From a virus: a DNA stretch of 64,000 nt. Below the pieces are notes generated by a model. It made no database searches. It had not been told where the DNA came from and saw only the letters and a program-made list of their open reading frames with translations. This document shows positions 1 to 64,000 of the stretch, piece after piece. Within the stretch, counting starts at the first letter, position 1; every line of letters starts with the position of its first letter. The position numbers and the translations under genes were made by a program. The stretch covers positions 1 to 64,000 of the IMG/VR virus record IMGVR_UViG_3300042563_002067; one strand, given 5' to 3'.

Positions 1-56
1 CCTGAAATACCTCTGTCGCTCATCGCGAACTTTTGAAACTCTTTTCCGTAATTCAT
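1..56 (-). CDS. Partial hypothetical protein (N-terminus only)
   Basis: The reverse strand opens with ATG at 56 and reads MNYGKEFQKFAMSDRGIS before leaving the window. Its ATG overlaps the TAA of the upstream gene by one base (TAATG), the coupling seen throughout this genome. Too little remains to assign a function. Confidence 0.5.
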   Translation of the reverse strand, partial: MNYGKEFQKFAMSDRGIS

Positions 57-280
57 TATGCTTTTTGTTTGGTTGGTACTAATGTTAATGCTTTTGCAAC
101 GGCAGCATCTTTGGACTTTAATCCTTTCTCAATAAGTTTTCCGTTTTTGTAGATTCGGAAATCATACGTCATTGAATACCCGTGTTTTTTTGTTGTATCT
201 GGTTTTGACGTTGCTAACACATAAATGTCATTAAGACCCACTTTAACAACATACTTCCCTTTTGAACTTTGTTTTCCCAT
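56..280 (-). CDS. Small hypothetical protein
   Basis: About 74 residues, basic, beginning MGKQSSKGKYVVKV and ending in a Lys/Gln-rich tail. An upstream in-frame start at 313 exists, but a TATCTTTG promoter element on the same strand (311-318) would place transcription start inside that extension, so the ATG at 280 is preferred. It lies divergent to the gene at 380. No family recognised. Confidence 0.6.
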   Translation of the reverse strand: MGKQSSKGKYVVKVGLNDIYVLATSKPDTTKKHGYSMTYDFRIYKNGKLIEKGLKSKDAAVAKALTLVPTKQKA

Positions 281-310
281 CTTTAAATGTTTTAGATTAT
301 TAATATTGGA

Positions 311-318
311 CAAAGATA
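311..318 (-). promoter_or_regulatory. Candidate -7 element of a host-type promoter
   Basis: CAAAGATA on the plus strand reads TATCTTTG on the minus strand, matching TAnnTTTG. The -33 position has only GTTG instead of TTTG, so this is a weak call. It would serve the gene starting at 280. Confidence 0.4.
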
Positions 319-379
319 TACAAAAAATGTTATTACAACAACTTTTAATTAAAAATATTTTTATTATACTTGTGGTATT

Positions 380-613
380 ATGGAGCAGAAAAAATTTGAA
401 AAGATATTATATTCATTATATCCCGACCTTGAGGTTATGGACTACACCTTGTTTGAGAGGTATGACGTTGGTGAGGATGGTCAATTTGAGAATAAAATGA
501 CTTCGGCAATTTTTGTTACGGTTAAAGGTGAGTTTCAAAGTACCGGTGTTAGTATTGGTGAAGATATTAGTCGTATGGCAAATATTGAAGTTGTTGTAGA
601 TAAATTTGAATAA
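380..613 (+). CDS. Small hypothetical protein
   Basis: 77 residues starting MEQKKFEKILYSLYPDLEVM. Acidic, with a beta-strand-rich second half and no membrane segment. It is the first gene of a long plus-strand run and ends directly against the next ATG at 614. The upstream gap has only a loose TATACTTG box. Function unknown. Confidence 0.7.
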   Translation: MEQKKFEKILYSLYPDLEVMDYTLFERYDVGEDGQFENKMTSAIFVTVKGEFQSTGVSIGEDISRMANIEVVVDKFE

Positions 614-1033
614 ATGGAGAAGAAACCGGATTTAGTTGTTTGGAGTGAAAAGGATGGTTACGACGCAAAATTAAAGTCGTATCCGACGAGTGCTGGTGGT
701 CAAGGTTTTGACTTACCTAATGTTCCGTTGTTTAGAGAACAGTCATCAAAAAAGATGATGGATGTCTTTAACAGGGAACATCAAGAAATAAAAGAAAGGA
801 TTGAAAAGATGTATGATGAGTATAATACTTCCATTATGGTGTGGGAATCTAAAATTTCTTTTGAGCCGATAGTAGGAAAGTCATATTTTTTATATAACTT
901 TGCAGGAGAATTAACATTATCTCTTATTGCACCCAATGAATGGAGACGAGGAGACGATTTTGTTGGTGAGTATTTATTAAATTCTGATAACAAATGGATA
1001 ACAAAAAATCTTGCAAAGAATGTCCCTGGATAG
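614..1033 (+). CDS. DUF2452-like protein
   Basis: 139 residues. The N-terminal KPDLVVWSEKDGYDAKLKSY, the central NFEP/SFEP-VVG-x-Y-LY pattern (here SFEPIVGKSYFLYNF) and the late NEW...LNSDNKW segment resemble the DUF2452 family known from Bacteroidota and their phages; this is recalled from family knowledge and was not searched. Residues 45-80 are predicted helical. No biochemical role is established for the family. The next gene begins 40 bases before this stop in another frame. Confidence 0.6.
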   Translation: MEKKPDLVVWSEKDGYDAKLKSYPTSAGGQGFDLPNVPLFREQSSKKMMDVFNREHQEIKERIEKMYDEYNTSIMVWESKISFEPIVGKSYFLYNFAGELTLSLIAPNEWRRGDDFVGEYLLNSDNKWITKNLAKNVPG

Positions 1034-1215
1034 TTAGGAATCACTTTAACGATATGATTATCGGACATTCAATGAAACACGACAAGTCCCACAATTGTCA
1101 TATGATACCTCCGGATAAAAGAGGTGGTCTGTGGGAAACAAAAGAAGAAACTAAATGTATTGGTAGAAAACAATTTGAAAAACAAAAAGAATATGAAAGC
1201 AACATTATCGTATAA
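994..1215 (+). CDS. Small Cys-rich protein (CKECPW type)
   Basis: 73 residues with an N-terminal CKECPW motif, a central H-x-CHM segment and a later KCIGR. The pattern suggests a zinc-binding mini-domain. Similar small CPW proteins recur in phage genomes. It overlaps the preceding gene by 40 bases and the following gene by 23. Role unknown. Confidence 0.65.
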   Translation: MDNKKSCKECPWIVRNHFNDMIIGHSMKHDKSHNCHMIPPDKRGGLWETKEETKCIGRKQFEKQKEYESNIIV

Positions 1216-1441
1216 CTTAAACGACCCGGATGACAGAATGGCTCATATGAGAGCGGTTAAATCTTTGGATATGGCATCCGCATTATTTGAAATTACAAGA
1301 AACCTAAAAAAACAAGTTGAAAGAAAGTTTGAGAATGATGATAAAGAATATGACGAATTTGATGGTATCCAAGAGGTATTTGAAAGAATTTACGAAATAT
1401 TGGGAGATAACAGTATAGATATAGATGAATTAATTAATTAA
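1193..1441 (+). CDS. Conserved small phage protein
   Basis: 82 residues starting MKATLSYNLNDPDDRMAHMR. The ATG at 1193 is chosen over an upstream start because the sequence from there matches a common small phage protein pattern (DPDDRxAHxRxVKxxDMAxALFEI..NLKK). Predicted all-helical with an acidic C-terminus. Function unknown. Confidence 0.75.
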   Translation: MKATLSYNLNDPDDRMAHMRAVKSLDMASALFEITRNLKKQVERKFENDDKEYDEFDGIQEVFERIYEILGDNSIDIDELIN

Positions 1442-1444
1442 GGT

Positions 1445-1648
1445 ATGGAACAAACAGAATTAGAATTTATGTTCTTTATGAAAGGAACATCAGGGTCATT
1501 TATGACAAACTTATTTAAAACCATAATGAATGCTGATATAGGTAATCAAGTAAAACTATCATTGGGATTCCCTAACGAAGTTGAGGTGGTTCGTAGATAT
1601 CAAAACGAAGATGGTTATTGGCAAGAATTACAAAAAAAATTAGGGTAA
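1445..1648 (+). CDS. Small hypothetical protein
   Basis: 67 residues beginning MEQTELEFMFFMKGTSGSFM. A hydrophobic stretch near residues 8-30 is broken by polar residues and is not a clear membrane helix. The next gene (mgsA) starts one base after its stop, so the two are probably co-translated. Confidence 0.65.
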   Translation: MEQTELEFMFFMKGTSGSFMTNLFKTIMNADIGNQVKLSLGFPNEVEVVRRYQNEDGYWQELQKKLG

Positions 1649-1649
1649 T

Positions 1650-2036
1650 ATGAAAAAAAATACACGAATAGCGGTAATTGCTCACGACGGGAAAAAAGCG
1701 GATATGGTCGCCTTTATTATGAAGAGATTAGATTTCTTTAAAAAGGTTGATGTTATGGCAACAGGTACAACTGGAAAACATATTGAACACGCGGGACTTG
1801 ATGTGAATTGTCTTAAATCAGGTCCTTTAGGTGGTGATGCTCAAATTGCTTCGTTAATATCTGATGGTAAAATAGACGCTGTTGTGTTTTTTATTGACCC
1901 ATTAGGTCTTCATCCCCATCAGGTAGATGTGAATATGTTATTACGAATTTGTAATGTTTATAATATACCATTGGCGACAAATTATTCCACAGCATCTTTA
2001 GTAATAAGTGGACTTAAAAAAAAATTAAAACTGTAA
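1650..2036 (+). CDS. mgsA: Methylglyoxal synthase
   Basis: 128 residues, close to the size of bacterial MgsA, covering the MGS-like fold. Visible signatures are IAVIAHDGKK at the N-terminus (phosphate-site His and Asp), the ATGTTGKHIE loop, SGPLGGDAQIASLI with the catalytic Asp of the GGD motif, and FFIDPLGLHPHQVDV. The enzyme converts dihydroxyacetone phosphate to methylglyoxal and phosphate, bypassing lower glycolysis. All recognised catalytic positions look intact. A phage copy may act on host carbon or phosphate flux during infection; that is inference. Confidence 0.92.
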   Translation: MKKNTRIAVIAHDGKKADMVAFIMKRLDFFKKVDVMATGTTGKHIEHAGLDVNCLKSGPLGGDAQIASLISDGKIDAVVFFIDPLGLHPHQVDVNMLLRICNVYNIPLATNYSTASLVISGLKKKLKL

Positions 2037-2050
2037 CGTTAAATTAAATT

Positions 2051-2503
2051 ATGAAAAAGTTAGTATTATTATTGTGTTTAGTATTGTCATCGTGTTATGT
2101 TCCTGAAGTTCACGAAGGACCAATAGATAACACCGGACCAATTATCGTAAATCCCCCACCGGGTAGTGGAGGCGTTATCACAACACAAAGTTTGGTTGGT
2201 CAAACTTGGAAAATATTTTATTACCGAGTTGGTCCGATGGGAACGGTTATGAGTGCGAATGACACGTTAATCTTTTTAACCTCATCGACTTACACTTATA
2301 ACGGATATCAATCAACATACTACTTAACCCCAACCGGTTCCGGATATAATTTAAGTTTGTATGAAACTCCTTGGGGTAATTTGAGTGGTTCAATATTATC
2401 AAACAATATAACTCAGGGACAAATATTGGGAACCAAGTTTGTGGACATCTCAACCGGGTCGTCAAATACCACTGAGTATTACTTGTGGATGAACAAAATA
2501 TAA
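2051..2503 (+). CDS. Small lipoprotein
   Basis: 150 residues. A Lys-rich start and Leu-rich core end in a VLSSC lipobox (Cys about residue 15), typical of Bacteroidota lipoproteins. A Pro/Gly-rich linker follows, then a beta-rich Ser/Thr/Tyr domain resembling lipocalin-like DUFs in general texture only. Probably exposed on the infected host envelope, where it might act in exclusion or envelope change; this is inference. A strong hairpin follows the stop. Confidence 0.7.
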   Translation: MKKLVLLLCLVLSSCYVPEVHEGPIDNTGPIIVNPPPGSGGVITTQSLVGQTWKIFYYRVGPMGTVMSANDTLIFLTSSTYTYNGYQSTYYLTPTGSGYNLSLYETPWGNLSGSILSNNITQGQILGTKFVDISTGSSNTTEYYLWMNKI

Positions 2504-2505
2504 CG

Positions 2506-2533
2506 ATGTCTCCGACATTGATGTCGGGGACAT
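2506..2533. terminator. Long hairpin after the lipoprotein gene
   Basis: ATGTCTCCGACAT and ATGTCGGGGACAT form a 13-bp stem with one G-T pair and a 2-base loop. It has no downstream T-tract, so it is either a weak terminator or an mRNA-stability or processing hairpin. Confidence 0.5.
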
Positions 2534-2550
2534 ATTAAAAAAATAATAAA

Positions 2551-3105
2551 ATGGATAACGCAATTTACGAATACATAAAAAACGGAATAACTATTAATGG
2601 TAATCCAATTGATGGATATACTGTTTTCACAATCCCAACCCAACATTTCAAAATTGATAATTTGGATGAATTAACGAAATGGACTTTTGAAAATGAGATT
2701 AGAAAACAGAAAGAACACGATGAATTAACTTCTGAGATATTCAAGGAAGTTCAAAAAGAAATTGACCAAGAGATTCTAAACCAATTACGTGGTGGTGAAC
2801 CTAACCCGGATTTCATCCCAATGAATACGACTGATAGATTATTTCATAAATTTTTGGATGCTCCTGACCCCGATGCTGACCCGGACGTAATATGGGGTAA
2901 AAACCAATTTGTTAATATGTTATTAACCGATGATGACTTCTACCAAAAGTGGGGTGAGAATTGTTGTGAAGAATTAACTTACGAAGAAAGATATAAATAT
3001 TGGTTTTCACATAACTATGAAACCGGATTTGAATATACACCAACTATTGAACCCGATTTTGATAATGATTATTTTGAACCAACACCAAAAAGAAAATTAA
3101 AATAA
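2551..3105 (+). CDS. Hypothetical protein with TDDDFxxKWG motif
   Basis: 184 residues, strongly acidic, Pro-rich near residues 100-112 (DAPDPDADPD). Residues about 123-136 carry MLLTDDDFYQKWG, a motif shared with the next gene and with an insert of the nearby thymidylate synthase. No membrane segment. It is separated from the next ATG by one base. Function unknown. Confidence 0.7.
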   Translation: MDNAIYEYIKNGITINGNPIDGYTVFTIPTQHFKIDNLDELTKWTFENEIRKQKEHDELTSEIFKEVQKEIDQEILNQLRGGEPNPDFIPMNTTDRLFHKFLDAPDPDADPDVIWGKNQFVNMLLTDDDFYQKWGENCCEELTYEERYKYWFSHNYETGFEYTPTIEPDFDNDYFEPTPKRKLK

Positions 3106-3106
3106 A

Positions 3107-3769
3107 ATGGAATTAAGTGTAATGGAAAGGTATGTTGCATTCATTTGTAGTGAACTACCAAAAACAAGAAGAGTATTACTAACGCCACCACCTCCAATGG
3201 AAAACGGAGAGTATGGGTATAAGAGAATGAGTAAAGTCGGACCTCACGTTTATATGCCTGTGGAAATTGAGATTGTTGAAACATATACTCGTTCTGCTAA
3301 GTTGTGTGTCAAATTTGAGGATTATCAAATGAATGATATTTTCTATATGTCCCGTCATAAAGGACCGGATAAATTATTGGAGGAAATTGACAAGAAGATT
3401 GATAAGATTGTTAATAGAACCTTGATTGATGATGGAAGACAGGAGTGGGTTAGAGAACAATATAAAATCAAGAGTGATGATTTCCCGTTATTTAAACTTC
3501 GTCCGGGAGTTGAGGTTGATGTGTATGGTGATTTGTATAAGAGGTATCTTGTACATACTATTGAAGGTGTGAAAAATGGTTTTGATAGAATAAAAGGTTA
3601 TTTAGATAATTGTTTAGTTGAGTTTGATGGTTCATATGAACACTTCTCTAACCCATCATTCCAATATGGGTATAGACCTCATACACAAGAAGAATTTATT
3701 GAGAAGTTAAAAACCGACGAGGAGTTTAACAAAAAGTGGGGTGGTATGAGAAAAAATATTGTTGAGTAA
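3107..3769 (+). CDS. Hypothetical protein with KTDEEFNKKWG C-terminus
   Basis: 220 residues. The middle contains a VDVYGDLYKRYLVHTIEG stretch suggestive of a small beta-barrel (KOW or SH3-like), and the C-terminus carries EEFIEKLKTDEEFNKKWG, the motif shared with 2551-3105 and thyA. Pro-rich near residues 26-30 (TPPPPM). Function unknown. Confidence 0.7.
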   Translation: MELSVMERYVAFICSELPKTRRVLLTPPPPMENGEYGYKRMSKVGPHVYMPVEIEIVETYTRSAKLCVKFEDYQMNDIFYMSRHKGPDKLLEEIDKKIDKIVNRTLIDDGRQEWVREQYKIKSDDFPLFKLRPGVEVDVYGDLYKRYLVHTIEGVKNGFDRIKGYLDNCLVEFDGSYEHFSNPSFQYGYRPHTQEEFIEKLKTDEEFNKKWGGMRKNIVE

Positions 3770-3770
3770 T

Positions 3771-3947
3771 ATGGAAATTAAAATAAGTAGTTTAGACCCA
3801 ACCGGTGTATCAGATGAAATTTTCTCAACTGATACACATATAAAGTATTTTCGGTTTTTAGTTGAAATAGACGGAGTTAAATATATGTTAACCAAATTTG
3901 ACTCTTACGTAATTGAAAATAATAACCCAAATAAAACTGAAGAGTAA
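3771..3947 (+). CDS. Small hypothetical protein
   Basis: 58 residues starting MEIKISSLDPTG. The ATG immediately after the preceding stop is chosen over an upstream TTG that would overlap the previous gene. Beta-rich, acidic end. Its TAA overlaps the next ATG (TAATG). Confidence 0.6.
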   Translation: MEIKISSLDPTGVSDEIFSTDTHIKYFRFLVEIDGVKYMLTKFDSYVIENNNPNKTEE

Positions 3948-4138
3948 TGTATATCATAGTTTGGAGAAATAGTCACCGGGAACCATTTATTGATGTGAAT
4001 CATAGTCAATTTATGGAATCGTATTATAGTTACGAGGAGGCTAAGGCTGTTGCCGAAGAAATTGTTAAGAACGAAAGTGAGGGTGAACCAAGTCCTTGGT
4101 ATTTTGATTATAAAATTTATGAAGAGGCAAATGGATAA
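3947..4138 (+). CDS. Small hypothetical protein
   Basis: 63 residues, MYIIVWRNSHREPFIDVNHS, with a helix spanning YSYEEAKAVAEEIVKN. The layout (strand, then helix) resembles small phage proteins that display request data as single-domain beta-alpha folds; no family recognised. Overlaps neighbours at both ends. Confidence 0.6.
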   Translation: MYIIVWRNSHREPFIDVNHSQFMESYYSYEEAKAVAEEIVKNESEGEPSPWYFDYKIYEEANG

Positions 4139-4304
4139 AAAATTAGACATTAGTTGGAAATCTTATTCAAAAACCTTACCTTTGTCCAGAGAGATATATT
4201 TGGAAGTATTTGGTGAGCCAAAGACCCACGCAGAATGGGCGGATAGTTTTAATAAAATAGGAAGAATAAACGGATTAATAATAAAACACACAAATGGCAA
4301 CTAA
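4131..4304 (+). CDS. Small hypothetical protein
   Basis: 57 residues from the ATG at 4131 (ATGGATAA overlap with the preceding stop). Sequence MDKKLDISWKSYSKTLPL then a helical HAEWADSFNKIGR segment. Function unknown. Confidence 0.55.
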   Translation: MDKKLDISWKSYSKTLPLSREIYLEVFGEPKTHAEWADSFNKIGRINGLIIKHTNGN

Positions 4305-4611
4305 AAAAGAAAAGAAAGTTAGAGAAATAATTGATTTGGACCACGATACCCTTATGGACTTGTGGGACAATGTTGGTTATAAAGGTGATAGTCACGAATT
4401 AAATGGTGAGACATATACTCACGTTGATAAAATAAACACATCGGATAAGTCCGACGGTGATTCTTGGGATTACATTATACAAAGAAAATCAGATGGGAAA
4501 CATTTTAAATTTAATGTTTGGGATGCTGGTTCACATAATGGATATGTCTTTGAAGATAAGTTCTTAAAAGAAGTATTCCCTAAAACAGTTACAACAACCA
4601 AATATAAATAA
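4294..4611 (+). CDS. Hypothetical protein
   Basis: 105 residues with a basic N-terminus (MATKKEKKVREI) and a C-terminal half rich in aromatic and acidic residues (GDSWDYIIQRK, KFNVWDAGSHNGYVF). No Cys, no membrane segment. Overlaps the preceding gene by 11 bases. Function unknown. Confidence 0.65.
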   Translation: MATKKEKKVREIIDLDHDTLMDLWDNVGYKGDSHELNGETYTHVDKINTSDKSDGDSWDYIIQRKSDGKHFKFNVWDAGSHNGYVFEDKFLKEVFPKTVTTTKYK

Positions 4612-4612
4612 A

Positions 4613-5116
4613 ATGGCGAAATACGATAATAAAAACAGAAAACCCCACTTAGGATTACTAAATTTTGAGGGTGACACATTCAGAGCATACAAACTTGGTG
4701 TTTCTGATTACGTAATTGTGGATGACCACCACGAGATAATTGAATTTACCAATACAAAAGGTATAATCTTTATTATGAATGGTGGTAAATCTTTAACAAC
4801 AAGTTATGGTAGAACATATACCATCCCAAACGAACACGAGAACGCAAGACCATCTGACGAACAATTAAGAAGTTTCTTGGGGTTGGCATCTTTGGAACAA
4901 GAAGAAGATGATTTGGAACTTTGGGAGTCCGTTCAATATAGAATGGATGCAGAAGGTTTTGACTATTGTTTTGAGAGTTATAGTCATTGGGATGAAATCA
5001 AAGATGAAGAATTCCACCGGTTAAGAAAAGAGTTTTTAAGAACGATGGAAGAACTGAGAAACTATATTGATAATAAAGTTGATGAAGGAAGACAAAAAGA
5101 GTGGGATGGGGAATAA
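4613..5116 (+). CDS. Hypothetical protein
   Basis: 167 residues. N-terminal beta-rich half (GLLNFEGDTFRAYKLGVSDY) and an acidic helical C-terminal half. One base separates it from the preceding gene. Function unknown. Confidence 0.65.
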   Translation: MAKYDNKNRKPHLGLLNFEGDTFRAYKLGVSDYVIVDDHHEIIEFTNTKGIIFIMNGGKSLTTSYGRTYTIPNEHENARPSDEQLRSFLGLASLEQEEDDLELWESVQYRMDAEGFDYCFESYSHWDEIKDEEFHRLRKEFLRTMEELRNYIDNKVDEGRQKEWDGE

Positions 5117-5255
5117 TCCACAAGTAATTCACGATGAATTGTGGGACCATTACAGCGGGTTACCAAATCCGATGTGGTATCAACATATTACAGAATTAGA
5201 AGATGAAGAAGAAGATACAAGTGATAGTGATGATACTGAAGTTACTACTGAATAA
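5106..5255 (+). CDS. Small acidic hypothetical protein
   Basis: 49 residues, MGNNPQVIHDELWDHYSG, with a very acidic C-terminus (EDEEEDTSDSDD). Start taken at the ATG overlapping the end of the previous gene by 11 bases. Function unknown. Confidence 0.5.
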   Translation: MGNNPQVIHDELWDHYSGLPNPMWYQHITELEDEEEDTSDSDDTEVTTE

Positions 5256-5279
5256 AATAAAACAAAAAAGAAAAAGTAT

Positions 5280-5453
5280 ATGGGATTTATAGATAATCTT
5301 TACGCTGTGTATGAAAAAGTACCAGCACACGGGAGTAAAGAACATAATGTAATCTTGGCTCCTTTCAAAACTAAAGAAGAAGCAGAACAAAGCAGAATTA
5401 AATATGGTTATAACACCGATAATTATTACGTAGATATTTTGAAATATGAATAA
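5280..5453 (+). CDS. Small hypothetical protein
   Basis: 57 residues, MGFIDNLYAVYEKVPAHGSK. Strand-helix-strand layout with an EAEQSRIKYGYNT helix end. Its last 8 bases overlap the thyA start, suggesting translational coupling. Confidence 0.6.
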   Translation: MGFIDNLYAVYEKVPAHGSKEHNVILAPFKTKEEAEQSRIKYGYNTDNYYVDILKYE

Positions 5454-6717
5454 ATTAGACAAAACATATCAGGACTTACTCCAAGACATTCTTGACAACG
5501 GAGTAGTAAAACAAGACAGAACAGGGACGGGAACAATCTCGGTATTCGGAAGACAAATCAGACATAAAATGTCAGAAGGATTCCCATTACTTACAACCAA
5601 AAAAATGCCATTCAAAACAATCGTAACAGAACTTCTTTGGTTCTTAAGAGGTGATACCAACATTAAGTTTTTGGTTGATAATGGATGTAATATTTGGAAT
5701 GGTGATGCTTATAAGAACTACATAAATAACCCAGCTTACAAAGCTGAATCTGTTGCCGATTTAATGGGTTCACAAGCAGGTCAATTGGTAAAATGCTCAA
5801 CACAAGAAGAGTTCATCAACAAAATAAAGACAGATGATGAGTTTGCTAAGAAGTGGGGTGAATTGGGTCCAATTTACGGTAAGCAATGGAGAAATTGGGG
5901 GAGGTTTGAGTATGAAGGTTTCACCCAAGAAGGTAGCGAAACATTAAATAACATAGATGTAAATTGGAAAATACCAACAGACCAAATCCAAAACCTAATC
6001 AACGACCTTAAAACAAATCCAGACTCAAGACGATTGATGGTTAATGCTTGGAATGTTGGAGAACTGGACCAAATGGTTCTTCCACCTTGTCATTATGGAT
6101 TTCAAGTTTATACAAGAGAGTTGAGTAATGAAGAACGATTAGATTGGATGAGAGGTAATAAGTCTAAAGTAATCTTACCAATGAGAGACCCTAATATTGA
6201 GTTTTCTATGGATGAATGGTTTAGACCATACGGAGTTCCTAAACGAGCAATCTCTTTAATGTGGAATCAACGTTCAGTAGATACATTCTTAGGATTACCA
6301 TTCAACATTGCTTCTTATGGATTGTTATTAGAAATAATTGCAAAAGAAGTTAATATGGTTCCTGACCAGTTGATTGGGAATCTTGGTGATGTTCATTTAT
6401 ATTCAAATCATATTGAACAAGCCAAAGAACAAATTGGAAGAGAATATACTCACCAAGAAAGAGATGAATTGTTACAACAAGAGATGGGTAGAGAAAGATA
6501 TAATAAGGCGGTTGATGAATTGATGCCGTTCGGTGGGGGATTAAGTGGATATTATGAATTTTATAAAATTCCATATAGAACAAGAGAACCTTATCGATTA
6601 CCAACATTAGTAATGGTTACTAACCCCGATTTAAAGTTTGATGAATATGTTTATGATAATTTAAAACTTGTAAACTATCAATCACATCCAACCATTAAAG
6701 CACCTTTAAGTAATTAA
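5446..6717 (+). CDS. thyA: Thymidylate synthase with large inserts
   Basis: 423 residues against about 264 for E. coli ThyA. It methylates dUMP to dTMP with methylenetetrahydrofolate. Conserved parts are NGVVKQDRTGTGT, FPLLTTKKMPFKTI, ELLWFLRGDTNIKFL, GPIYGKQWRNW, SRRLMVNAWN, the catalytic PPCHYGFQVY, LPFNIASYGLLL and HLYSNHIEQ. Inserts are an about 40-residue segment before GPIYGKQW ending in KTDDEFAKKWG, a segment around residues 227-265, and one near residues 330-372. The first insert sits where Lactobacillus-type enzymes also carry one. The enzyme should be active if it folds and would supply dTTP for phage DNA. Confidence 0.93.
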   Translation: MNKLDKTYQDLLQDILDNGVVKQDRTGTGTISVFGRQIRHKMSEGFPLLTTKKMPFKTIVTELLWFLRGDTNIKFLVDNGCNIWNGDAYKNYINNPAYKAESVADLMGSQAGQLVKCSTQEEFINKIKTDDEFAKKWGELGPIYGKQWRNWGRFEYEGFTQEGSETLNNIDVNWKIPTDQIQNLINDLKTNPDSRRLMVNAWNVGELDQMVLPPCHYGFQVYTRELSNEERLDWMRGNKSKVILPMRDPNIEFSMDEWFRPYGVPKRAISLMWNQRSVDTFLGLPFNIASYGLLLEIIAKEVNMVPDQLIGNLGDVHLYSNHIEQAKEQIGREYTHQERDELLQQEMGRERYNKAVDELMPFGGGLSGYYEFYKIPYRTREPYRLPTLVMVTNPDLKFDEYVYDNLKLVNYQSHPTIKAPLSN

Positions 6718-6719
6718 AA

Positions 6720-6956
6720 ATGTTAATACATATTCAGACACAGGAATTGGAAAAAGAGTTTATAAATCCGGTTAAAAATGGGTTTGTATTTCAACCGGCA
6801 ATTGATTACCAAACAAATGCCATCCACGCACAATTTGAAGGGAAAGATGTTATCATCTTTAACTTCAAAAAGTATGGATGGTTTAACGATAACAGATTTA
6901 ACACCTACAACCTATCATTAGGACCGGCAGGTATAACAATTGAAATACTATTATGA
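6720..6956 (+). CDS. Small hypothetical protein
   Basis: 78 residues, MLIHIQTQELEKEF, beta-rich. Starts two bases after thyA. Its C-terminal EILL is followed by the next ATG in an ATGA overlap; the next gene ends in a similar QILL, suggesting duplicated gene ends. Function unknown. Confidence 0.6.
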   Translation: MLIHIQTQELEKEFINPVKNGFVFQPAIDYQTNAIHAQFEGKDVIIFNFKKYGWFNDNRFNTYNLSLGPAGITIEILL

Positions 6957-7159
6957 CTATAACACAAATAACGACACCTACTTTTGAATATGACGGTGAA
7001 AAATATAGTGTATTTATCCGAAGGTTTATAGATTTTAATGATTTTCAAAATTACTTGGAAAGAAAGGAAAAATTAGGTAAAACAAAATTATTCATTCATT
7101 CCATATTTACATTACCTGAACAAACAGAAATTTGGATTAAATATCAAATACTATTATGA
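6953..7159 (+). CDS. Small hypothetical protein
   Basis: 68 residues, MTITQITTPTFEYDGEKYSV. Mixed alpha/beta. ATGA overlaps at both ends place it in the thyA operon. Function unknown. Confidence 0.6.
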   Translation: MTITQITTPTFEYDGEKYSVFIRRFIDFNDFQNYLERKEKLGKTKLFIHSIFTLPEQTEIWIKYQILL

Positions 7160-7374
7160 TAGTTAACGAAAAGGTGGATGATAAAGGTAGAGTTGTTGAA
7201 AAGAAAATAACAGGTTCTTACTATAATTCCATTTGGAGTTATATCTATGACGATAAAAACCAAACCGTAACCCAAAAAAGAAGTGATTCACCTTTTTATA
7301 AAATTATTACGGATTTAATAAGTAAAACAAGTAAAATCGTTTGGAACGATGGTAAAGAAGAACAAATAATATGA
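7156..7374 (+). CDS. Small hypothetical protein
   Basis: 72 residues, MIVNEKVDDKGRVVEKKITG. Beta-hairpin-like repeats of charged and aromatic residues. Coupled to both neighbours by 4-base overlaps. Function unknown. Confidence 0.6.
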   Translation: MIVNEKVDDKGRVVEKKITGSYYNSIWSYIYDDKNQTVTQKRSDSPFYKIITDLISKTSKIVWNDGKEEQII

Positions 7375-7637
7375 AAAGTCCATTAACCGGAAAAGAAATG
7401 AAACTAATGTCGGAACCATCCACAATGGATTATAAAGGTAAGACATACAATGTGATTCACCACCATTATCTGTGTGAATTAACAAATGAACAATTCACAA
7501 CATCAGAGTTAGATGAAATGAATTTATTAGAACTAAACAAACAAGTTAAACTTGATTTTTTAGACCAATTCGAGGCAACTGAGGGGAAAATTAACATAGC
7601 AACCTTATACGAAGGTAAAGATAAACAAACAATATGA
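7371..7637 (+). CDS. MqsA/YgiT N-terminal-like protein
   Basis: 88 residues. The start KSPLTGKEMKL, then YKGKTYNVIHHHYLCE and QFTTSELDEMNLLELNKQVK, follows the layout of the zinc-finger N-domain of MqsA/YgiT-type antitoxin-like regulators. Most zinc Cys positions are lost (only one Cys), so it may be a structural derivative. No toxin partner is seen next to it. The assignment is by pattern only. Confidence 0.5.
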   Translation: MKSPLTGKEMKLMSEPSTMDYKGKTYNVIHHHYLCELTNEQFTTSELDEMNLLELNKQVKLDFLDQFEATEGKINIATLYEGKDKQTI

Positions 7638-7825
7638 AAGAATCGACAGAATTTGAAATGATGAGGTCACTCCATACATTATGGGTGAAAGGGTTAATAA
7701 CTTTTGAACAAGTTGAACTATTATTAATTCAAAATAACCAATTAGAACTAACATTCTTAAATAAGAATGAATTTATGGCAGAAACATTAGATGGAAAAAC
7801 AAAATATAGACTCGGAGAACAATAA
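7634..7825 (+). CDS. Small hypothetical protein
   Basis: 63 residues, mostly helical (MKESTEFEMMRSLHTLWVKG). Overlaps the previous gene by 4 bases and the next by 35. Function unknown. Confidence 0.55.
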   Translation: MKESTEFEMMRSLHTLWVKGLITFEQVELLLIQNNQLELTFLNKNEFMAETLDGKTKYRLGEQ

Positions 7826-8144
7826 TTACTTTAAGAAAAATAAAGTAAAAATTAATAAAATTGTTAAGGAATATGAAAATGCCACCACAAAAGAAGTTTG
7901 GGAAGGTGTAAGAGATAATTTTACCTTTGGGTTCATAGGAGCTACCTTAGTAGTTTTCATAGCAACACGGACAGATATTGCAGTTTTAATGGGGTATATA
8001 ATATATTACTTCTTTATGGGTAAGATTGTGAACCGACCAAAATACGTGACTGATTTGGGTAAGTTAATTGTATTCCCGATACCGTCAGCGTTGGGTGCAT
8101 TTGCCGGATATAAATTAAGTTATGTTCTACTACATTTAATATAA
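7791..8144 (+). CDS. Small membrane protein
   Basis: 117 residues: a charged N-terminal 45 residues, then two or three membrane helices (about residues 47-63, 65-80 and 92-115). It ends the plus-strand run just before a bidirectional terminator. The size and layout are compatible with a holin or an inner-membrane exclusion protein, but nothing specific identifies it. Confidence 0.6.
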   Translation: MEKQNIDSENNNYFKKNKVKINKIVKEYENATTKEVWEGVRDNFTFGFIGATLVVFIATRTDIAVLMGYIIYYFFMGKIVNRPKYVTDLGKLIVFPIPSALGAFAGYKLSYVLLHLI

Positions 8145-8147
8145 AAA

Positions 8148-8172
8148 AAACCGACTGATGTCGGTTTTGTTG
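8148..8172. terminator. Bidirectional intrinsic terminator
   Basis: AAACC-GAC / GTC-GGTTT stem with TGAT loop, flanked by a T-rich tract on the plus side and eight A on the minus-template side. It separates the convergent genes ending at 8144 and 8175. Confidence 0.85.
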
Positions 8173-8174
8173 TT

Positions 8175-8942
8175 TTAAGCCAAATTCAAATTAGCACTTG
8201 TCATAACTGAAGCTACTTTATCTTGATTATGTAAATTTGTACTTTTTCTATCGGAAATTGCTTGTTTAATTAATTCTTCATCAGATTTACCTGATTTAAT
8301 ACCTTCATCTAAACTTTTTGCAAATTTCTTAAAATATCCCGGACCATTCCAGCAAGCGTATGAAAAGTGCATTAATAAACTATCATTAGCCTCAACACGT
8401 TTTTTAAGTTCAGGATTTGTAAAATAGTTTTTTGAATTAGTGTCATATTGATTTTTCATTATTTTAGCGGCTAAAGTTTTTAATGTATCCTCTAGTTGAC
8501 CCCCTCTATAATAATGTTTCCAAGTTTTACAAAACTGTTGCATACCTAAGTCAGTTTTTTCTTTATCAATAATTCTAAAAAATTCCTTACCCTCAGGTGA
8601 ACTTTCAATACTACCATTGTATCTGTCAAGACCAAACATAGTTTCTGTTGATACACCCATTCCTTTAGTTGAATGTCCACATTTAGGATTCCAGTAACCA
8701 CCTTCAAATTCGTCAATCACTTTTTTGGTTACGTTTTCCCATTTAGAATCAACAGACCCTGAACTTAAATCAAATTTTCCAATTGCCGATTTTATTTTAT
8801 TTCCAAAATCACCGGTTTTAAGCATATTAACAATTGTATCTGCCAAACCTTTAAGTGCGTCACCGGCTCCTTGTTCGTTAATATTATATAATGATTTAAT
8901 ATTGTTTTTTTCTTCTTCGGTTATTAATAATTTTTTTGACAT
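8175..8942 (-). CDS. Lysozyme-like protein with [IL]xE leader
   Basis: 255 residues. The leader MSKKLLITEEEKNNIKSLYN ends in NINEQ (residues 20-24) and carries two [IL]xE sites. The enzyme-like part has VIDEFEGGYWNPKCGHSTKG near residues 75-95, resembling the E-GGY catalytic segment of GH108-type phage muramidases, followed by an all-helical domain. It may be a peptidoglycan hydrolase carried in the virion to open the wall at entry. A TATTTATA motif lies 18 bases upstream. Fold assignment is by motif only. Confidence 0.6.
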   Translation of the reverse strand: MSKKLLITEEEKNNIKSLYNINEQGAGDALKGLADTIVNMLKTGDFGNKIKSAIGKFDLSSGSVDSKWENVTKKVIDEFEGGYWNPKCGHSTKGMGVSTETMFGLDRYNGSIESSPEGKEFFRIIDKEKTDLGMQQFCKTWKHYYRGGQLEDTLKTLAAKIMKNQYDTNSKNYFTNPELKKRVEANDSLLMHFSYACWNGPGYFKKFAKSLDEGIKSGKSDEELIKQAISDRKSTNLHNQDKVASVMTSANLNLA

Positions 8943-8959
8943 ATCAAATTTTCTTTTAT

Positions 8960-8967
8960 TATAAATA
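8960..8967 (-). promoter_or_regulatory. Phage promoter motif TATTTATA
   Basis: Upstream of the minus-strand gene starting at 8942. It forms a divergent pair with the plus-strand copy at 8984. Confidence 0.6.
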
Positions 8968-8983
8968 CTAACATATTTTAATA

Positions 8984-8991
8984 TATTTATA
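8984..8991 (+). promoter_or_regulatory. Phage promoter motif TATTTATA
   Basis: Three bases before the ATG at 8995. The closeness implies a very short or absent 5' leader for this gene, or that the motif extends further upstream. Confidence 0.55.
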
Positions 8992-8994
8992 AAT

Positions 8995-9384
8995 ATGAAA
9001 ATAACGATTAAACATATTGATTCGGATGTCCCAAAAGAGAATTATGAATTTTATAATGATTTTATCCAATATCTACAAAAATCTTATCCGTTAAAAAATA
9101 ATATAATAATTAAGTTTGTTGGAAAAAGAGTTGGAGGTATGACTACCGGACAAAGAAATACTCAAAATGAGTTAATAATATTATCTAAAGGTAGAATGAA
9201 TAGGGACATTTTAAGAACACTTGCTCACGAATGGGTTCACGAATATCAAAGAACCATTTTAAATCGAGACCAAGGTCCTGATATAGGTGGAAAGAATGAA
9301 GATGAAGCAAATTCTGAGTCAGGTTCGATAATTAAGAAATTTGAACAATCTCACCCTAAGGATGAGAAAAAAATGTATGAGTAA
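8995..9384 (+). CDS. Zincin-type metalloprotease
   Basis: 129 residues. LAHEWVHEYQ (about residues 77-86) is an HExxH zinc site within a helix, and NEDEANSESG downstream offers a candidate third ligand. The GGMTTGQR segment resembles the strand before the active helix in SprT/M78-like peptidases. It has no leader, unlike the other two HExxH proteins in the window. It would act in the cytoplasm or virion; the substrate is unknown. Confidence 0.65.
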   Translation: MKITIKHIDSDVPKENYEFYNDFIQYLQKSYPLKNNIIIKFVGKRVGGMTTGQRNTQNELIILSKGRMNRDILRTLAHEWVHEYQRTILNRDQGPDIGGKNEDEANSESGSIIKKFEQSHPKDEKKMYE

Positions 9385-9945
9385 TTACGTTCCTTTAATG
9401 TATACCCAATTTTTTTGATAATTTTTATTCTTTATACAGAATAACGCATATCCGTTAACAATAGGTCTCCCGGTATTATAACATCCGCAAACTAAACCCC
9501 AATTTCCGTATCTACCGTATAATTGATTAAGTAATTTCATACTTGTCCGGATATTGAGTTCAATGTTATTTTTTAAATCCCCTTTTGATATTTTTTGTTT
9601 ATGAATATAATTTGCTGTTGATGGCATAATTTGCATTGGTCCCACAGCACCGGCAAATGAAGTTTGTCCGGGTTTATATTTCCAATCAAATGGTCCTTTA
9701 TAGTGAGTTTCTAAATACGCAACATTAAAGGCGATGTATTTGGGTATTTTGTAAATATTGGAGTAGTGGTCAATTAACTCGTACATCTTTAACGGAGTTG
9801 GGGAACTCACATCCGAGTTCCCCAATTCTGAAAGTTCAATACTTAGTTTTTTTTCTACTTTATTGTTCATCAGTTTGAACGACATTGTTATAATCATTGT
9901 CGACAAAATCAGTGTCGTAAATAAGATAATTCCTCGTATTTTCAT
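9385..9945 (-). CDS. SLT-type lytic transglycosylase
   Basis: About 186 residues from ATG at 9945, which begins a membrane anchor (MKIRGIILFTTLILSTMI). The catalytic domain shows YLETHYKG (Glu at the expected catalytic position), AGAVGPMQIMPSTANY, a hallmark of family 1 transglycosylases, and LYGRYGNWGLVCGCYNTG. It cleaves peptidoglycan between MurNAc and GlcNAc with 1,6-anhydro formation. The N-terminal anchor suggests action from the inner membrane during lysis or particle exit. It is next to a second membrane protein. Confidence 0.82.
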   Translation of the reverse strand: MKIRGIILFTTLILSTMIITMSFKLMNNKVEKKLSIELSELGNSDVSSPTPLKMYELIDHYSNIYKIPKYIAFNVAYLETHYKGPFDWKYKPGQTSFAGAVGPMQIMPSTANYIHKQKISKGDLKNNIELNIRTSMKLLNQLYGRYGNWGLVCGCYNTGRPIVNGYALFCIKNKNYQKNWVYIKGT

Positions 9946-9950
9946 AGTTT

Positions 9951-10292
9951 TTATTTTATAGTTGATGTCGAAACAGGGTTGTTTTGACCCCATACGTTTT
10001 TGGCGTATAGTTTAAAAATTGTTTTACCAATTGAGTCTTGGTATATACTATAATTACCTGTTTTTTTCTCAATAACGATTAAATGGTTATTTTCATCTAT
10101 CGCAAGATTGACTTCTGACTTAACAATTGTTCTCACTTGAACCTTTGAAATCTTGTCTTTGTTTATCATTTGGTTATAAAATATCCCGATAAAGAACGAC
10201 GCAGTTACAGAACATAAGATAATTCCGTAAATTGTTACACTTTTAAAAAAAGGTGTAATTTTTTCTTTTAAACTTTTTAGTTTTTCATTCAT
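9951..10292 (-). CDS. Membrane-anchored protein
   Basis: 113 residues with a basic N-terminus, one membrane helix (about residues 20-40) and a beta-rich outer domain ending VSTSTIK. It lies directly upstream of the transglycosylase with 5 bases between them, so the two may act together at the envelope. Family unknown. A TATTTTTG box on the same strand (10317-10324) could be its -7 element. Confidence 0.65.
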   Translation of the reverse strand: MNEKLKSLKEKITPFFKSVTIYGIILCSVTASFFIGIFYNQMINKDKISKVQVRTIVKSEVNLAIDENNHLIVIEKKTGNYSIYQDSIGKTIFKLYAKNVWGQNNPVSTSTIK

Positions 10293-10316
10293 AATTTTTA
10301 ATTTTTAATGTTTTGA

Positions 10317-10324
10317 CAAAAATA
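10317..10324 (-). promoter_or_regulatory. Candidate -7 element (TATTTTTG)
   Basis: Matches TAnnTTTG on the minus strand, 25 bases upstream of the gene starting at 10292. The -33 box is degenerate (GTTG). Confidence 0.35.
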
Positions 10325-10377
10325 AAGCTAAGAAACGAGTCCACCAACTTTATTAACAAAAAGTTGTTAATATCTCA

Positions 10378-10803
10378 TTACGAGATACTAACAACTTCTA
10401 AATCAAAGATTAATTTTTTTCCTGCTAAAGGATGATTGGCGTCTAAAGTAACAGTTTCTTCGTTAACTGCAATTACTAGTACATTCACCGGTCCTTGAGG
10501 TCCATTACCTTGTAATGATTCACCAACTTGAATTCCTTCAGGAACATTAGCTCTTGGAACTTCGTTAATAAACTCAGGTTTTGGTTCACCGTAAGAATCT
10601 TCAACAGAAAGCTCAATAGTTTTTTTATCACCTTCAACCATATCGATTAAACCTGATTCAAATCCTTTAATAAGTTGTCCTAATCCTAACTCAACCTCTA
10701 ATGGTTCACGACCTTCAGCGATTGATGTGTCAAAGATTGTTCCGTCTTCTAATCTTCCTGTGTAATGTACTTTTACTTTACTCGTTGTTTCTACTTTTTT
10801 CAT
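10378..10803 (-). CDS. FKBP-type peptidyl-prolyl isomerase (SlyD-like)
   Basis: 141 residues. VKVHYTGRLEDGTIFDTS, then PLEVELGLGQLIKGFESGLI, then LDANHPLAGKKLIFDLEVV are the FKBP half-domains with the inserted-flap loop between, as in SlyD. The C-terminal His-rich metal tail of E. coli SlyD is absent. It catalyses proline cis-trans isomerisation and has chaperone activity. It may help fold abundant virion proteins alongside the DnaK at 20769; that pairing is inference. Confidence 0.92.
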   Translation of the reverse strand: MKKVETTSKVKVHYTGRLEDGTIFDTSIAEGREPLEVELGLGQLIKGFESGLIDMVEGDKKTIELSVEDSYGEPKPEFINEVPRANVPEGIQVGESLQGNGPQGPVNVLVIAVNEETVTLDANHPLAGKKLIFDLEVVSIS

Positions 10804-10924
10804 AAATTAAATGTTTTTGATAATAATAAGATTAATAAAAATAAAAATCAAACATTATTGATTAAAAAACAAATAATCACTATAATTATATTAATAATTA
10901 ACCCCCAAAAACCCTTATAATCTT

Positions 10925-11119
10925 ATGTCAAACGAAGAACACGTTGAGGAAATGTACTATTTCGCTCACATTTCAGGAGTATTTAAAGAATTCTCAAATG
11001 AAGTAACTAAAATTAGAAATAATGACCCTAAAAAACATTTTTCGGAGGTTGTTGAAGACGTGTTTAATAAATTTGTTAACGGAGGATTAATTCAAAGTGA
11101 TTTACACCTATTTATTTAA
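10925..11119 (+). CDS. Small hypothetical protein
   Basis: 64 residues, MSNEEHVEEMYYFAHISGVF, acidic and helical. Its end overlaps the convergent gene by 8 bases. The 120 bases upstream are AT-rich with no clear promoter. Function unknown. Confidence 0.55.
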   Translation: MSNEEHVEEMYYFAHISGVFKEFSNEVTKIRNNDPKKHFSEVVEDVFNKFVNGGLIQSDLHLFI

Positions 11120-11381
11120 CATCAATTGTTGATGTTAGGTTAATATTTTCTTTTTTACCCATATATTTCCAACCTTCTAAGACCAAATGTTCCATTCCTA
11201 CCGGAAATGACTCTAAACATAATTCAGGGTCGGTGGTGAGTAACTTACAATCAACGGTAAAACATTTATTATTAGTAGAATATCGGATAAAATTGACTAC
11301 AATGACGCTACCCACACCAAATAATAGTTCAAGGTCGTCTTTTAGGACAATATTTATAAAAAATTCAAAAGCTTTCTTCAT
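11112..11381 (-). CDS. Small hypothetical protein
   Basis: About 89 residues from the ATG at 11381 (MKKAFEFFINIVLKDDLELL); a longer start at 11417 is possible. Beta-rich, ends STIDVK. Convergent with the preceding gene. Function unknown. Confidence 0.55.
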   Translation of the reverse strand: MKKAFEFFINIVLKDDLELLFGVGSVIVVNFIRYSTNNKCFTVDCKLLTTDPELCLESFPVGMEHLVLEGWKYMGKKENINLTSTIDVK

Positions 11382-11444
11382 ATTATTAAATATAGGTGGA
11401 AAAATAGGTTTTTCCAATTAACCATTTGATTTATATTAAATCAT

Positions 11445-11452
11445 TATTTATA
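11445..11452 (+). promoter_or_regulatory. Phage promoter motif TATTTATA
   Basis: Lies 15 bases before the ATG at 11468. Confidence 0.55.
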
Positions 11453-11467
11453 ATTAAAGAAAAAACT

Positions 11468-11716
11468 ATGTATTTAAATGTAATTTTAACGATTTTCGTG
11501 GTTGTCCAAGTTGCCACACTAGTATTAATCTATAAATGGTGGGACAAATACGGAAGAAAACTATTCACATCATTTACTGATATGAAAAAAGGATTTTCAG
11601 ATAACCCATTTGTTGGTCCCACGAGTAAAGGTCCAAACCCATTTGGAAATATTCCGGATATGAGTCAAATGATGAAACAATTTGAATCTATGACCAAAAA
11701 TATGGGAAAAAAGTAA
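11468..11716 (+). CDS. Small single-pass membrane protein
   Basis: 82 residues. One N-terminal membrane helix (about residues 3-24), then a Lys/Phe/Pro-rich tail ending MMKQFESMTKNMGKK. The ATG at 11468 is chosen because the phage promoter motif lies between it and the upstream in-frame start. It is followed by its own terminator, so it is a monocistronic unit. Confidence 0.65.
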   Translation: MYLNVILTIFVVVQVATLVLIYKWWDKYGRKLFTSFTDMKKGFSDNPFVGPTSKGPNPFGNIPDMSQMMKQFESMTKNMGKK

Positions 11717-11739
11717 GTTATAACTGAGAAAAATAGAAA

Positions 11740-11770
11740 AAGGAGTTAGTTTTTTACTAATTCCTTTTTT
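11740..11770 (+). terminator. Intrinsic terminator
   Basis: AAGGAGTTAGT pairs with ACTAATTCCTT, T-rich loop, followed by a run of T. Confidence 0.85.
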
Positions 11771-11787
11771 TATTTGGAAAAATGTCT

Positions 11788-11795
11788 TATCTTTG
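11788..11795 (+). promoter_or_regulatory. Host-type -7 element TATCTTTG
   Basis: Directly upstream of the gene at 11811. No TTTG occurs 19-20 bases upstream (one is 11 bases away), so it may need an activator or be weak. Confidence 0.5.
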
Positions 11796-11810
11796 TAAAA
11801 AATATTAAAA

Positions 11811-12446
11811 ATGGAGCCAGAAAAAGACATATTCGACGAATGGGCGGACGAAAGAAAAAAAGAATCGTGGATTATGAGAAAACTACGTTTTATTCCGGCA
11901 TGGTGGGACCACGATGGTCAATATTACCATAAATACGTTAAAATGGGTGTAAAAAACCTAATTTATTGGTTCCCAATCATATGGAAAGACAGAAATTGGG
12001 ATAGTCATTACATCTTTGATATAATGAAACATAAATTATCGGGACAAGCTGATTATATTGGACGTAGAGATTTACATACACGTGCACAAGAAGACGCAAA
12101 AAGAATGAGGTTATGTGTAAAATTGATGGGTTTGGTTCAAGAGGAGTTTTATTCTTCTGAATACTCCGATTTTCATAAAACCAAACATTGGTTTGAACCT
12201 GTTCCGGATAAACCAAATTTATCATCTTGGGAATCACGATTATTAGAAGAAAATTTTGATGATTACTTCAAAAAATACCCATTAATTTACAAAAGAGTGT
12301 TAAATGGCGAGGGAGTATTTAATAGAGAAGGTCGTGAGGAAGATAAACAAATCATTGCGATGAACATTGGACATATAAACCACGACAGAGCAAGAAAATT
12401 GTTATTCAAAGTGATGGAAGAAAATATCGAGAGATGGTGGGATTAA
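11811..12446 (+). CDS. Conserved phage protein (WFPIIWKDRxWD type)
   Basis: 211 residues, Trp-rich: IPAWWDHDGQYYHKYVKMGV, YWFPIIWKDRNWDSHYIFDI and a helical RRDLHTRAQEDAKRMRLCVK segment. This pattern recurs in diverse tailed phages as a conserved protein of unknown role, as I recall it. It begins a small operon with three short genes. Confidence 0.7.
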   Translation: MEPEKDIFDEWADERKKESWIMRKLRFIPAWWDHDGQYYHKYVKMGVKNLIYWFPIIWKDRNWDSHYIFDIMKHKLSGQADYIGRRDLHTRAQEDAKRMRLCVKLMGLVQEEFYSSEYSDFHKTKHWFEPVPDKPNLSSWESRLLEENFDDYFKKYPLIYKRVLNGEGVFNREGREEDKQIIAMNIGHINHDRARKLLFKVMEENIERWWD

Positions 12447-12447
12447 T

Positions 12448-12621
12448 ATGAGCACATTTGATGAAGTTTGGGATAAAGTTGCGGAAGAACTCCGAGGAAA
12501 TCTAACTGTTGAGGAATATAAAGAGTTAATCACTCTTGAATATGTATTAACTTGGGGTTATGGAAGTCCTGAAGACGATGAACGGTTTAAAGAATTAAGA
12601 ATTAAAAAACACGGAGTGTAA
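12448..12621 (+). CDS. Small hypothetical protein
   Basis: 57 residues, MSTFDEVWDKVAEELRGNLT, helical and acidic. Follows the preceding stop by one base and overlaps the next ATG (TAATG). Function unknown. Confidence 0.55.
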   Translation: MSTFDEVWDKVAEELRGNLTVEEYKELITLEYVLTWGYGSPEDDERFKELRIKKHGV

Positions 12622-12785
12622 TGAGTAACGAATTAATTTTTACAATAGTATTTGGGTTAGCTTATTTGGGTGTAATAATTCTATGGGTAGAAGGGATTGA
12701 TTATATGAAAAAAAATCATCCTGATTATAAAGGTGAAGATTTATTTAACGAAGAAGAAGGTAAAGACGAAGAAAAAAATGATTGA
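12621..12785 (+). CDS. Small membrane protein
   Basis: 54 residues: one N-terminal membrane helix (residues 4-23, ending LWVEGIDY) and a charged tail rich in Glu and Lys. Overlaps both neighbours. Function unknown. Confidence 0.55.
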   Translation: MSNELIFTIVFGLAYLGVIILWVEGIDYMKKNHPDYKGEDLFNEEEGKDEEKND

Positions 12786-13086
12786 AGATACAAAAGGACA
12801 TTCAACAAGACATAAGGCTAAAGAATATCCATTAACATATAAAAAAAATATGAAAAACTATGTAGTTGGAATTTTAAGTATGTATGAAAATGACTTAAAA
12901 TTATTTAAAGTTGAAGCTGAAGACAAATATGAGGCTTTAAAAAAAGGGATGGTGGATTTTACTTCGGAAGAGTATAAAGAACACGAACTTGAATTCCAAA
13001 ATGGTGCGATATGTCCCCCCAATTTTGAATCATTAACCGGATTTTATAATGTTGGAGATATAATGACAAATGTTATAGAAATATAA
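12778..13086 (+). CDS. Hypothetical protein
   Basis: 102 residues from ATG at 12778 (8-base overlap with the previous gene); an internal ATG at 12850 (MKNYVVGILSMYENDL) could be the true start, since that is where folded-looking sequence begins. Strand-helix pattern with EDKYEALKKGMVDF. Function unknown. Confidence 0.55.
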   Translation: MIEDTKGHSTRHKAKEYPLTYKKNMKNYVVGILSMYENDLKLFKVEAEDKYEALKKGMVDFTSEEYKEHELEFQNGAICPPNFESLTGFYNVGDIMTNVIEI

Positions 13087-13096
13087 TATTTTTTAT

Positions 13097-13104
13097 TATC
13101 TTTG
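13097..13104 (+). promoter_or_regulatory. Host-type -7 element TATCTTTG
   Basis: 17 bases before the ATG of the phosphoesterase at 13121. The -33 region is AT-rich without a TTTG. Confidence 0.5.
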
Positions 13105-13120
13105 TAAAAAAATAGAAATA

Positions 13121-13813
13121 ATGAGAGTTACATTTATAAGTGATACACACAACAAACACAAACAAGTCACACAGGATTTACCTGGTGGAGATTTACTAGT
13201 GCATAGTGGAGATTTAACATCTATGGGTTACGAACACGAAATCAGAGAGTTCTGTAAGTGGTTTAATAACATAGAAGGTTATACTCACAAGGTATTCATC
13301 GCCGGAAACCACGATTGGGGTTTTCAAGATAACGTTGACAAGGTAAAAGAGATATTAGATTTCTACACCGGAATCACATATCTTCAAGATAGTGCATTGG
13401 TAATCAAAGTTGGGGATGAAAGAGAAGTAAAAATCTATGGTAGCCCTTGGCAACCTTGGTTTCACGATTGGGCATTCAACTTACAAAAAAATGGTATGAC
13501 GTTGGCAGGTAAATGGGAAGGAATCCCTGATGATACTGACATCTTACTTACTCACGGACCAGCGTTCGGAATCTTAGACACTGTTGACGGTAGAAGATAC
13601 GATAATTTAGGTTGTGAGTTATTATCTGAGAGATTAGAAAGATTAAACGTTAAACTTCATAATGTTGGTCATATCCACACCGGATATGGTTACGTTAAAA
13701 AAGGGGACACACATCACTTTAACTCTGCGGTATTAGATGAGAGATACATCTACACTCAAAAACCAATGACTGTTGATTGGAATCCGGATACAAACGAAGT
13801 AGAGTTTGTTTAA
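13121..13813 (+). CDS. Calcineurin-like metallophosphoesterase
   Basis: 230 residues with all family motifs in order: FISDTHNKH, LLVHSGDLTSMG, FIAGNHDWG, LLTHGPAFGILD and HNVGHIHTGYG. This matches the UPF0046/MPPED-type subfamily of two-metal phosphoesterases. Substrate is not predictable; cyclic nucleotide, 2',3'-cyclic phosphate or phosphodiester bonds are possible. It has its own promoter box and terminator. Confidence 0.9.
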   Translation: MRVTFISDTHNKHKQVTQDLPGGDLLVHSGDLTSMGYEHEIREFCKWFNNIEGYTHKVFIAGNHDWGFQDNVDKVKEILDFYTGITYLQDSALVIKVGDEREVKIYGSPWQPWFHDWAFNLQKNGMTLAGKWEGIPDDTDILLTHGPAFGILDTVDGRRYDNLGCELLSERLERLNVKLHNVGHIHTGYGYVKKGDTHHFNSAVLDERYIYTQKPMTVDWNPDTNEVEFV

Positions 13814-13817
13814 TAAA

Positions 13818-13846
13818 AAACCCCCTTAATTGGGGGTTTATTTTTT
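13818..13846. terminator. Bidirectional terminator
   Basis: AAACCCCC / GGGGGTTT stem with TTAATT loop, T-tract on the plus side and A-tract on the other. It separates convergent genes at 13813 and 13845. Confidence 0.88.
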
Positions 13847-14030
13847 AAGACATAATCTGTTGTAACTTATTCATTATACGACCCTGTTCTTCTTGGAGTT
13901 GTCTAATTTTCAGTAACTGATTTGAATTTAGGTCGATACTCTCACCTTTAATTGAGGCGATTTCGTTAGACAGCTTATCAAAACTATAAGTTAATTGGCT
14001 GTACAATTGGGCTTTTTGGTCGTTGTTCAT
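13845..14030 (-). CDS. Small coiled-coil protein
   Basis: 61 residues, MNNDQKAQLYSQLTYSFDKL, with heptad pattern through LRQLQEEQGRIMNKLQQI-like sequence. Probably an oligomeric structural or scaffolding piece. A TATTTATTA motif lies 7 bases upstream on its strand. It resembles the coiled-coil gene at 15520 in size and style. Confidence 0.6.
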   Translation of the reverse strand: MNNDQKAQLYSQLTYSFDKLSNEIASIKGESIDLNSNQLLKIRQLQEEQGRIMNKLQQIMS

Positions 14031-14037
14031 ATCCCAA

Positions 14038-14046
14038 TAATAAATA
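14038..14046 (-). promoter_or_regulatory. Phage promoter motif TATTTATTA
   Basis: Upstream of the gene starting at 14030 on the minus strand. Confidence 0.5.
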
Positions 14047-14093
14047 AGTAAATTAAAAAGTAAAACATATTGATTTTTTATCTGAGTATAGTA

Positions 14094-14102
14094 TATTTAT
14101 TA
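14094..14102 (+). promoter_or_regulatory. Phage promoter motif TATTTATTA
   Basis: Just upstream of a short transcript unit (14106-14187) with its own terminator. Confidence 0.5.
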
Positions 14103-14105
14103 CCA

Positions 14106-14187
14106 ATGACGAGATACAAACTATACACGCCGAACAATTATATTACTTAACAAGTAAGTCCCTATTTTATTTTAGGGACTTTTTTTT
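14106..14187 (+). ncRNA. Short transcript unit (tiny ORF or small RNA)
   Basis: Between a phage promoter motif (14094) and a terminator (14156-14187) lies only a 14-codon frame, MTRYKLYTPNNYIT (14106-14150). Similar units occur near 44456 and 51933. Whether the product is a peptide or an RNA cannot be decided here. Confidence 0.45.
14156..14187 (+). terminator. Intrinsic terminator
   Basis: AAGTCCCTA / TAGGGACTT stem followed by seven T. Confidence 0.88.
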
Positions 14188-14223
14188 GCCCATACGTAAA
14201 CAATTAAAATTAAATATAAAACT

Positions 14224-15051
14224 ATGAAACAAACAAAAACTTACCACGAATTGGTACAAAAAATGAGAACGTTCTTTGTAAACAAGAACTTTATTGAGGT
14301 TCCATCTCAATCACGATTATCTATTTTAGCTGCTTGCGAAAATCCACATTCAGTTAAAACATTTGAATATGGAGGTGAAATTTGGCCGTTACCACAGACA
14401 GGACAAATGTGGTTGGAATATGAATTATTGAAAAATCCTGAATGGGACGGTGTATTCTGTATATCAACATCATACAGAGAAGAGAAAAATCCAATCCCGG
14501 GTCGTCACGAATTAATCTTCCCAATGTTTGAATTTGAATCAAAAGGAACGATGGAAGATTTGGTTGCATTAGAACTTGAATTGTTACAATTCTTAGGATT
14601 TGATTCACCGGTTGAGGTAAACTATGAAGATGTGTGTAAAGAATACGGTGGTGTATCCATTTTAGAGGACGAACACGAATCAAGAATGTGGAAAGAAAAA
14701 AGTGAGGTTATTTCATTACAAAACTTCCCAATTAGAACAAACCCATTTTGGAATATGAAACATAATTCAGATAACATCTTCAATAAGGTTGACGTAATCC
14801 TTTTTGGGCAAGAAACAATTGGTTCAGCTGAGAGAAGTTGTGATGTTGTTAAGATGAGAGAGATGTTCTATACCATAGAAAATGGTGGTTACTCTCAGAA
14901 ACTATTTGAATTATTTGGGAAAGATAGAGTTGAGAAAGAATTGGAAGAATTCTTATCTTTGGACTTCTTCCCACGTTTTGGTGCGGGGATTGGTCTAACA
15001 AGATTGGCGAGAGCTTACAATATAAATAAAGAATTAGTTGAGACATATTAA
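14224..15051 (+). CDS. Stand-alone class II aminoacyl-tRNA synthetase-like protein
   Basis: 275 residues: a class II catalytic domain without any anticodon-binding domain. Motif 2 is FCISTSYREEKNPIPGRHEL followed by IFPMFEFE; motif 3 is FPRFGAGIGLTRLARA. The closest style is the Asp/Asn/Lys (class IIb) group, which also includes asparagine synthetase A and EpmA-type paralogues. It could aminoacylate a phage tRNA, make an aminoacyl-adenylate for another acceptor, or synthesise asparagine. The catalytic Arg residues appear present. The gene is monocistronic or leads the small membrane gene at 15072. Confidence 0.8.
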   Translation: MKQTKTYHELVQKMRTFFVNKNFIEVPSQSRLSILAACENPHSVKTFEYGGEIWPLPQTGQMWLEYELLKNPEWDGVFCISTSYREEKNPIPGRHELIFPMFEFESKGTMEDLVALELELLQFLGFDSPVEVNYEDVCKEYGGVSILEDEHESRMWKEKSEVISLQNFPIRTNPFWNMKHNSDNIFNKVDVILFGQETIGSAERSCDVVKMREMFYTIENGGYSQKLFELFGKDRVEKELEEFLSLDFFPRFGAGIGLTRLARAYNINKELVETY

Positions 15052-15060
15052 AATGAATAG

Positions 15061-15068
15061 TATTTATT
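15061..15068 (+). promoter_or_regulatory. Phage promoter motif TATTTATT
   Basis: Three bases before the ATG at 15072. Confidence 0.5.
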
Positions 15069-15071
15069 ACT

Positions 15072-15269
15072 ATGAAGAAATTTTTAACATTTTTAATAAT
15101 ATGGATTGGTAGTAATTTGGCAGTACCTTTTTGGGTTGTTGGTCACGTTCATTTAAGTTTGAATATCTATAAAGATATTTATGAAATCTTGGCTTCTTGT
15201 GGTATGAACATATTAGTTTTGTTGGCTTTTTGGTTTGAATGGAAAAAAGAGAAAAAAAAAGAAAATTAA
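15072..15269 (+). CDS. Small two-helix membrane protein
   Basis: 65 residues: two membrane helices (about residues 4-24 and 38-56) and a Lys-rich C-terminal tail. The layout is like a class II holin (two helices, positive tail), but no lysis gene is directly adjacent, so the role is open. Confidence 0.6.
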   Translation: MKKFLTFLIIWIGSNLAVPFWVVGHVHLSLNIYKDIYEILASCGMNILVLLAFWFEWKKEKKKEN

Positions 15270-15270
15270 T

Positions 15271-15301
15271 TTTGAAATGTCATAAAGATTATTTAATTTT
15301 G
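15271..15301 (+). promoter_or_regulatory. Host-type promoter TTTG-N19-TAATTTTG
   Basis: TTTG at 15271-15274 and TAATTTTG at 15294-15301, spacing 19. The ATG of the next gene is at 15306, so its mRNA would have almost no leader. Confidence 0.72.
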
Positions 15302-15305
15302 TCCT

Positions 15306-15485
15306 ATGAGTAAAGTAGTAAAAGAAATAGGGAAAAAATGGGAACAAGTTTATGATGATATAGACGAGACGATTATTTGGAGATACGACACTTCAAAAAG
15401 CACATTTGGACCGTATGAGGTCGAAATAAAATATAAACGACCGGTGGTTAAAACCAAGAAGGTAATAAGGAAAGTCACAATATAG
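15306..15485 (+). CDS. Small basic hypothetical protein
   Basis: 59 residues, MSKVVKEIGKKWEQVYDDID, with a Lys-rich C-terminus (KTKKVIRKVTI). It has its own host-type promoter and terminator, which suggests expression early in infection. Function unknown. Confidence 0.65.
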   Translation: MSKVVKEIGKKWEQVYDDIDETIIWRYDTSKSTFGPYEVEIKYKRPVVKTKKVIRKVTI

Positions 15486-15496
15486 TGACTTTTTTT
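15471..15496 (+). terminator. Intrinsic terminator
   Basis: AAAGTCAC / GTGACTTT stem overlapping the end of the preceding gene, followed by T-tract. Confidence 0.88.
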
Positions 15497-15507
15497 GGTT
15501 TATAAAA

Positions 15508-15514
15508 TATTTAT
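15508..15514 (+). promoter_or_regulatory. Phage promoter motif TATTTAT
   Basis: Five bases before the ATG at 15520. Confidence 0.5.
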
Positions 15515-15519
15515 GAATT

Positions 15520-15702
15520 ATGGAACAAACAAGAATGTCAGAAATTAATCAACTATTTGAGGAAATTAAAAGTCAAACTAAATTGAAAGAAGTTAAACCT
15601 TTATTAGTTGAATTGGAAGAAATAATTACCAAAAAAGAGGAATCAAATCAAAATAAAGTTATCCAACTACAACAGGAAATCAATCGACTTAGTCATCTGT
15701 AA
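15520..15702 (+). CDS. Small coiled-coil protein, possibly frameshifted
   Basis: 60 residues: a heptad-rich protein (MEQTRMSEINQLFEEIKSQT...QQEINRLSHL). Immediately after the stop a different frame (15702-15860) stays open for about 52 codons with Ser/Thr/Asn/Pro-rich, protein-like sequence and no ATG. That could be a lost C-terminal tail joined by a frameshift. Role probably structural. Confidence 0.55.
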   Translation: MEQTRMSEINQLFEEIKSQTKLKEVKPLLVELEEIITKKEESNQNKVIQLQQEINRLSHL

Positions 15703-15860
15703 CATCCGGTGATAATTCTACACCAAAAACTAATAACTCCACAACACCAAATTATAATAACTCCACAAGGAATCAGGTTGGGTATACCCATAATTCACAA
15801 CTTCAGGGGTATAATAATCAAATTTCACCAATTATACCTAATTTTCACGGTTTACCAATA
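15702..15860 (+). pseudogene. Possible frameshifted C-terminal tail of the coiled-coil gene
   Basis: Reading from 15702 in the minus-one frame relative to the upstream gene gives a low-complexity tail rich in N, S, T, P and Q that ends PNFHGLPI at a TAA. No start codon precedes it. The alternative 60-codon frame at 15709 is Ile/Gln-rich and looks like an out-of-frame shadow. No classical slippery heptamer is visible, so sequencing error, mutation or an unusual recoding signal are all possible. Confidence 0.35.
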
Positions 15861-15907
15861 TAACACAAAAAAAAATAAAAGAAATAGTTAATACAATTAT
15901 TTGTTGA

Positions 15908-15916
15908 TATTTATTA
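15908..15916 (+). promoter_or_regulatory. Phage promoter motif TATTTATTA
   Basis: 29 bases before the ATG of the PAS-domain gene at 15945. Confidence 0.55.
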
Positions 15917-15944
15917 GTAACCAAATCTATAAAACACAACAATT

Positions 15945-17066
15945 ATGAAAAACCTATCAAAAGAAGAATTATTAAGCCGTCTTGAGGCAATTAACAGAAG
16001 TAATGCTATTATTTATTTCGATTTATCGGGAATTATATTAGGTGTTAATGACATTTTTTTGGTGGCAATGGGGTATGGAATCGGTAATCACGATGAACTT
16101 ATTGGTAAACACCATAGTACTTTTGTATGTGAAGAATATGCAAAGTCACCTGAATATGAAAAATTTTGGGACATATTAAGAAGTGGTAAGTACTACCAGG
16201 GAGAATTTGAAAGGAGAAGAAAAGATAGAAGTCTTATAAATCTTCAAGCGACTTATAATCCTATTTTTGATGATAGTGGTAAGATTACTAAAATAATGAA
16301 AATCGCTACTGACATTACGTCAATTGTTGATAGCAAGAAACAAATAGACGCAATTAACCGAAGTACTGCTCTTATTAATTTTAATACAGATGGATTTATA
16401 TTAGATGTAAATTCTATATTTTTAGAAACTATGGGGTATAAACCCAACGAAAAAAATAATTTAATAGGGAAACATCACAGTGTTTTTGTAAGTTACGAGT
16501 ATTCAAAGTCCGATGAGTATATTAAGTTTTGGGAAAATCTAAGAAAGGGTAAGTTTTTTGATGGAATATTTGAAAGAAGAAAAGTAGATGGTTCTATTGT
16601 TTATTTACAGGCATCTTATAATCCTGTGGTTGACAGTAAAGGAAATATTACTGAAGTAGTTAAAATTGCGACAGATATTACTGAGTCAGTAAATAATAAG
16701 AAAAAAATAAATGAACTTACGACTAATTTGACAATTGAGTTGGAAAACTCTCAAAAACTTAAACACTCAATTGAATTAGAAAAAAATGCCGCTCTGAATG
16801 ATTTAGATGTAGTATTGAAAAAGAGTCAAAATGAGTTAATAAAAATAATTGTTAAATGTGCATTGGCTGTTATAGTTGGTGTTGGTATTGTGACAACTAT
16901 GTTATATTGGGTGGCTATTGTGACAAATCAAGATACACAAATTATTGGTTCAACTTGGTCAAATATGTTTAGTGTATTATTAACTAACGCATTTTCAATC
17001 GTTGGTACAATTATGGGAATTAAATACGCCACGCAGGATGGTAGTAATAAACCCTCAAGTAATTAA
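15945..17066 (+). CDS. Membrane protein with two PAS domains
   Basis: 373 residues. Two PAS domains, about residues 12-128 and 133-250, share the pattern IGKHHS-x-FV...EY.KS.EY..FW..LR.GK, EFERR..DGS/RS and KIATDIT, as in PAS regions of Aer/BdlA-type chemoreceptors. A coiled coil follows (about 250-302), then two membrane helices (about 305-330 and 342-362). No kinase, methyl-accepting or cyclase output domain is present. It may sense small ligands or redox state, or interfere with a host PAS receptor. It is preceded by a phage promoter motif and stands alone. Confidence 0.85.
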   Translation: MKNLSKEELLSRLEAINRSNAIIYFDLSGIILGVNDIFLVAMGYGIGNHDELIGKHHSTFVCEEYAKSPEYEKFWDILRSGKYYQGEFERRRKDRSLINLQATYNPIFDDSGKITKIMKIATDITSIVDSKKQIDAINRSTALINFNTDGFILDVNSIFLETMGYKPNEKNNLIGKHHSVFVSYEYSKSDEYIKFWENLRKGKFFDGIFERRKVDGSIVYLQASYNPVVDSKGNITEVVKIATDITESVNNKKKINELTTNLTIELENSQKLKHSIELEKNAALNDLDVVLKKSQNELIKIIVKCALAVIVGVGIVTTMLYWVAIVTNQDTQIIGSTWSNMFSVLLTNAFSIVGTIMGIKYATQDGSNKPSSN

Positions 17067-17103
17067 AATTTACCACAAATAACTAAAATTGAATTGTCTT
17101 TGA

Positions 17104-17111
17104 TATTTATA
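17104..17111 (+). promoter_or_regulatory. Phage promoter motif TATTTATA
   Basis: 30 bases before the ATG of the GH19 gene at 17142. Confidence 0.58.
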
Positions 17112-17141
17112 TTAATAAACTAATTAAATATCAAAGACAAT

Positions 17142-17966
17142 ATGTTATTAAAAGTAGGGTCGAAAGGTGACGACGTAAAAAAACTACAAACAAAATTAGG
17201 GACAACCTCTGATGGTAATTTTGGTCCCGGTACCGAGAAATTGGTTAAAGAATGGCAAACCAAAAACGGATTAACTGCTGACGGAATAGTTGGTGAAGGA
17301 ACTTGGAAAAAAATGTTTCCGGGTGAGATAATCAAAGAAGATGTTGTGATTCCAACAGGTGGTCCATTTAAATTAGAAAAATTAAAAGGACATATCCCTG
17401 AATCAGTAATTGCTCAGATTCCGGACACAGCAAAAAAATTCAACATTACTAATCCATTAAGATTAGCTCACTTCTTAGCTCAATGTGGTCACGAATCAGG
17501 TGGATTCAAATCAGTGTCGGAAAACTTAAATTATTCAGCAAAAGGTTTAAAAGACACATTTAAAAAATATTTTATAAGTGAAGCTGCGGCAACACCTTAC
17601 GCAAAAAACCCTGAAAAAATCGCATCAAAAGTATATGGTGGAAGAATGGGTAATGGTGATGAATCTACAAAGGAAGGTTATAAATTCAGAGGTAGAGGAT
17701 ATATCCAATTAACTGGTAAAGACAACTATAAAAATTTCACTAAATTCATCGGAGAAGATTGTATTGGAAATCCTGATTTAGTTGCAACAAAATATCCGTT
17801 AGCGTCTGCGGCATTCTTCTTTGACTCAAATAAATTATGGTCTATTTGTGATAAAGGCTCGGATGATGCTACGGTAACGTCGGTTACTAAAAGAGTAAAT
17901 GGTGGAACCATTGGTTTACCTGACAGAATTAAACACTTTAAAGAATATTATAACTTATTAAAATAA
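17142..17966 (+). CDS. GH19 endolysin with peptidoglycan-binding domain
   Basis: 274 residues. An N-terminal PG_binding_1 domain (about residues 1-62, GSKGDDVKKLQTKLG, DGIVGEGTWKKMFPG) precedes a glycoside hydrolase family 19 domain: HFLAQCGHESGGFKSVSENL with the catalytic Glu, then FRGRGYIQLTGKDNY and ASAAFFFDS. GH19 enzymes cleave chitin or, in phages, peptidoglycan. No signal peptide, so export would need a holin or delivery in the virion. Domain order (cell-wall binding first) is common in Gram-negative phage endolysins. Confidence 0.9.
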   Translation: MLLKVGSKGDDVKKLQTKLGTTSDGNFGPGTEKLVKEWQTKNGLTADGIVGEGTWKKMFPGEIIKEDVVIPTGGPFKLEKLKGHIPESVIAQIPDTAKKFNITNPLRLAHFLAQCGHESGGFKSVSENLNYSAKGLKDTFKKYFISEAAATPYAKNPEKIASKVYGGRMGNGDESTKEGYKFRGRGYIQLTGKDNYKNFTKFIGEDCIGNPDLVATKYPLASAAFFFDSNKLWSICDKGSDDATVTSVTKRVNGGTIGLPDRIKHFKEYYNLLK

Positions 17967-17984
17967 TTTTATATATTTACGGTA

Positions 17985-17992
17985 TATTTATA
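17985..17992 (+). promoter_or_regulatory. Phage promoter motif TATTTATA
   Basis: 17 bases before the ATG at 18010, inside the longer TATATTTATAATA. Confidence 0.6.
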
Positions 17993-18009
17993 ATAAAAAA
18001 CAATTAAAA

Positions 18010-18888
18010 ATGAATAAGAAATTAATTAAAGAAGACATTGCAAATATGAAATACCTTTTTGGTTATAAACCGGGAAGAGTTATTTCTGAACAAGATATTG
18101 ATTACACTACTGACGATTATTTAGATACTAACGACACTGAATTAGAAGAAAGTAACCCATTCAAAATTGGTGGGGGATTTGAAGATTACAATTTCCCTGA
18201 TAAATTAAAAGATAGATTAAGTGACATTTATGATTTATTAGATGAAGTAATGGAAGACCCGGATAACGACCCATCTGATTATTCAGATATGTATGATTTT
18301 GCGGGTGTAATAATTAGTCAAGTCTTAAATAAATTACGTGATGAATTTGGTGAGGATTTTGAAGAATACGAAGATGATGTTGATGATTATCTTAGAAATA
18401 ATGAAGATGAAACAATATTTGATTTTTATAATAGTCGTTCAGGTTTTGACGATGAAGATGATGAAGATGAATTTGATGAGGATATGAATGAACAATATGA
18501 CAACCAAAATGGTATGAATTGGGTTCAAAATACTACAATGGATAGACAAAGTCCAATAGATGATGACAATGATGTTGAAGGGGGTGTGATATCAATCCTT
18601 AAAAAACATCGTTTACTTGATAACGTAGTAGAACCGGATGATGCAAGAATATTACTTAGAAATCAATCATCTGAAGTTGTTCAAAAGATTTTATCACTTT
18701 TACCTTCATTTACTGAATTAGGGTTTTTAGCGTTTATAAATTGTGAATCAGCAGATTTTTCTGATGTGGACATTTGTAGTTTACCTAACTTAGCTTTTAT
18801 AAACTTAAATGGTACTGAAAATAATTTTGAAGAACAAGATTATGAATGTGCTAACACAGAAGATTCACCTTTTTATTTCCTTGAATAG
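18010..18888 (+). CDS. Acidic leader-bearing protein
   Basis: 292 residues. The leader (about residues 1-28) ends GRVISEQ, an [IL]xE-Q site. The rest is extremely acidic (runs such as DDEDDEDEFDED near residues 155-166) and ends in a repeat-like segment resembling leucine-rich repeats (LPSFTELGFLAFINCES, LPNLAFINLNG). The acidity resembles scaffold or internal proteins. Its own promoter motif and terminator bracket the gene. Confidence 0.65.
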   Translation: MNKKLIKEDIANMKYLFGYKPGRVISEQDIDYTTDDYLDTNDTELEESNPFKIGGGFEDYNFPDKLKDRLSDIYDLLDEVMEDPDNDPSDYSDMYDFAGVIISQVLNKLRDEFGEDFEEYEDDVDDYLRNNEDETIFDFYNSRSGFDDEDDEDEFDEDMNEQYDNQNGMNWVQNTTMDRQSPIDDDNDVEGGVISILKKHRLLDNVVEPDDARILLRNQSSEVVQKILSLLPSFTELGFLAFINCESADFSDVDICSLPNLAFINLNGTENNFEEQDYECANTEDSPFYFLE

Positions 18889-18901
18889 ATATTAAAAAAA
18901 T

Positions 18902-18930
18902 AAAACCCCCAATTTAGGGGGTTTTTTATT
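18902..18930. terminator. Bidirectional terminator
   Basis: AAAACCCCC / GGGGGTTTT stem, AATTTA loop, between convergent genes ending at 18888 and 18930. Confidence 0.88.
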
Positions 18931-19622
18931 TAAGATAAGTCTTTGGACATATTGATTGCAGCTTGTAAAGCCATTCCCATATCCTCAATTACTAATTTAC
19001 CACGTTTCTTATATGGTATAACATAAGATATACCGGATTCTCTCATCCATTTTTTATCTAACTTGTCAGATTTACCATATAATTCAAGATACTTATATTC
19101 CCAACCAGCCCATTCCCACTCTTCGTAGTCTTCTTCTTTTGGTTTATAGTCGGCATCAAATAATCTATCCCCAATTTTAAATGTTTGACCTCCTCTGTGT
19201 GTATATCCGTGGTAACCAATTAGTTTATTATTATCGTCATATACTTCAGCAACTCCGTGAGGATATTCCTCACAAACTTTCATTTTGTTTTGGTAATACC
19301 ACCAACCACGTTCAATATCACCAACATATTCATCATCTTTGGTTAAAAATGAATTTGGTAAATGTTGTTCTCTTTTTAATTCTGGGGTATCTCCAAAATA
19401 ATGAGAACCAATTTTTCCTCCGGTATATTTTTGTATAAAATAAATACATTCCGGATTTATTAACCACCCATTTAAATCTCGGTGTGGAGTAATTCGGGAC
19501 ACTAGTTTTGTGAAACCTAAATTAATGTGAATTTTGTTTAATTTAGATTTTCCGGTATATTCAGGGTATTTTTCAAACTTTAATTTGATTTTCCCAATGT
19601 AGGGAGTTGTATTTTTTATCAT
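18930..19622 (-). CDS. Hypothetical protein
   Basis: About 230 residues from the ATG at 19622 (MIKNTTPYIGKIKLKFEKYP); an in-frame start at 19697 would overlap the divergent gene and its promoter motif, so it is rejected. Trp/Tyr-rich, with GWWYYQNKMKVCEEYPHGVA and a helical C-terminus. No family recognised. Confidence 0.65.
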   Translation of the reverse strand: MIKNTTPYIGKIKLKFEKYPEYTGKSKLNKIHINLGFTKLVSRITPHRDLNGWLINPECIYFIQKYTGGKIGSHYFGDTPELKREQHLPNSFLTKDDEYVGDIERGWWYYQNKMKVCEEYPHGVAEVYDDNNKLIGYHGYTHRGGQTFKIGDRLFDADYKPKEEDYEEWEWAGWEYKYLELYGKSDKLDKKWMRESGISYVIPYKKRGKLVIEDMGMALQAAINMSKDLS

Positions 19623-19659
19623 AATATAAAATTTTATGTAATGATATGAAATTTCAAAG

Positions 19660-19666
19660 TATTTAT
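19660..19666 (+). promoter_or_regulatory. Phage promoter motif TATTTAT
   Basis: Four bases before the ATG at 19671; would drive the two ITESQ-leader genes. Confidence 0.58.
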
Positions 19667-19670
19667 CAAT

Positions 19671-19910
19671 ATGAAAATTAGAATAACTGAATCGCAAATA
19701 AAAAAAATCGAAGAAGGTATCTTTTGGGATGAGGAGAACTTAAATGCGTTAAAAGGTATTACGGGAACCAAACAACAAAAAGAAGTCTTTAATGTTGAGG
19801 TAATAGAACCATTTTCAATAACATTGACGGATTCAATTCAATATCATAGATTAGTTTATATATTAAGAACAAATGGTGTTAAATTTAAAGCTAAGGTTGA
19901 TAAAATATGA
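19671..19910 (+). CDS. Small protein with ITESQ leader
   Basis: 79 residues starting MKIRITESQIKKIEEGIF. The ITE-S site at residues 4-7 fits [IL]xE cleavage. The remainder is a small beta-rich domain. It overlaps the next leader-bearing gene by 4 bases. Confidence 0.65.
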   Translation: MKIRITESQIKKIEEGIFWDEENLNALKGITGTKQQKEVFNVEVIEPFSITLTDSIQYHRLVYILRTNGVKFKAKVDKI

Positions 19911-20365
19911 AACTAATAATTACAGAAAGTCAGTATAGAAAAATAATCAAAGAAGATACTCAATTAGAATACACTAGTGAATTTTTGGATGGTGTTACGG
20001 TTGTTGTGGTATTTGAGGATGACCCATTATACGAACAAGTTAAAGGATACTTTGAGGAGTATGGGTTTGGGTTTATGGTTCCCGGTAAGAATTTAATCAT
20101 TATTGATGGTGAAATATTAGTGGGACAACCGGACGCTAAAAGTGTTTTAAAATTTATTGAAGCTCACGAGGTTACCCACGTATTATTAAGTCACGATGGT
20201 CCAAGAGATGAGAAAGATGAGTTGGAGGCTGACTTGGGAGCTTACCTATTATTACAAGATAAAGGATATTACGAATCAATCCGAACATTACTAGACCACT
20301 TCCAAGAAAGACACGGAGTTGAGTTTGATGAGAGTATGTTGGACGATATAAAAAATAGAATGTAA
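19907..20365 (+). CDS. Metallopeptidase with ITESQ leader
   Basis: 152 residues. Leader MKLIITESQYRKIIKEDTQ, then a domain with FIEAHEVTHVLLSHDG (HExxH zinc site, about residues 85-100) and DELEADLGAYLLLQ, an ExxAD helix supplying the third ligand. This is the ImmA/M78-like or M48-like arrangement. The leader suggests packaging into the head and delivery with DNA, in which case it could cleave a host repressor or restriction factor; that target is speculation. Confidence 0.75.
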   Translation: MKLIITESQYRKIIKEDTQLEYTSEFLDGVTVVVVFEDDPLYEQVKGYFEEYGFGFMVPGKNLIIIDGEILVGQPDAKSVLKFIEAHEVTHVLLSHDGPRDEKDELEADLGAYLLLQDKGYYESIRTLLDHFQERHGVEFDESMLDDIKNRM

Positions 20366-20377
20366 AAAAAAACAATT

Positions 20378-20632
20378 ATGACAGAAATAAATTACCCTTC
20401 AGAAAAAACGTATTTCATTGGATATAATGAAAACGATGATAATGTTCATTATGGAATAATAGATGTTGACCAATGTATGGTGACAGGAAAAGAAACCGTT
20501 TATACAACAACAGTGGAACAGGAATATATTGACGAATTATTAGTTCATAATATAATATATGAAGATACTTTACCAAAATCGTTGGATTTACCTGAAGGTT
20601 TATCTGGATTGACTCACACTTTAACAATTTAA
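20378..20632 (+). CDS. Small acidic hypothetical protein
   Basis: 84 residues, MTEINYPSEKTYFIGYNEND. Beta-rich, with VDQCMVTGKETVYTT. Commonly seen style of phage structural-gene-neighbour protein; no family recognised. Followed by a terminator. Confidence 0.6.
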   Translation: MTEINYPSEKTYFIGYNENDDNVHYGIIDVDQCMVTGKETVYTTTVEQEYIDELLVHNIIYEDTLPKSLDLPEGLSGLTHTLTI

Positions 20633-20659
20633 ACACAATACCTGACAAAATAACAAACT

Positions 20660-20687
20660 AACCTGACATCTTGTCAGGTTTTTTGTT
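20660..20687 (+). terminator. Intrinsic terminator
   Basis: AACCTGACA / TGTCAGGTT stem with TCT loop and T-tract. Confidence 0.9.
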
Positions 20688-20719
20688 TTGGCACGATTTT
20701 GATAAAATGAGATTTGTGC

Positions 20720-20748
20720 TTGACACATTATAAATTAATATATATACT
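20720..20748 (+). promoter_or_regulatory. Canonical sigma70-like promoter before dnaK
   Basis: TTGACA (20720-20725), 17-base spacer, TATACT (20743-20748). This is the E. coli-type consensus and unlike both other promoter classes in the window. It lies 20 bases before the dnaK ATG. Confidence 0.55.
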
Positions 20749-20768
20749 TTAACAAAACTTATTAAACT

Positions 20769-22637
20769 ATGGGAAAAATTATTGGAATTGACTTAGGAAC
20801 AACTAACTCGTGTGTCTCTGTAATGGAGGGTAACGAACCGGTTGTAATAGCAAATTCAGAAGGTAAAAGAACAACACCTTCAATCATCGGTTTCATCAAC
20901 GAAGGAGAAAGAAAAGTTGGTGACCCGGCAAAAAGACAGGCGGTAACCAACCCGACTAAAACAATATCATCAATTAAACGATTTATGGGTTCTACCTATG
21001 ACGAGAGTAAAAACGAAATTGGGAAAGTTCCTTACTCTGTTGTAAACGAAGGTTCTCAACCAAGAGTTCAGATTGACGATAGAAAATACTCACCACAAGA
21101 ATTGTCGGCAATCATCTTACAAAAGATGAAACAAACTGCCGAAGATTATTTAGGTGAATCAGTAACTGATGCGGTAATCACCGTCCCAGCTTACTTTAAC
21201 GATGCCCAACGTCAGGCTACAAAAGAGGCGGGTGAAATTGCCGGATTAAATGTTCGTCGTATTATCAACGAACCAACCGCGGCGGCTCTTGCGTATGGAC
21301 TTGACAAAAAAGGTGATAGTAAAATTGTTGTGTTTGACTGTGGAGGGGGAACTCACGACGTGTCTATTCTTGACTTAGGTGGTGGTGTATTTGAGGTATT
21401 ATCTACCGATGGAGACACACATTTAGGAGGGGACGACTTTGACAGAGTCATTATTGATTTCTTGGTTGAAGAATTTAAGAACGATAATGGTGGTTTAGAC
21501 ATCTCAAAAGATGCTATGGCATTACAAAGGTTAAGAGAAGGTGCTGAGAAAGCGAAGGTTGAATTATCTTCATCACCTCAGACAGAAATCAACTTACCTT
21601 ATTTAAGTGCTGATGCTACCGGACCAAAACACTTGGTAAAAACATTAACAAGAGCGAAGTTTGAACAACTTGCGGCTGAGTTAATCAAAAGAACCATTGA
21701 CCCTTGTAAAACGGCATTGAAAAACGCGAAACTTAAGGTTTCCGATATTGATGAGATTATCCTTGTTGGTGGAACAACAAGAATCCCGGCAATACAAGAT
21801 GCGGTTAAGAAGTTCTTTGGTAAAGAACCATCAAAAGGTGTTAATCCGGATGAGGTAGTTGCGTTAGGTGCGGCTATTCAAGGAGGTGTATTGGCTGGTG
21901 ATGTGAAAGACGTGTTGTTATTAGACGTAACACCACTTTCATTAGGTATTGAAACAATGGGTGGTATTTTAACACGACTTATTGAGGCAAATACCACAAT
22001 CCCAACCAAAAAGTCACAAGTGTTCTCAACAGCTGTTGATAATCAACCTTCTGTAGAGATTCACGTCTTACAAGGAGAGAGACCAATGGCAAAAGACAAC
22101 AGAACGATGGGTAGATTCCATTTAGATGGTTTACCACCATCAATGAGAGGTGTTCCTCAAATTGAGGTAATCTTTGATATTGACGCGAATGGTATCATCA
22201 ATGTATCTGCAGTTGACAAATCAACAAACAAAACACAATCAATTAGAATTGAGGGTTCAACGGGATTATCTCAAGAGGATATTGAAAGAATGAAGGCTGA
22301 AGCTGAAGAAAATGCTGAAGCGGACAAAAAACTTAAAGAGGATGTGGACACATTAAACTCCGCTGACAACCTGATATTCCAAACAGGTAAATCTTTAACG
22401 GATTTAGAGGATAAGATTTCTGAAGAACAAAAAACAGAAATAACAACTCTTCTTGATACCTTGAAAGAATCTCATTCTAATAAAGATGTGGAAAATGTTA
22501 AAACGATTATGGAAGAACTTACCCAAAAGTTTCAAACCATCACACAGGAATTATACAATAGTGTAAATGAGAGTGAGACTCCGGAATCAGATATTAACGC
22601 TTCTGACGTAGAGTTTGAAGAAGTTAAACCTGAGTAA
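20769..22637 (+). CDS. dnaK: Hsp70 chaperone DnaK
   Basis: 622 residues, near full bacterial length. The ATPase domain has [53 protein letters not shown] and [11 protein letters not shown]; the substrate domain has [16 protein letters not shown], and a helical lid with an acidic tail ends VEFEEVKPE. The second phosphate loop reads [15 protein letters not shown] where cellular DnaK has DLGGGTFD; the Gly-Gly-Gly-Thr core is kept. No grpE or dnaJ lies in the window, so it probably uses host co-chaperones. It has its own promoter and terminator. Confidence 0.96.
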
Positions 22638-22658
22638 CATTTTACGATAATGTTTTTT

Positions 22659-22690
22659 AATCCCAATAATTTTTTTATTGGGATTTTTTG
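22659..22690 (+). terminator. Intrinsic terminator after dnaK
   Basis: AATCCCAATAA / TTATTGGGATT stem with T-tract. The -7 box of the next gene overlaps its end. Confidence 0.88.
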
Positions 22691-22692
22691 TT

Positions 22693-22700
22693 TATCTTTG
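22693..22700 (+). promoter_or_regulatory. Host-type -7 element TATCTTTG
   Basis: 21 bases before the ATG at 22721. A clear -33 TTTG at the right distance is missing because the terminator occupies that position. Confidence 0.5.
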
Positions 22701-22720
22701 TTCCATAAATAAATAATATT

Positions 22721-23131
22721 ATGAAAGGAATATTGAAAAAAACGACAGGTGGTTTTTTTGTTTGGTATGATAAACCGGTTGATGAGGTTGCCACGGCATA
22801 TGACTCACTTCCATTACATCCAAAGGCGACTGAAGGGTGGTCGGTAACGGAACGAGAAGATTTCTTCAAAAAATTTGTTGGTAAGACAATTGAATTTGAA
22901 ATTGTTAATGAAACCATTACCGGTGAGTTTAGTTCTATGGGTGGTGGATATACAAATTACCAAGTTCAGTTAGCTAAACCAATTAAACCAAAATTTGATT
23001 GGGAATATTGGAAAAATAGATGTTTGGCTGCCGAACTTTTTATTGAGAAAAGTCCTTGTGACCCGGATATATATCCAAAACAAATGGAGGCGTATAACGA
23101 ATGGCAAAAATGGGTAGAAGATGAAAGGTAG
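22721..23131 (+). CDS. Hypothetical protein
   Basis: 136 residues, MKGILKKTTGGFFVWYDKPV, beta-rich first 90 residues with a helical end. The first 12 residues and the LPLHPKAT and VGKTIEFE segments mirror the next gene (MKGRLKKIDDKWVIEY, LPLHPNFV, VKGIKVYDGDEVEF), so the two share a domain, probably a small beta-barrel. Begins an operon of many small genes. Function unknown. Confidence 0.65.
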   Translation: MKGILKKTTGGFFVWYDKPVDEVATAYDSLPLHPKATEGWSVTEREDFFKKFVGKTIEFEIVNETITGEFSSMGGGYTNYQVQLAKPIKPKFDWEYWKNRCLAAELFIEKSPCDPDIYPKQMEAYNEWQKWVEDER

Positions 23132-23918
23132 ATTAAAAAAAATTGATGATAAGTGGGTTATTGAATACTCAGGTGTTTCATATAAAGGTGGTAATCCAAA
23201 ACAATTAGGTAATTACACAAAAAAAGTTGAGAAAAAAACTTTACCATTACATCCTAATTTTGTTACAATGACAGATTATGTTTGGGTTAAAGGTATTAAG
23301 GTTTACGATGGTGACGAGGTTGAATTTACTCAAGTATTAGTTAATCCTATGGGAAGAGAAGTTGACCCGAATGATTTAGGTAAAAATCTCTCAAAATGTA
23401 AATGGTACGCTAAACCCTCTTTAGTAGAAAAAGAAGAACAAAAACAACATCTAATTGATATGATGAAATCTGATGAAGAGTTGGGTTTGTATGATGAACC
23501 TAAACAAGAATTATCTAAAGATGAAATTGATAAGTTTTTTGTTGATATGATTTGTAATCCTAAACAAGAATTATCTGTAAGACTACAAAATTCATTAAAA
23601 CAATTCAATCTAACTTTAGAAGAAGCAATGAATACAGAAACGTACAAACTAAAACAAATTGGATTTGGAAACAGAAGTATTATTGAGTTGCAAAGTTTTA
23701 AATCTAAACAAGAAATTAAACTTGAGGATATCTTTAACGATGAGAAAAGAGAAGGAGCTAAAAGAGTAATTCATCAACATAAAGTTTTGAAAGGTTTGTA
23801 TTTAATCAACCCTGTTCATTTGGAAATGACAAGTGATGGTCACGGAGAATTTCCGGATGGTTATAAATTGACTCATAAAGGTATTCAATATATTATTAAC
23901 CAATTAAATAAAGAATAA
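23121..23918 (+). CDS. Protein with RNA-polymerase alpha-CTD-like domain
   Basis: 265 residues. N-terminal domain is shared with the preceding gene. Residues about 152-195 read ELSVRLQNSLKQFNLTLEEA then TYKLKQIGFGNRSIIELQSF, which follows the helix-hairpin-helix layout of the bacterial RNA polymerase alpha C-terminal domain (LSVR..NCL...I.T...L....E..L..I.N.G..S..E). It could bind UP-element DNA or mimic alpha to redirect transcription. The short C-terminal domain is unknown. Assignment is by eye. Confidence 0.6.
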   Translation: MKGRLKKIDDKWVIEYSGVSYKGGNPKQLGNYTKKVEKKTLPLHPNFVTMTDYVWVKGIKVYDGDEVEFTQVLVNPMGREVDPNDLGKNLSKCKWYAKPSLVEKEEQKQHLIDMMKSDEELGLYDEPKQELSKDEIDKFFVDMICNPKQELSVRLQNSLKQFNLTLEEAMNTETYKLKQIGFGNRSIIELQSFKSKQEIKLEDIFNDEKREGAKRVIHQHKVLKGLYLINPVHLEMTSDGHGEFPDGYKLTHKGIQYIINQLNKE

Positions 23919-23921
23919 AAA

Positions 23922-24338
23922 ATGAGCGAGAATAACAAACCAAGAGTGTATACTTCAGAAATCTTAAAAGATATGATATCAAAAATCACACCGGAAGAAT
24001 TGGCGTTAACTGAGATTGAAATGATGAATATGGTTTATGAGGATACCTACACCAATAAAGAAATTAGAACTTGGTGGTTAAACCAAACTGAGGAAAGAAG
24101 ACGAAATATGGTTCGTGAATATTTCAAAGGTGGTAATAGTGAAAACATCAACACATTATACGGAATTATGCCGGAAGAAATGGAGGAAATGTATAACATT
24201 AATGTTGATGTTGTTATAATGGATTGGGAAGAAATCTTATTTGATTTTATAGATTTTTACCCGTGTCAATTACCTGACGAATTATTTGAATGGTTAAAAG
24301 AAAATTACGAAATACCAAAGAAAAAAAATGGATTATAA
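23922..24338 (+). CDS. Hypothetical protein
   Basis: 138 residues, helical and acidic (MSENNKPRVYTSEILKDMIS). Contains EIRTWWLNQTEERRRNMVRE. Function unknown. Overlaps the next short gene by 11 bases. Confidence 0.6.
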   Translation: MSENNKPRVYTSEILKDMISKITPEELALTEIEMMNMVYEDTYTNKEIRTWWLNQTEERRRNMVREYFKGGNSENINTLYGIMPEEMEEMYNINVDVVIMDWEEILFDFIDFYPCQLPDELFEWLKENYEIPKKKNGL

Positions 24339-24474
24339 TTATTGGCACAAACAAGTTATGATAAAGATGGGGATTCCTTTTACGGGATATCCGGTGATTA
24401 TTGAGACGGAATGGGAAACTTTGGTGTTAAATAAAAATAATGGTAAATTTATAAGAAAAGATGGAAAAGATTAA
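24328..24474 (+). CDS. Small hypothetical protein
   Basis: 48 residues, MDYNYWHKQVMIKMGIPFTG. Overlaps the preceding gene and the HAD gene at 24461 by 14 bases. Function unknown. Confidence 0.5.
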   Translation: MDYNYWHKQVMIKMGIPFTGYPVIIETEWETLVLNKNNGKFIRKDGKD

Positions 24475-24961
24475 AGTTATATTTTTAGACATAGATGGAG
24501 TTCTTAATGTTTACTCCCACGACCACGATGAGTTTGGTAGTCAATTTCAACCCCAATTCGTCAATAACCTTAAACGAGTTATTGAAGAAACCGGAGCCAA
24601 GATTGTAATATCATCAACTTGGAGATATGCGGGTCTTGATAGGATGAAAGAAATGTGGGAAAAGAGAAACTTACCTGGTGAGGTGATTGATATCACAGAG
24701 GATTGTACTTACTTATTTAATGAAGGTTTATTTGAATGGTTAGACCAAGTTGAGAGAGGTCACGAAGTTGAATATTGGTTAAATGAACATCCCGAAGTGG
24801 AAAAATATGTTATCTTTGACGACGATAATGATTTCTTACCAAATCAGAGAGGAAATTTTGTTAGAACAGCAAACAACATCAATCATCCGGATTCGTTGGA
24901 CATCGGTTATGGATTAACAAATGAATGTGCAAACAGAGCAATAAGAATATTAAAAGCGTAA
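24461..24961 (+). CDS. HAD-family phosphatase-like protein
   Basis: 166 residues. VIFLDIDGVLNVYSHD is HAD motif I (DxDGV), IVISSTWR is motif II (Ser/Thr), and KYVIFDDDNDFL is the acidic motif IV. This compact cap-less form resembles the HAD domain group associated with phage and Swiss-army-knife RNA repair systems. Its relative lies at 26413. A role in 3' or 5' phosphate removal from nucleic acid ends is plausible given the RNA ligase and kinase elsewhere in the window. Confidence 0.8.
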   Translation: MEKIKVIFLDIDGVLNVYSHDHDEFGSQFQPQFVNNLKRVIEETGAKIVISSTWRYAGLDRMKEMWEKRNLPGEVIDITEDCTYLFNEGLFEWLDQVERGHEVEYWLNEHPEVEKYVIFDDDNDFLPNQRGNFVRTANNINHPDSLDIGYGLTNECANRAIRILKA

Positions 24962-24965
24962 TAAA

Positions 24966-25148
24966 ATGAAAACCGTATTAAGAATAGTAAGTAGAGAAGG
25001 TAGTGAATTTATTGATATTCCAAACCCATACAATATGACACCGAGAAAAGACGACCATTTTGTGTGGAAAGAAGAAAGTTATATGGTTTCTTGGGTTGAG
25101 TTTGATTTTGACACAAATACTTTGTATATTGTATCTGTAAATAATTAA
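24966..25148 (+). CDS. Small hypothetical protein
   Basis: 60 residues, MKTVLRIVSREGSEFIDIPN, a compact beta-sheet domain. Operon member. Function unknown. Confidence 0.6.
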   Translation: MKTVLRIVSREGSEFIDIPNPYNMTPRKDDHFVWKEESYMVSWVEFDFDTNTLYIVSVNN

Positions 25149-25151
25149 GAG

Positions 25152-25331
25152 ATGGAAAAGTTAGAAACAGAAACGGTTACAGAATACTTGGAACGAATTG
25201 AAAACCAATTTAATCACCATTCTGGTAATATTGAAACCATCTTCAAAGAGATGAGAGAAAAGGGTGTAAAAATTTGTAGTAATTGTGGTTGTTCCATCTA
25301 CAAAGATAAAGAACATAAATGTGAAGAATAA
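25152..25331 (+). CDS. Small protein with zinc ribbon-like end
   Basis: 59 residues, helical first 40 then KICSNCGCSIYKDKEHKC, a CxxCxC...C zinc-binding end. Could bind nucleic acid or protein. One base separates it from the next start. Confidence 0.6.
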   Translation: MEKLETETVTEYLERIENQFNHHSGNIETIFKEMREKGVKICSNCGCSIYKDKEHKCEE

Positions 25332-25332
25332 T

Positions 25333-25590
25333 ATGAAAACATACACAAAAGGAAACGTAATAGTTGAGGAGATTAAAGTTGGAGATATTCATTATGAATA
25401 TGAATTGGGGGTTGGTATTAAATGTGAGGTAACAACGTTACCAACATTAAATGAGACCGGTCAATACATTTGGGAAAGTAAGAATTTGAGGACGGGTAAT
25501 ATTATCCAATATTTGGTTGACCCAAAATACTCACATTATTCGGCAAATCTCTATGATTACGAAGCGTATAAAGTTAATACATACATATAA
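25333..25590 (+). CDS. Small hypothetical protein
   Basis: 85 residues from ATG at 25333 (MKTYTKGNVIVEEIKVGDIH), beta-rich with Tyr-rich C-terminus. Start chosen immediately after the preceding stop. Function unknown. Confidence 0.58.
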   Translation: MKTYTKGNVIVEEIKVGDIHYEYELGVGIKCEVTTLPTLNETGQYIWESKNLRTGNIIQYLVDPKYSHYSANLYDYEAYKVNTYI

Positions 25591-25591
25591 G

Positions 25592-25759
25592 ATGCAAAAC
25601 ACATTCACAATAGACGAGATTAGAAAGTATATTCTATCACAGGATAGTATAGGTGATATCCTTTACAATTTAAGTGTCTCAAAAATACTTGAGGCAAATG
25701 AACCGGAAGAGGAAGAAGAAGATGATGAAGATGATTTTAATTTTGAAATAAGGATATGA
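25592..25759 (+). CDS. Small acidic hypothetical protein
   Basis: 55 residues, MQNTFTIDEIRKYILSQDSI, with an EEEEEDDEDD stretch before the end. Overlaps the next gene by 4 bases. Function unknown. Confidence 0.55.
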   Translation: MQNTFTIDEIRKYILSQDSIGDILYNLSVSKILEANEPEEEEEDDEDDFNFEIRI

Positions 25760-26043
25760 TAAATCCCGAACAATTACAAGAAGGGTGGGTTAAATTCAGT
25801 AGAGTTCCCTGTGTAGAAGGATGTATTGATGTTTGGTATGGTGATTGTGCTCATAACCCAAATAGTGAAATTAAACCACATTGGAACTTAAATGGTTTCA
25901 GAACCTATGTCAGATTAAATGGTGAGGGAAAATGGTTTAGTAATGATTATAGAAGAGGTTTAAAGAGTTTTACTATGGAAATGGGTGAAGTATCTACATC
26001 ACAGGAAATTTGGGACGAAATAAGTAAATTTAACGAAGAATGA
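25756..26043 (+). CDS. Small hypothetical protein
   Basis: 95 residues, MINPEQLQEGWVKFSRVPCV, Trp-rich. Two Cys flank a GCIDVWYGDC segment. Operon member with ATGA overlaps. Function unknown. Confidence 0.58.
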   Translation: MINPEQLQEGWVKFSRVPCVEGCIDVWYGDCAHNPNSEIKPHWNLNGFRTYVRLNGEGKWFSNDYRRGLKSFTMEMGEVSTSQEIWDEISKFNEE

Positions 26044-26441
26044 AAGGAATTATAAAAGTTAGAAGTTTTGATTCATTAAAGAAATTGAATTACAAACGAG
26101 CAAAAGGGAAAAGTGTAAATATTAAATCGTTGAATAGTTTAACCGACCGGACAATCATTACCTTAGAAAAATTGGACCTTTTAACGCCCGAATTATTGTG
26201 GGAATTAATTGAAAGAAAAAAATATTTTAATATTGAAGAATATAAATTAGAATGGTTGATGGAACGTAGAAGAAAATCACTACCTTTGTCTCCTGAAGGA
26301 ATGGAAGCGTATGTTAATCATTTTTCAGATGTCAAAATAGCGGTTTTAAGAATCCCGTATGAAATAAGAATAATTGGTGAGTATAAAAATTACATATACA
26401 AAAGAGAAAAAGATGAAAACGAACAAAATACTGTTTCTTGA
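26040..26441 (+). CDS. Hypothetical protein
   Basis: 133 residues, basic (MKGIIKVRSFDSLKKLNYKR), with a helix-rich middle. Its end overlaps the next HAD gene start by 29 bases. Function unknown. Confidence 0.58.
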   Translation: MKGIIKVRSFDSLKKLNYKRAKGKSVNIKSLNSLTDRTIITLEKLDLLTPELLWELIERKKYFNIEEYKLEWLMERRRKSLPLSPEGMEAYVNHFSDVKIAVLRIPYEIRIIGEYKNYIYKREKDENEQNTVS

Positions 26442-26997
26442 TAACGATGGTGTTATCTGTTTAGATAATAATTGGGGTGGACGTTCCAAAAAATGGAGTG
26501 AGTATAAAAAACTTAATCCTGAGGCGACTAGTGATACTATGGCTCCCGTTGAAGTGAGATTTGACAACTTTGATAAAAAAGCTGTTAAGGTATTAAATGA
26601 AATCTTGGAAGAAACCGGTGCTGAAATCGTTGTTTCCTCTGATTGGAGATTACACGCAACATTGGAAGAACTTGGTGAGTATTACCTATCAAAAGGAATC
26701 TCAAAAGCCCCAATCGCATTCACCAAACGATACATAGGTTGTGATAAACCTGATGAATTTGAATGGACAAGAAGAACAATGTATGAACAACAAAGATGTA
26801 TAGAAGTTAGACAATATCTAACGGACCATCCGGATGTAACTCATTGGGTTTGTGTCGATGATTTGGAACTAGGTGAAACAGATACTCACGATAGAGAACA
26901 AAAGTGGGGATTATCCAATTTTGTTCATACACCAAGAGCTAGTGAGGGAATCAAACAGTCCGGGGTTAAAGATAAAATGTTACAATACTTAAAATAA
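26413..26997 (+). CDS. HAD-family phosphatase-like protein
   Basis: About 194 residues. ILFLDNDGVICLDNNWGG is motif I with DNDGV, EIVVSSDWRLH is motif II, and HWVCVDDLEL is motif IV. Same cap-less type as 24461 but longer. Note the second Asp of motif I is preceded by Asn (D-N-D) as in many functional HADs. Probably a second end-processing or nucleotide phosphatase in the same operon. Confidence 0.8.
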   Translation: MKTNKILFLDNDGVICLDNNWGGRSKKWSEYKKLNPEATSDTMAPVEVRFDNFDKKAVKVLNEILEETGAEIVVSSDWRLHATLEELGEYYLSKGISKAPIAFTKRYIGCDKPDEFEWTRRTMYEQQRCIEVRQYLTDHPDVTHWVCVDDLELGETDTHDREQKWGLSNFVHTPRASEGIKQSGVKDKMLQYLK

Positions 26998-26998
26998 T

Positions 26999-27460
26999 AT
27001 GGAAAGAATAGAACATAAAACATTCAAAGATAACAGAGGGTCTTACACACCCATTTCAACGACTGAATTAGACCTAAAGTGGACTCAGTGTTCAATTAGT
27101 GTCAACGATAAGGAATATACCTTTAGAGGACTTCATTATCAGTTAAATCCCCCACAGACAAAGTATATTAAAGTAGTTCAGGGTTCGATTGTTGATTTTA
27201 TGGTTGATTTACAAACAGGTGAAACCGATTATATTGTTCTTCGTGATTCTGACTCGGTATTAATTCCAAATGACAAAGCTCACGGATTCTTAACTTTGGA
27301 ACCCAACACAATTGTGGTTTATTTGGCGGAAGGAGAATACAACCCGGAATCAGAACATAGTATTGTTTGGACAACTAATCCGGTTGTTAAAGACGTTGTT
27401 AAAAATTTTACCGGTTTACACCCATTAGTTATATCTGAAAAAGATGCCATAGGTAAATAA
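26999..27460 (+). CDS. dTDP-sugar 3,5-epimerase-like cupin (RmlC family)
   Basis: 153 residues. DNRGSYTPIS, FRGLHYQLNPPQTKYIKVVQ (catalytic His and substrate-binding Arg/Gln), GSIVDFMVDLQTG and IPNDKAHGFLTLEP are RmlC signatures. RmlC epimerises dTDP-4-keto-6-deoxyglucose at C3 and C5 on the way to dTDP-rhamnose. Shorter than RmlC (about 180), like the WxcM/FdtA-type cupins. No other sugar genes lie nearby; it may modify host surface sugars or a phage glycan. Confidence 0.85.
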   Translation: MERIEHKTFKDNRGSYTPISTTELDLKWTQCSISVNDKEYTFRGLHYQLNPPQTKYIKVVQGSIVDFMVDLQTGETDYIVLRDSDSVLIPNDKAHGFLTLEPNTIVVYLAEGEYNPESEHSIVWTTNPVVKDVVKNFTGLHPLVISEKDAIGK

Positions 27461-27475
27461 TACCTGAATGACTGA

Positions 27476-27482
27476 TATTTAT
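27476..27482 (+). promoter_or_regulatory. Phage promoter motif TATTTAT
   Basis: Four bases before the ATG at 27487, in the short palindrome CTGATATTTATCAG. Confidence 0.5.
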
Positions 27483-27486
27483 CAGT

Positions 27487-27990
27487 ATGATGCAATACTT
27501 CACTGAAATCCTTAAAACATTTTCAATAGCCCAACGTATTTGGGCTTTGATTATTTTATGTATATCCGTCTTTTTTATAACATTTGGTTCAGATGTTATT
27601 GACGCGTTAAAACCGGACCAAACACAACAGAATTTGGTCATTAAGAGACAAAGAATTATGATTACATCTCTTAACACCCAATTGGATACTTTGTCCTTTA
27701 GAGTTGATGATTTGACTCAGGAAGTAATTAACGGACAATCTGAATGTTCCTATAAAAGGATTCAAAGAGAGAAAGAGATAATTGCTCAGATTGATGAATT
27801 AGAAAATATGTTGAGAGGTAGTCTTAGACAAAAAGAAAGAATGGTAAAACGTAATGAAGGACCTGGCTCATCAAATCCTGACAACGATAGTGTTGTTCGA
27901 GATGAGGTTAAAGTGATTGATGATGATAACACTGAAGAGGTCATATCCGCTTTATGTAAGTTAAAAAATAAGATTAAAAATAAGAAATGA
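27487..27990 (+). CDS. Membrane-anchored coiled-coil protein
   Basis: 167 residues. One membrane helix (about residues 18-36), then a long coiled coil (about 50-115), then an acidic linker and Lys-rich end. The type II topology with periplasmic coiled coil resembles an i-spanin, but no paired outer-membrane lipoprotein gene overlaps it. It overlaps the next leader-bearing gene by 4 bases. Confidence 0.6.
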   Translation: MMQYFTEILKTFSIAQRIWALIILCISVFFITFGSDVIDALKPDQTQQNLVIKRQRIMITSLNTQLDTLSFRVDDLTQEVINGQSECSYKRIQREKEIIAQIDELENMLRGSLRQKERMVKRNEGPGSSNPDNDSVVRDEVKVIDDDNTEEVISALCKLKNKIKNKK

Positions 27991-28340
27991 GACTAATAAT
28001 TACTGAAAACCAACATAATAAATTAAGAATCGTTAAAAAATCTGATTTAGATGATTCCGGGACTTGGTCAGCGGATGTATTAACACATAAAAGTGAGGGT
28101 AAAAATATATACACTTATAGTGATGGTGTTTTTACAAAAAGAGAAAAAAAACCATTGGAAAGAGGTGTCACTCGTCACGGGGGTAGTAGAACAGAAATTT
28201 TCTATTTAACTGATGAACAAGCCGAACAAGCCAATGATTTAATAAATCAATCTCGTGAATTGGAGAGACAAGCTAAGGAATTACGTCAACAAGCCAAAGA
28301 CGTTATACAACAAGAATTTCATTTACCACAAAAACGATAA
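27987..28340 (+). CDS. Protein with ITENQ leader
   Basis: 117 residues, MRLIITENQHNKLRIVKKSD. The first seven residues match the ITE-S/N leader family. The body has a beta-rich segment, then a helix with repeated Gln/Glu/Ala (ELERQAKELRQQAKDVIQQE), probably a coiled coil. Followed by a terminator. Confidence 0.65.
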   Translation: MRLIITENQHNKLRIVKKSDLDDSGTWSADVLTHKSEGKNIYTYSDGVFTKREKKPLERGVTRHGGSRTEIFYLTDEQAEQANDLINQSRELERQAKELRQQAKDVIQQEFHLPQKR

Positions 28341-28346
28341 ATAAAA

Positions 28347-28373
28347 AACCCCCTTGATTGGGGGTTAATTTTT
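28347..28373. terminator. Bidirectional terminator
   Basis: AACCCCC / GGGGGTT stem with TTGATT loop between convergent genes ending at 28340 and 28372. Confidence 0.88.
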
Positions 28374-28644
28374 ACTCTTGACTTGTAGCGTCTTTAATCT
28401 TTTTCTTTGTGTTTGTGAATTTATCCACTGAAGATAATCCTAAACAACCAAAAGCTAATAATGCAACTGCATCAACTAAATAAGGTGCCGGAGCAACATC
28501 TACTGTTGAAAAACTATTGTGATACATTGTAATACAAAGCATTACCGAACACATAATACCAACAAATCTTTTCGATGATACAATTCCGTGTTCGTCAGTG
28601 AACAACCCTTTAATTCCACCATAAATACTCGAAAAAATACCCAT
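28372..28644 (-). CDS. Small two-helix membrane protein (holin candidate)
   Basis: 90 residues. Charged N-terminal segment with DEHGIVSSKRFVG, membrane helices at about 29-44 and 55-72, and a basic tail. The arrangement FVGIMCSVMLCITMYHNSF ... LVDAVALLAFGCLGLSSVDK recurs in small phage membrane proteins of the holin size class. The GH19 endolysin and SLT transglycosylase elsewhere would need such a pore. Confidence 0.55.
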   Translation of the reverse strand: MGIFSSIYGGIKGLFTDEHGIVSSKRFVGIMCSVMLCITMYHNSFSTVDVAPAPYLVDAVALLAFGCLGLSSVDKFTNTKKKIKDATSQE

Positions 28645-28673
28645 AATTTTTAATTTTTATTGTTTATGGTAAA

Positions 28674-28808
28674 TTAACGTCCTTGTCCTTGGTAGTTTCG
28701 TTCTGTCCTATCGTGTTTGTTTTTTGATTTTTTGTGTTTACCGGAAAACTTTTTCTTATTAAAAGAAAGTTTAGTACTAGAAGAAGAACCACCTTTTGGT
28801 TTTGCCAT
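28674..28808 (-). CDS. Very basic small protein
   Basis: 44 residues, MAKPKGGSSSSTKLSFNKKK continuing Lys/Arg/Asn-rich to NYQGQGR. About one third of residues are Lys or Arg. Probably binds DNA or RNA, for example a packaged or nucleoid-binding protein. A TATTTATA motif lies 35 bases upstream. Confidence 0.6.
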   Translation of the reverse strand: MAKPKGGSSSSTKLSFNKKKFSGKHKKSKNKHDRTERNYQGQGR

Positions 28809-28842
28809 TTTGATTAAGGTTTAATACGTTTATTTACTCATA

Positions 28843-28850
28843 TATAAATA
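28843..28850 (-). promoter_or_regulatory. Phage promoter motif TATTTATA
   Basis: Upstream of the basic 44-residue gene on the minus strand. Confidence 0.55.
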
Positions 28851-28861
28851 TCTCATAAAAT

Positions 28862-28897
28862 AAAAAAGGGGACGTAGCGATACTTCCCCTTTATTTT
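28862..28897. terminator. GC-rich hairpin, terminator
   Basis: AAAGGGGA / TCCCCTTT stem with a 12-base loop, followed on the minus strand by a T-rich tract. Serves the minus-strand gene ending at 28943 or acts in both directions. Confidence 0.65.
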
Positions 28898-28925
28898 GTT
28901 ACCATCACTGATAACGGTCCTAAAC

Positions 28926-28952
28926 GTCCCCAATGGTGGGGTTTATTTTTCC
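28926..28952. terminator. GC-rich hairpin
   Basis: CCCC-AATGGT-GGGG with T-rich sequence on the plus side, adjoining the stop of the minus-strand gene at 28943. The two hairpins flank a GTTACC...GATAAC inverted repeat, so the 28.86-28.95 stretch may be a small structured RNA end. Confidence 0.5.
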
Positions 28953-30220
28953 TTAACTAAGATTAAACATCTTTTAAGGTATTCTTTTGCTCTTGAAGAT
29001 GGGTCTTTGTGTGCCAACACTTTTTCAATGTCTTTAACAAGGTCTTCCCCGTGTTCATTTTCTTTATATAACTCAATAACTTTATCCATAGCTTTTTGAC
29101 ATTCATTATTTGTTTCATCAAAATAATTTTTGTTTCTAAAAGTGTTAATGTGGTTCATTAAGTTATAAGCCAAATGTTCACCAGAATCTTCAATACCATT
29201 GTGTAATCTCAAAGTTCTTAAAACATCTAAAGTATCAACCATTCCGTTAATACCACCATCACGTTTTAAAACACTTGAAGTGTAGTTACTAAAGTTATCC
29301 GATGGACCAACCATTGTATCTAAAGGGATTATGTTACCGGCAACACACCTTGGTTTTTGGTCTTGTTCTTTTTCTGAATCTTGTTCAATTAGATGTTTTC
29401 TAATTGATTGTTTAAGTTCTATTTCGTTGATTACTATTTTATTCATTTTTAATTTTCTATTATTAAATGTTGATTCCGTTGTTAATGTTTTATTGTGTAA
29501 ATATATTGCATTATCATAAATGTTATTAACAAGACTTCCAAAATCTTTATTTCTATATTCTCCAGCATTATGATGTATCACATTTTTTAACGCAGTTAAA
29601 ACAATTTTTTCGTCAATATTAAGTAATTTTGATATTTTTTCAGATAAAAATTTTAGATTTTCTTCTTTTAATTTAGATAATGATTCTTCATAATTATCAT
29701 CCCAACTATTCAAATGATTTCTCATTAAATCCATCAAATCACTATATTCGTCTTGATTTCTAATACTGTTATCTTCATTCCCATTTGATTTTAAAAATTC
29801 AACAAAAGATGAATATATCCCCGGAATTTTTTTTGAATATGGTAAAAAATGTCTCATAACAACACTATCATTTTCATAAATTTTCATTTTTACCGGAAAA
29901 TCATAAGTTCTTACATTTTTAAACGGATTTGAACTATCTGTGAAAATCATATCATTATTATAATGATGTAAATCAATGTATATTTGGTAATGGTCGTTGT
30001 TTTTTTTATATTTAATAACTAAGTTTTCAGGATGATTTGTTAATAAATCTATAATTGTTTTAAAAAGTAATTTATCTTTTACCGTTAATCCATATTTAAG
30101 TAATTGTTCTATAATTTTTAGAAATATTTTTTTACCAAATAATTTTATGGCTACTGATGCAGTAATAATACCCGCAGTATTAACCAATAAACTATGTAAA
30201 TCCTCATTTATTTTTTTCAT
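28943..30220 (-). CDS. Leader-bearing protein with internal second leader
   Basis: 425 residues. It starts MKKINEDLHSLL (an INE site), then a membrane-type helix (about residues 13-30), then a long charged region. At about residue 259 an internal Met begins MNKIVINEIELKQSIRKHLI followed by EQ, a full second leader ending in an [IL]xE-Q site, and a separate 165-residue helical domain. It looks like two leader-bearing proteins fused, or one gene with an internal start at 29446. Function unknown. Confidence 0.65.
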   Translation of the reverse strand: MKKINEDLHSLLVNTAGIITASVAIKLFGKKIFLKIIEQLLKYGLTVKDKLLFKTIIDLLTNHPENLVIKYKKNNDHYQIYIDLHHYNNDMIFTDSSNPFKNVRTYDFPVKMKIYENDSVVMRHFLPYSKKIPGIYSSFVEFLKSNGNEDNSIRNQDEYSDLMDLMRNHLNSWDDNYEESLSKLKEENLKFLSEKISKLLNIDEKIVLTALKNVIHHNAGEYRNKDFGSLVNNIYDNAIYLHNKTLTTESTFNNRKLKMNKIVINEIELKQSIRKHLIEQDSEKEQDQKPRCVAGNIIPLDTMVGPSDNFSNYTSSVLKRDGGINGMVDTLDVLRTLRLHNGIEDSGEHLAYNLMNHINTFRNKNYFDETNNECQKAMDKVIELYKENEHGEDLVKDIEKVLAHKDPSSRAKEYLKRCLILVKEK

Positions 30221-30239
30221 AACTAAAATTCTTTTATAC

Positions 30240-30247
30240 TATAAATA
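30240..30247 (-). promoter_or_regulatory. Phage promoter motif TATTTATA
   Basis: 20 bases upstream of the gene starting at 30220 on the minus strand. Confidence 0.58.
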
Positions 30248-30262
30248 TAGTGATAAATAGAA

Positions 30263-30670
30263 TTATTTAGTAACACTATCAATTAAGTTCTGTATTTTTT
30301 TTCTACCTTTATCACCGATAGGGATAGCGTTACCCCCTTCGTCAATCATAACGAATTTAATGTTTGTTCTCAAAACAATTACTTGATTACCGGTATATAC
30401 GTTGTGAGCACGTGCCTCCATATATAAGGTAACGGATGTTGTTCCGATGGATGATGGTGAACCATAAATTTTTAATAGTTGCCCTTCTTTTGCGGGTTTC
30501 TCAAAAAAACATTTGTCAATAGATACTGTAACCATTCTTGGTGTGTCACATAATTGCATTGAATATCCCGCGGCGGCAGCGTCAATCCACGCGAGTAATT
30601 TTCCCCCGAAGAGGTTTCCGTGAAATCCTAAGTCGGATTTTTTAATTGGGTGTGTGTTTAATAATTCCAT
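30263..30670 (-). CDS. Hotdog-fold acyl-CoA thioesterase (YciA/BACH-like)
   Basis: 135 residues, the family's usual length. NLFGGKLLAWIDAAAAGYSM carries the conserved GG-x(n)-D helix, and MVTVSIDKCFFEKPAKEGQL the following strand. These hexameric enzymes hydrolyse acyl-CoA thioesters. A phage copy could free CoA or alter host lipid supply. It is compact, without a leader, and does not share the phage promoter motif, so it may be an acquired host gene. Confidence 0.88.
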   Translation of the reverse strand: MELLNTHPIKKSDLGFHGNLFGGKLLAWIDAAAAGYSMQLCDTPRMVTVSIDKCFFEKPAKEGQLLKIYGSPSSIGTTSVTLYMEARAHNVYTGNQVIVLRTNIKFVMIDEGGNAIPIGDKGRKKIQNLIDSVTK

Positions 30671-30723
30671 ATGTTAAGTATAATAAAATTTTGGATATAA
30701 AACACATTAATTGATTATAAAAG

Positions 30724-30731
30724 TATTTATA
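30724..30731 (+). promoter_or_regulatory. Phage promoter motif TATTTATA
   Basis: Three bases before the chosen ATG at 30735; supports that start over an upstream TTG. Confidence 0.58.
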
Positions 30732-30734
30732 GTT

Positions 30735-31706
30735 ATGATAAGTGAGAAACAAGTAAAATTAATAAATAAAATTGCGTCTAAAGATACATTCAAATACACA
30801 GGTGAAATAATTCAAGGTGTTGACCAACCTGCGGATATTGATTATAAATTTACAATAACCGGTCATAAAAAACTGATGAGTGTTGGAGAATATTATGATT
30901 ACCTATTACTTAAAGTTGTAATTACTGATGTTCACGACCCTGTAAGTAAATTAATATTTAAACCTGAACCAACGGATACAGGTAAAGCGGTTGCTAGAAT
31001 GTTTGAGAGTCAATTATATAGATTTTACTCAAGTTTAAATCAAGAAATTATGGAATATCTGAAATATTTTAATGATTCCGGAGAAGAATTTGTAAGAACA
31101 ACAATCGATGATTTAAGTTTTGATTTTAAAACCCCTGAAAACATAACAGAATCAAGAATGAGTAGATTAGCGATTAGAACAACGGTAACGGATATTGTTA
31201 ATATATTAAAAAATGGTAAATCAGGAGAATTTAGATTACCTGATGTTGACGATGGTAGTGAATATAATTTCACAAATTTACCTTTTGGTTATTCACTTGA
31301 TTTATATGTTGTAATAGATAATGATATTGAAAAATATGAAATGAACGGTCAAATCACGGAAAATGATGTAATTCAAATAATAGTTAAATTTAACCCAAAA
31401 ACATTAAGAAGAAATTTTTATAATATAATAGGGGAATTGAATGATATTGTTGCACACGAGTTAGAACATTTATATCAATATTTTAGAGGTGAACACAAAT
31501 TTAAAAAACAATCAAAGAAATCTTTTAAATATTACACAGAACCACAGGAGGTAGGTGCTCAAAGAATTGGGTTTAGAAGAGTTGCCAAATTAAGAAAATT
31601 ACCATATAATGATGTAGTTAGAGATTGGTTTGAAACCCATAAAGAAATTCACGGATTAACAGACGATGAAATGGAAAAAGTAATAGAAATTATAATTAAT
31701 GGATAA
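30735..31706 (+). CDS. HExxH metalloprotease-like protein with leader
   Basis: 323 residues from ATG at 30735, starting MISEKQVKLINKIASKD (ISE site). Near residues 240-255, LNDIVAHELEHLYQYF gives an HExxH zinc helix, and YYTEPQEVGAQRIGF downstream offers a Glu ligand. Residues 1-230 are an unknown alpha/beta region. It overlaps the next gene by 8 bases. With 8995 and 19907 it is the third zincin in the window, and the second with a leader. Confidence 0.68.
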   Translation: MISEKQVKLINKIASKDTFKYTGEIIQGVDQPADIDYKFTITGHKKLMSVGEYYDYLLLKVVITDVHDPVSKLIFKPEPTDTGKAVARMFESQLYRFYSSLNQEIMEYLKYFNDSGEEFVRTTIDDLSFDFKTPENITESRMSRLAIRTTVTDIVNILKNGKSGEFRLPDVDDGSEYNFTNLPFGYSLDLYVVIDNDIEKYEMNGQITENDVIQIIVKFNPKTLRRNFYNIIGELNDIVAHELEHLYQYFRGEHKFKKQSKKSFKYYTEPQEVGAQRIGFRRVAKLRKLPYNDVVRDWFETHKEIHGLTDDEMEKVIEIIING

Positions 31707-32481
31707 TAGTGGACAAATAAGAGGTGTTATATCATATCTAACTAAACTAACACACACTATTGATGAATTTAGATTTAAATTTGTTAATGTTAGTATTAAT
31801 TCTGTAACTAGAAATATGAAATCTCAACCTGAGATTCAATATGATTTAGATATTACCTCAAAAAAATCAGATATTCCTTATATATGGGATTTCTTCCATT
31901 GTAAGTCAAAACACATTATTGAAGAGGGTTGTGATATGGTTAGCGTTAGTTTTGGTGAGGTTTTTACTAATCTTAACGACATTTATTATGATGGTGTGAA
32001 AATACGTAAATATGGTGGGAATATCCCGGTATCATTTATTCAAAAAATATCTGATGAGATACAACATTTAGGACCAAAACAAATAAAAGGACACTTTTGG
32101 TGTGGTGGTGAAAAAAAACAACTAATTTTAAATATTACTTATAAACTTTCAGATGTTTATATTGACGATGGAATAACTACGGATGTTTCAGTTTATTGTC
32201 AGCAAGCATTAGTTAACGGGGAACTTTTGGAAAACATTCCTCAAGACCTTGCGGAAACTATTGTTGGATATATGACTGAAAGTGATGACCTTAGAATACC
32301 TTTAGATGGTATTGTTTGGGATGAAGTAACTAAATATATGGATTTAGAAGATTGTGAGTTATGGACACATACTTATACATATATTAGGAATATTGGAGAT
32401 ATTGAGATTGATGATTATAATTATGTTAATCAATCAACATTCTCAGGTAAAATGTGTGATTTTATTTCCGGAGATTATTAA
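31699..32481 (+). CDS. Hypothetical protein
   Basis: 260 residues, beta-rich, no leader, no membrane segment. Contains FHCKSKHIIEEGCDMVSVSF and several Cys. Co-transcribed with the zincin gene and convergent with the next. Function unknown. Confidence 0.62.
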   Translation: MDNSGQIRGVISYLTKLTHTIDEFRFKFVNVSINSVTRNMKSQPEIQYDLDITSKKSDIPYIWDFFHCKSKHIIEEGCDMVSVSFGEVFTNLNDIYYDGVKIRKYGGNIPVSFIQKISDEIQHLGPKQIKGHFWCGGEKKQLILNITYKLSDVYIDDGITTDVSVYCQQALVNGELLENIPQDLAETIVGYMTESDDLRIPLDGIVWDEVTKYMDLEDCELWTHTYTYIRNIGDIEIDDYNYVNQSTFSGKMCDFISGDY

Positions 32482-33104
32482 CCTTTAAATCTTTTGATTA
32501 ATTTAATTATAATTTCTTTTAAGGTTGAACTTGAAATTGTGATAATTCCGTAGGATAATAATATTGTGACAATTTTATTAACATCCATAATTGAGAATTT
32601 ACCTTCAGAAATTTGATGAATATAAGGTAATAACGGGATTAAAAACGCAAACCCTAATATATTACTTATTTTAAATAAAGTAATGTTAAGACTTTCCATA
32701 AATTCAAAAAACGTTTCATTCAATTCTTGTGTTTTAGAAAGAGTTACTTCAAACTCACGTTCTAAACCTTTATCTGTAATTTTATCTTTAATTCTCTCAA
32801 TTAATTTTGGACTATTATAGAAGAATGTCGCAATTGCTCCGGTAAGTAATAAACTAATCTCAACATCATTCATAGACGGATATTTCCCTTCAAGGAAATC
32901 ACCAACAGGTCCCATAAGACCACCGATAGACGCTCCGAATGTTAACAAGGCGGCTTTATCTCCACCCATAATTTCTTTAATTTGAGAGGTAATTAATTTA
33001 CCCACATCACTATTTCGTTTTAAAATACTACCAAATTCACGTCCAATTGATTCGTTAAGTAACATTCTTTCTTGTGATTCGGTAATTAAAATATTCATTT
33101 CCAT
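32478..33104 (-). CDS. Membrane protein with ITESQ leader
   Basis: 208 residues; starts at 33104 (MEM...) or at 33098, where the sequence MNILITESQERMLLNESIG matches the leader family better. The ITE-S and LNE sites lie at residues 6-8 and 16-18. Two or three membrane helices follow (about 58-75, 150-170 and 180-197), and a helical charged middle. A leader on a membrane protein suggests it enters the host cell with the DNA and inserts in the inner membrane, for example in exclusion or DNA transfer; this is inference. Confidence 0.65.
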   Translation of the reverse strand: MEMNILITESQERMLLNESIGREFGSILKRNSDVGKLITSQIKEIMGGDKAALLTFGASIGGLMGPVGDFLEGKYPSMNDVEISLLLTGAIATFFYNSPKLIERIKDKITDKGLEREFEVTLSKTQELNETFFEFMESLNITLFKISNILGFAFLIPLLPYIHQISEGKFSIMDVNKIVTILLSYGIITISSSTLKEIIIKLIKRFKG

Positions 33105-33107
33105 AAT

Positions 33108-33115
33108 TATAAATA
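33108..33115 (-). promoter_or_regulatory. Phage promoter motif TATTTATA
   Basis: Just upstream of the minus-strand gene starting at 33104; forms a divergent pair with 33125. Confidence 0.58.
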
Positions 33116-33124
33116 CTTTAATTA

Positions 33125-33132
33125 TATTTATT
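33125..33132 (+). promoter_or_regulatory. Phage promoter motif TATTTATT
   Basis: 22 bases before the ATG at 33155. Confidence 0.5.
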
Positions 33133-33154
33133 GTTATATAACATTTAAAAAAAT

Positions 33155-33730
33155 ATGAATCCAGAATTAAAAAAAGGTGATAGAATAACTCTACTATATA
33201 TGAGAGATGAAAGTTCTATGTTTCCCGGTGATAGTGGGACAGTAACTAGTGTTGACGTAATCTTTGGTGATAAACAATACGGAGTAAAATGGGATAGTGG
33301 AAGTAAATTAGCCTTATTGGCGGATACCGACGCTTGGAAATTAGAAAAAAAACAAATTAAAGAAGATGAATTACAAAAAATGGATGTTCTATATAACAAT
33401 ATTGACGTATTTCGGTTTTTTAAGATGGGGTTTTTATACAAATACTTATTATTAGTTAGAAAGGCTAGTATTGTCAATATGTTTGGTGCGGGGGATTACC
33501 TATGGATGGGTAGAGAAAGAATTAAACACGAATTCAAATACAAAGATATCCCCAATGAAGAGGCTTTTGAAGAAATGTTAGATATGGCGGACCAAGCTCA
33601 AGCTGAAATGATTAATGGTGTGATTGATTATTTGGAAAGTGAGGGGATTGAAGAAGATATGTCAAGTATTAACAAATACTTAAAAAGATTTGCCACTAAA
33701 ATAGTTCAGAACTATATGCACATCGGATAA
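33155..33730 (+). CDS. Protein with SH3-like N-terminal domain
   Basis: 191 residues. Residues 1-60 (KKGDRITLLYMRD...PGDSGTVTSVDVIFGD) resemble a small beta-barrel of the KOW/SH3 or DUF4314 type. The C-terminal 100 residues are helical and acidic. Function unknown. Confidence 0.62.
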   Translation: MNPELKKGDRITLLYMRDESSMFPGDSGTVTSVDVIFGDKQYGVKWDSGSKLALLADTDAWKLEKKQIKEDELQKMDVLYNNIDVFRFFKMGFLYKYLLLVRKASIVNMFGAGDYLWMGRERIKHEFKYKDIPNEEAFEEMLDMADQAQAEMINGVIDYLESEGIEEDMSSINKYLKRFATKIVQNYMHIG

Positions 33731-33745
33731 TTCAATAAACAAATA

Positions 33746-33753
33746 TATTTATA
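33746..33753 (+). promoter_or_regulatory. Phage promoter motif TATTTATA
   Basis: 15 bases before the ATG at 33769. Confidence 0.58.
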
Positions 33754-33768
33754 TACAAAACAAACAAT

Positions 33769-34458
33769 ATGAACGCATATTTTTTTAAAATGACAAACGA
33801 GGAAAGAGATAACATCCTTGACCAACATAAAGAGATTTATGATGGGTATGTAACAAGTTACGTACAACCAGAAAAAGAACAACCATTATATACACAAGAC
33901 TTTGCTAATGATAAAAAAGGACTTAATGTGAATAATAGAGGTGAAGTATCTGCTTATAGTAATTTAAGAATAAATGAAATGAGACACGATGGTAAATCTA
34001 CCGGATTATTTTCTGAAGAAGAACCAAAGGAAGGTCACATATCTCCGGGTAGTCAATTTGAACCTGAAGAATCTTTTGAATCTGAAGATAAAGATGATGA
34101 ATACTATGTTTCATTAGGTGAACAATTAGATATGATTGGTGATGGTGATGATGATTTAGAACACGGAGTATTCGGACACGATGACGAAGATTATTCTGAC
34201 GACGAATATCTACGTAGAAAATCGGGTGAAGGTAGATATTTTGACGATGAAGATGAATTTATGGATTATGATGGGGATGACGCATCAACTTGGCCGGGAG
34301 CTAATTACGGTGACGATGATAATGATGAGTTAGTATTTAACCTTGGTGATAAAATATTTGACGATGAGGATGATATTGATGATGAAGAGGTTGAAGGATT
34401 ATTTGATAATTTAAGAGAATCGTTAGATATGTTTAAAAGATTTACAAAATATAACTAA
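33769..34458 (+). CDS. Very acidic structural-type protein
   Basis: 229 residues. N-terminus MNAYFFKMTNEERDNILDQH then KEIYDGYVTSYVQPEKEQP, followed by long Asp/Glu-rich stretches (ED and DD runs from residue 100 on). Acidic, low-complexity proteins like this often are scaffolds or internal head proteins. It starts an operon with the leader-bearing gene at 34460. Confidence 0.6.
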   Translation: MNAYFFKMTNEERDNILDQHKEIYDGYVTSYVQPEKEQPLYTQDFANDKKGLNVNNRGEVSAYSNLRINEMRHDGKSTGLFSEEEPKEGHISPGSQFEPEESFESEDKDDEYYVSLGEQLDMIGDGDDDLEHGVFGHDDEDYSDDEYLRRKSGEGRYFDDEDEFMDYDGDDASTWPGANYGDDDNDELVFNLGDKIFDDEDDIDDEEVEGLFDNLRESLDMFKRFTKYN

Positions 34459-34459
34459 T

Positions 34460-34726
34460 ATGAAAAAAGTAATTAAATTAAAAGAAAGTGATTTAATTAA
34501 CATCATAAGACGTGTTATTAAAGAACAAGAGGTGGAAGAAGATAGATTAGATTTTGAAAAAATGTCAGATGAAGAATTACACTCATTACATCCACACATT
34601 AAAAAACACCCAAGACATTTTAAAAATTTCTCACCTACATCTGAATATTTAGGTTGGAAAGGTGAAGTGTCTAAAAGAAATATTTATAAGCAAAGAGGAA
34701 AATTCCACGACGCATTTGACAAATAA
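34460..34726 (+). CDS. Small leader-bearing protein
   Basis: 88 residues. MKKVIKLKESDLINIIRRVI continues KEQ, a clear leader ending in an [IL]xE-Q site at residues 20-23. The mature part (about 65 residues) is charged and helical. One base from the preceding gene. Confidence 0.65.
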   Translation: MKKVIKLKESDLINIIRRVIKEQEVEEDRLDFEKMSDEELHSLHPHIKKHPRHFKNFSPTSEYLGWKGEVSKRNIYKQRGKFHDAFDK

Positions 34727-34738
34727 AAATAGATTACG

Positions 34739-35047
34739 ATGGAAATTAAAGATTTAGAATCATTTTATATAAATGAATCGTCTCAAACTTTAGATGTTAC
34801 ATTTAGAATATTATCAGATAATGATGATGAAATTAGAGCTGACCAAATAGATTTATCCGAAACAAAAACATTCGGGTATAATTTTTCAAAAGACGATACC
34901 GATGATTTATGGGACGAAGATGACGATGAAGATTATTTTGACACCTACGGTGAAGAATTTGATATGGATGAAGAAGAAATGATATCATTTTTAAATGAGT
35001 ATTATTTAATATATCCAAATAGATTACCAAATACACAATTATATTAA
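34739..35047 (+). CDS. Acidic hypothetical protein
   Basis: 102 residues, MEIKDLESFYINESSQTLDV. An INE-S occurs at residues 11-14 but is not in the leader layout. Asp/Glu-rich C-terminal half. Function unknown. Confidence 0.6.
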   Translation: MEIKDLESFYINESSQTLDVTFRILSDNDDEIRADQIDLSETKTFGYNFSKDDTDDLWDEDDDEDYFDTYGEEFDMDEEEMISFLNEYYLIYPNRLPNTQLY

Positions 35048-35052
35048 AAAAA

Positions 35053-35745
35053 ATGAAAAAAATTATTTTAACTATTATTGCAGCTACTATGTTACTTAGT
35101 TGTAATTCAAAAACAAAAACAGAAACTGTAGAAGATATTAAATCTGATAAAATTGTTAAGTTACACCAAGGGTCTTTTGCCTTTTGTGGGGCATCAGCGG
35201 CGGTTCCTACGGGAAGAAAGATTGTTGTTCAAGGTGTGGTATATGATGAAGGATGTGCAATATGTCCTGTATTAGAAGGTCCATCTCTTTCTAATTTAGC
35301 AATGAAAGGTGAAAGTGGAACTTATGGAAAGTTCAATGTGGATAAAAACTTCCAAACACCTGATGGGACTAACAAAACCGTATGGTCTCTATTTTGGTAT
35401 TATGATTCAAGTACAACTATACCACAATTTAATCCTGAAACTAAAAAGTGGGAATTATTACCACCTGTAAATCGTTCATTTGTAATTAATTTAGATTCTC
35501 CAAGTACAAGTGAAAGTAATATGTTCGCAATGCCGGGTGTAATTATTGATACAACTGATACAGGTATTGTGTTAGCTAAAGTATATGGACCACTTAATGA
35601 AGCAGCAGTTCCATTACGTAAAGCAGTTCCTGTTAAAAATGGACAGACTTCGGTTACCGCAGCTAAAGAAGGATTCCCTTATCCTGTTGGAACACCAATT
35701 CCGGTTGCTGAGTATAGTAAAGAACTTCAGAAAAAAGAAAAATAA
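35053..35745 (+). CDS. Lipoprotein
   Basis: 230 residues. Signal peptide with LLSC lipobox (Cys at about 17). The mature protein has FAFCGASAAVPTG and a CAICPVLEG segment and repeated beta strands. Probably attached to the host outer membrane, perhaps in superinfection exclusion; this is inference. Family not recognised. Confidence 0.68.
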   Translation: MKKIILTIIAATMLLSCNSKTKTETVEDIKSDKIVKLHQGSFAFCGASAAVPTGRKIVVQGVVYDEGCAICPVLEGPSLSNLAMKGESGTYGKFNVDKNFQTPDGTNKTVWSLFWYYDSSTTIPQFNPETKKWELLPPVNRSFVINLDSPSTSESNMFAMPGVIIDTTDTGIVLAKVYGPLNEAAVPLRKAVPVKNGQTSVTAAKEGFPYPVGTPIPVAEYSKELQKKEK

Positions 35746-35750
35746 TAAAT

Positions 35751-35777
35751 AACCCCTCCGTTAAGAGGGGTTTTTTT
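35751..35777 (+). terminator. Intrinsic terminator, bidirectional
   Basis: AACCCCTC / GAGGGGTT stem with T-tract, between convergent genes. Confidence 0.88.
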
Positions 35778-36282
35778 ATGGTCCTACACGAGTTAATTGT
35801 AGTGTTACAATCTGATTTGGTCCTGAACTTGAATAAGGCCATAATCCGGTGGTTTGAAGGGTTATACTTTCAACACCATCATCAAGGATTTTAAACGTCC
35901 TAACACTCCCGTTAACCTGAAATTGGAGATAACCCAAGTCATATATGTTATTGTGTCCTACAATGGAGTAAAAATACTTTCTTTGCCAAGTTGTTGTTCC
36001 TCCACCGGTTTGTATTGGGTAAAATGATATAACACTATAATCTAAATGCCATCTTGTAAACCCTACTTGGATATCATCTAAAGGAAATATATCATATGTG
36101 TTAACATAATGTGAACCCGGATTATATATTGTTCCACTTAAGTTTGTGGTATTCTCCGTACTTACCACAGTAATCTTACTAATGACGTATTCACCACTTA
36201 ACGATAATAATGTTGGTTCTTGATATACTTCACAAGAACTCATTGTTAACAAAGTCAACAATAATAATAGTAATTTCTTCAT
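35776..36282 (-). CDS. Lipoprotein
   Basis: 168 residues with an LLLLLLTLLTMSSC lipobox (Cys about 17). The mature domain is beta-rich, and its composition (Thr, Gly, Tyr) resembles the lipoprotein at 2051. Probably envelope-localised; function unknown. Confidence 0.68.
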   Translation of the reverse strand: MKKLLLLLLTLLTMSSCEVYQEPTLLSLSGEYVISKITVVSTENTTNLSGTIYNPGSHYVNTYDIFPLDDIQVGFTRWHLDYSVISFYPIQTGGGTTTWQRKYFYSIVGHNNIYDLGYLQFQVNGSVRTFKILDDGVESITLQTTGLWPYSSSGPNQIVTLQLTRVGP

Positions 36283-36329
36283 AGCAGTTTATTTTTACAA
36301 ATATATTACTTTTTTATTGAATATCAAAA

Positions 36330-36338
36330 TATTTATTA
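36330..36338 (+). promoter_or_regulatory. Phage promoter motif TATTTATTA
   Basis: Three bases before the ATG at 36342. Confidence 0.55.
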
Positions 36339-36341
36339 CAT

Positions 36342-36581
36342 ATGAGAACAGATATTGATTATATTATTTCCTTAATGAAGGAATATACCCCAAAAACTGA
36401 CGGTGAATTGGGTGAACAGGAATCCGCACCTGCGGCAGGAGGTGGTGGAGGTGGTAACACTAATGCTAGAGGTAGAAAATGGGAAACCGGACTAACAAGA
36501 GGTCCGGCTAATATGTTGGGGTTAAAAGGTGAAAAGTGGGGAACCGGATTATCTAGAGGTCACGCAAACCCTGTTCCTTAA
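36342..36581 (+). CDS. Small Gly-rich leader-bearing protein with repeats
   Basis: 79 residues. Leader-like start MRTDIDYIISLMKEYTPKTD ending GELGEQ, then a Gly tract, then a tandem repeat: KWETGLTRGPAN and KWGTGLSRGHAN. Probably a small particle protein exposed after leader removal. Confidence 0.6.
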   Translation: MRTDIDYIISLMKEYTPKTDGELGEQESAPAAGGGGGGNTNARGRKWETGLTRGPANMLGLKGEKWGTGLSRGHANPVP

Positions 36582-36594
36582 GTTATCGTTATAA

Positions 36595-36819
36595 TTACAT
36601 TGGGGTTTCGTCAAACTTTTTTTCAAATTCGTCAAACATAGGAGTTAGATAATTATCTGCAAATTCACACATACTTAATAATTGTTCTGATGAATAAGAT
36701 GTTTTATCTGACATATAATATATTTCAACATCTAAAATTATTTCACTATCAATTATTTGTTTCACACTTTTACAAGTTAGAGTTATTACCGATTCATTAA
36801 TTTTATATTTCATAATCAT
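36595..36819 (-). CDS. Small hypothetical protein
   Basis: 74 residues, MIMKYKINESVITLTCKSVK; an INE-S appears at residues 7-10. Beta then helical. It has a host-type promoter on its strand (36833-36864). Function unknown. Confidence 0.6.
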   Translation of the reverse strand: MIMKYKINESVITLTCKSVKQIIDSEIILDVEIYYMSDKTSYSSEQLLSMCEFADNYLTPMFDEFEKKFDETPM

Positions 36820-36832
36820 TTATTTTATTTTA

Positions 36833-36864
36833 CAAAGGTATTATTATTTTTTTTGATTAACAAA
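36833..36864 (-). promoter_or_regulatory. Host-type promoter TTTG-N20-TACCTTTG
   Basis: On the minus strand: -33 TTTG (complement of 36861-36864) and -7 TACCTTTG (complement of 36833-36840), spacing 20. Drives the gene starting at 36819. Confidence 0.65.
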
Positions 36865-36865
36865 C

Positions 36866-36873
36866 TATTTATA
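36866..36873 (+). promoter_or_regulatory. Phage promoter motif TATTTATA
   Basis: 31 bases before the ATG at 36905; overlaps nothing else except the divergent host-type promoter region. Confidence 0.58.
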
Positions 36874-36904
36874 ATAAAAATTAAATTAAAGATAAAACAT
36901 AATT

Positions 36905-38329
36905 ATGACCACAACTTACTCAATTAATGAGGGGAACTACGCTCTAAACAGGGTTCTTCTTATGATGCAATACGAATTGGGTAAAACATTGGATGAACAA
37001 AAAATACCTACTGATAAGGATATAAAAAAATTTAAAGATAATGAGCGTTACAATAACACTCAAAAATTTGTAGATAATACGGCAGTTTCATTTCGAGGAC
37101 CTGATGGTAAACAAATATCGACAGCAACATTCCCAAAAGTTAATTTATCTAATGAACAATTAATATCCGGTATTGAAAAAATTTGGGTTAACTGGGACCA
37201 CGACACCTCCGGTTATGTTGAAATAGGGTTAACAGGTGCTGGGTTTTTATTAGCTCTAACAGGTGTTGGAGCACCTTTAGGAGCGGTCTTAATCGCTGCG
37301 GGTACGGCTGTGGGTATTGCTGACGCGATAAAATATTATGATGAAAATAATCCTTACATGGGAACTATGATGTTAGCGTTACAGTTAATACCGGGTGGGG
37401 AGTTGGTAGGTATTTTAGCAAAAAATTCTGCGAAATTTGCCAAATATTACCCTAAATTTGTTAAAATTATTGAGAAATTAAGTAAAAATAAAGTAATAAC
37501 TGATGTTGAAGGTAAAATTTTTGAATGGGGTACTAAACTATTTAATAAACACTTACCTACAATAGCTAAATTACTTAGAAAACATTCGTTTAAAGCATTA
37601 TCATTAAAATTAAAAAGAGAAAAATCATCAATTGTTTTACGGACAATTGTAAGCCTTTTACATTTTGGATTAAAAAAGACCCCTTCTTTTATAGGAAATT
37701 TAATTATTAAGATAGGTAGAGTATCAATTACGGTCGACCAATTATGGACGTTAATGTCAACACCTGACAGTTGGAGAGAAAAAATGAGAGACAAAGGTGA
37801 ATTTTCTAAAATTTTAGATATGTTATACGATGGAACATTAACTGATTCTGTCAAAGAAGGTTTATGGATTGTATGGCAAAAAATATTAGGTAATGACGTT
37901 AATGAAGATATTAATGAGGAGTTAATAAACGAAATGGAATCTCAAATGGATAAATATGATGAAAATTTTGAATTATCAAAAATTCCAATTAGTGATAAGG
38001 TCATACCAAATAGATGGGAAAAAATTAATAAAACAAATAACCAACCCGTAAAAACTACATCAGTTACTTTTAACGATGTGATTAAAGGAACTCAAACAAT
38101 TAAAAAAGGAGATAAAGGGAATGTTGTTAGAGAAATACAAAATATGTTATCTTCAATAGGATATTATTTAGGTGATTCCGGAAAACAAACCAACGGAGTT
38201 GATGGAGATTTTGGAACATCAACAGAAACTGTAGTTAAATATTTTCAAATAGAAAATAACTTAAACGAAACTGGTGTGGTTGATAAGATAACCGCTAATA
38301 AGTTAAAAGAAAAATATGATGAAAGATAA
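36905..38329 (+). CDS. Leader-bearing protein with C-terminal peptidoglycan-binding domain
   Basis: 474 residues. Leader MTTTYSINEGNYALNRVLLM ending GKTLDEQ at about residue 33, with INE and LDE sites. A Gly/Ala-rich hydrophobic region (about 110-150, GLTGAGFLLALTGVGAPLGA) suggests membrane insertion. The C-terminal 75 residues (IKKGDKGNVVREIQNMLSSI, DGDFGTSTETVVKYFQ) are a PG_binding_1 domain. This combination fits a virion protein used in wall penetration or DNA entry. It starts a three-gene operon. Confidence 0.7.
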   Translation: MTTTYSINEGNYALNRVLLMMQYELGKTLDEQKIPTDKDIKKFKDNERYNNTQKFVDNTAVSFRGPDGKQISTATFPKVNLSNEQLISGIEKIWVNWDHDTSGYVEIGLTGAGFLLALTGVGAPLGAVLIAAGTAVGIADAIKYYDENNPYMGTMMLALQLIPGGELVGILAKNSAKFAKYYPKFVKIIEKLSKNKVITDVEGKIFEWGTKLFNKHLPTIAKLLRKHSFKALSLKLKREKSSIVLRTIVSLLHFGLKKTPSFIGNLIIKIGRVSITVDQLWTLMSTPDSWREKMRDKGEFSKILDMLYDGTLTDSVKEGLWIVWQKILGNDVNEDINEELINEMESQMDKYDENFELSKIPISDKVIPNRWEKINKTNNQPVKTTSVTFNDVIKGTQTIKKGDKGNVVREIQNMLSSIGYYLGDSGKQTNGVDGDFGTSTETVVKYFQIENNLNETGVVDKITANKLKEKYDER

Positions 38330-40058
38330 AAAAATATTAACTGAAATAAATCGTATCAAAGAAATAATGGGTGTTCGTTTATTAACTGAACAACCACAGG
38401 TATTTGATAATATACTTACGTCTTTAGTTAAATTATCTAAAGGAGGGTTAAAATCAAAAATTACCAAATTAATGAGTAAACCAAATATAAGTGGTGTTGA
38501 ATTTAGAAATTTGATTGACGAAATTAAACTTATGAGAAACGTTGATAGTGGTTTAATTACGTTAATTAATAAATTTGAAAAAAGTATTGTAGATAAGGCT
38601 TCATCTACTAAGTATTCAAATCACATAACAAAAAGATTATCTGATGGTGCTACCGAATCTGAAATAACAAATGAAATACTATCTGATTTAAACTCGGTTT
38701 ATGGTGACTTTATTAACGCTAAAATATTAGATGATTTTAAATTAAAACTATCTAAAAAAATTGATACTATACAACAAAAAATTAATCCACCTGAACCAGT
38801 ACCTCCAACACCACCACCTCCACCAAACCCTAGTCCAATTAATAATAATAGTATTCCTAATATTGAAAAAACTTGGAACGAAGTTACTGATTCAATACCG
38901 GATGAAACAATAAATAAAATAAGTGGAAGATATGGGAAACGATGGTCGTCAATATTAGAACGACTAAAAACTACTGTATCGGTACCGTTTAAAACTAGTT
39001 TACGATTACAAAATGAAATTATTGAAGATTTTGGTATTTGGAAATTGGCGAAACCAAATGAAAAACCTATTATTAAAAATAAAATTATAGCCAAATTAAA
39101 GTCGTTAGAAACTTCTCAAAATAATATTTTAGAGGCTACTAATTCATGGATAGAAAAAGAAATAAGACCTAAAGCGGCGACAGACCCTTTAATTCGTGAA
39201 TTTTATAACAAAATAAAAAATAAAGAAGGGTGGGGTAAAATAAAAATGTTAGAAAATGTTTATAATTCTATAAACATTGCTATGAAAGATATTTTGGATA
39301 ATGGAAAAAACTTGAACAAGGCTTATTTAAAAGTTTTAGTTAAACCTGTTACTATACCGATAAATATTATGTCAGCTATCGTCAATAAAATTTGGGGTAA
39401 AAATTTAAACATGTTAGGTAAATTAACTCCGGAACAAGTTACGGCTTTTAAAAATTGGTTTTTAACAACAAATCCTGCTGGTGTAAAAGGTGTGAGATTA
39501 GCGTTTAAAGATAATGGAATAATAGGGGGTATGACTTATGTAGGTTTCCAAGCGTTATATAGATATCTTTGGGTTTCTACTATGATTGGGATTTTTAGAA
39601 CTGTAGGGGCTTTAGCAACTGAAGGTATTGATTTAGTTGCTGACACCGAAATGTCTGATAATAAAATACTTAATTTTCTTTTTGGTACTAAAGATTTTGA
39701 TGAATTAAATAAAAAATTTAAAGAAGACCCTAACAAGTCAGATTATGAATACGCGGAAACTCTATTAGAAATGATGGTTAAACAAAGTGAACCTTTTAGA
39801 CAATGGGTAGGAATGTGGCCGTTAGGTAAAGTTATTCAAGTAGTTAGGGAGGCAATTAAAGCAACTCAAAATGGTACTCTTGATGAAGAAGTGAAAAAAC
39901 TTGAAGAAGAAGCTAAAACATCTGAAAAAGAATTAGAGCAAGCGACAGGTAAATCAGTTGAAGAAATTTTAGATAATAAACCAATACCGGCACCGAAAGA
40001 TAATGATACCATTATAACTCCGGACCAAGAGAAAAAAGCTAACGACTCAAATTATTAA
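38316..40058 (+). CDS. Large leader-bearing protein
   Basis: 580 residues; ATG at 38316 or 38319. Leader KDKKILTEINRIKEIMGVRL then LTEQ, with ILTE and LLTE-Q sites. A Pro-rich linker near residues 150-170 (PPEPVPPTPPPPPNPSP) divides helical domains; a hydrophobic helix lies near 405-430. C-terminal charged helix and Pro/Asp tail. Overlaps the previous gene by 14 bases. Probably an internal or injected virion protein. Confidence 0.65.
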   Translation: MMKDKKILTEINRIKEIMGVRLLTEQPQVFDNILTSLVKLSKGGLKSKITKLMSKPNISGVEFRNLIDEIKLMRNVDSGLITLINKFEKSIVDKASSTKYSNHITKRLSDGATESEITNEILSDLNSVYGDFINAKILDDFKLKLSKKIDTIQQKINPPEPVPPTPPPPPNPSPINNNSIPNIEKTWNEVTDSIPDETINKISGRYGKRWSSILERLKTTVSVPFKTSLRLQNEIIEDFGIWKLAKPNEKPIIKNKIIAKLKSLETSQNNILEATNSWIEKEIRPKAATDPLIREFYNKIKNKEGWGKIKMLENVYNSINIAMKDILDNGKNLNKAYLKVLVKPVTIPINIMSAIVNKIWGKNLNMLGKLTPEQVTAFKNWFLTTNPAGVKGVRLAFKDNGIIGGMTYVGFQALYRYLWVSTMIGIFRTVGALATEGIDLVADTEMSDNKILNFLFGTKDFDELNKKFKEDPNKSDYEYAETLLEMMVKQSEPFRQWVGMWPLGKVIQVVREAIKATQNGTLDEEVKKLEEEAKTSEKELEQATGKSVEEILDNKPIPAPKDNDTIITPDQEKKANDSNY

Positions 40059-40060
40059 TT

Positions 40061-43009
40061 ATGGCATTAGATAGACAACAACTTTATATAAAATTCAAAA
40101 ATAAAGCTAAAAAGGACGGAAAGGAAACGGAATTCAAATCAAATTATCCTGATATGAATACTTGGGTACGTATTAGATTTAAAAATGAAGAAAATACAGA
40201 AATTACTTTTAATAAGTCAAAAACTAATAATATCATTACAAATGATTGGACTATTAAACAATTTTATCAAAAATATGCGTGTGATTTAACTTGGGCAAAA
40301 TCAACACAATATTGTGGTGGTAGTGGTGAAACTCCTACACCAACAGATTTAGAAACAATTACTAATACAGAGATATTAGATAAAATAAAAACAGGTGGTA
40401 AAGAGTTTTGGGATAAAATTAAAATTGGAATTCCGTCAATAATTGTGAGAGCCGGTAAATATGTTTACGATAAAAGTCAAGATTTAGAAAAATGGTGGGA
40501 AAAATATAAAAAAGAACATAGTGGTGGCTCAACTAATAATGGTGGTGGTGGAACATCATCATCTACAGATTGGTTAAAAGACCCAACAGGTAGTAAGATG
40601 TATGTTTATCAACTTAATAAAGATTGTAAATGGTTGGCTAAAAGAGTTAGTTCAGGAAAAATATTTAATATTAGTGATATTCCAAAATATGATAGTTCAG
40701 TTCAAATATTGAATAAGGCTTTCCCTGATTTAATTAAAAATTGTAATTCATCGAGCACTGGTACTACAACAGCCTCCACTGTTATTAATACTGTAGACGC
40801 TGACACAACACCTGCGAACTTACCGGAATGGGCAAATTGTTTAAGAGTGATAAAAAATCTTAGTTTATCTAAAGACAGTAAAGGAGAAGAAGTTGTTATA
40901 GGACCTTTTGATAAAGATTTAGGTTATTTTTGGAAAGATATGACATTCTTGTATGTTTCTAAAGATGGAACCAAAGTATACGGTAAATGGTCTTGTAAAG
41001 ATAATGTATTAGTTATTAATACAGACGATGGTGAAGTGTGGATGTCAGGTTCAGGATGGAAAAAAGTTCAAGATAAATCAGAACTTCCGGATAAAAATTT
41101 TGACCCAACTTGGGTAGACGGAGATGATTTTTCATCATCAAGTGATGCGACATCCTCAAGTGATAAACAATCTCATCAAATAAAAAATCCTTTTTCATCT
41201 ATGAAAACAGATTTCCCGGAATTTAAAGGTTTTGATAAAAATAAACCTATTAGTTTAAATCAAAATGAATCAACTATGGATAAATTAGAAAATATAATTA
41301 GTGAGGTTAACACTCTTATTACAGAACAAACACAACAAATTATCCAAGCACCTAAGGATGAATTAGATATATTACAAACAAGTCCATTTTTAAAAGATAA
41401 AGGGATTTTAACAGCGTTATGTAGAACTAATAACGGGACATCAAAACCGGTTAACGTTAATGGTAAAATCTATTATGCGGCTAAAAAGTCGTTTAAAAAA
41501 GGTGATACAACAACCCCATATTATTTAACATATGATGGTATGATTTTAAAGGGTGGTGATTGTAGATTCTCATACGCTTTGAATGATAAGGGAAGTCCAA
41601 TGAAGATTGCGGGAATGACATTCTTTGATTTAGATTTACAGTATACGGACATCTTAATGAAGTTTGGTATTGACCCTAAAAATTACGATACTGACCCATA
41701 TTTTTTAATTAATAATATTAGTTTAGATTTAAAAAAACTTGTTGAACAAGGTGCTGTGTCAACAGTATTTAAAAGTTGGAATGATATGTTAAGATATTAT
41801 CATCCAAATGATTATGCGACTTTTGCTTTAGTTCCTCTTTCAGGTGGGTCATTAAATCCCCCAACTAATAGAGGTCAATTAGCTCAATATATGCCAATTA
41901 ATGGTAGAAATTATGGTTTAAATTATAACGACAAAGATGTTCAAATTTTATTTCCAAGTAACAAAGCACCGGTAATTTCAGGTGGTGAAAATCAAGAATT
42001 TACAAAAGCGGATTGTGATGCAGCAATAATAGGTTATTTATCGGGAGCAATTAGATATCAGACTCGACAAGATAAGAGTGATAACAAAACAATTAATAGT
42101 GCTGAAAATAGAGAATTTATTAAAGGTTGTGACGGTTCAGGTGTATACCAAGACCTTGTAATTACTCCTGACCAATTACCAAAGGTTAAAAAAGACAATA
42201 AAGTATTTAATTTTTGGAGAGGTGATACTTTAAACATTAAGAATGTATATAAATTATTATCGGGTAAGGATAATAATTTACCGGCAGGTAAGAATCCTTA
42301 TTTACCGTTTATTATTGATAGAACAAGAAACGAATCTAAAACAAAATTAGATAATTTGATTAAAGAAAATTTACAAAAATTGTCTGAAGAAAAGAATAAT
42401 AATTTATTATCCGAAACTAAGATTATCCAAACAAGAACTAAAATCTTAACGGAAAATAGAATTCTTAAATTTAAACAACCAAGAGAAAAATTCTTCAATG
42501 AAATTATATCGGAGGCTATTTATCTTAAATCTCAAGGTTTTGATAAACAAATTATCAAAGAAGAATTTTGGGGAACGTTAAAAGGATTATTTGGGAAAGA
42601 AGGTTCTGAAGCAATATTCAAAACATTCAAAGAATATATGGGTAAATGGTTAGTAGGAAAATTAACGTCAGACAAACCAAATGGTTGGATGGCAACTAGT
42701 ATTACTAAATCTGTTAATGAGATTCACAATGAGGACCTTGATAAGATTATTGATTGTGAGTTTATTACTAAAAAAGTGTCTCAATCAATCATTACTAACC
42801 TTATTGATAAAATAGGTAAAGACAACGAAGTTGGTGGTAGTATATCAAGTGTTGTTAAAAATGGTTTATCAGGTTCAATTGATAAAGAACAGTTGAGAAG
42901 AGATATTGAAAAAGGTGTGTCAAAACAAGTTTGTCCTTCATTAGGAGAACTTTCTAAGAAATTAGAAGATAAGGCACACGAAATGAAAACAAAGGCAGTA
43001 CAAGCCTAA
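40061..43009 (+). CDS. Giant protein with internal leader-like cleavage sites
   Basis: 982 residues, no N-terminal leader. At about residues 404-425 the sequence MDKLENIISEVNTLITEQTQ copies the leader form with ISE and ITE-Q sites, and near 768-820 several LSE/LTE sites cluster (LLSETKIIQTRTKILTEN). Ser/Gly/Thr-rich linkers lie near 150-170 and 350-380. This arrangement suggests a polyprotein cut into pieces by the head protease. No enzymatic domain recognised. Last gene of the operon, followed by a terminator. Confidence 0.65.
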   Translation: MALDRQQLYIKFKNKAKKDGKETEFKSNYPDMNTWVRIRFKNEENTEITFNKSKTNNIITNDWTIKQFYQKYACDLTWAKSTQYCGGSGETPTPTDLETITNTEILDKIKTGGKEFWDKIKIGIPSIIVRAGKYVYDKSQDLEKWWEKYKKEHSGGSTNNGGGGTSSSTDWLKDPTGSKMYVYQLNKDCKWLAKRVSSGKIFNISDIPKYDSSVQILNKAFPDLIKNCNSSSTGTTTASTVINTVDADTTPANLPEWANCLRVIKNLSLSKDSKGEEVVIGPFDKDLGYFWKDMTFLYVSKDGTKVYGKWSCKDNVLVINTDDGEVWMSGSGWKKVQDKSELPDKNFDPTWVDGDDFSSSSDATSSSDKQSHQIKNPFSSMKTDFPEFKGFDKNKPISLNQNESTMDKLENIISEVNTLITEQTQQIIQAPKDELDILQTSPFLKDKGILTALCRTNNGTSKPVNVNGKIYYAAKKSFKKGDTTTPYYLTYDGMILKGGDCRFSYALNDKGSPMKIAGMTFFDLDLQYTDILMKFGIDPKNYDTDPYFLINNISLDLKKLVEQGAVSTVFKSWNDMLRYYHPNDYATFALVPLSGGSLNPPTNRGQLAQYMPINGRNYGLNYNDKDVQILFPSNKAPVISGGENQEFTKADCDAAIIGYLSGAIRYQTRQDKSDNKTINSAENREFIKGCDGSGVYQDLVITPDQLPKVKKDNKVFNFWRGDTLNIKNVYKLLSGKDNNLPAGKNPYLPFIIDRTRNESKTKLDNLIKENLQKLSEEKNNNLLSETKIIQTRTKILTENRILKFKQPREKFFNEIISEAIYLKSQGFDKQIIKEEFWGTLKGLFGKEGSEAIFKTFKEYMGKWLVGKLTSDKPNGWMATSITKSVNEIHNEDLDKIIDCEFITKKVSQSIITNLIDKIGKDNEVGGSISSVVKNGLSGSIDKEQLRRDIEKGVSKQVCPSLGELSKKLEDKAHEMKTKAVQA

Positions 43010-43079
43010 TTGTACCTCCGGAGTAGATTCCGGACGGGATTAACCATCTAAAAGAAAGGGGAAAATTCTGTATCTAGCG

Positions 43080-43107
43080 AAAAGGTGTCATTTGACACCT
43101 TTTTGTT
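43080..43107 (+). terminator. Intrinsic terminator
   Basis: AAAGGTGTC / GACACCTTT stem and T-tract. The 70 bases before it (43010-43079) hold a TCCGGA...TCCGGA repeat and no gene. Confidence 0.88.
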
Positions 43108-43110
43108 TTT

Positions 43111-43118
43111 TATTTATA
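43111..43118 (+). promoter_or_regulatory. Phage promoter motif TATTTATA
   Basis: 18 bases before the ATG at 43137. Confidence 0.52.
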
Positions 43119-43136
43119 CTTATAAAAAAAAAGATT

Positions 43137-43313
43137 ATGTGGGTAATAGTAAAAATGATGAAACATCACACCGGAGTTGAGTTACCGGTTATTTTAGTTG
43201 ATTCTTATTCTGAAATAATGACTTTTGAAACTGAAGAAGAGGCGTTAAAAATAAAAAAGATTTTTGAGGTTAATTCAGATTCGGGTCACAAATATTTAGT
43301 AAAAAAACATTAA
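43137..43313 (+). CDS. Small hypothetical protein
   Basis: 58 residues, MWVIVKMMKHHTGVELPVIL, strand-helix layout with an EEEALKIKKIFEV helix. The ATG downstream of the promoter motif is preferred to a TTG at 43092 inside the terminator. Function unknown. Confidence 0.6.
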   Translation: MWVIVKMMKHHTGVELPVILVDSYSEIMTFETEEEALKIKKIFEVNSDSGHKYLVKKH

Positions 43314-43317
43314 TTGT

Positions 43318-43348
43318 TTTGGTAGAATAAAAAAAAGTAATATATTTG
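43318..43348 (+). promoter_or_regulatory. Host-type promoter TTTG-N19-TATATTTG
   Basis: TTTG 43318-43321, spacing 19, TATATTTG 43341-43348. The next ATG at 43353 follows within 5 bases. Confidence 0.72.
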
Positions 43349-43352
43349 CCGT

Positions 43353-43613
43353 ATGAAAACATTTGACGATTTAGTATTTAAACCACACGTAATACGTAAC
43401 GGAGTTCAAGCAAAATTGGACTTAGGGAACGATATTGAAGTTTCTGTGGTTGGTGGTGAGGGATTATATGGGAATGGTGTAACTTCTTTTGAAGTTGCGG
43501 CGTTTTACAAAACTCTTGGTAAATTTGTTCCATTTGAAGATGGTGATGATATTTCAGGATGGAACTCAAAAGAAGAAGTAACAAAAATTATTAATAGATT
43601 AGAAAATTTATAA
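43353..43613 (+). CDS. Small hypothetical protein
   Basis: 86 residues, MKTFDDLVFKPHVIRNGVQA; beta-rich with a helix end. Layout resembles a small phage protein of about 85 residues found beside tRNA regions; no family assigned. Confidence 0.6.
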   Translation: MKTFDDLVFKPHVIRNGVQAKLDLGNDIEVSVVGGEGLYGNGVTSFEVAAFYKTLGKFVPFEDGDDISGWNSKEEVTKIINRLENL

Positions 43614-43616
43614 ATT

Positions 43617-43883
43617 ATGCCAGATTTTAGTGCAGAAATCGATATTGATGCTTGGGATTATATCTCAGCGTGTTCAAACAGAGAGGTTAAAGAGTTAATC
43701 GAGGCTCTTGTTGAAGATGGTCATTTAGATTCATTCAACGGACAAGTTAAACCCGCAAATGTACATAATTCCCTATTGGATGATGAATGGAGCGAAACAT
43801 TAAATAAACTTAGAGATTCAAGACATTTAATGTCTTCCGAAGACGAACAAAGAATTGTTGATGTAGCAAAAAGATTGGTATAG
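43617..43883 (+). CDS. Small hypothetical protein
   Basis: 88 residues, MPDFSAEIDIDAWDYISACS, acidic helical: EVKELIEALVEDGHL. Function unknown. Two bases before the next ATG. Confidence 0.6.
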   Translation: MPDFSAEIDIDAWDYISACSNREVKELIEALVEDGHLDSFNGQVKPANVHNSLLDDEWSETLNKLRDSRHLMSSEDEQRIVDVAKRLV

Positions 43884-43884
43884 T

Positions 43885-44271
43885 ATGAGAAAATTAATAT
43901 TATTGATATTTCTTGTAATATCATCAATCTCTTTTTCTCAAGAGAAAAGATATGAATTTGAATCGATTGATGTAAGAACACCGGATGGGTGGGATATAAA
44001 AAAAATAAAAGGAGAAGTAGTTTTTTACGAAGACAGAAAAACAAATACAATTTCAATAATTACGGAACATCGTAATAATAAAATGTATGTAAAGTCTAAA
44101 CAACTGTTTATTAGACAATATAATTTTTTATACACATTAGTTGATGATTACGGTAATGAATCAAGTATTAGGATAGAATTAGAGAATATAAGTGACGATT
44201 ATGTAGTATTTTACTTCTATTCTGATAGACCAGGTGAGAAGTATTTTAGGTTATGTTTGAAAAAATGTTAA
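43885..44271 (+). CDS. Secreted small protein
   Basis: 128 residues with a Sec-type signal peptide ending SISFSQ (cleavage after about residue 18, no lipobox Cys). Mature part is basic and beta-rich, with a C-terminal CLKKC. Probably exported to the periplasm. Function unknown. Confidence 0.65.
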   Translation: MRKLILLIFLVISSISFSQEKRYEFESIDVRTPDGWDIKKIKGEVVFYEDRKTNTISIITEHRNNKMYVKSKQLFIRQYNFLYTLVDDYGNESSIRIELENISDDYVVFYFYSDRPGEKYFRLCLKKC

Positions 44272-44277
44272 AATAAA

Positions 44278-44370
44278 ATGAGTTTAGAAATTGGTGTAAA
44301 ATTGTTCTTCACGGTGTTAATAATCATATTTGCTTGGTATCATATTTCAAAATTCTTAAAAAGAAAATAA
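44278..44370 (+). CDS. Tiny single-helix membrane protein
   Basis: 30 residues, MSLEIGVKLFFTVLIIIFAW, one membrane helix with basic KFLKRK tail. Last gene of its unit. Function unknown. Confidence 0.5.
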   Translation: MSLEIGVKLFFTVLIIIFAWYHISKFLKRK

Positions 44371-44377
44371 AAAAATA

Positions 44378-44408
44378 TTTGACTTTTATTAAACTTTTCG
44401 TAAGTTTG
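44378..44408 (+). promoter_or_regulatory. Host-type promoter TTTG-N19-TAAGTTTG
   Basis: TTTG 44378-44381 and TAAGTTTG 44401-44408, spacing 19. Confidence 0.75.
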
Positions 44409-44455
44409 ATATAATTATAGAAAACAAAGGTAGAGATACCACAAAATTTAAAAAA

Positions 44456-44578
44456 ATGAAAAACACTAATAAACATATGAACGTCGTGATTTGGAACCAA
44501 CAATTTAGTAATTGTTCGTATCCGCGTATCTCGCATACAAGTTCAGATGATTTATCAAGTGATTTAATTTTATACTAA
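44456..44578 (+). CDS. Possible 40-residue peptide on a short transcript
   Basis: MKNTNKHMNVVIWNQQFSNC, Ser-rich end. It lies between a strong host-type promoter (44378-44408) and a terminator (44604), so the transcript is about 220 bases. The untranslated part contains GGTAGAGATAC, also found near 51975. Peptide or RNA product is undecided. Confidence 0.4.
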   Translation: MKNTNKHMNVVIWNQQFSNCSYPRISHTSSDDLSSDLILY

Positions 44579-44603
44579 AGATTAAACCAACAATATAAGA
44601 TAA

Positions 44604-44639
44604 AGTCCTGAACTCAAAAAGTTCAGGATTTTTTTTTGT
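44604..44639 (+). terminator. Intrinsic terminator
   Basis: TCCTGAAC / GTTCAGGA stem followed by nine T. Confidence 0.9.
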
Positions 44640-44689
44640 TTCATAATAAATGAAATACGAACTGAAATTTCAAAAAAAATGAAACAAAG

Positions 44690-44720
44690 TTTGGAAGTTA
44701 AAAAAAAAGGATTACCTTTG
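44690..44720 (+). promoter_or_regulatory. Host-type promoter of the tRNA array (P1)
   Basis: TTTG 44690-44693 and TACCTTTG 44713-44720, spacing 19. The leader after it (CCATCAAAATAAA ... ATATTGGTAA) is shared with the second array promoter at 52257. Confidence 0.78.
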
Positions 44721-44769
44721 TCCCATCAAAATAAAGGATATGTTATTTGAAATATTGGTAAGAAAAAAT

Positions 44770-44857
44770 GGAAGGGTAAGCCAAGTCGGTCTATGGGTCG
44801 CGGTCTTGAAAACCGTTGGGGGTAACACCCGTGTGAGTTCGAGTCTCACCTCTTCCG
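44770..44857 (+). tRNA. tRNA-Ser(TGA)
   Basis: Acceptor GGAAGGG / CTCTTCC, anticodon loop CTTGAAA, long variable arm (TTGGGGGTAACACCCG) typical of type II tRNA, T-loop TTCGAGT. First gene of the array. CCA is not encoded. Confidence 0.92.
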
Positions 44858-44861
44858 CGGG

Positions 44862-44949
44862 TTAGTTAAATAGTTTAATCCACACCCAAAAAAGAATGTC
44901 CGGAGCGTGTCCGGGGCGAACGTAATTGTGGTAACCGTTCATTAACTAA
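44862..44949 (+). ncRNA. Structured spacer RNA closed by TTAGTTAA / TTAACTAA
   Basis: An 8-bp terminal helix encloses an 88-base spacer between tRNA-Ser and tRNA-Gln. Inside, GTCCGG...CCGG and GAACG...CGTTC can pair. Confidence 0.45.
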
Positions 44950-44958
44950 AAAATATTT

Positions 44959-45030
44959 TGCCCCTTCGTATATCGGTTAGTACACATGGTTTTGGTCCAT
45001 GCGGGGGGAGTTCGATTCTCTCAGGGGTAA
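44959..45030 (+). tRNA. tRNA-Gln(TTG)
   Basis: Acceptor TGCCCCT / AGGGGTA, anticodon stem CATGG / CCATG with loop TTTTGGT, T-loop TTCGATT. Confidence 0.9.
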
Positions 45031-45040
45031 CAAAGGGTTC

Positions 45041-45079
45041 GGTGGAACCCCAAGAGTAGGTGATGAGCCTATGTCCACC
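45041..45079 (+). ncRNA. Hairpin in tRNA spacer (GGTGGA / TCCACC)
   Basis: Outer stem GGTGGA / TCCACC with inner TAGG / CCTA. First of two hairpins in the 178-base spacer between tRNA-Gln and tRNA-Val. Confidence 0.4.
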
Positions 45080-45085
45080 AAAACG

Positions 45086-45150
45086 CCGAGTGGTCCGGGA
45101 CCAGAGACGGTTCATATCTGACTCTAGAATGGCTCAACACCATTACTCGG
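45086..45150 (+). ncRNA. Structured spacer RNA closed by CCGAGT / ACTCGG
   Basis: 65 bases, with an internal GGTCCGGGACC hairpin. Part of the long spacer before tRNA-Val. Confidence 0.42.
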
Positions 45151-45208
45151 TACGGATGCACTCAGATTTGTACGTTTGAGGAGTGGGAAGAATTAAAATG
45201 TGCAAATT

Positions 45209-45279
45209 GCCTTGTTGGCGTAACGGAAGCGTATTTGTTTTACATGCAAAGGGAAGTGGTTCGATTCCACTACGAGGTA
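45209..45279 (+). tRNA. tRNA-Val(TAC)
   Basis: Acceptor GCCTTGT / ACGAGGT, D-stem GCGT / GCGT, anticodon stem TTTGT / GCAAA with loop TTTACAT, T-loop TTCGATT. Confidence 0.88.
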
Positions 45280-45325
45280 CTAGAATGGGTTCACACTACA
45301 CTGTAGGGAGTTAGGAAGTGTAATT

Positions 45326-45406
45326 GGGTAGCAAAAGTCGTTCGGATACGGCAACCTGACTGTAAATCAGGTCTTCACGGGAGTGGTTCGAGTCCACTGT
45401 TGCCCA
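45326..45406 (+). tRNA. tRNA-Tyr(GTA)
   Basis: Acceptor GGGTAGC / GTTGCCC, anticodon stem CCTGA / TCAGG with loop CTGTAAA, medium variable arm (TCTTCACGG), T-loop TTCGAGT. Confidence 0.9.
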
Positions 45407-45407
45407 C

Positions 45408-45560
45408 TATGATAATGGTTTTCTCTATATTGGATGTCGACAATTCAATATGGGTTCAAGAATTCATCACCCCCCTGAAAAGGGAATGTGCCGAGGGCCT
45501 CGTAAAACTACGATTAAGCACTTAAGATTGGGGCGAGACGGGTACTCCAACATTATTATA
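45408..45560 (+). ncRNA. Structured spacer RNA closed by a 10-bp helix
   Basis: TATGATAATG (45408-45417) pairs with CATTATTATA (45551-45560), one G-T. Inside: ATTGGATGTCGACAAT and CTCGTA...TACGA hairpins. 153 bases between tRNA-Tyr and tRNA-Phe. Confidence 0.52.
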
Positions 45561-45563
45561 ATT

Positions 45564-45636
45564 GGGTCTTTTGTATAGATGGTTCGTACGCTAGTCTGAA
45601 GAACTAGAGGATAGGGTTCGATTCCCTGAGGACCCA
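45564..45636 (+). tRNA. tRNA-Phe(GAA)
   Basis: Acceptor GGGTCTT / AGGACCC, anticodon stem CTAGT / ACTAG with loop CTGAAGA, T-loop TTCGATT. Confidence 0.92.
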
Positions 45637-45720
45637 CAAACAAGGTGACGCTACAGTCGTAAGATTCCGGAATCGAGAAGACAAAAAGCCTAAGTGTAAA
45701 GATGAGCTCCTACATCCTTG

Positions 45721-45760
45721 GACTACAACAAGCCATTTTGCGGTGAAAATCGTTGTAGTC
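45721..45760 (+). ncRNA. Perfect hairpin in tRNA spacer
   Basis: GACTACAAC / GTTGTAGTC (9 bp) with an inner ATTTT-GCGGTG-AAAAT helix. In the spacer before tRNA-Asn; upstream it has GATTCCGGAATC. Confidence 0.48.
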
Positions 45761-45766
45761 AAAAAT

Positions 45767-45838
45767 TGCCTTGTCGTATAAAGGTTATTACGGATGACTG
45801 TTAATCATCTTATGGAGGTTCGAGTCCTCCCGGGGCAG
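45767..45838 (+). tRNA. tRNA-Asn(GTT), copy 1
   Basis: Acceptor TGCCTTG / CGGGGCA, anticodon stem GATGA / TCATC with loop CTGTTAA, canonical T-loop TTCGAGT. Confidence 0.9.
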
Positions 45839-45843
45839 CGAGG

Positions 45844-45898
45844 TTACCTTACACCTCCTATATGGCACTCGGTCCGTTAAGCCGGGGAAGTGAGGTAA
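45844..45898 (+). ncRNA. Structured spacer hairpin (TTACCTTAC / GTGAGGTAA)
   Basis: 9 bp with one G-T, enclosing 37 bases. Confidence 0.42.
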
Positions 45899-45906
45899 AA
45901 AAAAAT

Positions 45907-45964
45907 GACTACTATTAAGGAATGATACGAGCCTGCAAAGTTCGAAAATAGTCAGGTGGTAGTC
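45907..45964 (+). ncRNA. Structured spacer hairpin (GACTAC / GTAGTC)
   Basis: 6-bp outer helix; an inner TATT / AATA adds to it. Directly before the second tRNA-Asn. Confidence 0.42.
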
Positions 45965-45970
45965 AAAATT

Positions 45971-46042
45971 GGACTTGTAGCTCAGAGGAAGAGCGGATGG
46001 TTGTTAATCATCGGGTCGGGATATCGTAATTCTCCAAGTCCG
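45971..46042 (+). tRNA. tRNA-Asn(GTT), copy 2, with unusual T-arm
   Basis: Acceptor GGACTTG / CAAGTCC and D-arm GCTC / GAGC are normal; anticodon loop TTGTTAA. The T-loop reads ATCGTAA instead of TTCGANT, and position 53/61 is T-T instead of G-C. See findings. Confidence 0.78.
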
Positions 46043-46052
46043 CAAAACCTTA

Positions 46053-46141
46053 AATGTGGTATCAGATACTGACAGCTCCTGCTTAAGAAGGGGTGATGGG
46101 TGTGAAAGCTGATTGAAAAGGGTACTTCTCAAACCCACATT
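46053..46141 (+). ncRNA. Structured spacer RNA closed by AATGTGG / CCACATT
   Basis: 7-bp helix, extended after an internal loop by ACCT / AGGT. Inside: GTATC-A-GATAC and AGAAG / CTTCT hairpins. Confidence 0.48.
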
Positions 46142-46155
46142 GATAGGTGATATAT

Positions 46156-46229
46156 GGTGATTGTAGCTGAATTGGTAAAGCGTCTGATTGTGGTTCAGGA
46201 GATTGTGGGTTCGAGTCCCACCTTTCACA
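46156..46229 (+). tRNA. tRNA-His(GTG)
   Basis: Extra 5' G at position -1 (46156), as expected for tRNA-His. Acceptor GTGATTG / CTTTCAC has two T-T mismatches. Anticodon loop TTGTGGT, T-arm GTGGG TTCGAGT CCCAC. Confidence 0.82.
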
Positions 46230-46244
46230 CTTAAATTATGTGTT

Positions 46245-46502
46245 ATGGATGAAGATGGAAAAATTGAAGAATTAGAGGGTCTAATTGTAGATTTAAGATT
46301 TGATTTAAAGAAATCCAAAGATAAAGAGTTGATTTACTTGGACATTTTATCCAACATTGATAATTCGTTAAAAGTGTTGTTCAAGAGGGAACAAGAAAAT
46401 GAGAGATTTAATCTTGGTGATGATGTTAATTACCGAGAATGTATTGAGAATCTAAAGTCGGCGTTGGACGAATATAAACGAGTTTATAAATTACGGTTAT
46501 GA
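46245..46502 (+). CDS. Small coiled-coil protein
   Basis: 85 residues, MDEDGKIEELEGLIVDLRFD, helical throughout with heptads. Directly follows tRNA-His. Function unknown. Confidence 0.6.
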   Translation: MDEDGKIEELEGLIVDLRFDLKKSKDKELIYLDILSNIDNSLKVLFKREQENERFNLGDDVNYRECIENLKSALDEYKRVYKLRL

Positions 46503-46552
46503 AAAAGGTATTGGATAATCTTTGAGGTCTGCTAAACAACAGACTCAAGATT

Positions 46553-46741
46553 ATGAGTGTAAACACAAACAGAATGAAACTGAACAACGCGACTTGTTCA
46601 AAAGATTACAGATTGATTTGGTTAAAGTTTGAATACTCCCCTTATTGGGATGAGGGTGTTTATTACAGAAAAGGACAATTTTCTCACAAATACAGAGAAC
46701 ATAAAACTTGGAAGTATAACCGAAAAACTCAATGGAAGTAA
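46553..46741 (+). CDS. Small basic protein
   Basis: 62 residues, MSVNTNRMKLNNATCSKDYR, aromatic and basic (HKTWKYNRKTQWK end). Lies between tRNA-His and the Leu-like tRNA; overlaps neither. Function unknown. Confidence 0.5.
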   Translation: MSVNTNRMKLNNATCSKDYRLIWLKFEYSPYWDEGVYYRKGQFSHKYREHKTWKYNRKTQWK

Positions 46742-46743
46742 AA

Positions 46744-46807
46744 TGTGTTGTTCCCGTGAGAGGGGGGTATGAAATACGAGGTAGGTTATATCATCCTACA
46801 CAACACA
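46744..46807 (+). ncRNA. Structured spacer RNA closed by TGTGTTGT / ACAACACA
   Basis: 8-bp closing helix, internal hairpin GTAGG-TTATATCAT-CCTAC. Confidence 0.5.
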
Positions 46808-46829
46808 GAGGAGTTCTTAACCTCAAAAT

Positions 46830-46921
46830 GGTCAGGTGGCGGAATTGGTAGACGCAAAGGAATGTCTAAGGTTGGTATCATTCATTCTGTCCAATTACAG
46901 GTTCGAGACCTGTCCTGACTA
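46830..46921 (+). tRNA. tRNA, Leu-type body, anticodon unresolved
   Basis: Acceptor GGTCAGG / CCTGACT, D-arm GGCGGAATTGGTAGACGC and T-arm ACAGG TTCGAGA CCTGT are those of a Leu-type tRNA (type II). A TAA appears in ATGTCTAAGG, but it is preceded by C and the surrounding bases do not form an anticodon stem. Long variable arm TTGG...CCAA. Could be a degenerate or interrupted Leu gene. Confidence 0.6.
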
Positions 46922-46928
46922 CAAAATT

Positions 46929-47001
46929 GTCTCCATCGTTCAACTGGAAAGGACTTATCTTTACGACAGATAGAATAGGGGTTCGAATCCTCTTGGGGAC
47001 A
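46929..47001 (+). tRNA. tRNA-Arg(ACG)
   Basis: Acceptor GTCTCCA / TGGGGAC, anticodon stem TATCT / AGATA with loop TTACGAC, T-loop TTCGAAT. A34 would need host TadA to become inosine. Confidence 0.88.
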
Positions 47002-47003
47002 CA

Positions 47004-47095
47004 AAAGTAGAGACAACGAGGATGATGCGCAAATTCATTAATTAGGTTCGAATCCTAAGCCGGGGGTTTATCCCCCGGCATTGAGACTCTACTTT
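47004..47095 (+). ncRNA. tRNA-like element with GC hairpin
   Basis: Closed by AAAGTAGAG / CTCTACTTT (9 bp). It contains a T-arm-like TTAGG TTCGAAT CCTAA and an 8-bp GCCGGGGG-TTTAT-CCCCCGGC hairpin (47059-47079), but no D-arm or 7-base anticodon loop. Likely a derived tRNA or new RNA. Confidence 0.45.
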
Positions 47096-47100
47096 CATTT

Positions 47101-47186
47101 GGAGAGTAAAACAATCAGGGTATTGTCACCGCCTGCTAAGCGAGTGGTTCGGTTAAATGGATGGATTTCGAGTATTCTGCTCTCCG
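47101..47186 (+). tRNA. tRNA-Ser(GCT)
   Basis: Acceptor GGAGAGT / GCTCTCC, anticodon loop CTGCTAA, type II variable arm, T-loop TTCGAGT with weak T-stem (T53-A61). Confidence 0.85.
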
Positions 47187-47202
47187 CAGAAAATTAAAGA
47201 TT

Positions 47203-47298
47203 ATGGAAGAAAAAGAGAAAGAAAAATTTTGGTATGAAGCAGGGTCTTTCATAACTAAAAAAGGTATTAAAGTAACTCTTTATTTAGAGGTAAAATAG
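47203..47298 (+). CDS. Tiny hypothetical protein
   Basis: 31 residues, MEEKEKEKFWYEAGSFITKK. Directly precedes the gene at 47304. Function unknown; may not be translated. Confidence 0.4.
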   Translation: MEEKEKEKFWYEAGSFITKKGIKVTLYLEVK

Positions 47299-47303
47299 AT
47301 ATT

Positions 47304-47498
47304 ATGAAAAAAATTGAAACAAAAGAATTGTTTGGTAAGTTAGATGAGATGGGTGTTAGTTACACAGTAAATAACAATCCAAGTCCTGAACAAATCGAAA
47401 AATTAAAAAAAAGTATTGAAAAAAGAGATTTAAGAATCCAACAAATGGTGGAGGATTATCACTCAGGTAAGTATGATGAGTTAATTAAATCATTATAA
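47304..47498 (+). CDS. Small helical protein
   Basis: 64 residues, MKKIETKELFGKLDEMGVSY, ends EDYHSGKYDELIKSL. Predicted two-helix protein. Function unknown. Confidence 0.58.
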   Translation: MKKIETKELFGKLDEMGVSYTVNNNPSPEQIEKLKKSIEKRDLRIQQMVEDYHSGKYDELIKSL

Positions 47499-47501
47499 AA
47501 T

Positions 47502-47612
47502 AATTAGTTCCCCCGTTTGTTCCGTCAAGGGGTATAAAGAGACATCAATCAACGGAACCCCAAATGGAGTCCTTGCCTTAGTAGGATAAAGATGTTATAA
47601 ACTCAACTAATT
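47502..47612 (+). ncRNA. Structured spacer RNA closed by AATTAGTT / AACTAATT
   Basis: 8-bp terminal helix around 111 bases; a second helix GTTCCGT / ACGGAAC lies inside. Confidence 0.52.
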
Positions 47613-47616
47613 AAAT

Positions 47617-47691
47617 TCTAGATGTGGGAAAGTTGGTAATCCGCTACACTTGGACCGTAGAGACCGCTGGTTCGAGTCCAGCCATTTAGAC
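47617..47691 (+). tRNA. tRNA-Pro(TGG), copy 1
   Basis: Acceptor TCTAGAT / ATTTAGA, anticodon loop CTTGGAC (stem with one A-C mismatch), T-loop TTCGAGT. Discriminator C is unusual for Pro. Confidence 0.8.
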
Positions 47692-47754
47692 GAAAGGAAA
47701 CTGTTACTAATTTATTGGACCTCATAGTGGGGGGAATCGTAGAATTAGAAAATT

Positions 47755-47828
47755 CGGGGTGTGGACTAAAGGCTAGTCGCCTGGTTTGGGACCAGGACAT
47801 CGAGCAGATTCGATTTCTGCCACCCCGA
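47755..47828 (+). tRNA. tRNA-Pro(TGG), copy 2
   Basis: Acceptor CGGGGTG / CACCCCG, anticodon stem CCTGG / CCAGG with loop TTTGGGA, T-arm GCAGA TTCGATT TCTGC. Confidence 0.92.
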
Positions 47829-47868
47829 CAATTAATTAATATTATTTACTTTTTTTGAACTTATAGTA

Positions 47869-47876
47869 TATTTATA
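47869..47876 (+). promoter_or_regulatory. Phage promoter motif TATTTATA
   Basis: 18 bases before the HNH gene at 47895, within TATATTTATAAT. The mobile gene thus carries its own late-type signal inside the tRNA array. Confidence 0.58.
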
Positions 47877-47894
47877 ATATAAATAAGATACATT

Positions 47895-48467
47895 ATGACT
47901 ACGAGTTTGAAAGAAGATATATTAAAATTAAGGAAAGAAGGTAAAAATTATAATGAGATTTGCGAAATATTAAATTGTTCTAAAGGGACTGTTTCATATC
48001 ATTGTAATAATAATAGTGTAGGGGGTAACTATGTTAGTAATGTTAGAGAAAAGTTAACAGATGTTGAAATTGAAGAGTTAAACATATATTATAAAGACCA
48101 TTCAATTGAGGAATGTATAATTAAATTTAATCTTGGCCGGTCAACAGTTATTAAATACACGAAAAACAAATATGTTAAATTAAGTGTAGATGAATTAAGA
48201 GATAGGAATTACAATAAAGTTAAAACACATAGACAAAGGTTAAAAGAAAAATCTATTAGTTATAAAGGTGGTTCGTGTGAAAAATGTGGATATAATAGAT
48301 GTAATTCGGCGTTAGAATTCCATCATTTAGACCCTAATAAAAAAGATTTCGGGATTGGAACATATAGTGTTTTATCTTGGGATAAAATAAAAGAAGAATT
48401 AGATAAATGTATTTTATTATGTGCGAATTGTCATAGAGAATTACATTACAATTTACTCGGTCAGTAG
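47895..48467 (+). CDS. HNH endonuclease (homing type)
   Basis: 190 residues. The first 100 carry two helix-turn-helix units (LRKEGKNYNEICEILNCSKG, SIEECIIKFNLGRSTVIKY) for DNA recognition. The HNH part has CEKCGYNRCNSALEFHHLDP and CILLCANCHRELHY, with paired Cys binding zinc. Its final 10 bases overlap the acceptor stem of tRNA-Ile, so it sits hard against the tRNA, as expected for an inserted homing gene. Confidence 0.88.
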   Translation: MTTSLKEDILKLRKEGKNYNEICEILNCSKGTVSYHCNNNSVGGNYVSNVREKLTDVEIEELNIYYKDHSIEECIIKFNLGRSTVIKYTKNKYVKLSVDELRDRNYNKVKTHRQRLKEKSISYKGGSCEKCGYNRCNSALEFHHLDPNKKDFGIGTYSVLSWDKIKEELDKCILLCANCHRELHYNLLGQ

Positions 48468-48530
48468 CTCAATCAGTAGAGCATTCGCCTGATACGCGAA
48501 AGGTAGTAGGAGCGTAGCCTACCTGACCGA
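48458..48530 (+). tRNA. tRNA-Ile(GAT) with unusual T-loop
   Basis: Acceptor CGGTCAG / CTGACCG, anticodon stem TTCGC / GCGAA with loop CTGATAC. T-stem GTAGG / CCTAC is perfect, but the loop is AGCGTAG rather than TTCGANT. D-loop lacks GG. The HNH stop codon is inside the 5' acceptor strand. Confidence 0.82.
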
Positions 48531-48537
48531 CAAATGT

Positions 48538-48607
48538 GGCTCACTGATTTTGATTATTAAGCTCAAATTACTTATATTTTGAGCCAAATAATAGAGTAAA
48601 ATGAGCC
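48538..48607 (+). ncRNA. Structured spacer RNA closed by GGCTCA / TGAGCC
   Basis: 6-bp outer helix with an inner GCTCAAA / TTTGAGC hairpin; AT-rich loops. Confidence 0.45.
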
Positions 48608-48612
48608 CAATC

Positions 48613-48683
48613 GCCCCCAAAGCTTTAAGGTGAAGCACGATACTTTTAATATCGGGAAGTTGGTTCGATACCACCTGGGGGTA
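48613..48683 (+). tRNA. tRNA-Lys(TTT)
   Basis: Acceptor GCCCCCA / TGGGGGT, D-stem GCTT / AAGC, anticodon stem CGATA / TATCG with loop CTTTTAA, T-loop TTCGATA. Position 8 is A rather than T. Confidence 0.85.
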
Positions 48684-48716
48684 CAAAAAAAATGTTTAAC
48701 TAATAAATCAAAAGTT

Positions 48717-48956
48717 GTGAGTAGTGTTACTTGGTCAGTATTTAGTGCTGAATATTTTAGTGAAGTAAAAAAAGAATTAGTGTGGAGAAAACAAACTTTT
48801 CTTTATATGGGAGATTTATCCAACGTAGATATGACAACAGATTGGAGATTTAGTGATGTTGAAGGAAAAAGAAGAAAGTGTAAATTTTTAGGGTTAATAG
48901 ATAATCCGGAATTTCCACTAAAAGGACCAATTAAAACATATAGAAATAATGAATAA
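48717..48956 (+). CDS. Hypothetical protein, GTG start
   Basis: 79 residues if the GTG at 48717 is used; the frame is open further upstream into tRNA-Lys but has no usable ATG there. Sequence (V/M)SSVTWSVFSAEYFSEVKKEL, with a Trp/Phe-rich middle. The last 8 bases overlap the next HNH gene. Function unknown. Confidence 0.5.
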   Translation: MSSVTWSVFSAEYFSEVKKELVWRKQTFLYMGDLSNVDMTTDWRFSDVEGKRRKCKFLGLIDNPEFPLKGPIKTYRNNE

Positions 48957-49455
48957 GTACGGAAAAACATTGGTTTTGGATTCAAGTTATATGCCAAGGT
49001 CTATCATAAACACTGAAAGGGCTTTTGTAATAACTTATAAAGGTAATGCAAGTGTAATTGCCGAACATCCGGAATCATTTAATCTAATCAATCCTGAATT
49101 AGATATTAAGAAACCTTCAATCATAAGGGTTTATAAATACGTGAATCAACCAATTCATAAAGTTCCATTAAGTAGAGAGAATGTTTATCGTAGAGATAAC
49201 TTTGAGTGTGTTTACTGTGGGTGTGATAATCGTAAGACATTGACATTAGACCACGTAATACCCCAATCTAAAGGGGGTAAAGACGCGTGGGACAACTTGG
49301 TTACCGCTTGTAGAAGATGTAATGGTGAGAAGTCCAATTTGACTTTGGAAGAGTATGGTAAAGAAATCCCCCAACCAAGACGACCACACTATTTAATGAT
49401 GATGAAACAAGTTCATTATGTTCCAAAAGAATGGGAAGATTATTTGTTTATTTAA
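48949..49455 (+). CDS. HNH endonuclease (HNH_5-like)
   Basis: 168 residues. FECVYCGCDNRKTLTLDHVI, PQSKGGKDAWDNLVTACRRC and NGEKSNLTLEEYG are the zinc and HNH motifs. This size and N-terminal region (LVLDSSYMPRSIINTERAFV) match a widespread phage and bacterial HNH family. May be mobile or a phage nicking enzyme. Confidence 0.88.
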   Translation: MNKYGKTLVLDSSYMPRSIINTERAFVITYKGNASVIAEHPESFNLINPELDIKKPSIIRVYKYVNQPIHKVPLSRENVYRRDNFECVYCGCDNRKTLTLDHVIPQSKGGKDAWDNLVTACRRCNGEKSNLTLEEYGKEIPQPRRPHYLMMMKQVHYVPKEWEDYLFI

Positions 49456-49473
49456 AAAATAGTTATATCTTTG
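49443..49473 (+). promoter_or_regulatory. Host-type promoter TTTG-N19-TATCTTTG
   Basis: TTTG 49443-49446 and TATCTTTG 49466-49473, spacing 19, partly within the end of the HNH gene. Drives the three genes from 49490. Confidence 0.75.
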
Positions 49474-49489
49474 TCAAAAATTAATAGAT

Positions 49490-49651
49490 ATGACAATGGA
49501 ACAAGAAATTTTAGGTTTTACAAATTGGTTATACACTAACAATTGGAAACTAATTGGTGATGGTATGTGTTTGAATCTTGAAACAAAGGAAATTGGTTAT
49601 ATTAACGAACTAATGGTCGAATATGAACTAATTGCCGAATATAAAGAATAG
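49490..49651 (+). CDS. Small hypothetical protein
   Basis: 53 residues, MTMEQEILGFTNWLYTNNWK, acidic helical. First gene after a host-type promoter. Function unknown. Confidence 0.55.
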   Translation: MTMEQEILGFTNWLYTNNWKLIGDGMCLNLETKEIGYINELMVEYELIAEYKE

Positions 49652-49656
49652 AAATT

Positions 49657-49899
49657 ATGATACCAAAAAATGAAATGGTTGAAGGTTGGTATAAGGGTTT
49701 CTGTAGAAACAATTATATGGCTTTTTGGGACGGAGAGAAGTTCCAATACATCCGATATAAGTTCGGGTATCGTTTGGATACCATAGAACATTTTGAAGAT
49801 GTTAAAGAACAAAGATTAGATGGGTTTGTCCCGGTTGAGAGAATTGAAAGATTAACTCCGGAGGAACAATGGAATGAAAAAAATGAAATAGGATATTAA
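49657..49899 (+). CDS. Small hypothetical protein
   Basis: 80 residues, MIPKNEMVEGWYKGFCRNNY, aromatic and beta-rich; one base before the next gene. Function unknown. Confidence 0.6.
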   Translation: MIPKNEMVEGWYKGFCRNNYMAFWDGEKFQYIRYKFGYRLDTIEHFEDVKEQRLDGFVPVERIERLTPEEQWNEKNEIGY

Positions 49900-49900
49900 G

Positions 49901-50500
49901 ATGATAGATAATATAAAAGAAATCAAAGAATTACTGAATTTCTCGGACAAAAACGATTTCTATATGTTATACGTTTTCAAGAGAAAAAAGGACCAACCTG
50001 AGGGTGAGAGAGATAATCACCAATCGGTTAGAACAATCAAAACATATTGTATTGACAGCATTGAACATCTTGATAAGAGATACGATGAAATCAAACAATT
50101 ATGTGAGATGTTCAAGGCAAGAGCTTACATTCACGTTCAGAAACAAAACCATATGGATGTTTCTTTGGAAATGATGATGTCGTTAGCTGAGAGAATTAAA
50201 AATGGTGTGAAAAACCAAAAGGGTTTATTTGATTCCGTTGTGGGTCAAATCAAAACACAAGAAAAAAGATGGATTGTAGATATTGATACAACTGACCCTG
50301 ATTTTTTATATGAAGTTGCGGATTTTATTAAAGACCTTAAACCAGTTGGTTTTAAAGTTGAAAAAGTAATACCTACCAAAAATGGTAGACATTTAATCAC
50401 ATCTCGATTCGATGTTAAAACATTTAGTGAAAAATACCCGGATGTTGATATTCAAAAGAAAAATCCAACATTATTGTATTATCCAAATAGTTTAGATTAA
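49901..50500 (+). CDS. Conserved phage protein, unknown
   Basis: 199 residues. N-terminal SVRTIKTYCIDSIEHLDKRY and a C-terminal domain with RWIVDIDTTDPDFLYEVADF and PTKNGRHLITSRFD. The DID and KNGRH elements recall nucleotidyl-transfer or archaeo-eukaryotic primase-type folds, but the motif set is incomplete. Its stop lies within the 5' strand of the closing helix of the RNA at 50499. Confidence 0.6.
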   Translation: MIDNIKEIKELLNFSDKNDFYMLYVFKRKKDQPEGERDNHQSVRTIKTYCIDSIEHLDKRYDEIKQLCEMFKARAYIHVQKQNHMDVSLEMMMSLAERIKNGVKNQKGLFDSVVGQIKTQEKRWIVDIDTTDPDFLYEVADFIKDLKPVGFKVEKVIPTKNGRHLITSRFDVKTFSEKYPDVDIQKKNPTLLYYPNSLD

Positions 50501-50679
50501 ACAACACATAGAAAAACGGACAATAGAGGCGTAAATTGGTTAGTCCACGCCCCGATATAGCATTAGCCTATATTGTGACGACTCTAAACACCCCAAGAAG
50601 TGTTATGTTTTGTTGAGTAAGGTAAGAGAAGGTTGAAAGTCCAAAACATACTTATCCCAACTTGGTGGATGTGTTGTTT
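50499..50679 (+). ncRNA. Structured RNA, family 1 copy 1
   Basis: AAACAACACAT (50499-50509) pairs with ATGTGTTGTTT (50669-50679), 11 bp. Shares CATAGAAA, the AACAC-loop-GTGTT hairpin, GTGTTATGTTT-GTTGAGTAAG and TTATCCC...GGATGTGT with the copy at 53945. A hairpin GATATAGCATTAGCCTATAT lies in the first half. Confidence 0.65.
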
Positions 50680-50688
50680 TTATTAAAT

Positions 50689-50758
50689 GGTCTTGTTGGT
50701 CGTGGCGACCGGTTAGTCTGCAAAACTAACAGAGTGAGTTCGATTCTCACCGAGACCT
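50689..50758 (+). tRNA. tRNA-Cys(GCA)
   Basis: Acceptor GGTCTTG / CGAGACC, D-stem GGTC / GACC with a very short loop, anticodon loop CTGCAAA, T-loop TTCGATT. Confidence 0.9.
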
Positions 50759-50760
50759 CA

Positions 50761-50916
50761 AATAACATAATTGTTTAACCACGAAAATGGGCTTGAACAA
50801 CCGAATGGAAGACGCGTTTCTTACTAGGGAGTAAAATAGAAAATTAGATTCGGAGGCATCCGGGTTGTGTGAAAAAGTAGGGAGCTCCCGGCAGGGACTA
50901 AAATAATTGTGTTATT
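50761..50916 (+). ncRNA. Structured spacer RNA closed by a 12-bp helix
   Basis: AATAACATAATT (50761-50772) pairs with AATTGTGTTATT (50905-50916), one T-G. Inside: GGAGCTCC and a CGGAGGCATCCG hairpin. 156 bases between tRNA-Cys and tRNA-Trp. Confidence 0.58.
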
Positions 50917-50920
50917 ATAT

Positions 50921-50992
50921 ACGTCATTGGTGAAATGGTTATCATTTTAGTCTCCAAAACTAAAGTTTCAGATTCGAGTTCTGAATGGCGTG
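50921..50992 (+). tRNA. tRNA-Trp(CCA)
   Basis: Acceptor ACGTCAT / ATGGCGT, anticodon stem TTAGT / ACTAA with loop CTCCAAA, T-arm TCAGA TTCGAGT TCTGA. Confidence 0.9.
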
Positions 50993-51065
50993 CAAGAAGA
51001 CGGAGAGTGAGTCAAGGGTAATTCCGTTATGGTTATCCCTCGAGGGTCTCTCCTGAAGAAATATG

Positions 51066-51138
51066 GATTTTGAAGTACAATTGGACGTGCGACCGGTGTA
51101 AGACCGGGAGGATATAGGTTCGAATCCTATCATTATCC
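51066..51138 (+). tRNA. tRNA-like gene, anticodon unresolved
   Basis: D-stem GTAC / GTGC, T-arm ATAGG TTCGAAT CCTAT and acceptor GATTTTG / CATTATC (two mismatches) are visible. The anticodon arm CCGG-TGTAAGA-CCGG has G where T33 should be, so TAA (Leu) is only nominal. Body is not Leu-type. May be inactive or specialised. Confidence 0.55.
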
Positions 51139-51142
51139 CAAG

Positions 51143-51294
51143 AAACAGACCTATAACTTACGTCAGTGGTAGTGTAGGGGTGAGGTTCGGAGTAATCAAC
51201 CAAACCAAGAAACCGCCGAGGGTAAACACGAGTATGATGCTTGTCTAGTCCCCTAAGACTGAAATATCGGAGAATCCTCATTGTCTGTTTTTTT
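51143..51294 (+). ncRNA. Structured RNA with its own terminator
   Basis: AAACAGAC (51143-51150) pairs with GTCTGTTT (51283-51290), followed by TTTT. Inside, TCAGT/ACTGA and TAGGGG/CCCCTA stack, and TGAGG (51181-51185) can pair with CCTCA (51276-51280), which would make a pseudoknot. Confidence 0.6.
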
Positions 51295-51302
51295 AAAATA
51301 AA

Positions 51303-51499
51303 AAGTTTAACAACCGGGGTGTCCATACTCTAAAAAATTAATGGACTAGCGTGTTGATAGGGGTGACCTCCCAATAGTAGCACCGTAGTAATACGGTAAA
51401 GGATAGATAAGGACTAGTACGCCGGTGACGAACACGACGAATTCCGGAATTCCCATTGTAGCCCGCTACGACCCGAGGGCGGGGTTGTTAAACTTTTTT
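51303..51499 (+). ncRNA. Structured RNA closed by a perfect 13-bp helix and terminator
   Basis: AAGTTTAACAACC (51303-51315) pairs with GGTTGTTAAACTT (51483-51495), followed by a T-tract. Inner helices: GTCCAT/ATGGAC, ACCGTA-GTAA-TACGGT, the palindrome GAATTCCGGAATTC, and CCCGC/GGCGGG. Ends just before the NTase gene promoter motif. Confidence 0.68.
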
Positions 51500-51504
51500 C
51501 TTTA

Positions 51505-51511
51505 TATTTAT
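51505..51511 (+). promoter_or_regulatory. Phage promoter motif TATTTAT
   Basis: Four bases before the ATG at 51516. Confidence 0.55.
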
Positions 51512-51515
51512 CAAT

Positions 51516-51860
51516 ATGAAAAACTTTAAATTTTTAATGGATAAACTCAAGGACTATAATTTAGATTCTGAGGATTATGCGGTTTTTGGTTCCGCACCAT
51601 TAGTAATCACCGGAATGATTAATGATGTTAATGACTTAGACGTAATTATACGTCCATCAAAATGGGAATTTAATGATGAAGGTGAATATAGAACCAAAGA
51701 TATTGAATTTTTCAATAATTGGCCCGAATACGATATTGATGACTTAATTGATAATCACTCATTCGTTTATAATGGGGTTCGATTCATAAATCCAAAGAAA
51801 GTTATTGAATATAAAAAATCCCTTAAAAGGAATAAAGATAAAAATATTTGGGATAATTAA
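51516..51860 (+). CDS. Nucleotidyltransferase-fold protein
   Basis: 114 residues. AVFGSAPLVITGMINDVNDL then DVII gives the GS...DxD signature of a minimal nucleotidyltransferase, and GVRFINPKKVIEYKKSL the following region. It resembles MNT/AbiEii-like or tRNA-end-modifying NTases in motif only. Located inside the tRNA array, it could act on tRNA ends or an antitoxin-like target. Confidence 0.68.
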   Translation: MKNFKFLMDKLKDYNLDSEDYAVFGSAPLVITGMINDVNDLDVIIRPSKWEFNDEGEYRTKDIEFFNNWPEYDIDDLIDNHSFVYNGVRFINPKKVIEYKKSLKRNKDKNIWDN

Positions 51861-51878
51861 AATAAATCTTACCAATAA

Positions 51879-51910
51879 TTGACTTTTTACAAAACTAACG
51901 TATATTTATT
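51879..51910 (+). promoter_or_regulatory. TTGAC plus TATATTTATT promoter
   Basis: TTGAC at 51879-51883 and TATTTATT at 51903-51910. It looks like a hybrid: a host-like upstream box with the phage motif at the -7 position. Confidence 0.5.
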
Positions 51911-51932
51911 AGAAATTACAATAACACAACAA

Positions 51933-52007
51933 ATGCAAACTTTAAACATATTACTTACGATAGCGGGAACTGAGGGTAGAGATACAACTTGGAAGCAGAT
52001 GGTATGA
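51933..52007 (+). CDS. Possible 24-residue peptide on a short transcript
   Basis: MQTLNILLTIAGTEGRDTTW. Bracketed by a promoter (51879-51910) and a terminator (52037). The coding part contains GGTAGAGATAC as in the 44.4-kb unit. May be an RNA rather than a peptide gene. Confidence 0.35.
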   Translation: MQTLNILLTIAGTEGRDTTWKQMV

Positions 52008-52036
52008 TATATATTTAAGTAAAAAAAATATTCAAA

Positions 52037-52069
52037 AATCCATCTTCAAAAAAGGTGGATTTTTTTTTG
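52037..52069 (+). terminator. Intrinsic terminator
   Basis: ATCCATC / GGTGGAT stem and a nine-T tract. Confidence 0.88.
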
Positions 52070-52077
52070 TCTTAAAG

Positions 52078-52108
52078 TTTGGTATATTGAAATAAAAGAT
52101 TATCTTTG
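52078..52108 (+). promoter_or_regulatory. Host-type promoter TTTG-N19-TATCTTTG
   Basis: TTTG 52078-52081, TATCTTTG 52101-52108. About 45 bases around it are nearly identical to the next promoter at 52257. Confidence 0.75.
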
Positions 52109-52129
52109 TAAGGAATTAAAAAACAAGAT

Positions 52130-52240
52130 ATGGACGATACAAGAGAAGAGTTGGTTATGGATTACTCACCAATATTAGGAGTAACCTACGGATTAAAAAA
52201 TGTTTTGGTTGAGGATGATTCAACAGAAAAAGAAGAATAA
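52130..52240 (+). CDS. Tiny acidic protein
   Basis: 36 residues, MDDTREELVMDYSPILGVTY, ending in a Glu-rich tail. It lies between the two duplicated promoters. Function unknown. Confidence 0.5.
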   Translation: MDDTREELVMDYSPILGVTYGLKNVLVEDDSTEKEE

Positions 52241-52256
52241 AAAAAAGATTAAAAAG

Positions 52257-52287
52257 TTTGGTATAATGAAATAAAGTATTATCTTTG
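52257..52287 (+). promoter_or_regulatory. Host-type promoter of the second tRNA sub-array (P2)
   Basis: TTTG 52257-52260, TATCTTTG 52280-52287, spacing 19. The following leader (CCATCAAAATGAAA ... GACATATTGGTAA) matches that after P1 (44690). Confidence 0.78.
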
Positions 52288-52334
52288 TACCATCAAAATG
52301 AAACAAGTTAATTGACATATTGGTAATATAAAAC

Positions 52335-52406
52335 GGCCCTATCATCTATCGGTTAGGATATTTGGTTTTCATCCAAAAAAGTCGGGTTCGACTCCCGGTG
52401 GGGCTA
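52335..52406 (+). tRNA. tRNA-Glu(TTC)
   Basis: Acceptor GGCCCTA / TGGGGCT, anticodon stem TTTGG / CCAAA with loop TTTTCAT, T-loop TTCGACT. Confidence 0.9.
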
Positions 52407-52471
52407 CAAGGGTTATGAACAACGTGTCCCCTTAATTTCACAATGTTGACAATTCGGAAAGACGAGTAAAT

Positions 52472-52541
52472 GGGTCAGATGACAACGGCAGTTCAACTGA
52501 TTTGCAATCAGATTGTTTGGGTTCGACTCCCACTGTATCCA
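52472..52541 (+). tRNA. tRNA-Ala(TGC)
   Basis: Anticodon stem CTGA / TCAG with loop TTTGCAA, T-loop TTCGACT. Acceptor GGGTCAG / TGTATCC has two mismatches at positions 5 and 6; D-arm is short. Confidence 0.78.
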
Positions 52542-52549
52542 CAAAAAAC

Positions 52550-52598
52550 AGAAAGACAGAATACGGGAAGTCACTACCCGGGAAACACGGTTCTTTCT
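52550..52598 (+). ncRNA. Spacer hairpin AGAAAGA / TCTTTCT
   Basis: 7-bp outer helix with inner CGGG...CCCG. A second hairpin TTCAATT / AATTGAA follows at 52601-52635, just before tRNA-Asp. Confidence 0.42.
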
Positions 52599-52641
52599 CC
52601 TTCAATTGTTATAGGATAGTCACCTTTGAATTGAAAATTTT

Positions 52642-52713
52642 GGTCTATTTGTCTAACGGCTAGGATGCTACCCTGTCACGGTAGAGGCGAGAGTTCGATT
52701 CTCTCATAGACCG
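52642..52713 (+). tRNA. tRNA-Asp(GTC)
   Basis: Acceptor GGTCTAT / ATAGACC, anticodon stem CTACC / GGTAG with loop CTGTCAC, T-loop TTCGATT. Confidence 0.94.
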
Positions 52714-52718
52714 CAAAA

Positions 52719-52762
52719 CTCAAGATTAATTACCTTGAGAATGGAAGGTTCGAAACTTCCGA
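52719..52762 (+). other. tRNA fragment: hairpin plus T-arm-like element
   Basis: CTCAAG / CTTGAG hairpin (52719-52739) followed by GGAAG-GTTCGAAA-CTTCC. No acceptor or anticodon arm; probably a tRNA relic. Confidence 0.35.
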
Positions 52763-52872
52763 TTGATTATAGTGTAATGGTGCACACCATCCCCCCAAAA
52801 CAGGGTTCGAGTCCCTGGAACGTGGGCTTCTCAGGGGAAGGGAGATTAAGGTTCGAATCCTTACTAATCAGC
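52763..52872 (+). other. Composite tRNA-like element
   Basis: 5' TTGATTA pairs with 3' TAATCAG, and GTGT-loop-ACAC forms a D-arm, but two T-arms follow (CAGGG TTCGAGT CCCTG at about 52800 and TAAGG TTCGAAT CCTTA at about 52848) with a CTTC/GAAG arm between. Total 110 bases. Either a tRNA with an inserted partial tRNA or a relic of two genes. Confidence 0.4.
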
Positions 52873-52876
52873 AAAT

Positions 52877-52946
52877 TGCGTTAAAGTGTAAAGGTTGCAT
52901 CTAAGTCTCATAAGCTTGGGGGGTGGTTCGAGTCCACGTTACGCTA
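52877..52946 (+). tRNA. tRNA-Met(CAT), elongator-type
   Basis: Acceptor TGCGTTA / TTACGCT with mismatches at positions 1 and 6, D-stem GTGT / GCAT, anticodon loop CTCATAA, T-loop TTCGAGT. Could also be read as tRNA-Ile2 if C34 is converted to lysidine. Confidence 0.72.
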
Positions 52947-52960
52947 CTAAGAATAAACAT

Positions 52961-53033
52961 CGTGGGATAGAGCAGTTGGCAGCTCGTGTGGCTCATAACC
53001 ATAAGGTCGGAGGTTCGAGTCCTCCTCCCGCTA
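52961..53033 (+). tRNA. Initiator tRNA-fMet(CAT)
   Basis: CGTGGGA / TCCCGCT leaves position 1-72 unpaired (C-T), the hallmark of formyl-methionine initiator tRNA. D-arm GAGCAGTTGGCAGCTC, anticodon arm TGTGG CTCATAA CCATA and T-arm GGAGG TTCGAGT CCTCC agree closely with bacterial tRNA-fMet. Confidence 0.85.
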
Positions 53034-53055
53034 CTAATTTAATAACTAAATCCGT

Positions 53056-53229
53056 ATGGCTACAGTAGCAAAAAGGTCAAGACAACAAAGAGTTCTTGAA
53101 ATGTTGGAGAAACAATTAAAAAATGGTTTAAAAACCGAAAAAGGAACACGAGATGTGAAGGTTCCATTAACTGATTCTGATAAGAAGAGAATCGTTAAAG
53201 AGATTGAGAATCTCAAAACAAAAGTATAA
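53056..53229 (+). CDS. Small basic protein
   Basis: 57 residues, MATVAKRSRQQRVLEMLEKQ, basic and helical with KKRIVKEIENLKTK. Lies between tRNA-fMet and tRNA-Gly. Could bind RNA. Function unknown. Confidence 0.58.
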   Translation: MATVAKRSRQQRVLEMLEKQLKNGLKTEKGTRDVKVPLTDSDKKRIVKEIENLKTKV

Positions 53230-53278
53230 ACTTATAAGTTTAAAATTTAAATTTATTTTCAAGGTATAAGTTTAAAAT

Positions 53279-53352
53279 GCGGGTATGGTGTTTAACGGCT
53301 AGCACGTGGGCCTTCCAAGTCTGAAGTTTCGGTTCGAATCCGAATATCCGCT
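53279..53352 (+). tRNA. tRNA-Gly(TCC)
   Basis: Acceptor GCGGGTA / TATCCGC, anticodon loop CTTCCAA with G-T-rich stem, T-loop TTCGAAT. Confidence 0.88.
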
Positions 53353-53354
53353 CA

Positions 53355-53553
53355 AAAATAGTGAAAAAGTAATTATATGAAGTAACCTTCGGGGACACTG
53401 CCGGAACCCTTTAACACATAGGTAGGTGAAAAGTATGATGAAAGACAACGGCGCACCGGTCAACCATCTGGGAGTAATTACCCATAACGGATGTGGAGAT
53501 GAAGTCACAGCTCCTTAGGACCGCAATGGTGAAAAATTTGGTCGAACTATTTT
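53355..53553 (+). ncRNA. Structured RNA closed by AAAATAGT / ACTATTTT
   Basis: 8-bp closing helix around 199 bases, followed by AATTTTT. The interior has ACCTTCGGGG, CGGCGCACCGG and many short helices. No gene on either strand is supported here. Confidence 0.55.
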
Positions 53554-53561
53554 AATTTTTA

Positions 53562-53782
53562 TATTCTGTTTGACGTTAGACAGTATGGTGCCCTGGATAT
53601 CTCGGAAACACAAGTGGGGAAGGAAGTTACTCACCACATACAGAAAACATAGATTCGTATGTCTAACGAAAGGTTAAGTGAAAAGGTCGGCATTCGTTCC
53701 AACGTTGCGACAGACTATAATAGGGGAGTGAAGGGGTTTGGGCCTTCACACTTAATTACCAATCTATGTCGGTAACAGAATA
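53562..53782 (+). ncRNA. Structured RNA closed by TATTCTGTT / AACAGAATA
   Basis: 9-bp closing helix around 221 bases, immediately after the previous RNA. A second helix CGTTAGAC / GTCTAACG lies inside, and GTGAAGG...CCTTCAC near the 3' part. No gene supported. Confidence 0.58.
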
Positions 53783-53786
53783 AATT

Positions 53787-53858
53787 GGCTCCATCGTTCA
53801 ACGGATAGGACATTTCTCTTCTAAGGAAATTATCGGGGTTCGAATCCCTGTGGAGTCA
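53787..53858 (+). tRNA. tRNA-Arg(TCT)
   Basis: Acceptor GGCTCCA / TGGAGTC, anticodon stem TTTCT / GGAAA with loop CTTCTAA, T-loop TTCGAAT. Confidence 0.92.
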
Positions 53859-53866
53859 CAACAATT

Positions 53867-53939
53867 GCCTTGGTGGTGGAACGGTAGACACGGAAGTCTT
53901 AGGAACTTCATATTGAGGGTTCGATTCCCTCCTGAGGTA
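53867..53939 (+). tRNA. tRNA-Leu(TAG)
   Basis: Acceptor GCCTTGG / CTGAGGT, D-arm of Leu type (GGTGGAACGGTAGACAC), anticodon stem GAAGT / ACTTC with loop CTTAGGA, short variable arm, T-loop TTCGATT. Confidence 0.9.
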
Positions 53940-53944
53940 CAAAA

Positions 53945-54131
53945 TTTACGCATAGAAAGACAAACAAAATACAAGCCACAACAGTTAATGCACTACAATG
54001 TATTACAACACTATCAAGAAGTGTTATGTTTGTTGAGTAAGATAAAGAAAAACCTGGACGTGAGTTAGGTATGGATTAAGGTGAGAGTCGTAACCTCCAT
54101 AGAATTATCCCCATCTTGAGGGATGTGTAAA
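53945..54131 (+). ncRNA. Structured RNA, family 1 copy 2
   Basis: TTTACGCAT (53945-53953) pairs with ATGTGTAAA (54123-54131), one G-T. Same order of conserved blocks as the copy at 50499, with compensating differences in the closing helix and in the ATCCC/GGGAT hairpin near the 3' end. Confidence 0.65.
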
Positions 54132-54229
54132 AATATACATTATCATAACTCGGTGTGATACACCGCCAACTACCTCCTTAAACAACGTGGGAACTGCGGT
54201 TCTCCCAATGTGGCCGAAGTGATGATGTA
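54132..54229 (+). ncRNA. Structured spacer segment
   Basis: TACAT...ATGATGTA can close it with bulges; GGTGTGATACACC and GGGAACTGCGGTTCTCCC hairpins lie inside. No gene. Confidence 0.35.
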
Positions 54230-54289
54230 AAAAGAAACAGAGAAAAATCTGGACAGCGAAAGCAGGATAGACCTTGGACAGTTTCTTTT
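54230..54289 (+). ncRNA. Structured spacer RNA closed by AAAAGAAAC / GTTTCTTTT
   Basis: 9-bp closing helix, interior CTGGACAGCGAAAGCAGG. A further AGAGC/GCTCT hairpin (54304-54335) precedes tRNA-Thr. Confidence 0.5.
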
Positions 54290-54342
54290 AGTAGTTTAAG
54301 AGACAGAGCTGACTTCTACTTTAAAAAAATGCTCTGCGACAG

Positions 54343-54414
54343 GCTGGTAAAACATAAATGGTGATGTGCTTGTTTTGTACACAAGATAATAGGGTTCGAT
54401 TCCTTATACCAGCT
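54343..54414 (+). tRNA. tRNA-Thr(TGT)
   Basis: Acceptor GCTGGTA / TACCAGC, anticodon stem CTTGT / ACAAG with loop TTTGTAC, T-loop TTCGATT. Confidence 0.9.
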
Positions 54415-54459
54415 CAATTTTTTTTATTGTTCGAATCTGACTTTTGACTCTTTTTGTGA

Positions 54460-54467
54460 TATTTATA
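54460..54467 (+). promoter_or_regulatory. Phage promoter motif TATTTATA
   Basis: 13 bases before the HNH gene at 54481, with TTGAC (54443-54447) upstream, as at 51879. Confidence 0.58.
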
Positions 54468-54480
54468 ATAAAGAGAAGTT

Positions 54481-55194
54481 ATGAAAAAATGGACAGAAGA
54501 AGAATTTAATTTATCAGTGAATTACATAAATAATGGGTTGACTTATGATGAAATTGCGGAATTCTTAAATAGAACTAAAAAATCGGTTAGAATAAAGTTA
54601 AATAAATTTGGTGTTTATGTTAAACCAAAAATTTATACTATTGAAAAAAAATGTATTCATTGTAATAATGATTTTATATCGTTTATTAGTGAAGAAAGAA
54701 AATATTGTTCTCAGTCGTGTTCCGCAAAAGAAAATAATAAATTATATGTTAAACGACAAAAAACCGAATTTAATGTAGAAGTTAAAAATCTGAATAAACA
54801 AATTAAAAATTGTTTGAATTGTGGGTGTGAAATTAATGATTCAACAAAAACATATTGTAATCAAATTTGTTTTCACGAAAATCGTAAAAAAAATATTTTT
54901 AATTTAATCAATAATAATGATACTACATTAAATCCAAGACAATATAAAAAATATCTTATTGAAAAATATGGTAATAAATGTATGGAATGTGGATGGGGTG
55001 AAAAAAACCCAAAAAGTAATACAATACCAATTGAGTTAGAACATATCGACGGAAATGGGTCTAACAACACATTAAGTAATTTAAAATTATTATGTCCTAA
55101 TTGTCATTCTTTAACTCCAACATATAAGGGGGCGAATAAAGGTAATGGAAGACATAATAGAAGAGAAAGATACCAAGATGGTAAAAGTTATTAA
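54481..55194 (+). CDS. HNH endonuclease with HTH and zinc fingers
   Basis: 237 residues. N-terminal HTH of the SANT-like type (WTEEEFNLSVNYINNGLTYD, NRTKKSVRIKLNKFG), two CxxC pairs (CIHCNNDF, CSQSC; CLNCGCE, CNQIC), then HNH: CMECGWGEKNPKSNT, ELEHIDGNGSNN, LLCPNCHSLT. A homing endonuclease-like gene between tRNA-Thr and the Leu-like tRNA, with its own phage promoter motif. Confidence 0.88.
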   Translation: MKKWTEEEFNLSVNYINNGLTYDEIAEFLNRTKKSVRIKLNKFGVYVKPKIYTIEKKCIHCNNDFISFISEERKYCSQSCSAKENNKLYVKRQKTEFNVEVKNLNKQIKNCLNCGCEINDSTKTYCNQICFHENRKKNIFNLINNNDTTLNPRQYKKYLIEKYGNKCMECGWGEKNPKSNTIPIELEHIDGNGSNNTLSNLKLLCPNCHSLTPTYKGANKGNGRHNRRERYQDGKSY

Positions 55195-55197
55195 AAT

Positions 55198-55277
55198 AGT
55201 TAGGTGGCGGAATTGGATAGACGCGGCCCCGTTGAGGGGTTTAACCGGAATTACAGGTTCGAGTCCTGTCCTGACTA
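55198..55277 (+). tRNA. tRNA, Leu-type body, anticodon unresolved
   Basis: Acceptor AGTTAGG / CCTGACT, Leu-type D-arm, T-arm ACAGG TTCGAGT CCTGT. The anticodon arm GGCCC-CGTTGAG-GGGTT gives nominal TTG with G at position 33; a one-base shift would give GAG (Leu) but breaks the stem. A close relative of the gene at 46830. Confidence 0.6.
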
Positions 55278-55487
55278 CAATTGAGATAGAGATACTCAAT
55301 AGATTTGGCATCGTTTCTTAAACAAAGATGTAGCTGACGCCTCAAACGGTTTTACAGAGGGGGTCTTAGGGTTAATAGGGAGCCTACCAACTCACCTCCT
55401 AGTAATGGTTGACTTTTTAAGTGGTAAGACACGTAGGGTTTTTGAATAGGAAAAACTAAGAATATCTACACCAAAATAATCTCATTG
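55278..55487 (+). ncRNA. Structured spacer RNA closed by CAATTGAGAT / ATCTCATTG
   Basis: 9 bp with one bulged base, 210 bases. The 5' part can alternatively form ATTGAG / CTCAAT, a possible conformational switch. Confidence 0.45.
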
Positions 55488-55497
55488 GTGGAAAAAT

Positions 55498-55570
55498 GTC
55501 CTCGTGGTGAAACGGTAAACACAACGGTTTTAAGCATCGTAAGCTGTAGGTTCGACTCCTACCGGGGATA
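55498..55570 (+). tRNA. tRNA-Leu(TAA)
   Basis: Acceptor GTCCTCG / CGGGGAT, Leu-type D-arm, anticodon stem ACGGT / ATCGT with loop TTTAAGC, T-arm GTAGG TTCGACT CCTAC. Confidence 0.88.
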
Positions 55571-55636
55571 CTAATATTTAATATTATGAAAAACAACCAA
55601 CCCAACTCCACTTAGTTTTAGCTATTAGCTAAAATT

Positions 55637-55867
55637 ATGACTCAGAAATTGAGAATTTGGAGAGTAGTACCCGTTAGTAACGGTGTTCAGGCTCCCACTT
55701 TTTTCGTAGAAACTACGGAAGAAGGACGTGAGAAGGCAGAGGAATCTGCGATTAAACAAGCACGAATTAAATCGGGCTTAGGAAAGTTCAAACAATGGAA
55801 CTTTAGATTGGAGAAACTCTCTGTGAGGGTTGATAAATTTGGTAGGTATGTGAAACACCACCAATAA
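55637..55867 (+). CDS. Small basic protein
   Basis: 76 residues, MTQKLRIWRVVPVSNGVQAP, strand-helix-strand with EEGREKAEESAIKQARIKSG and a Gly/Lys-rich end. An 8-bp hairpin TTTTAGCT / AGCTAAAA ends 2 bases before the ATG and could mask its ribosome site. Resembles small RNA-binding phage proteins. Function unknown. Confidence 0.58.
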   Translation: MTQKLRIWRVVPVSNGVQAPTFFVETTEEGREKAEESAIKQARIKSGLGKFKQWNFRLEKLSVRVDKFGRYVKHHQ

Positions 55868-55906
55868 GTTGACATATGTTTGTGGGTTCATTAAAAACCC
55901 ATAATT

Positions 55907-55978
55907 GGTCTCGTAGCTCAAAGGTGGAGCAGTTCGCTCATAACGAAAAGGATGGGATATCGTGATTCCCCGAGACCA
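55907..55978 (+). tRNA. tRNA(CAT), Met or Ile2, with unusual T-arm
   Basis: Acceptor GGTCTCG / CGAGACC perfect, anticodon loop CTCATAA. T-loop ATCGTGA and T53-T61 mismatch as in tRNA-Asn copy 2. Third CAT tRNA of the array; lysidine-modified Ile2 is possible. Confidence 0.75.
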
Positions 55979-56090
55979 CAGCGGATATTTGAGTGTAAGC
56001 AAGTACAATATCTATCGTTAGACCCTTACAGGTGATGAACGGTGGTCTTAGGGTCATTCCTAAGTGTAGATACCAGTTAACTCTACATAG

Positions 56091-56119
56091 AACCTTCAAG
56101 GAAACTTGGGGGTTTTTTA
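56091..56119 (+). terminator. Terminator of the tRNA array
   Basis: AACCTTCAAG-GAAA-CTTGGGGGTT with GNRA-like loop and T-tract. Confidence 0.92.
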
Positions 56120-56144
56120 TTTACAATAAAATAAATCATCCTTA

Positions 56145-56152
56145 TATTTATA
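56145..56152 (+). promoter_or_regulatory. Phage promoter motif TATTTATA
   Basis: 107 bases before the ATG at 56259, giving a long leader that includes an AACC-TTGTTGCTGA-GGTT hairpin. Confidence 0.55.
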
Positions 56153-56258
56153 ACTGAAACCTTGTTGCTGAGGTTCTCGTGTCCACAGAGGCATTTGAGT
56201 TGGAATTGATACCAACGAAGAGAAGTTCAATAAACATAAAAAATAAAATAAGGAAATT

Positions 56259-57122
56259 ATGTATTACCAAACAAAAACAGGTACGCCTTGTGCGTACATC
56301 TCAAAAGACAGAAAACGTCTTAAACAATTTGGACAAACTGTCTATCTAAACAACGGGGACGAATTCCAATTGGAATTATTCAACCCATCATCAACCACAG
56401 TATTAGCGAAAATCAAACTTGACGGAAGTTATATCTCCGGAGGAGGAATTGTTCTTAAACCGGGACAAAGAGTATTTCTTGAGAGATACCTTGACGACGC
56501 TTGTAAATTTAAGTTTGAAACTTATGAGGTTGATGGAACATCAAATGAGGTATTGGATGCCATCGCCGGAAATGGGGATGTTGTTATCGACTTCTTTGAT
56601 GAATATAAACAACCGGTGTGGAACAACCCAATAACTTATGTTGGTGGTTCATTTGGTGGACCAACTCATACATATTATAACAATACAGGTACATTTTCAG
56701 GTGGATATGCTCATACAACATTAAGTAATAATGTATCTTTTACGTCATCAAGTAATACTGCGGGAGTTAATTTTAATACTACCTCAATAAGTAATACTTT
56801 TGCAGGACCAAACATTAGAAGTAAAAGAGGTATATTAAAATCTAAAGGTAATTCTCGTAGTGAGGTTACTATGGATGGTATGTTATCTATGGACTCAGTA
56901 GAAACCGGTAGAGTTGAAAAAGGTGGTTCATCTGACCAATCTTTTAAAACGGTAGATAAAACTTTTAATCATTATACTTGTTCTACATCGATATGGAAGA
57001 TATTACCGGTGTCACAACAGGTTTTTGAAAAACAGGATTTAAAAGTGTATTGTGTTAACTGTGGAAAAAAAAGAAAAAAAGATTCCGATAAATTTTGTTC
57101 TTCTTGTGGGGACAAATTCTAA
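56259..57122 (+). CDS. Hypothetical protein with C-terminal zinc ribbon
   Basis: 287 residues. An N-terminal beta-sandwich-like domain (MYYQTKTGTPCAYISKDRKR, LKPGQRVFLERYLDD), a low-complexity Ser/Thr/Asn/Gly middle (about 125-190), and a C-terminal zinc ribbon CVNCGKKRKKDSDKFCSSCG. This organisation occurs in conserved phage proteins of unknown role. It is probably expressed late from the TATTTATA motif. Confidence 0.68.
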   Translation: MYYQTKTGTPCAYISKDRKRLKQFGQTVYLNNGDEFQLELFNPSSTTVLAKIKLDGSYISGGGIVLKPGQRVFLERYLDDACKFKFETYEVDGTSNEVLDAIAGNGDVVIDFFDEYKQPVWNNPITYVGGSFGGPTHTYYNNTGTFSGGYAHTTLSNNVSFTSSSNTAGVNFNTTSISNTFAGPNIRSKRGILKSKGNSRSEVTMDGMLSMDSVETGRVEKGGSSDQSFKTVDKTFNHYTCSTSIWKILPVSQQVFEKQDLKVYCVNCGKKRKKDSDKFCSSCGDKF

Positions 57123-57150
57123 AAAATAAACAAATAACAAGGTTTCATAA

Positions 57151-57183
57151 AAAAACCCCTTCTTTTCAGAGGGGGTTTTTGAT
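57151..57183. terminator. Bidirectional terminator
   Basis: AAAAACCCC / GGGGTTTTT stem between convergent genes ending at 57122 and 57196. Confidence 0.86.
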
Positions 57184-57195
57184 TTTATATTAATT

Positions 57196-59010
57196 TTATG
57201 GTGTTGTTGGTGTTGGGGTTGGTGTTTCAGTATTAGTAGGTGTTGGAGTTTGAGTTGGAGTCTCGGTAGGTGTTGGTGTTTGCGTCGGAGTCTCAGTTGG
57301 TGTTGGGGTTGGGGTTGGGGTTGGACATCCATTAGGGTCGGATGATGTAATTTGTCCAAGTCCTCCCGTAATGTTATACCAGGCAGTTCCGTTAGAATAG
57401 TAACCATCAGGAGCAGGAGTTATTAATGATGTGTCAATGTATATATATTCATTAAGATTCGGTCCAATTCCACCTGCAACAGGTGCGTAAACATTAATTG
57501 GTGAACCAACATTAGTACAAGCATCAATTGATGTTGCTCCGGTTCCTAAACTATATGTGTAATAACCAAATGTTGCTGTTGGTGTCATTGAAGGTGTTGG
57601 AGTTATTGTCGTTGTAGGTGTTGGTGTGATAGTAGGTGTTGGTGTTGGAATTATTGAACATAATGTAAATGGTGATATAGCAAATCCTGTGTTATCTAAT
57701 TCAACTTCTTGTCCTAAATACGCGTAATATCCTGACATATCAATAGTTGATGGTCCATATACATCATTAAAGAATTCAGTATTCATATCGAAAGTACTAT
57801 TTTCTCCATAAATAACTATTGGTGTACCGGTAGAACATACTGAATAAATACTAGTGTCAAATAATACATTAAATAAAGTTCTTGTTACAACGGTAGGTGT
57901 TGGTGTTTGAGTTGGAGTTTCAGTTTGAGTTGGTGTTTGAGTTGGTGTTGGTGTTTGAGTTGGAGTTTCAGTTTGAGTTGGAGTTGGTGTTTGCGTCGGA
58001 GTCTCGGTTGGTGTTGATGTTTGAGTTGGTGTTGGTGTCGGAATATTGTATGTGAAAATATTTGACGTTGTAGGTCCACCATTAATACATTCTTGAGTTA
58101 TTCTAAAATAAATAATATTTGTTGGGTCTATACCAATATCAAATGGTTCCGGTGTTGAACACTGACCAACTATTGGAACCCAAGTTATAAGGTCTAAAGA
58201 GTATGATAAGAATGCTTGAACACAATTAGGTTCTAAATTTACAAAGTTATATTCCCAAGTTGTGCCAGCACTATATGTTACGCTAAGTAATTCTATTCCA
58301 CATAATGGGAATGTTGGTGTTGGAGTCAATGTCATCGTATTTGTTGGTGTCATTGTAGGTGTTGGAGTTGGTGTTGGGATATTATTTTGAATCTCATTTG
58401 AGGTTGTTGGTCCACCAACAATTGATTCTTGTGTTATTCTAAAGATAACACTGTCGTATAATTCTATACCCACATCCCAAGTTGTTGGAGACGTAACACA
58501 TCCAATGATATTTGTTACCCAATTAAAACCACCATCAAGCGAGTATTCTAAGTATAAATTAGAACAATTACTATCAATGTTTATAAAAGTGTATTCCCAA
58601 TTATATGCTGATGTATTAACAACACTTGATAATATTATACCATTTAATGGGAATGTTGGAGTTGGAGTTGGAGTCTCAGTTTGCGTCGGAGTCTGTGTTG
58701 GAGTCTCAGTTTGCGTCGGAGTCTGTGTTGGAGTCATTGTAGGTGTTTGAGTTGGTGTTTGACTAGGTGTTTGAGACGGAAGTATTGGTGAGTGAGTAGG
58801 TGGAAAATCCAATACCTCAATAATATCAACACAAGAAGCTGTCCCTTGATTATTTAAAAATCTTAATGTTCCATCAAAAGCCCAAATATTTTTAACTTGA
58901 CCAGGAGATAATGAAACTTGGTATTGCCACATACTATCTGACAATGTTTTGTAGTTGAAAAATATTGTGCTTTGACAAATATTTTTTAAAATGTATTTTT
59001 TTCCTATCAT
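57196..59010 (-). CDS. Repeat-rich adhesin or fibre protein with T/P/Q/E linkers
   Basis: 604 residues. An N-terminal about 90-residue head domain is followed by linkers made of alternating Thr with Pro, Gln or Glu (TPTQTPTQTETPTQTPT type). These separate two homologous beta domains of about 85 residues (NWEYTFINIDSNCS..., TWEYNFVNLEPNCV..., each with RITQE-x-I-x-GGPTTSN) and then two further Cys-containing domains that share a C-x-x-x-GSPIxVY pattern. The linkers resemble mucin-like stalks. No signal peptide, so it is likely a virion fibre rather than an exported protein. Driven by its own phage promoter motif. Confidence 0.75.
   Translation of the reverse strand: MIGKKYILKNICQSTIFFNYKTLSDSMWQYQVSLSPGQVKNIWAFDGTLRFLNNQGTASCVDIIEVLDFPPTHSPILPSQTPSQTPTQTPTMTPTQTPTQTETPTQTPTQTETPTPTPTFPLNGIILSSVVNTSAYNWEYTFINIDSNCSNLYLEYSLDGGFNWVTNIIGCVTSPTTWDVGIELYDSVIFRITQESIVGGPTTSNEIQNNIPTPTPTPTMTPTNTMTLTPTPTFPLCGIELLSVTYSAGTTWEYNFVNLEPNCVQAFLSYSLDLITWVPIVGQCSTPEPFDIGIDPTNIIYFRITQECINGGPTTSNIFTYNIPTPTPTQTSTPTETPTQTPTPTQTETPTQTPTPTQTPTQTETPTQTPTPTVVTRTLFNVLFDTSIYSVCSTGTPIVIYGENSTFDMNTEFFNDVYGPSTIDMSGYYAYLGQEVELDNTGFAISPFTLCSIIPTPTPTITPTPTTTITPTPSMTPTATFGYYTYSLGTGATSIDACTNVGSPINVYAPVAGGIGPNLNEYIYIDTSLITPAPDGYYSNGTAWYNITGGLGQITSSDPNGCPTPTPTPTPTETPTQTPTPTETPTQTPTPTNTETPTPTPTTP
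57200..58800. repeat. Coding Thr-Pro/Gln/Glu repeat tracts
   Basis: Blocks at about 57200-57330, 57580-57650, 57890-58050, 58310-58380 and 58660-58790 consist of degenerate 6-base units (GTTGGT / GTTGGA / GTTTGA). They encode the linkers of the fibre protein; strong G/T bias on the plus strand. Confidence 0.8.
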
Positions 59011-59028
59011 TTTTATTTGTTTTTATTA

Positions 59029-59036
59029 TATAAATA
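59029..59036 (-). promoter_or_regulatory. Phage promoter motif TATTTATA
   Basis: 19 bases upstream of the fibre gene on the minus strand. Confidence 0.58.
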
Positions 59037-59080
59037 TTTACTTTTTTTAAATAAACATTTTTTATATTAAAAAAAATGAT

Positions 59081-59088
59081 TATCTTTG
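59081..59088 (+). promoter_or_regulatory. Host-type -7 element TATCTTTG
   Basis: Upstream of the cREC gene at 59106; the -33 position reads TTTT instead of TTTG. Confidence 0.5.
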
Positions 59089-59105
59089 TGTCAAATTATA
59101 TGATT

Positions 59106-59564
59106 ATGAAAAGAATTTATTTAGATGACGTAAGAACCCCAACCGGAGATAATTGGATAGTGGTGAGAAATTACGATGAATTTGTTAGTAAAGTTAGTGA
59201 GATTGGTTTAGGAAATATTGATATAATTTCCTTGGACCACGATTTGGGTGATACGGCAATGAAAGAATATTTCAATAACGTTTCACCAAATTATACTTTG
59301 GATTATAACAATATTGACGAAAAAACCGGATACGATGCTGCTAAGTTTTTAGTTGCATTATTTCACAACACAAATGAAGGTAGATTCAATATGAGTAGAA
59401 GTGAAAGAAAAAGAGATAGGTTTGTTTTTCCAATTGTATATGTTCATTCTGCAAACCCAATCGGGAGTGCGAACATTATGGGTTATTTGAACAACTTTTA
59501 TATGAACGAGGGTCAAGCTCAAACTTGTGTTAGAGTTAAAATTCCTCACGATACAATTGACTAA
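59106..59564 (+). CDS. Cyclic-phosphate-processing receiver-like protein (cREC)
   Basis: About 152 residues. IYLDDVRTPTGDNWIVVRNY and IDIISLDHDLGDTAMKEY match the cREC signature (LDD-x-R-x-P and SLDHDLG), a receiver-like domain predicted to process cyclic phosphate ends or handle such nucleotides. Start taken at 59106 because the -7 box makes the earlier Met (59076) untranscribed. It leads the operon that also has a phosphoesterase, kinase and RNA ligase. Confidence 0.8.
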   Translation: MKRIYLDDVRTPTGDNWIVVRNYDEFVSKVSEIGLGNIDIISLDHDLGDTAMKEYFNNVSPNYTLDYNNIDEKTGYDAAKFLVALFHNTNEGRFNMSRSERKRDRFVFPIVYVHSANPIGSANIMGYLNNFYMNEGQAQTCVRVKIPHDTID

Positions 59565-59567
59565 ATT

Positions 59568-60086
59568 ATGAATATATTTTTCTTGGATGAGAATCCGACA
59601 TTGTCGGCACAATACCACGTAGATAAACACGTAGTTAAAATGATTTTGGAAACGGCTCAGTTATTATGTTCGGTTCATCACGTAACCGACCAACTACCGA
59701 CCAACTACCGTAGGAGTACCGTAGAAGTACCCTACAAGTTGTCACATAAAAATCACCCTTGTGCGGTGTGGGCTCGTCAGAGTTTATCGAATTACTTATA
59801 CTTGTGTGAATTGGGGTTGGAGTTAGGAAAAGAATATACTCATAGGTATGGTAAAAGACATAAATCGATTGATGTTATTGAATGGTGTATTGTGAATAAA
59901 CCAAACATTCCGGATATTGATTTTACTACTCCGGCGATGGCGATGCCGGATGAATATAAAACGGATTCTGTTGTGGAATCTTACAGGAATTATTATATTG
60001 GTGCGAAAATTAGTTTGGCATCTTGGAAAAACAGAGAAAAACCATTTTGGTTTGGAAAAAAAGAATTAGATTTGCAATATGATTAA
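59568..60086 (+). CDS. Conserved phage protein (KHVVKMxLExAQLL type)
   Basis: 172 residues. FFLDENPTLSAQYHVDKHVV, KMILETAQLLCSVHHV, HKNHPCAVWARQSLSNYLYL and EYTHRYGKRHKSIDVIEWCI are conserved in a widespread phage family, sometimes labelled pyrimidine-dimer DNA glycosylase-like by automated annotation; its activity is uncertain. His and Lys clustering suggests a nucleic acid enzyme. Overlaps the phosphoesterase gene by 8 bases. Confidence 0.7.
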   Translation: MNIFFLDENPTLSAQYHVDKHVVKMILETAQLLCSVHHVTDQLPTNYRRSTVEVPYKLSHKNHPCAVWARQSLSNYLYLCELGLELGKEYTHRYGKRHKSIDVIEWCIVNKPNIPDIDFTTPAMAMPDEYKTDSVVESYRNYYIGAKISLASWKNREKPFWFGKKELDLQYD

Positions 60087-60741
60087 AATAGAAAAAAATA
60101 GAAAAGTTTTTGTTACGTCCGACACACATTACGGACACAAAAACATTTGCCGTGGAGTAACGGCTTGGAGATTACCGGATGGTAGTGTCCCGATAGACCA
60201 AACGAGAGATTTTGAAACCATAGAACAAATGAATGAGGTAATCATCAGTGGAATCAATAGTGTTGTTGGTGAAGATGATGTGTTGATTCACTTGGGTGAT
60301 TGGTCCTTTGGTGGGTTTGAAAACATTCAAAAGTTCAGAGATAGAATTATATGTAAAGAGATTCACCTTATATTAGGTAACCACGACCACCACATTCAAA
60401 ACAACAGAGGTGATTGTCAGGAGTTATTTGCAAGTGTTTCTCGTTCAACGACGATGAGTTACAAATTCAAAACATTTGAATTGTTTCACTACCCGATTGC
60501 ATCTTGGGAAAACTTAAATAGAGGTGTTATTCACCTTCACGGACACGTTCACTTACCAACAAACTTAAGATTTGGTAAAGGTAAAAAAATGGATGTTGGT
60601 ATTGACGGTCACCCAACGTTTGGTGTGTACGATATGGACGATATCGTAAGAATGATGGATAAACGTGAGATTGTGTCAGATATGTTATTTGACCACCACA
60701 CGGATGAGGTTGAAACTGAAGACGGAAAAAAAAGAAAGTAA
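60079..60741 (+). CDS. Metallophosphoesterase
   Basis: 220 residues. VFVTSDTHYGHKNI, VLIHLGDWSFGG, LILGNHDHHIQ, ELFHYPIASW and IHLHGHVHLPTN are the five calcineurin-like motifs. The spacing fits small phage phosphoesterases. In this operon a role on RNA 2',3'-cyclic or 3' phosphates before ligation is plausible. Confidence 0.9.
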   Translation: MIKIEKNRKVFVTSDTHYGHKNICRGVTAWRLPDGSVPIDQTRDFETIEQMNEVIISGINSVVGEDDVLIHLGDWSFGGFENIQKFRDRIICKEIHLILGNHDHHIQNNRGDCQELFASVSRSTTMSYKFKTFELFHYPIASWENLNRGVIHLHGHVHLPTNLRFGKGKKMDVGIDGHPTFGVYDMDDIVRMMDKREIVSDMLFDHHTDEVETEDGKKRK

Positions 60742-60742
60742 T

Positions 60743-61033
60743 ATGAGAGTTAAACAAACAAAAAAAGATTTATTCGTATGTTCTTGTCATAGTACAGAAC
60801 ATCAAATGGTTGTGTTATACGCTGAAGATGAAATTAACGGTATGACATATCCAATGGTTTACATTCATACACATCTTAATAAAAGACCATTTTGGCAAAG
60901 AGTTGGTTATGGGTTAAAATATATTTTTGGTTATCAATCAAGATACGGGGCTTTTGATGAGTTTATTGTAAATTCGGATGATGTTGAAGGTATTGAAAAA
61001 ATTGTTAAACATCTAAAAGAATGTGAAGTATAA
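60743..61033 (+). CDS. Hypothetical protein
   Basis: 96 residues from ATG at 60743 (MRVKQTKKDLFVCSCHSTEH). Start chosen directly after the preceding stop. Contains CSCHS near the N-terminus and a basic aromatic middle (RPFWQRVGYGLKYIFGYQSR). Found beside similar genes in many phages; role unknown. Confidence 0.62.
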   Translation: MRVKQTKKDLFVCSCHSTEHQMVVLYAEDEINGMTYPMVYIHTHLNKRPFWQRVGYGLKYIFGYQSRYGAFDEFIVNSDDVEGIEKIVKHLKECEV

Positions 61034-61239
61034 TGAAATATTTAATATTAATTTTGATTGTGTTTATTCTATCATCTTGTAGTGTTGAACAGAGAATAAA
61101 AGACCATTCTTACACTAATGAATGGTATTATATTGATACTATGAGGTTTCAAGTATATAAAACAAAATCAGGTAAAAAATACATTATTGTGTTAAATGAA
61201 AAACAAACAAAATTTAAAAGACAGTATATTAAGTTATGA
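61033..61239 (+). CDS. Small lipoprotein
   Basis: 68 residues with signal ending FILSSC (lipobox Cys about 16) and a short basic mature part. An unusual member of an otherwise cytoplasmic operon; ATG overlaps the preceding stop and the kinase start. Confidence 0.62.
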   Translation: MKYLILILIVFILSSCSVEQRIKDHSYTNEWYYIDTMRFQVYKTKSGKKYIIVLNEKQTKFKRQYIKL

Positions 61240-61631
61240 AAGAGTTATTTTTATTGAGGGGATTACCCGGGAGTGGTAAATCAACATTGGCAAAAATGTT
61301 AGTTGGTGATAAAGATTATTGCCATAAAGAGGCGGATATGTATTTTGTCGATGGGGATGGTAACTATAAGTTTGATGTTACATCATTGAGAGATGCTCAC
61401 GCTTGGTGTCAAGAAGAGGTTGAGTTTCTTATGAAATACGAACATAAAGTTGTGGTATCAAATACATTCACCCAAGAGTGGGAAATGTTACCTTATTATG
61501 ACTTGGCTAAAAAATACGGATATAGAGTTCATTCACTTATTGTAGAAAATAGACACGGAGGAGTTAATGAACACGGAGTTCCGGAAGATAAATTGGAAAT
61601 AATGAAAAATCGTTTTGAGGTAAAACTTTAA
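61236..61631 (+). CDS. P-loop kinase (polynucleotide-kinase-like)
   Basis: 131 residues. Walker A is LLRGLPGSGKSTLAKML; KEADMYFVDGDGNYKFDVTS and LRDAHAWCQEEVEFLM are features of the AAA/PNK-type kinases fused or adjacent to RNA repair enzymes. It would phosphorylate 5'-OH RNA or DNA ends. Substrate cannot be told by sequence alone, but the Rnl1-like ligase lies 1 kb downstream. Confidence 0.82.
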   Translation: MKELFLLRGLPGSGKSTLAKMLVGDKDYCHKEADMYFVDGDGNYKFDVTSLRDAHAWCQEEVEFLMKYEHKVVVSNTFTQEWEMLPYYDLAKKYGYRVHSLIVENRHGGVNEHGVPEDKLEIMKNRFEVKL

Positions 61632-61644
61632 TTCCATATCTTTG
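61614..61644 (+). promoter_or_regulatory. Host-type promoter TTTG-N19-TATCTTTG
   Basis: TTTG 61614-61617 within the kinase gene end, TATCTTTG 61637-61644, spacing 19. Gives the downstream ligase half of the operon its own promoter. Confidence 0.75.
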
Positions 61645-61664
61645 TCCCATAAAATTATTTAATT

Positions 61665-62048
61665 ATGGAAAATATCTTTAAAGTTGCCAAATACGAAAAA
61701 ACTGAGACCGGATTCAATCGTAATGGATATGATGAGTATGTTATTACTTATGGTAAGGCGAGAAAGGTTCATTTACTTAGATTGATTATCAACGGACAAT
61801 ACACTGACCATACAATAAATCTAATTGATGGGAATAGTGGTTATAAGAAAACTATTCTCACAGCTATTAGTGATTACAAAAATGGTAGATTAAAAGGTGA
61901 CCCGACTCAGATTGTAAAGAAAACAATTACTTTTAGTGAGATAGTTCAAATTTACAGTAAACCAATTGTCAGTAATGTTAAGAATTATTTATTGGGGATT
62001 AACAAAGAAGAAAGAAGAGACACATTAACAAAATTTGAATTGATATGA
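61665..62048 (+). CDS. Hypothetical protein
   Basis: 127 residues, MENIFKVAKYEKTETGFNRN. Basic, alpha/beta. Contains NYLLGINKEERRDTLTKFEL. Function unknown; operon partner of the ligase. Confidence 0.62.
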   Translation: MENIFKVAKYEKTETGFNRNGYDEYVITYGKARKVHLLRLIINGQYTDHTINLIDGNSGYKKTILTAISDYKNGRLKGDPTQIVKKTITFSEIVQIYSKPIVSNVKNYLLGINKEERRDTLTKFELI

Positions 62049-62374
62049 GTGGAGGAGCATTTGATTACAACCAATATAAGATTGGTTACATCGCAGACCA
62101 AATAGATGAGGTTATTGTGAAGAATGGTTTAGAGAAAACACCTGAAGAATTAAAACAAGAAGGTTGGAGAGACCCTGAGTGGTATACAAAATACCCTGAA
62201 GATAAATTCCATTACCAATATCCGGATGAGGTTATTGAGAAGATGAAAGAGGCGGTTAAAGCACTTCATATCGCTCAAGAATACGCTCAACGAGTAGATT
62301 GGTTATTATCAGGTGATGATGGTGAAGAATCGTTTTTAAGTAGATTAGATGAGAATTTAAAAAAAATTGGATAA
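62045..62374 (+). CDS. SGGAFDY-type conserved phage protein
   Basis: 109 residues, MSGGAFDYNQYKIGYIADQI. The N-terminal SGGAFDY and the acidic helical remainder (YPDEVIEKMKEAVKALHIAQ, YAQRVDWLLSGDDGEESF) define a very common phage and bacterial family without known function. Confidence 0.78.
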   Translation: MSGGAFDYNQYKIGYIADQIDEVIVKNGLEKTPEELKQEGWRDPEWYTKYPEDKFHYQYPDEVIEKMKEAVKALHIAQEYAQRVDWLLSGDDGEESFLSRLDENLKKIG

Positions 62375-62378
62375 AATT

Positions 62379-62651
62379 ATGCCTGATTATCTATTAAGTA
62401 GTTTTAACCATTATTCTAAAAGATTACAAGAAAGGTTTGAAGAACAAATTACATATGAAGAATATCTAAATAAATGTGTGTTTAAGTTAACGACCCCATC
62501 TAAGAAAATTAAAAGAAAACAAAAAGGGTTAAGATATCAATTTGGTGATAGAGTTAAAGTCTATATTAGTGATGGTAAATTTGAATACCCAATAACCATC
62601 TATCGTTTGGATAGAATTAATAAAAGTAGAATTTATAAAATTTTTGAATAA
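62379..62651 (+). CDS. Hypothetical protein
   Basis: 90 residues from the ATG at 62379 (MPDYLLSSFNHYSKRLQERF); a TTG at 62367 would overlap the preceding gene. Basic, C-terminal beta-rich RVKVYISDGKFEYPITIYRL. Four bases before the ligase ATG. Function unknown. Confidence 0.6.
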   Translation: MPDYLLSSFNHYSKRLQERFEEQITYEEYLNKCVFKLTTPSKKIKRKQKGLRYQFGDRVKVYISDGKFEYPITIYRLDRINKSRIYKIFE

Positions 62652-62655
62652 AATT

Positions 62656-63681
62656 ATGTTAGAAAAACTAAACAAATATTACGAAGACGGATTACTTTAC
62701 AAACAAGTACATCCATCACTTCCATTAACCATATGGAATTATACTGAAAAAGTTCAGTACGAGAACCTGTGGGATGAGGTGACTTTGATGTGTAGAGGTT
62801 TAGTTACCGACGACACCGGAGATATAGTCGCAACTCCATTCCAAAAGTTCTTCAATATAGAAGAAGGAAAATTTGAACCAACTGAAAACTTTGAAGTATT
62901 TGAAAAAATGGACGGTTCATTGGGAATTGTATTTTGGTACCGAGGACAATGGGTGGTTGCCACTCGTGGTTCATTCACCTCTGACCAAGCAATCAAAGCG
63001 AGAGAAATCTTAAGAAAATACAATACCGACATAATGTTCAGACATCTGACTTTCTGTTTTGAAATCATCTATCCGGAGAACAGAATTGTTTTGGATTATG
63101 GAGATGATGAAAAATTGGTCCTATTGGGAACCTTTGATAAAAATGGTAAAGAGATAGATGCGGAAATGTGGTCTCAATGGGGATTTGATGTAGTTAAAAA
63201 ATACGATGGTATCAAAGATTTTAAAGAACTTAAATCTATGGTAAAAGATAACCAAGAAGGGTTTGTTGTGAAGTTCTCTAATGGGGATAGAGTCAAAGTA
63301 AAAGGTGTTGAGTATCTTCGTCTTCATAAGATAATGACTAACGTTACCACAACCGGTGTTTGGGAGTATTTAAAAAATGGTGAAGATGTTATGGAAATAT
63401 TAAAAGATGTCCCTGATGAATTCTATAACAAAATTAAATCTTATGTCCAACATTTAAAATACGGTTATTTTCAAATATCTGAGGATGCTGGTAAAAAATT
63501 TGATGGTATGATGTATGGTAAATACAATGATAAAGAACCTATAGAAGATAGAAAAGAGTTTGCTGAGTGGGTGTTAACCCAACCAAAACATATGTCAGGG
63601 ATTCTATTTAGGATGTTTGATAAAAAAGACTACTCTGAAATCATATGGAATCTAATGAGACCGGAATTCAAAAAATTGTAA
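62656..63681 (+). CDS. T4 Rnl1-like RNA ligase
   Basis: 341 residues. The nucleotidyl-lysine motif I is EKMDGSLGI (Lys about 92), with upstream RGLVTDD and FQKFFNIEEG typical of Rnl1 and downstream ATRGSF (motif Ia-like), FEIIYPENRIVLDYG (motif III), EGFVVKFSNG (motif IV) and VKVKGVEYLR (motif V). T4 Rnl1 is 374 residues and repairs tRNA cut by host nucleases with its kinase. Starts at the ATG at 62656; the TTG at 62644 is weaker. Confidence 0.9.
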   Translation: MLEKLNKYYEDGLLYKQVHPSLPLTIWNYTEKVQYENLWDEVTLMCRGLVTDDTGDIVATPFQKFFNIEEGKFEPTENFEVFEKMDGSLGIVFWYRGQWVVATRGSFTSDQAIKAREILRKYNTDIMFRHLTFCFEIIYPENRIVLDYGDDEKLVLLGTFDKNGKEIDAEMWSQWGFDVVKKYDGIKDFKELKSMVKDNQEGFVVKFSNGDRVKVKGVEYLRLHKIMTNVTTTGVWEYLKNGEDVMEILKDVPDEFYNKIKSYVQHLKYGYFQISEDAGKKFDGMMYGKYNDKEPIEDRKEFAEWVLTQPKHMSGILFRMFDKKDYSEIIWNLMRPEFKKL

Positions 63682-63712
63682 CAAAGTGAGGGTAACACCT
63701 CACTTTTTTTAT
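63682..63712 (+). terminator. Terminator of the RNA-repair operon
   Basis: AGTGAGG / CCTCACT stem with a short loop and T-tract. Confidence 0.9.
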
Positions 63713-63720
63713 TTATTCAC

Positions 63721-63728
63721 TATTTATA
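63721..63728 (+). promoter_or_regulatory. Phage promoter motif TATTTATA
   Basis: 28 bases before the ATG at 63756. Confidence 0.58.
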
Positions 63729-63755
63729 AGTTATATAAAAACATAAAATAAAGTT

Positions 63756-64000
63756 ATGAGTGTATCAATAATAGTAGCGTTTATCACGGGGGTGTTAGGA
63801 CCTCTTCTAGTATTATTTATTAAGAATAGATTAGATAAAAAGTCAGAAAAACCTGATATGGTGTTGGAAACGTTAAAAGTTAGTGAACTTATAATGTCAA
63901 AAATTGAACATATTAAAGAGGAATTTAAGGCTGAACGAGTTTGGGTTGCTCAATTTCACAATGGTGGAAATTTCTATCCAACAGGAAAATCAATGGCAAA
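63756..64000 (+). CDS. Membrane protein, 3'-truncated by the window
   Basis: At least 81 residues. One N-terminal membrane helix (MSVSIIVAFITGVLGPLLVL), a charged helical linker, then ERVWVAQFHNGGNFYPTGKS, an FHNG-type segment found in the N-terminus of GAF-like phage and bacterial proteins. The gene continues beyond the window, so the domain is uncertain. Confidence 0.62.
   Translation, partial: MSVSIIVAFITGVLGPLLVLFIKNRLDKKSEKPDMVLETLKVSELIMSKIEHIKEEFKAERVWVAQFHNGGNFYPTGKSMA

What the first reader, a model, noticed from the sequence alone, without database searches (positions are those of the whole stretch)
44860..55500. Spacers in the tRNA array are a set of structured RNAs, each closed by its own terminal helix
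Many spacers between tRNAs have complementary ends. Pairs include TATGATAATG/CATTATTATA (45408-45560), TGTGTTGT/ACAACACA (46744-46807), AATTAGTT/AACTAATT (47502-47612), AATAACATAATT/AATTGTGTTATT (50761-50916), AAGTTTAACAACC/GGTTGTTAAACTT (51303-51495), AAAATAGT/ACTATTTT (53355-53553), TATTCTGTT/AACAGAATA (53562-53782) and AAAAGAAAC/GTTTCTTTT (54230-54289). The helices differ in sequence but repeat the same arrangement, which chance would not give so often. They could be phage non-coding RNAs released together with tRNAs (T4's tRNA cluster also makes two stable non-tRNA species), or folds that present the tRNA ends to RNase P or RNase III.
Basis: partly seen in the sequence, partly recalled or inferred. 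Interest (0 to 1): 0.88.

Follow-up and report, generated by a model that had tools for sequence, protein, structure and literature searches.

The report
New structured RNAs between phage tRNAs
The gaps between the transfer-RNA genes of this large uncultured phage hold several previously uncatalogued folded RNA molecules, each closed by its own end-to-end helix and shared by many other large phages, and one of them looks built to stick to copies of itself.

Summary
All eight helices are at the stated coordinates, and spacer ends pair with each other more than with foreign ends (window permutation p = 1e-4). Comparison with relatives shows recurrent RNA families, none in Rfam 15 and, for the three queried, none in 50,697 GenBank phage records.

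Best supported are:
(1) e1 (45408-45560): more than 120 IMG/VR stretches; 96% of cells paired against 34-55% in slid controls, 0/500 shuffles. An 8-10-nt segment stays self-complementary through about 20 sequence versions, which predicts homo-dimerisation.
Some copies carry their own promoter.
(3) Family B (46744-46824): kissing hairpins, conserved rather than covarying.

e1 copies fit the gaps between tRNAs: 0-3 nt after one tRNA, 2-8 nt before the next. Most likely these are independent phage non-coding RNAs cut out of the array transcript by tRNA processing. Expression, oligomerisation and function are not shown. Some 'spacers' are degenerate tRNAs or genes.

The parts
44690..44720 (+). Bacteroidota-type promoter TTTG-N19-TACCTTTG before the first tRNA (operon 1)
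   Evidence: pattern search: 16 matches in the window against 3.4 expected
52257..52287 (+). Bacteroidota-type promoter before tRNA-Glu (operon 2); a second copy at 52078-52108
   Evidence: direct repeat D2; terminator-like hairpin at 52034-52064 just before
44770..55979 (+). tRNA array: 24 ARAGORN tRNAs plus Asn2 (45971), Leu (46830), 51066 by Rfam and degenerate Ala (52472) and Met (52876)
45035..45079 (+). 45-nt H-type pseudoknot RNA (GGGTT/AACCC; loop GGTGGA pairs TCCACC; inner covarying hairpin)
   Evidence: 10 homologues upstream of different tRNAs; 98.8% of cells paired vs 31-49% slid; 4 pairs with double changes
45408..45560 (+). e1 RNA between tRNA-Tyr and tRNA-Phe: terminal helix 45408-45417/45551-45560, conserved GUCGAC apical loop, self-complementary segment
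   Evidence: 81 distinct copies held, more than 120 stretches matched; covariation; covarying pairs also recovered by an unsupervised scan
45906..45965 (+). closed hairpin element before Asn2 (TGACTAC/GTAGTCA)
   Evidence: homologues at different tRNA positions in relatives; alignment
46744..46824 (+). family B RNA: terminal helix 46744-46751/46800-46807, two hairpins with loop-loop pairing (UGAGA with UCU[C/U]A), variable arm
   Evidence: 59 copies in held loci; 34 parsed: terminal helix and kissing nearly invariant
   Evidence: helix present; no homologue found: unsupported by comparison
50500..50678 (+). family A RNA copy 1 (P1 AACAACACAT/ATGTGTTGTT), directly after the stop codon of ORF 49901-50500 and 8-10 nt before tRNA-Cys
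   Evidence: CM R1 79.7 bits; covariation
50761..50916 (+). e4: spacer RNA between tRNA-Cys and tRNA-Trp, 16-bp outer helix
   Evidence: 6 homologues; 91/95 outer-helix cells paired, one pair changed on both sides
   Evidence: 10 homologues, 100/100 outer-helix cells paired, one pair changed on both sides
51300..51498 (+). e5: AAGTTTAACAACC/GGTTGTTAAACTT element with T-run after the helix
   Evidence: 13 homologues, 179/180 outer-helix cells paired; 9 pairs with double changes overall vs 2.4 in shuffles; 30 IMG/VR stretches
53355..53553 (+). e6 element
   Evidence: present at 92-94% identity in L027 and L097; no variation in helix
53562..53782 (+). e7 element, 18-bp outer helix
   Evidence: present in L027 and L097; helix does not vary
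53945..54131 (+). family A RNA copy 2, 4 nt after tRNA-Leu(TAG)
   Evidence: CM R1 85.5 bits; covariation
   Evidence: 8 homologues, 77/77 outer cells paired, no double changes
54230..54289 (+). e8 element
   Evidence: helix present; 4 near-identical homologues
47101..47187 (+). degenerate tRNA-Ser(GCT) hidden in a spacer, not a new RNA
   Evidence: low-threshold ARAGORN; intact tRNA-Ser(GCT) in L018 and homologues in other arrays
45085..45153 (+). degenerate tRNA with CAT anticodon, not a new RNA
   Evidence: low-threshold ARAGORN; homologous tRNA-Met(CAT) in L018

Best explanation
The tRNA array is a polycistronic transcription unit in which tRNAs alternate with independent, compact, structured non-coding RNAs of several new families (e1, family A, family B, a 45-nt pseudoknot, and more single-locus elements). 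Shown by sequence comparison: conserved secondary structure, terminal helices that fit within a few nucleotides between flanking tRNAs, recurrence in many large phages, and copies away from tRNAs, some of family A with their own promoter. Inferred: RNase P at the following tRNA and 3' tRNA processing at the preceding one cut the RNAs out ('tRNA punctuation'), and the terminal helix then protects their ends. Inferred and less sure: e1 self-associates through two self-complementary segments, as the symmetric kissing loops of OLE and GOLLD do. Families A and B are scaffolds whose exchangeable arms carry the specificity, perhaps against host factors during infection.
For: Family A: 22 sequences, 93.3% of cells paired vs 37-48% in slid controls, 21 pairs with double changes, 0/500 shuffles; terminal helix 9 of 10 pairs changed on both sides; pseudoknot 98% paired. 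27 IMG/VR records match the model. e1: 56 sequences, 95.9% paired vs 34-55% slid, 167 double-change cells vs 45 in shuffles; an unsupervised column scan recovers the same pairs. Of 81 copies, 75 have a perfect palindrome of 6-10 nt here, with many different sequences; the central tetranucleotide is GGCC, TGCA, GATC, GCGC or CGCG in nearly all and changes at least 15 times on the tree. Geometry of e1: tRNA 3' end to helix 0-3 nt in 39 of 50 cases (one more at -1), helix to next tRNA 2-8 nt in 51 of 53; 17 of 80 copies have no tRNA within 60 nt. Family A: five copies have TAnnTTTG at the identical offset 8 nt before the element, many others lie directly after a stop codon. Arms: 9 pairs of copies share V1 only, 3 share V2 only, none share both. 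No Rfam match.
Against: No expression data. Folding energies are not exceptional. The search motifs fix some core columns by construction, so conservation inside them is not evidence; the covarying pairs cited lie largely outside them. Sequences are metagenomic contigs sharing ancestry; sign tests on supported branches have too few independent pairs to reach significance. Family B and several single-locus elements are conserved but do not covary. Own-promoter evidence for e1 is weak (2 copies, both with an upstream tRNA). Function is unknown.
Confidence: 0.78

Rival explanations
1. The spacers are only processing or folding insulators: their closed helices keep spacer sequence from pairing with tRNAs and hold tRNA ends open for RNase P and 3' processing; the RNA is then degraded.
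For: Helices start 0-3 nt after one tRNA and end 2-8 nt before the next; many different sequences share the closed arrangement.
Against: Family A and e1 occur without neighbouring tRNAs, and family A with its own promoter; conserved primary sequence, pseudoknots and self-complementary loops are not needed for insulation.
Confidence: 0.1
2. The elements are selfish or hitch-hiking RNA cassettes that spread between tRNA arrays with the HNH homing endonucleases of the array and give the phage no benefit.
For: The same element lies next to different tRNAs in different phages; family B arms up to 100% identical with unrelated flanks; three HNH ORFs in the array.
Against: Long-term maintenance of covarying structure and own promoters at family A; no element-encoded mobility gene; e1, A and B copies are mostly not next to the HNH genes in the window. 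Movement and usefulness are not exclusive.
Confidence: 0.1
3. The RNAs are decoys or protectors against tRNA-targeting host defences (anticodon nucleases, tRNA-cleaving CRISPR effectors).
For: They sit in tRNA arrays; the window also encodes an RNA ligase of the T4 family; exchangeable arms resemble an arms race.
Against: No tRNA-like fold or anticodon loop seen in e1, A or B; no defence target identified.
Confidence: 0.08
4. The end pairing is a chance product of A+T-rich sequence and of choosing the best pairs.
For: Single helices reach only P of 0.01-0.03 in some cases; folding energies are ordinary.
Against: Permutation p 1e-4 over all spacers; covariation in relatives.
Confidence: 0.02

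Closest known systems
GOLLD and ROOL RNAs
   Same: Large structured RNAs of phages and prophages, often near tRNA islands; homo-oligomers held by kissing loops, where symmetric loops keep palindromes while the sequence changes (GGCC to GAUC or AGCU for OLE L9.3, GC to CG for GOLLD L21a; PMC12286853). e1 shows the same signature.
   Different: The present RNAs are about 45-295 nt instead of several hundred; no match to the Rfam models; several families are interleaved with tRNAs in one array; families A and B have exchangeable arms. Oligomerisation is only predicted.
T4 stable RNAs C and D (species 1 and 2) of the T4 tRNA cluster
   Different: Two RNAs in T4 against a dozen or more elements here; sequence relationship not tested directly.
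tRNA punctuation of mitochondrial transcripts
   Same: RNAs lie directly between tRNAs whose excision would define their ends (own knowledge).
   Different: Mitochondria release mRNAs and rRNAs; here the released products would be small non-coding RNAs. Processing not shown.
OLE RNA
   Same: Homodimer with a palindromic kissing loop that covaries as a palindrome (PMC12286853).
   Different: Unrelated sequence, host range and size.
Candidate structured RNAs of human microbiomes (Fremin and Bhatt 2021, PMC8040213)
   Same: Metagenomic structured RNAs, some near phage genes and some in Bacteroidetes.
   Different: Their alignments are not searchable here, so overlap cannot be excluded; no phage tRNA-array family is described in the text found.

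Membership tests
GOLLD / ROOL / OLE (Rfam families) | match to the family covariance model | tested here: not met
   cmscan of the window and relatives, down to E 5 and 0.5: no hit to any of them
GOLLD / ROOL | phage-encoded, near tRNA islands | tested here: met
GOLLD / ROOL / OLE | homo-oligomer with evolutionarily conserved intermolecular pairs | tested here: inconclusive
   palindrome covariation in e1, including adjacent central bases, is the signature used for OLE and GOLLD, but no biochemical test
GOLLD / ROOL | length of about 400-900 nt with ornate structure | tested here: not met
   e1 about 135-155 nt, family A 159-295 nt, family B about 70-150 nt
tRNA / tRNA-like | cloverleaf recognised by Rfam tRNA model or ARAGORN | tested here: not met
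   e1, A, B and e5 not hit; some other spacers are degenerate tRNAs
T4 RNA C and RNA D | sequence or structure homology to the T4 RNAs | not tested
   no model at hand; blastn of the elements against GenBank phages, which should include T4, found nothing
tRNA-punctuated RNAs | ends produced by RNase P and tRNA 3' processing | not testable with these tools
   geometry agrees; needs RNA end mapping
self-splicing introns or self-cleaving ribozymes | match to Rfam intron or ribozyme models | tested here: not met

The most novel reading that the evidence does not exclude
Large uncultured phages carry a combinatorial set of small RNAs cut out by tRNA processing: e1 self-assembles into RNA-only homo-oligomers through two self-complementary loops, and families A and B are fixed scaffolds with independently exchanged recognition arms that diversify under conflict with the host.
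Probability: 0.25. Interest if true: 0.93.

Novelty: new variant of a known kind. Interest (0 to 1): 0.8.

Why it matters
Phage tRNA islands are known to hold a few giant RNAs of unknown role (GOLLD, ROOL). Here a whole set of small, uncatalogued RNA families occupies the gaps, at least one of them found in more than a hundred phage sequence stretches. e1 gives a small, testable candidate for a natural RNA homo-oligomer, and family A a natural case of an RNA scaffold with swapped arms. Together they make the question of what non-tRNA RNAs do in phage tRNA clusters directly testable, and the families could be added to Rfam.

Tried and rejected
Known Rfam families (none but tRNA reached the gathering score in the window, and no other family in the elements). 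Folding-energy z-scores as proof (ordinary). One pattern scan with a wrong spacer length found nothing in viral or genome contigs and was repeated correctly; no bacterial genome contig holds the strict family A core (one strict pattern only). Relatives found through ORF 57196-59010 were mostly of no use for the array. Arms of family A do not recur outside family A in the held loci beyond short or duplicate matches. The e1 column-pair sign tests have too few supported independent pairs. Phage collections by blastn: no cultured phage has e1, family A or e5. e3 has no homologue. The 47100-47198 region, at first a strong covarying 'spacer', proved to be a tRNA-Ser(GCT).
Full report
What the window is. 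The window is part of a 159,912-base virus record, nearly identical to a 175.8-kb IMG/VR contig. It has a tRNA array at 44770-55979 on the + strand: 24 tRNAs by ARAGORN and several more by Rfam or at low threshold. Bacteroidota-type promoters (TTTG-N19-TAnnTTTG; 16 in the window, 3.4 expected) stand before the first tRNA (44690) and before tRNA-Glu (52078, 52257). Terminator-like hairpins lie at 44602, 52034 and 56089. The array is thus probably two operons, and the host probably a member of the Bacteroidota (inference).

The observation. For the 17 spacers of 60-460 nt, own ends pair better than foreign ends (permutation p = 1e-4), and in 164 spacers of relatives the effect has z = -9.1. Whole-element folding energies are ordinary, so comparison had to decide.

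A motif common to both hit 13 stretches of viral contigs, a looser one 30, and a 3' motif 20. The consensus is P1 (uuuACACAU/AUGUGUaaa), P2 (ACAAACA/UGUUUGU), P3 (AGUAAU/AUUAC, closing arm V1), P4 hairpin (AACACU/AGUGUU), P5 (GAUAA/UUAUC, closing arm V2), and a pseudoknot from the P4 loop (CAAGA) to UCUUG before P1'. On 22 sequences 93.3% of cells pair, against 37-48% when partners are slid; 21 of 39 pairs have double changes; no shuffle reaches this. In L045, P1 has become CAGAAAU/AUUUCUG and the pseudoknot GAAGA/UCUUC; in the window copy the pseudoknot is CCAAG/CUUGG. The model finds it in 27 records, mostly one copy each, two in this phage. Five copies without tRNAs have a TAnnTTTG promoter at exactly the same distance (8 nt) before the element, many sit directly behind a stop codon, others 1-8 nt from a tRNA, and two lie near a tmRNA gene. 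The RNA is therefore independent of tRNAs and its boundary is P1.

Exchangeable arms. Among 28 distinct copies the core is 88% identical, the arms on average no more alike than shuffled sequence. Nine pairs share V1 but not V2, three share V2 but not V1, none share both. Window copy 1 and L044 lie in the same place before tRNA-Cys, with core 95% and V1 95% but V2 31% alike. L015 and L020 have 117 identical bases of V1 with different V2 and different P1.

e1 (45408-45560). Homologues lie before tRNA-Phe in several related arrays. On 56 sequences 95.9% of cells pair against 34-55% slid; 8 of 9 terminal-helix pairs counted changed on both sides. An unsupervised scan of column pairs returns P1, the CNGC/GCNG helix, the 3' hairpin and the palindrome. 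The palindromic segment is CGAGGCCUCG, CGAUGCAUCG, CGGUGCACCG, CAGUGCACUG, CUGGGCCCAG, CUGGAUCCAG, CAACGCGUUG, CUGGCGCCAG and others: 75 of 81 copies hold a perfect palindrome of 6 or more. The central four bases change at least 15 times on the tree and remain palindromic in nearly all copies. Neighbouring bases cannot pair within one chain; exactly this argument was used for the symmetric kissing loops of OLE and GOLLD (PMC12286853). The apical loop GUCGAC (75 of 81) is likewise self-complementary, and its rare versions keep a self-complementary core (GUGCAC, UGGCCA, AGCGCA). I infer homo-dimerisation or higher association; it is not shown.

Geometry. In e1 copies next to tRNAs the terminal helix starts 0-3 nt after the preceding tRNA in 39 of 50 cases (one more at -1) and ends 2-8 nt before the next tRNA in 51 of 53; 17 of 80 copies have no tRNA within 60 nt. 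The following tRNA is Phe, Asp, Val, Pro, Ala, Glu, Met or Leu, so the RNA is not tied to one tRNA.

Family B (46744-46824) and others. Fifty-nine copies were seen in held loci: GUGUUGU/ACAACAC terminal helix, hairpin loop UGAGA pairing with UCU(C/U)A of a second hairpin, and a variable arm. Helix and loops hardly vary, so the support is conservation; up to identical arms occur with unrelated flanks. A 45-nt pseudoknot at 45035-45079 covaries (98.8% vs 31-49%). e5 (51300-51498), 51141-51292, e4 and 54137-54226 are conserved with few or no double changes; e6, e7 and e8 do not vary; e3 is alone. Some spacers are degenerate tRNAs or ORFs.

Mechanism. Shown: conserved structures, boundaries at terminal helices, fit between tRNAs, tRNA-free copies. 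Inferred: excision by RNase P and tRNA 3' processing, protection by the terminal helix, self-association of e1, arm-borne specificity of A and B. The insulator idea and the selfish-cassette idea remain as rivals; chance is excluded for e1 and A.

Limits. The pattern scans fix parts of the core, so invariance there is by construction. Sequences are related metagenomic contigs. There are no expression data. Overlap with unpublished or non-Rfam catalogues (for example PMC8040213) cannot be excluded.

Noticed in passing
62644-63681 (+): RNA ligase / tail fibre attachment catalyst of the T4 family (phrog_562), in a phage with a large tRNA array: possible repair of cleaved tRNAs.
   Followed up: no
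20769-22637 (+): Phage-encoded Hsp70 (PF00012, E 1e-254); thymidylate synthase at 5446-6717, PAS-domain protein at 15945-17066.
   Followed up: no
47895-48467, 48949-49455, 54481-55194 (+): Three HNH endonucleases of different families inside the tRNA array; possible agents of cassette movement.
   Followed up: partly
52764-52872 (+): tRNA-Arg-like gene with a 32-base insertion that itself carries a T-arm-like hairpin; the preceding spacer is identical in several relatives.
   Followed up: no
L017 1581-1745 and L159 860-1051: Family A copies 350-510 nt upstream of phage tmRNA genes.
   Followed up: partly
49901-50500 (+): 199-aa protein of unknown function (phrog_14949), highly conserved; 409 stretches encode it in IMG/VR, also in phages without tRNA arrays.
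   Followed up: partly
L222 1964-3642, L289 614-3181, L097 9137-12190: Three to four family B copies per contig with different arms.
   Followed up: partly
downstream of family A in L017, L039, L043: A further shared sequence, AGGYTAAACATTGAA, follows family A in three phages: perhaps another RNA of the same island.
   Followed up: no

Follow-up and report, generated by a model that had tools for sequence, protein, structure and literature searches.

The window analysed here comprises 64,000 nucleotides, positions 1 to 64,000 of a virus record of 159,912 bp (IMGVR_UViG_3300042563_002067) that probably belongs to a large phage with hosts among the Bacteroidota, and for which we found little in the way of close named relatives at the DNA level. 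Between positions 59106 and 63681 lie the genes of a cyclic-phosphate-processing receiver protein (cREC, 152 aa, 59106..59564), a metallophosphoesterase (MPE, 220 aa, 60079..60741), a stand-alone P-loop polynucleotide-kinase-like protein (K, 131 aa, 61236..61631) and a T4 Rnl1-type RNA ligase (345 aa, 62644..63681). A sequence-only reading of this DNA had described these four genes as an RNA-repair set within 4.6 kb, and Pfam and PHROG matches located each of them where it had been placed. The block is co-directional on the plus strand and is closed by a terminator-like hairpin (63683..63706, plus strand; 9-bp stem with four GC pairs, T tail) that begins 2 bp past the ligase stop codon. Terminator-like sites numbered 13 in the region versus 3.9 expected in the consensus scan; promoter-like sites were not enriched over shuffled sequences (38 versus 38.2), and we therefore claim no promoter.

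Six more plus-strand genes, absent from the sequence-only reading, are found inside the block. The first (59568..60086) encodes a phrog_624 protein (E=2e-60) with a weak, below-cut-off resemblance to Pyr_excise; it overlaps the MPE gene, and its homologues adjoin cREC or MPE in several lineages. It is followed by a small protein with a weak match to phrog_12660 (60740..61033, E=4e-7), a small lipoprotein-like protein whose sequence starts with MKYLILILIVFILSSCS (61033..61239), an open frame matching no Pfam or PHROG family (61665..62048), a phrog_6724 protein (62045..62374, E=8e-6) and a second open frame matching no Pfam or PHROG family, which overlaps the ligase start (62367..62651). The presence of these six genes was counted against the reading of the block as a repair kit.

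Upstream, ARAGORN predicted an array of 24 tRNA genes for 19 amino acids (44770..55979, plus strand), in which no tRNA-Ala was found; no tmRNA was found either. The block had been said to lie just after this array, which is right by position (3.1 kb) but not in the sense of a single unit. Since a terminator-like hairpin from the consensus scan directly follows the last tRNA (56089..56116, plus strand), and two genes intervene, one on the plus strand and then a convergent TPT-repeat gene on the minus strand (57199-59010), array and block look like separate transcription units.

The ligase matches PF09511 (RNA_lig_T4_1, E=5e-19) and phrog_562 (E=5e-68). It starts with TTG, an ATG at 62656 being the alternative. 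Positions 36-338 of its profile align with residues 43-359 of the T4 Rnl1 chain (E=9e-31), C-terminal domain included, although the alignment weakens near the C-terminal end. The motifs aligned to T4 Rnl1 are kept (R51, K68, K88-x-DG, E140, E205, K218, K220); the KxDG motif reads K88-M-D-G-S, and K88, G91, E140, E205, G206, K218 and K220 are invariant among the homologues aligned. From its nucleotidyltransferase motifs and its Rnl1-kind C-terminal domain, the protein can thus be predicted to belong to the T4 RNA ligase 1 family.

K matches PF13671 (AAA_33, E=7e-12) and phrog_2071 (E=3e-40). Its structure was modelled from an alignment (pLDDT 87.7), a single-sequence model having been useless (pLDDT 41). 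The ten best fold matches of the model in the PDB are all polynucleotide kinases, the best solved one being the kinase domain of Clostridium thermocellum Pnkp (E=7.5e-6; T4 Pnk, E=2.5e-5), and the model thus predicts a Pnk-like P-loop kinase fold. Two acceptor-site residues that are essential in T4 Pnkp, Arg38 and Asp85, lack counterparts in K, which carries F37 and N76 at the aligned positions. For this reason the acceptor may differ, and we file K as Pnk-like rather than as a T4 Pnkp; we propose that it is a 5'-OH kinase.

The MPE matches PF00149 (E=6e-8) and phrog_547 (E=4e-46), and its residues D15, H17, D74, N101, H102, H137, H154 and H156, invariant in 18 sequences, would provide the metal ligands of the calcineurin-type pattern (DxH ... 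GD ... GNH ... H ... GHxH). Its nearest solved relative is Aquifex aq_1665. A link to the phosphatase domain of C. thermocellum Pnkp was considered and dropped, as the profile search of PDB sequences returned only aq_1665 at E<=0.01. We propose the MPE as the 3'-end healing enzyme. The cREC protein, for which there is a second in-frame start at 59076, carries a cREC_REC domain (PF20274, E=8e-19; 68.5 bits versus a cut-off of 27), and D7, D8, D44, H45, D46, T74, G75, H114 and S115 are invariant in 18 relatives; the putative catalytic Asp residues D7, D8, D44 and D46 and the domain score assign it to the cREC family, for which a sequence search turned up no solved relatives. Across the four proteins the predicted active sites are intact, with two substitutions in the kinase.

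The sequence-only reading had added two HAD phosphatases to the set. The genes are real: both stand-alone proteins (24461..24961, E=1.6e-26, and 26413..26997, E=6e-20; plus strand) lie well above the cut-off of the HAD_SAK_2 model (PF18143; 93.7 and 72.4 bits versus 27.5) and are therefore predicted HAD Swiss-Army-Knife RNA repair phosphatases, possibly extra healing enzymes. As kit members they are only loosely associated, being located ~35 kb from the block and, as a family, above cut-off in 13 of 37 records and rarely linked. The Pnkp-type HAD domain (HAD_PNKP, PF25109) has no match across the whole 159,912-bp record, and RtcB, the 2H phosphoesterase (PF13563) and RlaP were not found in the genome. 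Healing of 3' ends in this phage must then come from the MPE, cREC or HAD_SAK_2 proteins.

In many diverged phages the genes of ligase (L), MPE (P), K and cREC (C) are again found next to one another, in varying order (L-P-K, P-K-L, K-P, K-L-C; gaps often -11 to +30 nt), which argues against a chance cluster. Among 36 groups of K neighbourhoods with full flanks, outside the lineage of the window, the MPE lies within 3 kb of K in 22 and the ligase in 17, always on the same strand. The set had been described as split into single-domain genes, unlike T4; this is true here, but it does not set this genome apart, as the split kinase, MPE and Rnl1 form is common elsewhere (Vibrio phage Gary, Pseudomonas phage EM, Acinetobacter phage AbaA1, V5-like coliphages). 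When whole records were cross-tabulated for 36 sampled of the 1839 Rnl1-bearing phage records, 24 held the MPE only and 10 HAD_PNKP only (in the form of a kinase-HAD Pnkp, with no strong MPE match), two held neither and no record held both; the stand-alone K was present in 22 of the 24 MPE records versus none of the 10 HAD_PNKP records. Other ligases adjoin a fused kinase-HAD_PNKP, and at three loci (L140, L142, L153) a lone HAD_PNKP phosphatase precedes K (PF25109 E=3e-31 for L142). K, MPE and ligase also match three separate segments of phrog_8238, an 'RNA ligase' family of 737 positions (the MPE weakly, E=0.013), but this is a lead only, as none of the fetched loci holds a gene in which any of K, MPE, ligase and cREC are fused.

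Domains, conserved active sites, the predicted kinase structure and linkage in changing order together give good support to an end-healing and sealing kit, as the earlier interpretation had it. We assign a probability of about 0.72 to the block being a split counterpart of T4 Pnkp plus Rnl1, in which the MPE, perhaps together with cREC or the HAD proteins, replaces the HAD 3'-phosphatase; the resealing of tRNAs cleaved by host anticodon nucleases is, by analogy with T4, a plausible purpose. We infer the catalytic steps, the way in which the work at the 3' end is shared, the tRNA substrate and the counter-defence role as follows. A host ribonuclease would cut RNA, most likely in a tRNA anticodon loop, leaving a 2',3'-cyclic phosphate (or 3'-phosphate) and a 5'-OH. 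Conversion of the 3' end to a 2',3'-OH would fall to the MPE, acting alone or together with cREC and both HAD_SAK_2 proteins, and K would phosphorylate the 5'-OH. The ligase would then adenylylate the 5' phosphate and join the ends, and repair, alongside the 25 phage tRNAs, might sustain translation in infected cells.

The role of cREC within this scheme may be different. Hydrolysis of cyclic phosphates is a prediction from the literature, which also ties the family to cyclic ADP-ribose derivatives (PMC7824862, PMC9503650), and many cREC genes are located away from ligases; cREC might then break down a defence signal of the cyclic nucleotide or ADP-ribose type, leaving RNA repair to K, MPE and ligase alone. 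This variant is compatible with a repair kit, but we hold it to be somewhat unlikely, since the genes of ligase and cREC overlap in the K-L-cREC operons of L191 and L193 and are adjacent in V5-like phages. It is considerably less probable that the genes share no single pathway and are near each other only as parts of an accessory region, the ligase serving in tail assembly, like T4 gp63, and K and MPE acting on DNA ends or nucleotides. Rnl1 homologues in T4 have a second role as tail-fibre attachment factors, phrog_562 is labelled 'RNA ligase and tail fiber protein attachment catalyst', the MPE family is broad and occurs in many phages in which no K could be detected (1303 versus 620 records), and the substrate residues of K are unlike those of T4; yet an accident of position fails to explain a linkage that survives rearrangement in many lineages, or the alternation of MPE and Pnkp HAD domain in ligase-bearing phages. 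Least probable of all is a kit that processes the phage's own RNAs (tRNA maturation, mRNA or intron ends) instead of countering nucleases, an idea prompted by the nearby array and by homing-type insertions in the ligase genes of relatives, since the intron mode of ARAGORN gave just three additional intron-bearing candidates, none of them tRNA-Ala, and tRNAs, judged only within the fetched stretch around each linked cluster, were near repair genes in 39 of 72 neighbourhood groups, leaving about half without, a figure that also counts against the main reading.

The proposed repair kit has parallels in known systems. With T4 Pnkp (PseT) and Rnl1 it would share 5'-kinase, 3'-healing and Rnl1-family sealing functions, the ligases being homologous over both domains and the kinase folds alike; the T4 enzyme differs by its fused HAD_PNKP 3'-phosphatase, where this phage has a lone 131-aa kinase. 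C. thermocellum Pnkp-Hen1 combines kinase, metallophosphoesterase and ligase, a logic that the phage set would share, and its kinase domain is the closest solved fold to K; in the phage, however, the genes are separate, the ligase is of the Rnl1 type and the MPE has no sequence match to the C. thermocellum phosphatase. The Capnocytophaga Pnkp1-Rnl-Hen1 complex repairs cleaved tRNA with separate healing and sealing proteins, as proposed here, but its Pnkp1, a T4Pnkp homologue, holds kinase and phosphatase in one protein, and its Rnl is similar to the ligase domain of bacterial Pnkp (PMC4411300). Modules of V5-like and Mydo phages comprise a T4-like ligase, cREC, a kinase, a calcineurin-like enzyme and a sirtuin (PMC9503650); we confirmed the same four families in one neighbourhood in E. 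coli phage naswa and Klebsiella phage KpS8, which represent another lineage with a different gene order, whereas no sirtuin match was found among the proteins scanned in this phage (part of the proteome).

Many other phages carry this toolkit, and published surveys have already proposed modules of the kind, so that the present phage illustrates well a strategy already known and does not reveal a new one. More tentatively, and with rather low confidence, one may imagine two interchangeable kits around one ligase family in large phages, one with kinase and HAD fused in a Pnkp and one with a separate kinase plus MPE, and a third, minimal form in the overlapping K-ligase-cREC genes, with cREC as the 3'-end healer; if true, this would be a new chemistry for the receiver fold. 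The MPE/HAD alternation and the K-ligase-cREC mini-operon allow sharp tests, including of the cREC prediction. If the main reading is right, the 131-aa kinase, annotated as 'ATPase' or 'hypothetical' in most phages, and the linked MPE would be the healing half of a widespread kit that easily escapes notice, as it lacks the phosphatase domain of T4 Pnkp, and recognizing it would help to predict which phages can withstand tRNA-cutting defences.

The viral record is 159,912 bp long, and the window covers its first 64 kb. DNA-level matches to named phages are weak and local, the nearest listed being the metallophosphoesterase gene of Flavobacterium phage immuto (74% over 142 bases) and the kinase gene of an Aeromonas phage, so the assignment to a Bacteroidota host is tentative. 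Ten co-directional genes, overlapping or with short gaps, occupy 59106-63681 (+), in the order cREC (a cyclic-phosphate-processing receiver protein, 59106-59564), a phrog_624 protein (59568-60086), a metallophosphoesterase (MPE, 60079-60741), two small unknowns, a stand-alone P-loop polynucleotide-kinase-like protein (K, 61236-61631), three unknowns, and a T4 Rnl1-type ligase (62644-63681). All four families named for this block by the sequence-only reading are thus present on one strand. Its placement of the cluster beside the tRNA array (24 genes, 44770-55979, +) holds for position, but the two are separated by a hairpin downstream of the final tRNA (end at 55979) and by two genes, one on the plus strand and one convergent on the minus strand. 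A T-tailed hairpin begins 2 bp past the ligase stop codon. Given the hairpins and the intervening genes, the block is plausibly a single transcription unit distinct from the array; no promoters could be called. A further tRNA-Pro (tgg), the third with that anticodon, lies outside both window and array (67554-67645 of the record).

Whole-genome tblastn detected one copy each of ligase, K, MPE and cREC, and a pair of paralogous stand-alone HAD_SAK_2 proteins (24461-24961 and 26413-26997), both members of the Swiss-Army-Knife family. The ligase is related to Rnl1 over its full length, carries the motif lysine K88 and retains the residues aligned with the T4 enzyme motifs; the one exception is motif Ia, where arginine (R108) stands in place of lysine. 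K is a P-loop protein of 131 aa, whose alignment-based model (pLDDT 87.7) best matches solved polynucleotide kinases, with Clostridium thermocellum Pnkp ranking above T4 Pnkp. The P-loop of K is invariant, as is a single Asp (D34), but the alignment shows no counterparts of Arg38 and Asp85, both essential in T4 Pnkp; the acceptor may therefore differ from that of T4. MPE has all metal-ligand motifs, its nearest solved relative being the uncharacterised aq_1665, and the acidic residues of the receiver-like site are invariant in cREC. The phrog_624 protein, which several lineages encode between cREC and MPE, is weakly similar to pyrimidine-dimer glycosylase and is a possible extra member of the kit. 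A second, distinct metallophosphoesterase is encoded at 13121-13813 (PF00149, E=4e-12).

IMG/VR supplied relatives of the ligase, of K and of cREC; profiles built from these sequences served to re-detect all four families, and the loci were collapsed into 82 groups. Gene orders include MPE-K-ligase, ligase-MPE-K, K-MPE, K-ligase, K-ligase-cREC and cREC-x-MPE-ligase. With the window's own lineage excluded, K has an MPE gene no more than 3 kb away in 22 of 36 groups and a ligase gene at such a distance in 17 of 36, without any change of strand (binomial P < 1e-12 for linkage to K, a guide value, as the 5% random-placement expectation for a ~150-kb genome is a rough assumption and the groups are partly dependent). 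Vibrio phage Gary carries ligase-K-MPE; clustering likewise occurs in Pseudomonas EM, Amme-3, Aeromonas phiA009 and Acinetobacter AbaA1, and in two V5-like phages, naswa and KpS8, whose cREC gene also abuts that of the ligase. In five relatives (L069:8001-9946, L071:8001-9496, L072, L073 and L114:8433-10027) the ligase gene is split near its PEN/RIVV codons by a 0.7-0.9 kb insert holding an ORF that resembles a GIY-YIG homing endonuclease; none of the Rfam intron families attained its cut-off there.

Arthrobacter, Vibrio K571 and Klebsiella PMBT1 phages encode a fused kinase-HAD Pnkp next to, or a short way from, a ligase of the same family, and three relatives (L140, L142, L153) carry a lone gene for the Pnkp-type 3'-phosphatase domain (HAD_PNKP, PF25109) followed 3 bp on by a stand-alone K. 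Among 36 whole ligase-bearing records (26 plus ten), 24 have MPE and lack any HAD_PNKP match above cut-off, ten have HAD_PNKP and no strong MPE match (80 bits, a line set after the scores were known), none has both and two have neither; weak, unlinked MPE matches (33-58 bits) occur in three of the ten. A strong stand-alone K match occurs in 22 of the 24 MPE records and in none of the ten. The choice of records, some of them picked by K, accounts for part of the whole pattern, and close relatives were counted separately (seven are one lineage); the alternation is thus suggestive and does not amount to a formal test. On the simplest reading, MPE takes over 3'-end healing from the HAD domain. In one of the two remaining records (L191, 121 kb), the K, ligase and cREC genes overlap, and MPE, HAD_PNKP and HAD_SAK_2 were not found in this possibly incomplete contig, which points to cREC as the healer there.

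Elsewhere, the genome encodes a class II tRNA-synthetase catalytic-core-like protein of 275 aa (14224-15051; PF00152, E=6.5e-13), a full-length Hsp70/DnaK (20769-22637; PF00012, E=1e-254) and, outside the window, an SmpB homologue (~68979-69413, +; PF01668, E=3e-48), with relatives in Prevotella Lak phages; no tmRNA was found in the genome despite this gene. SmpB has been described in huge phages (PMC7162821). Residues 90-255 of the 18930-19697 (-) product match the type I Thoeris inhibitor Tad6 (E=8e-13), making this, by sequence similarity, a possible second counter-defence gene.

Surveys of jumbo phages and NAD networks had already put forward a joint role in phage RNA repair for cREC, HAD-SAK, calcineurin-like enzymes, kinases and Rnl1, and V5-like operons that combine ligase, cREC and kinase are listed there as well (PMC7824862, PMC9503650). 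The block is a further case of these sets. The alternation of MPE plus lone kinase with fused Pnkp may be new: no earlier statement of it turned up in the passages and searches consulted, all of open-licence papers.

In T4, Pnk and Rnl1 mend tRNA-Lys cut by PrrC (PMC3014915). The block offers a candidate gene for every step of such a repair. RlaP, 2H and RtcB are absent from the genome, so breaks that lose one nucleotide (RloC type) are not obviously covered by the kit. tRNAs lie near 39 of 72 groups. From the T4 analogy, the ligase C-terminal domain and the tRNA-rich surroundings, we infer that the substrate of this kit would be tRNA.
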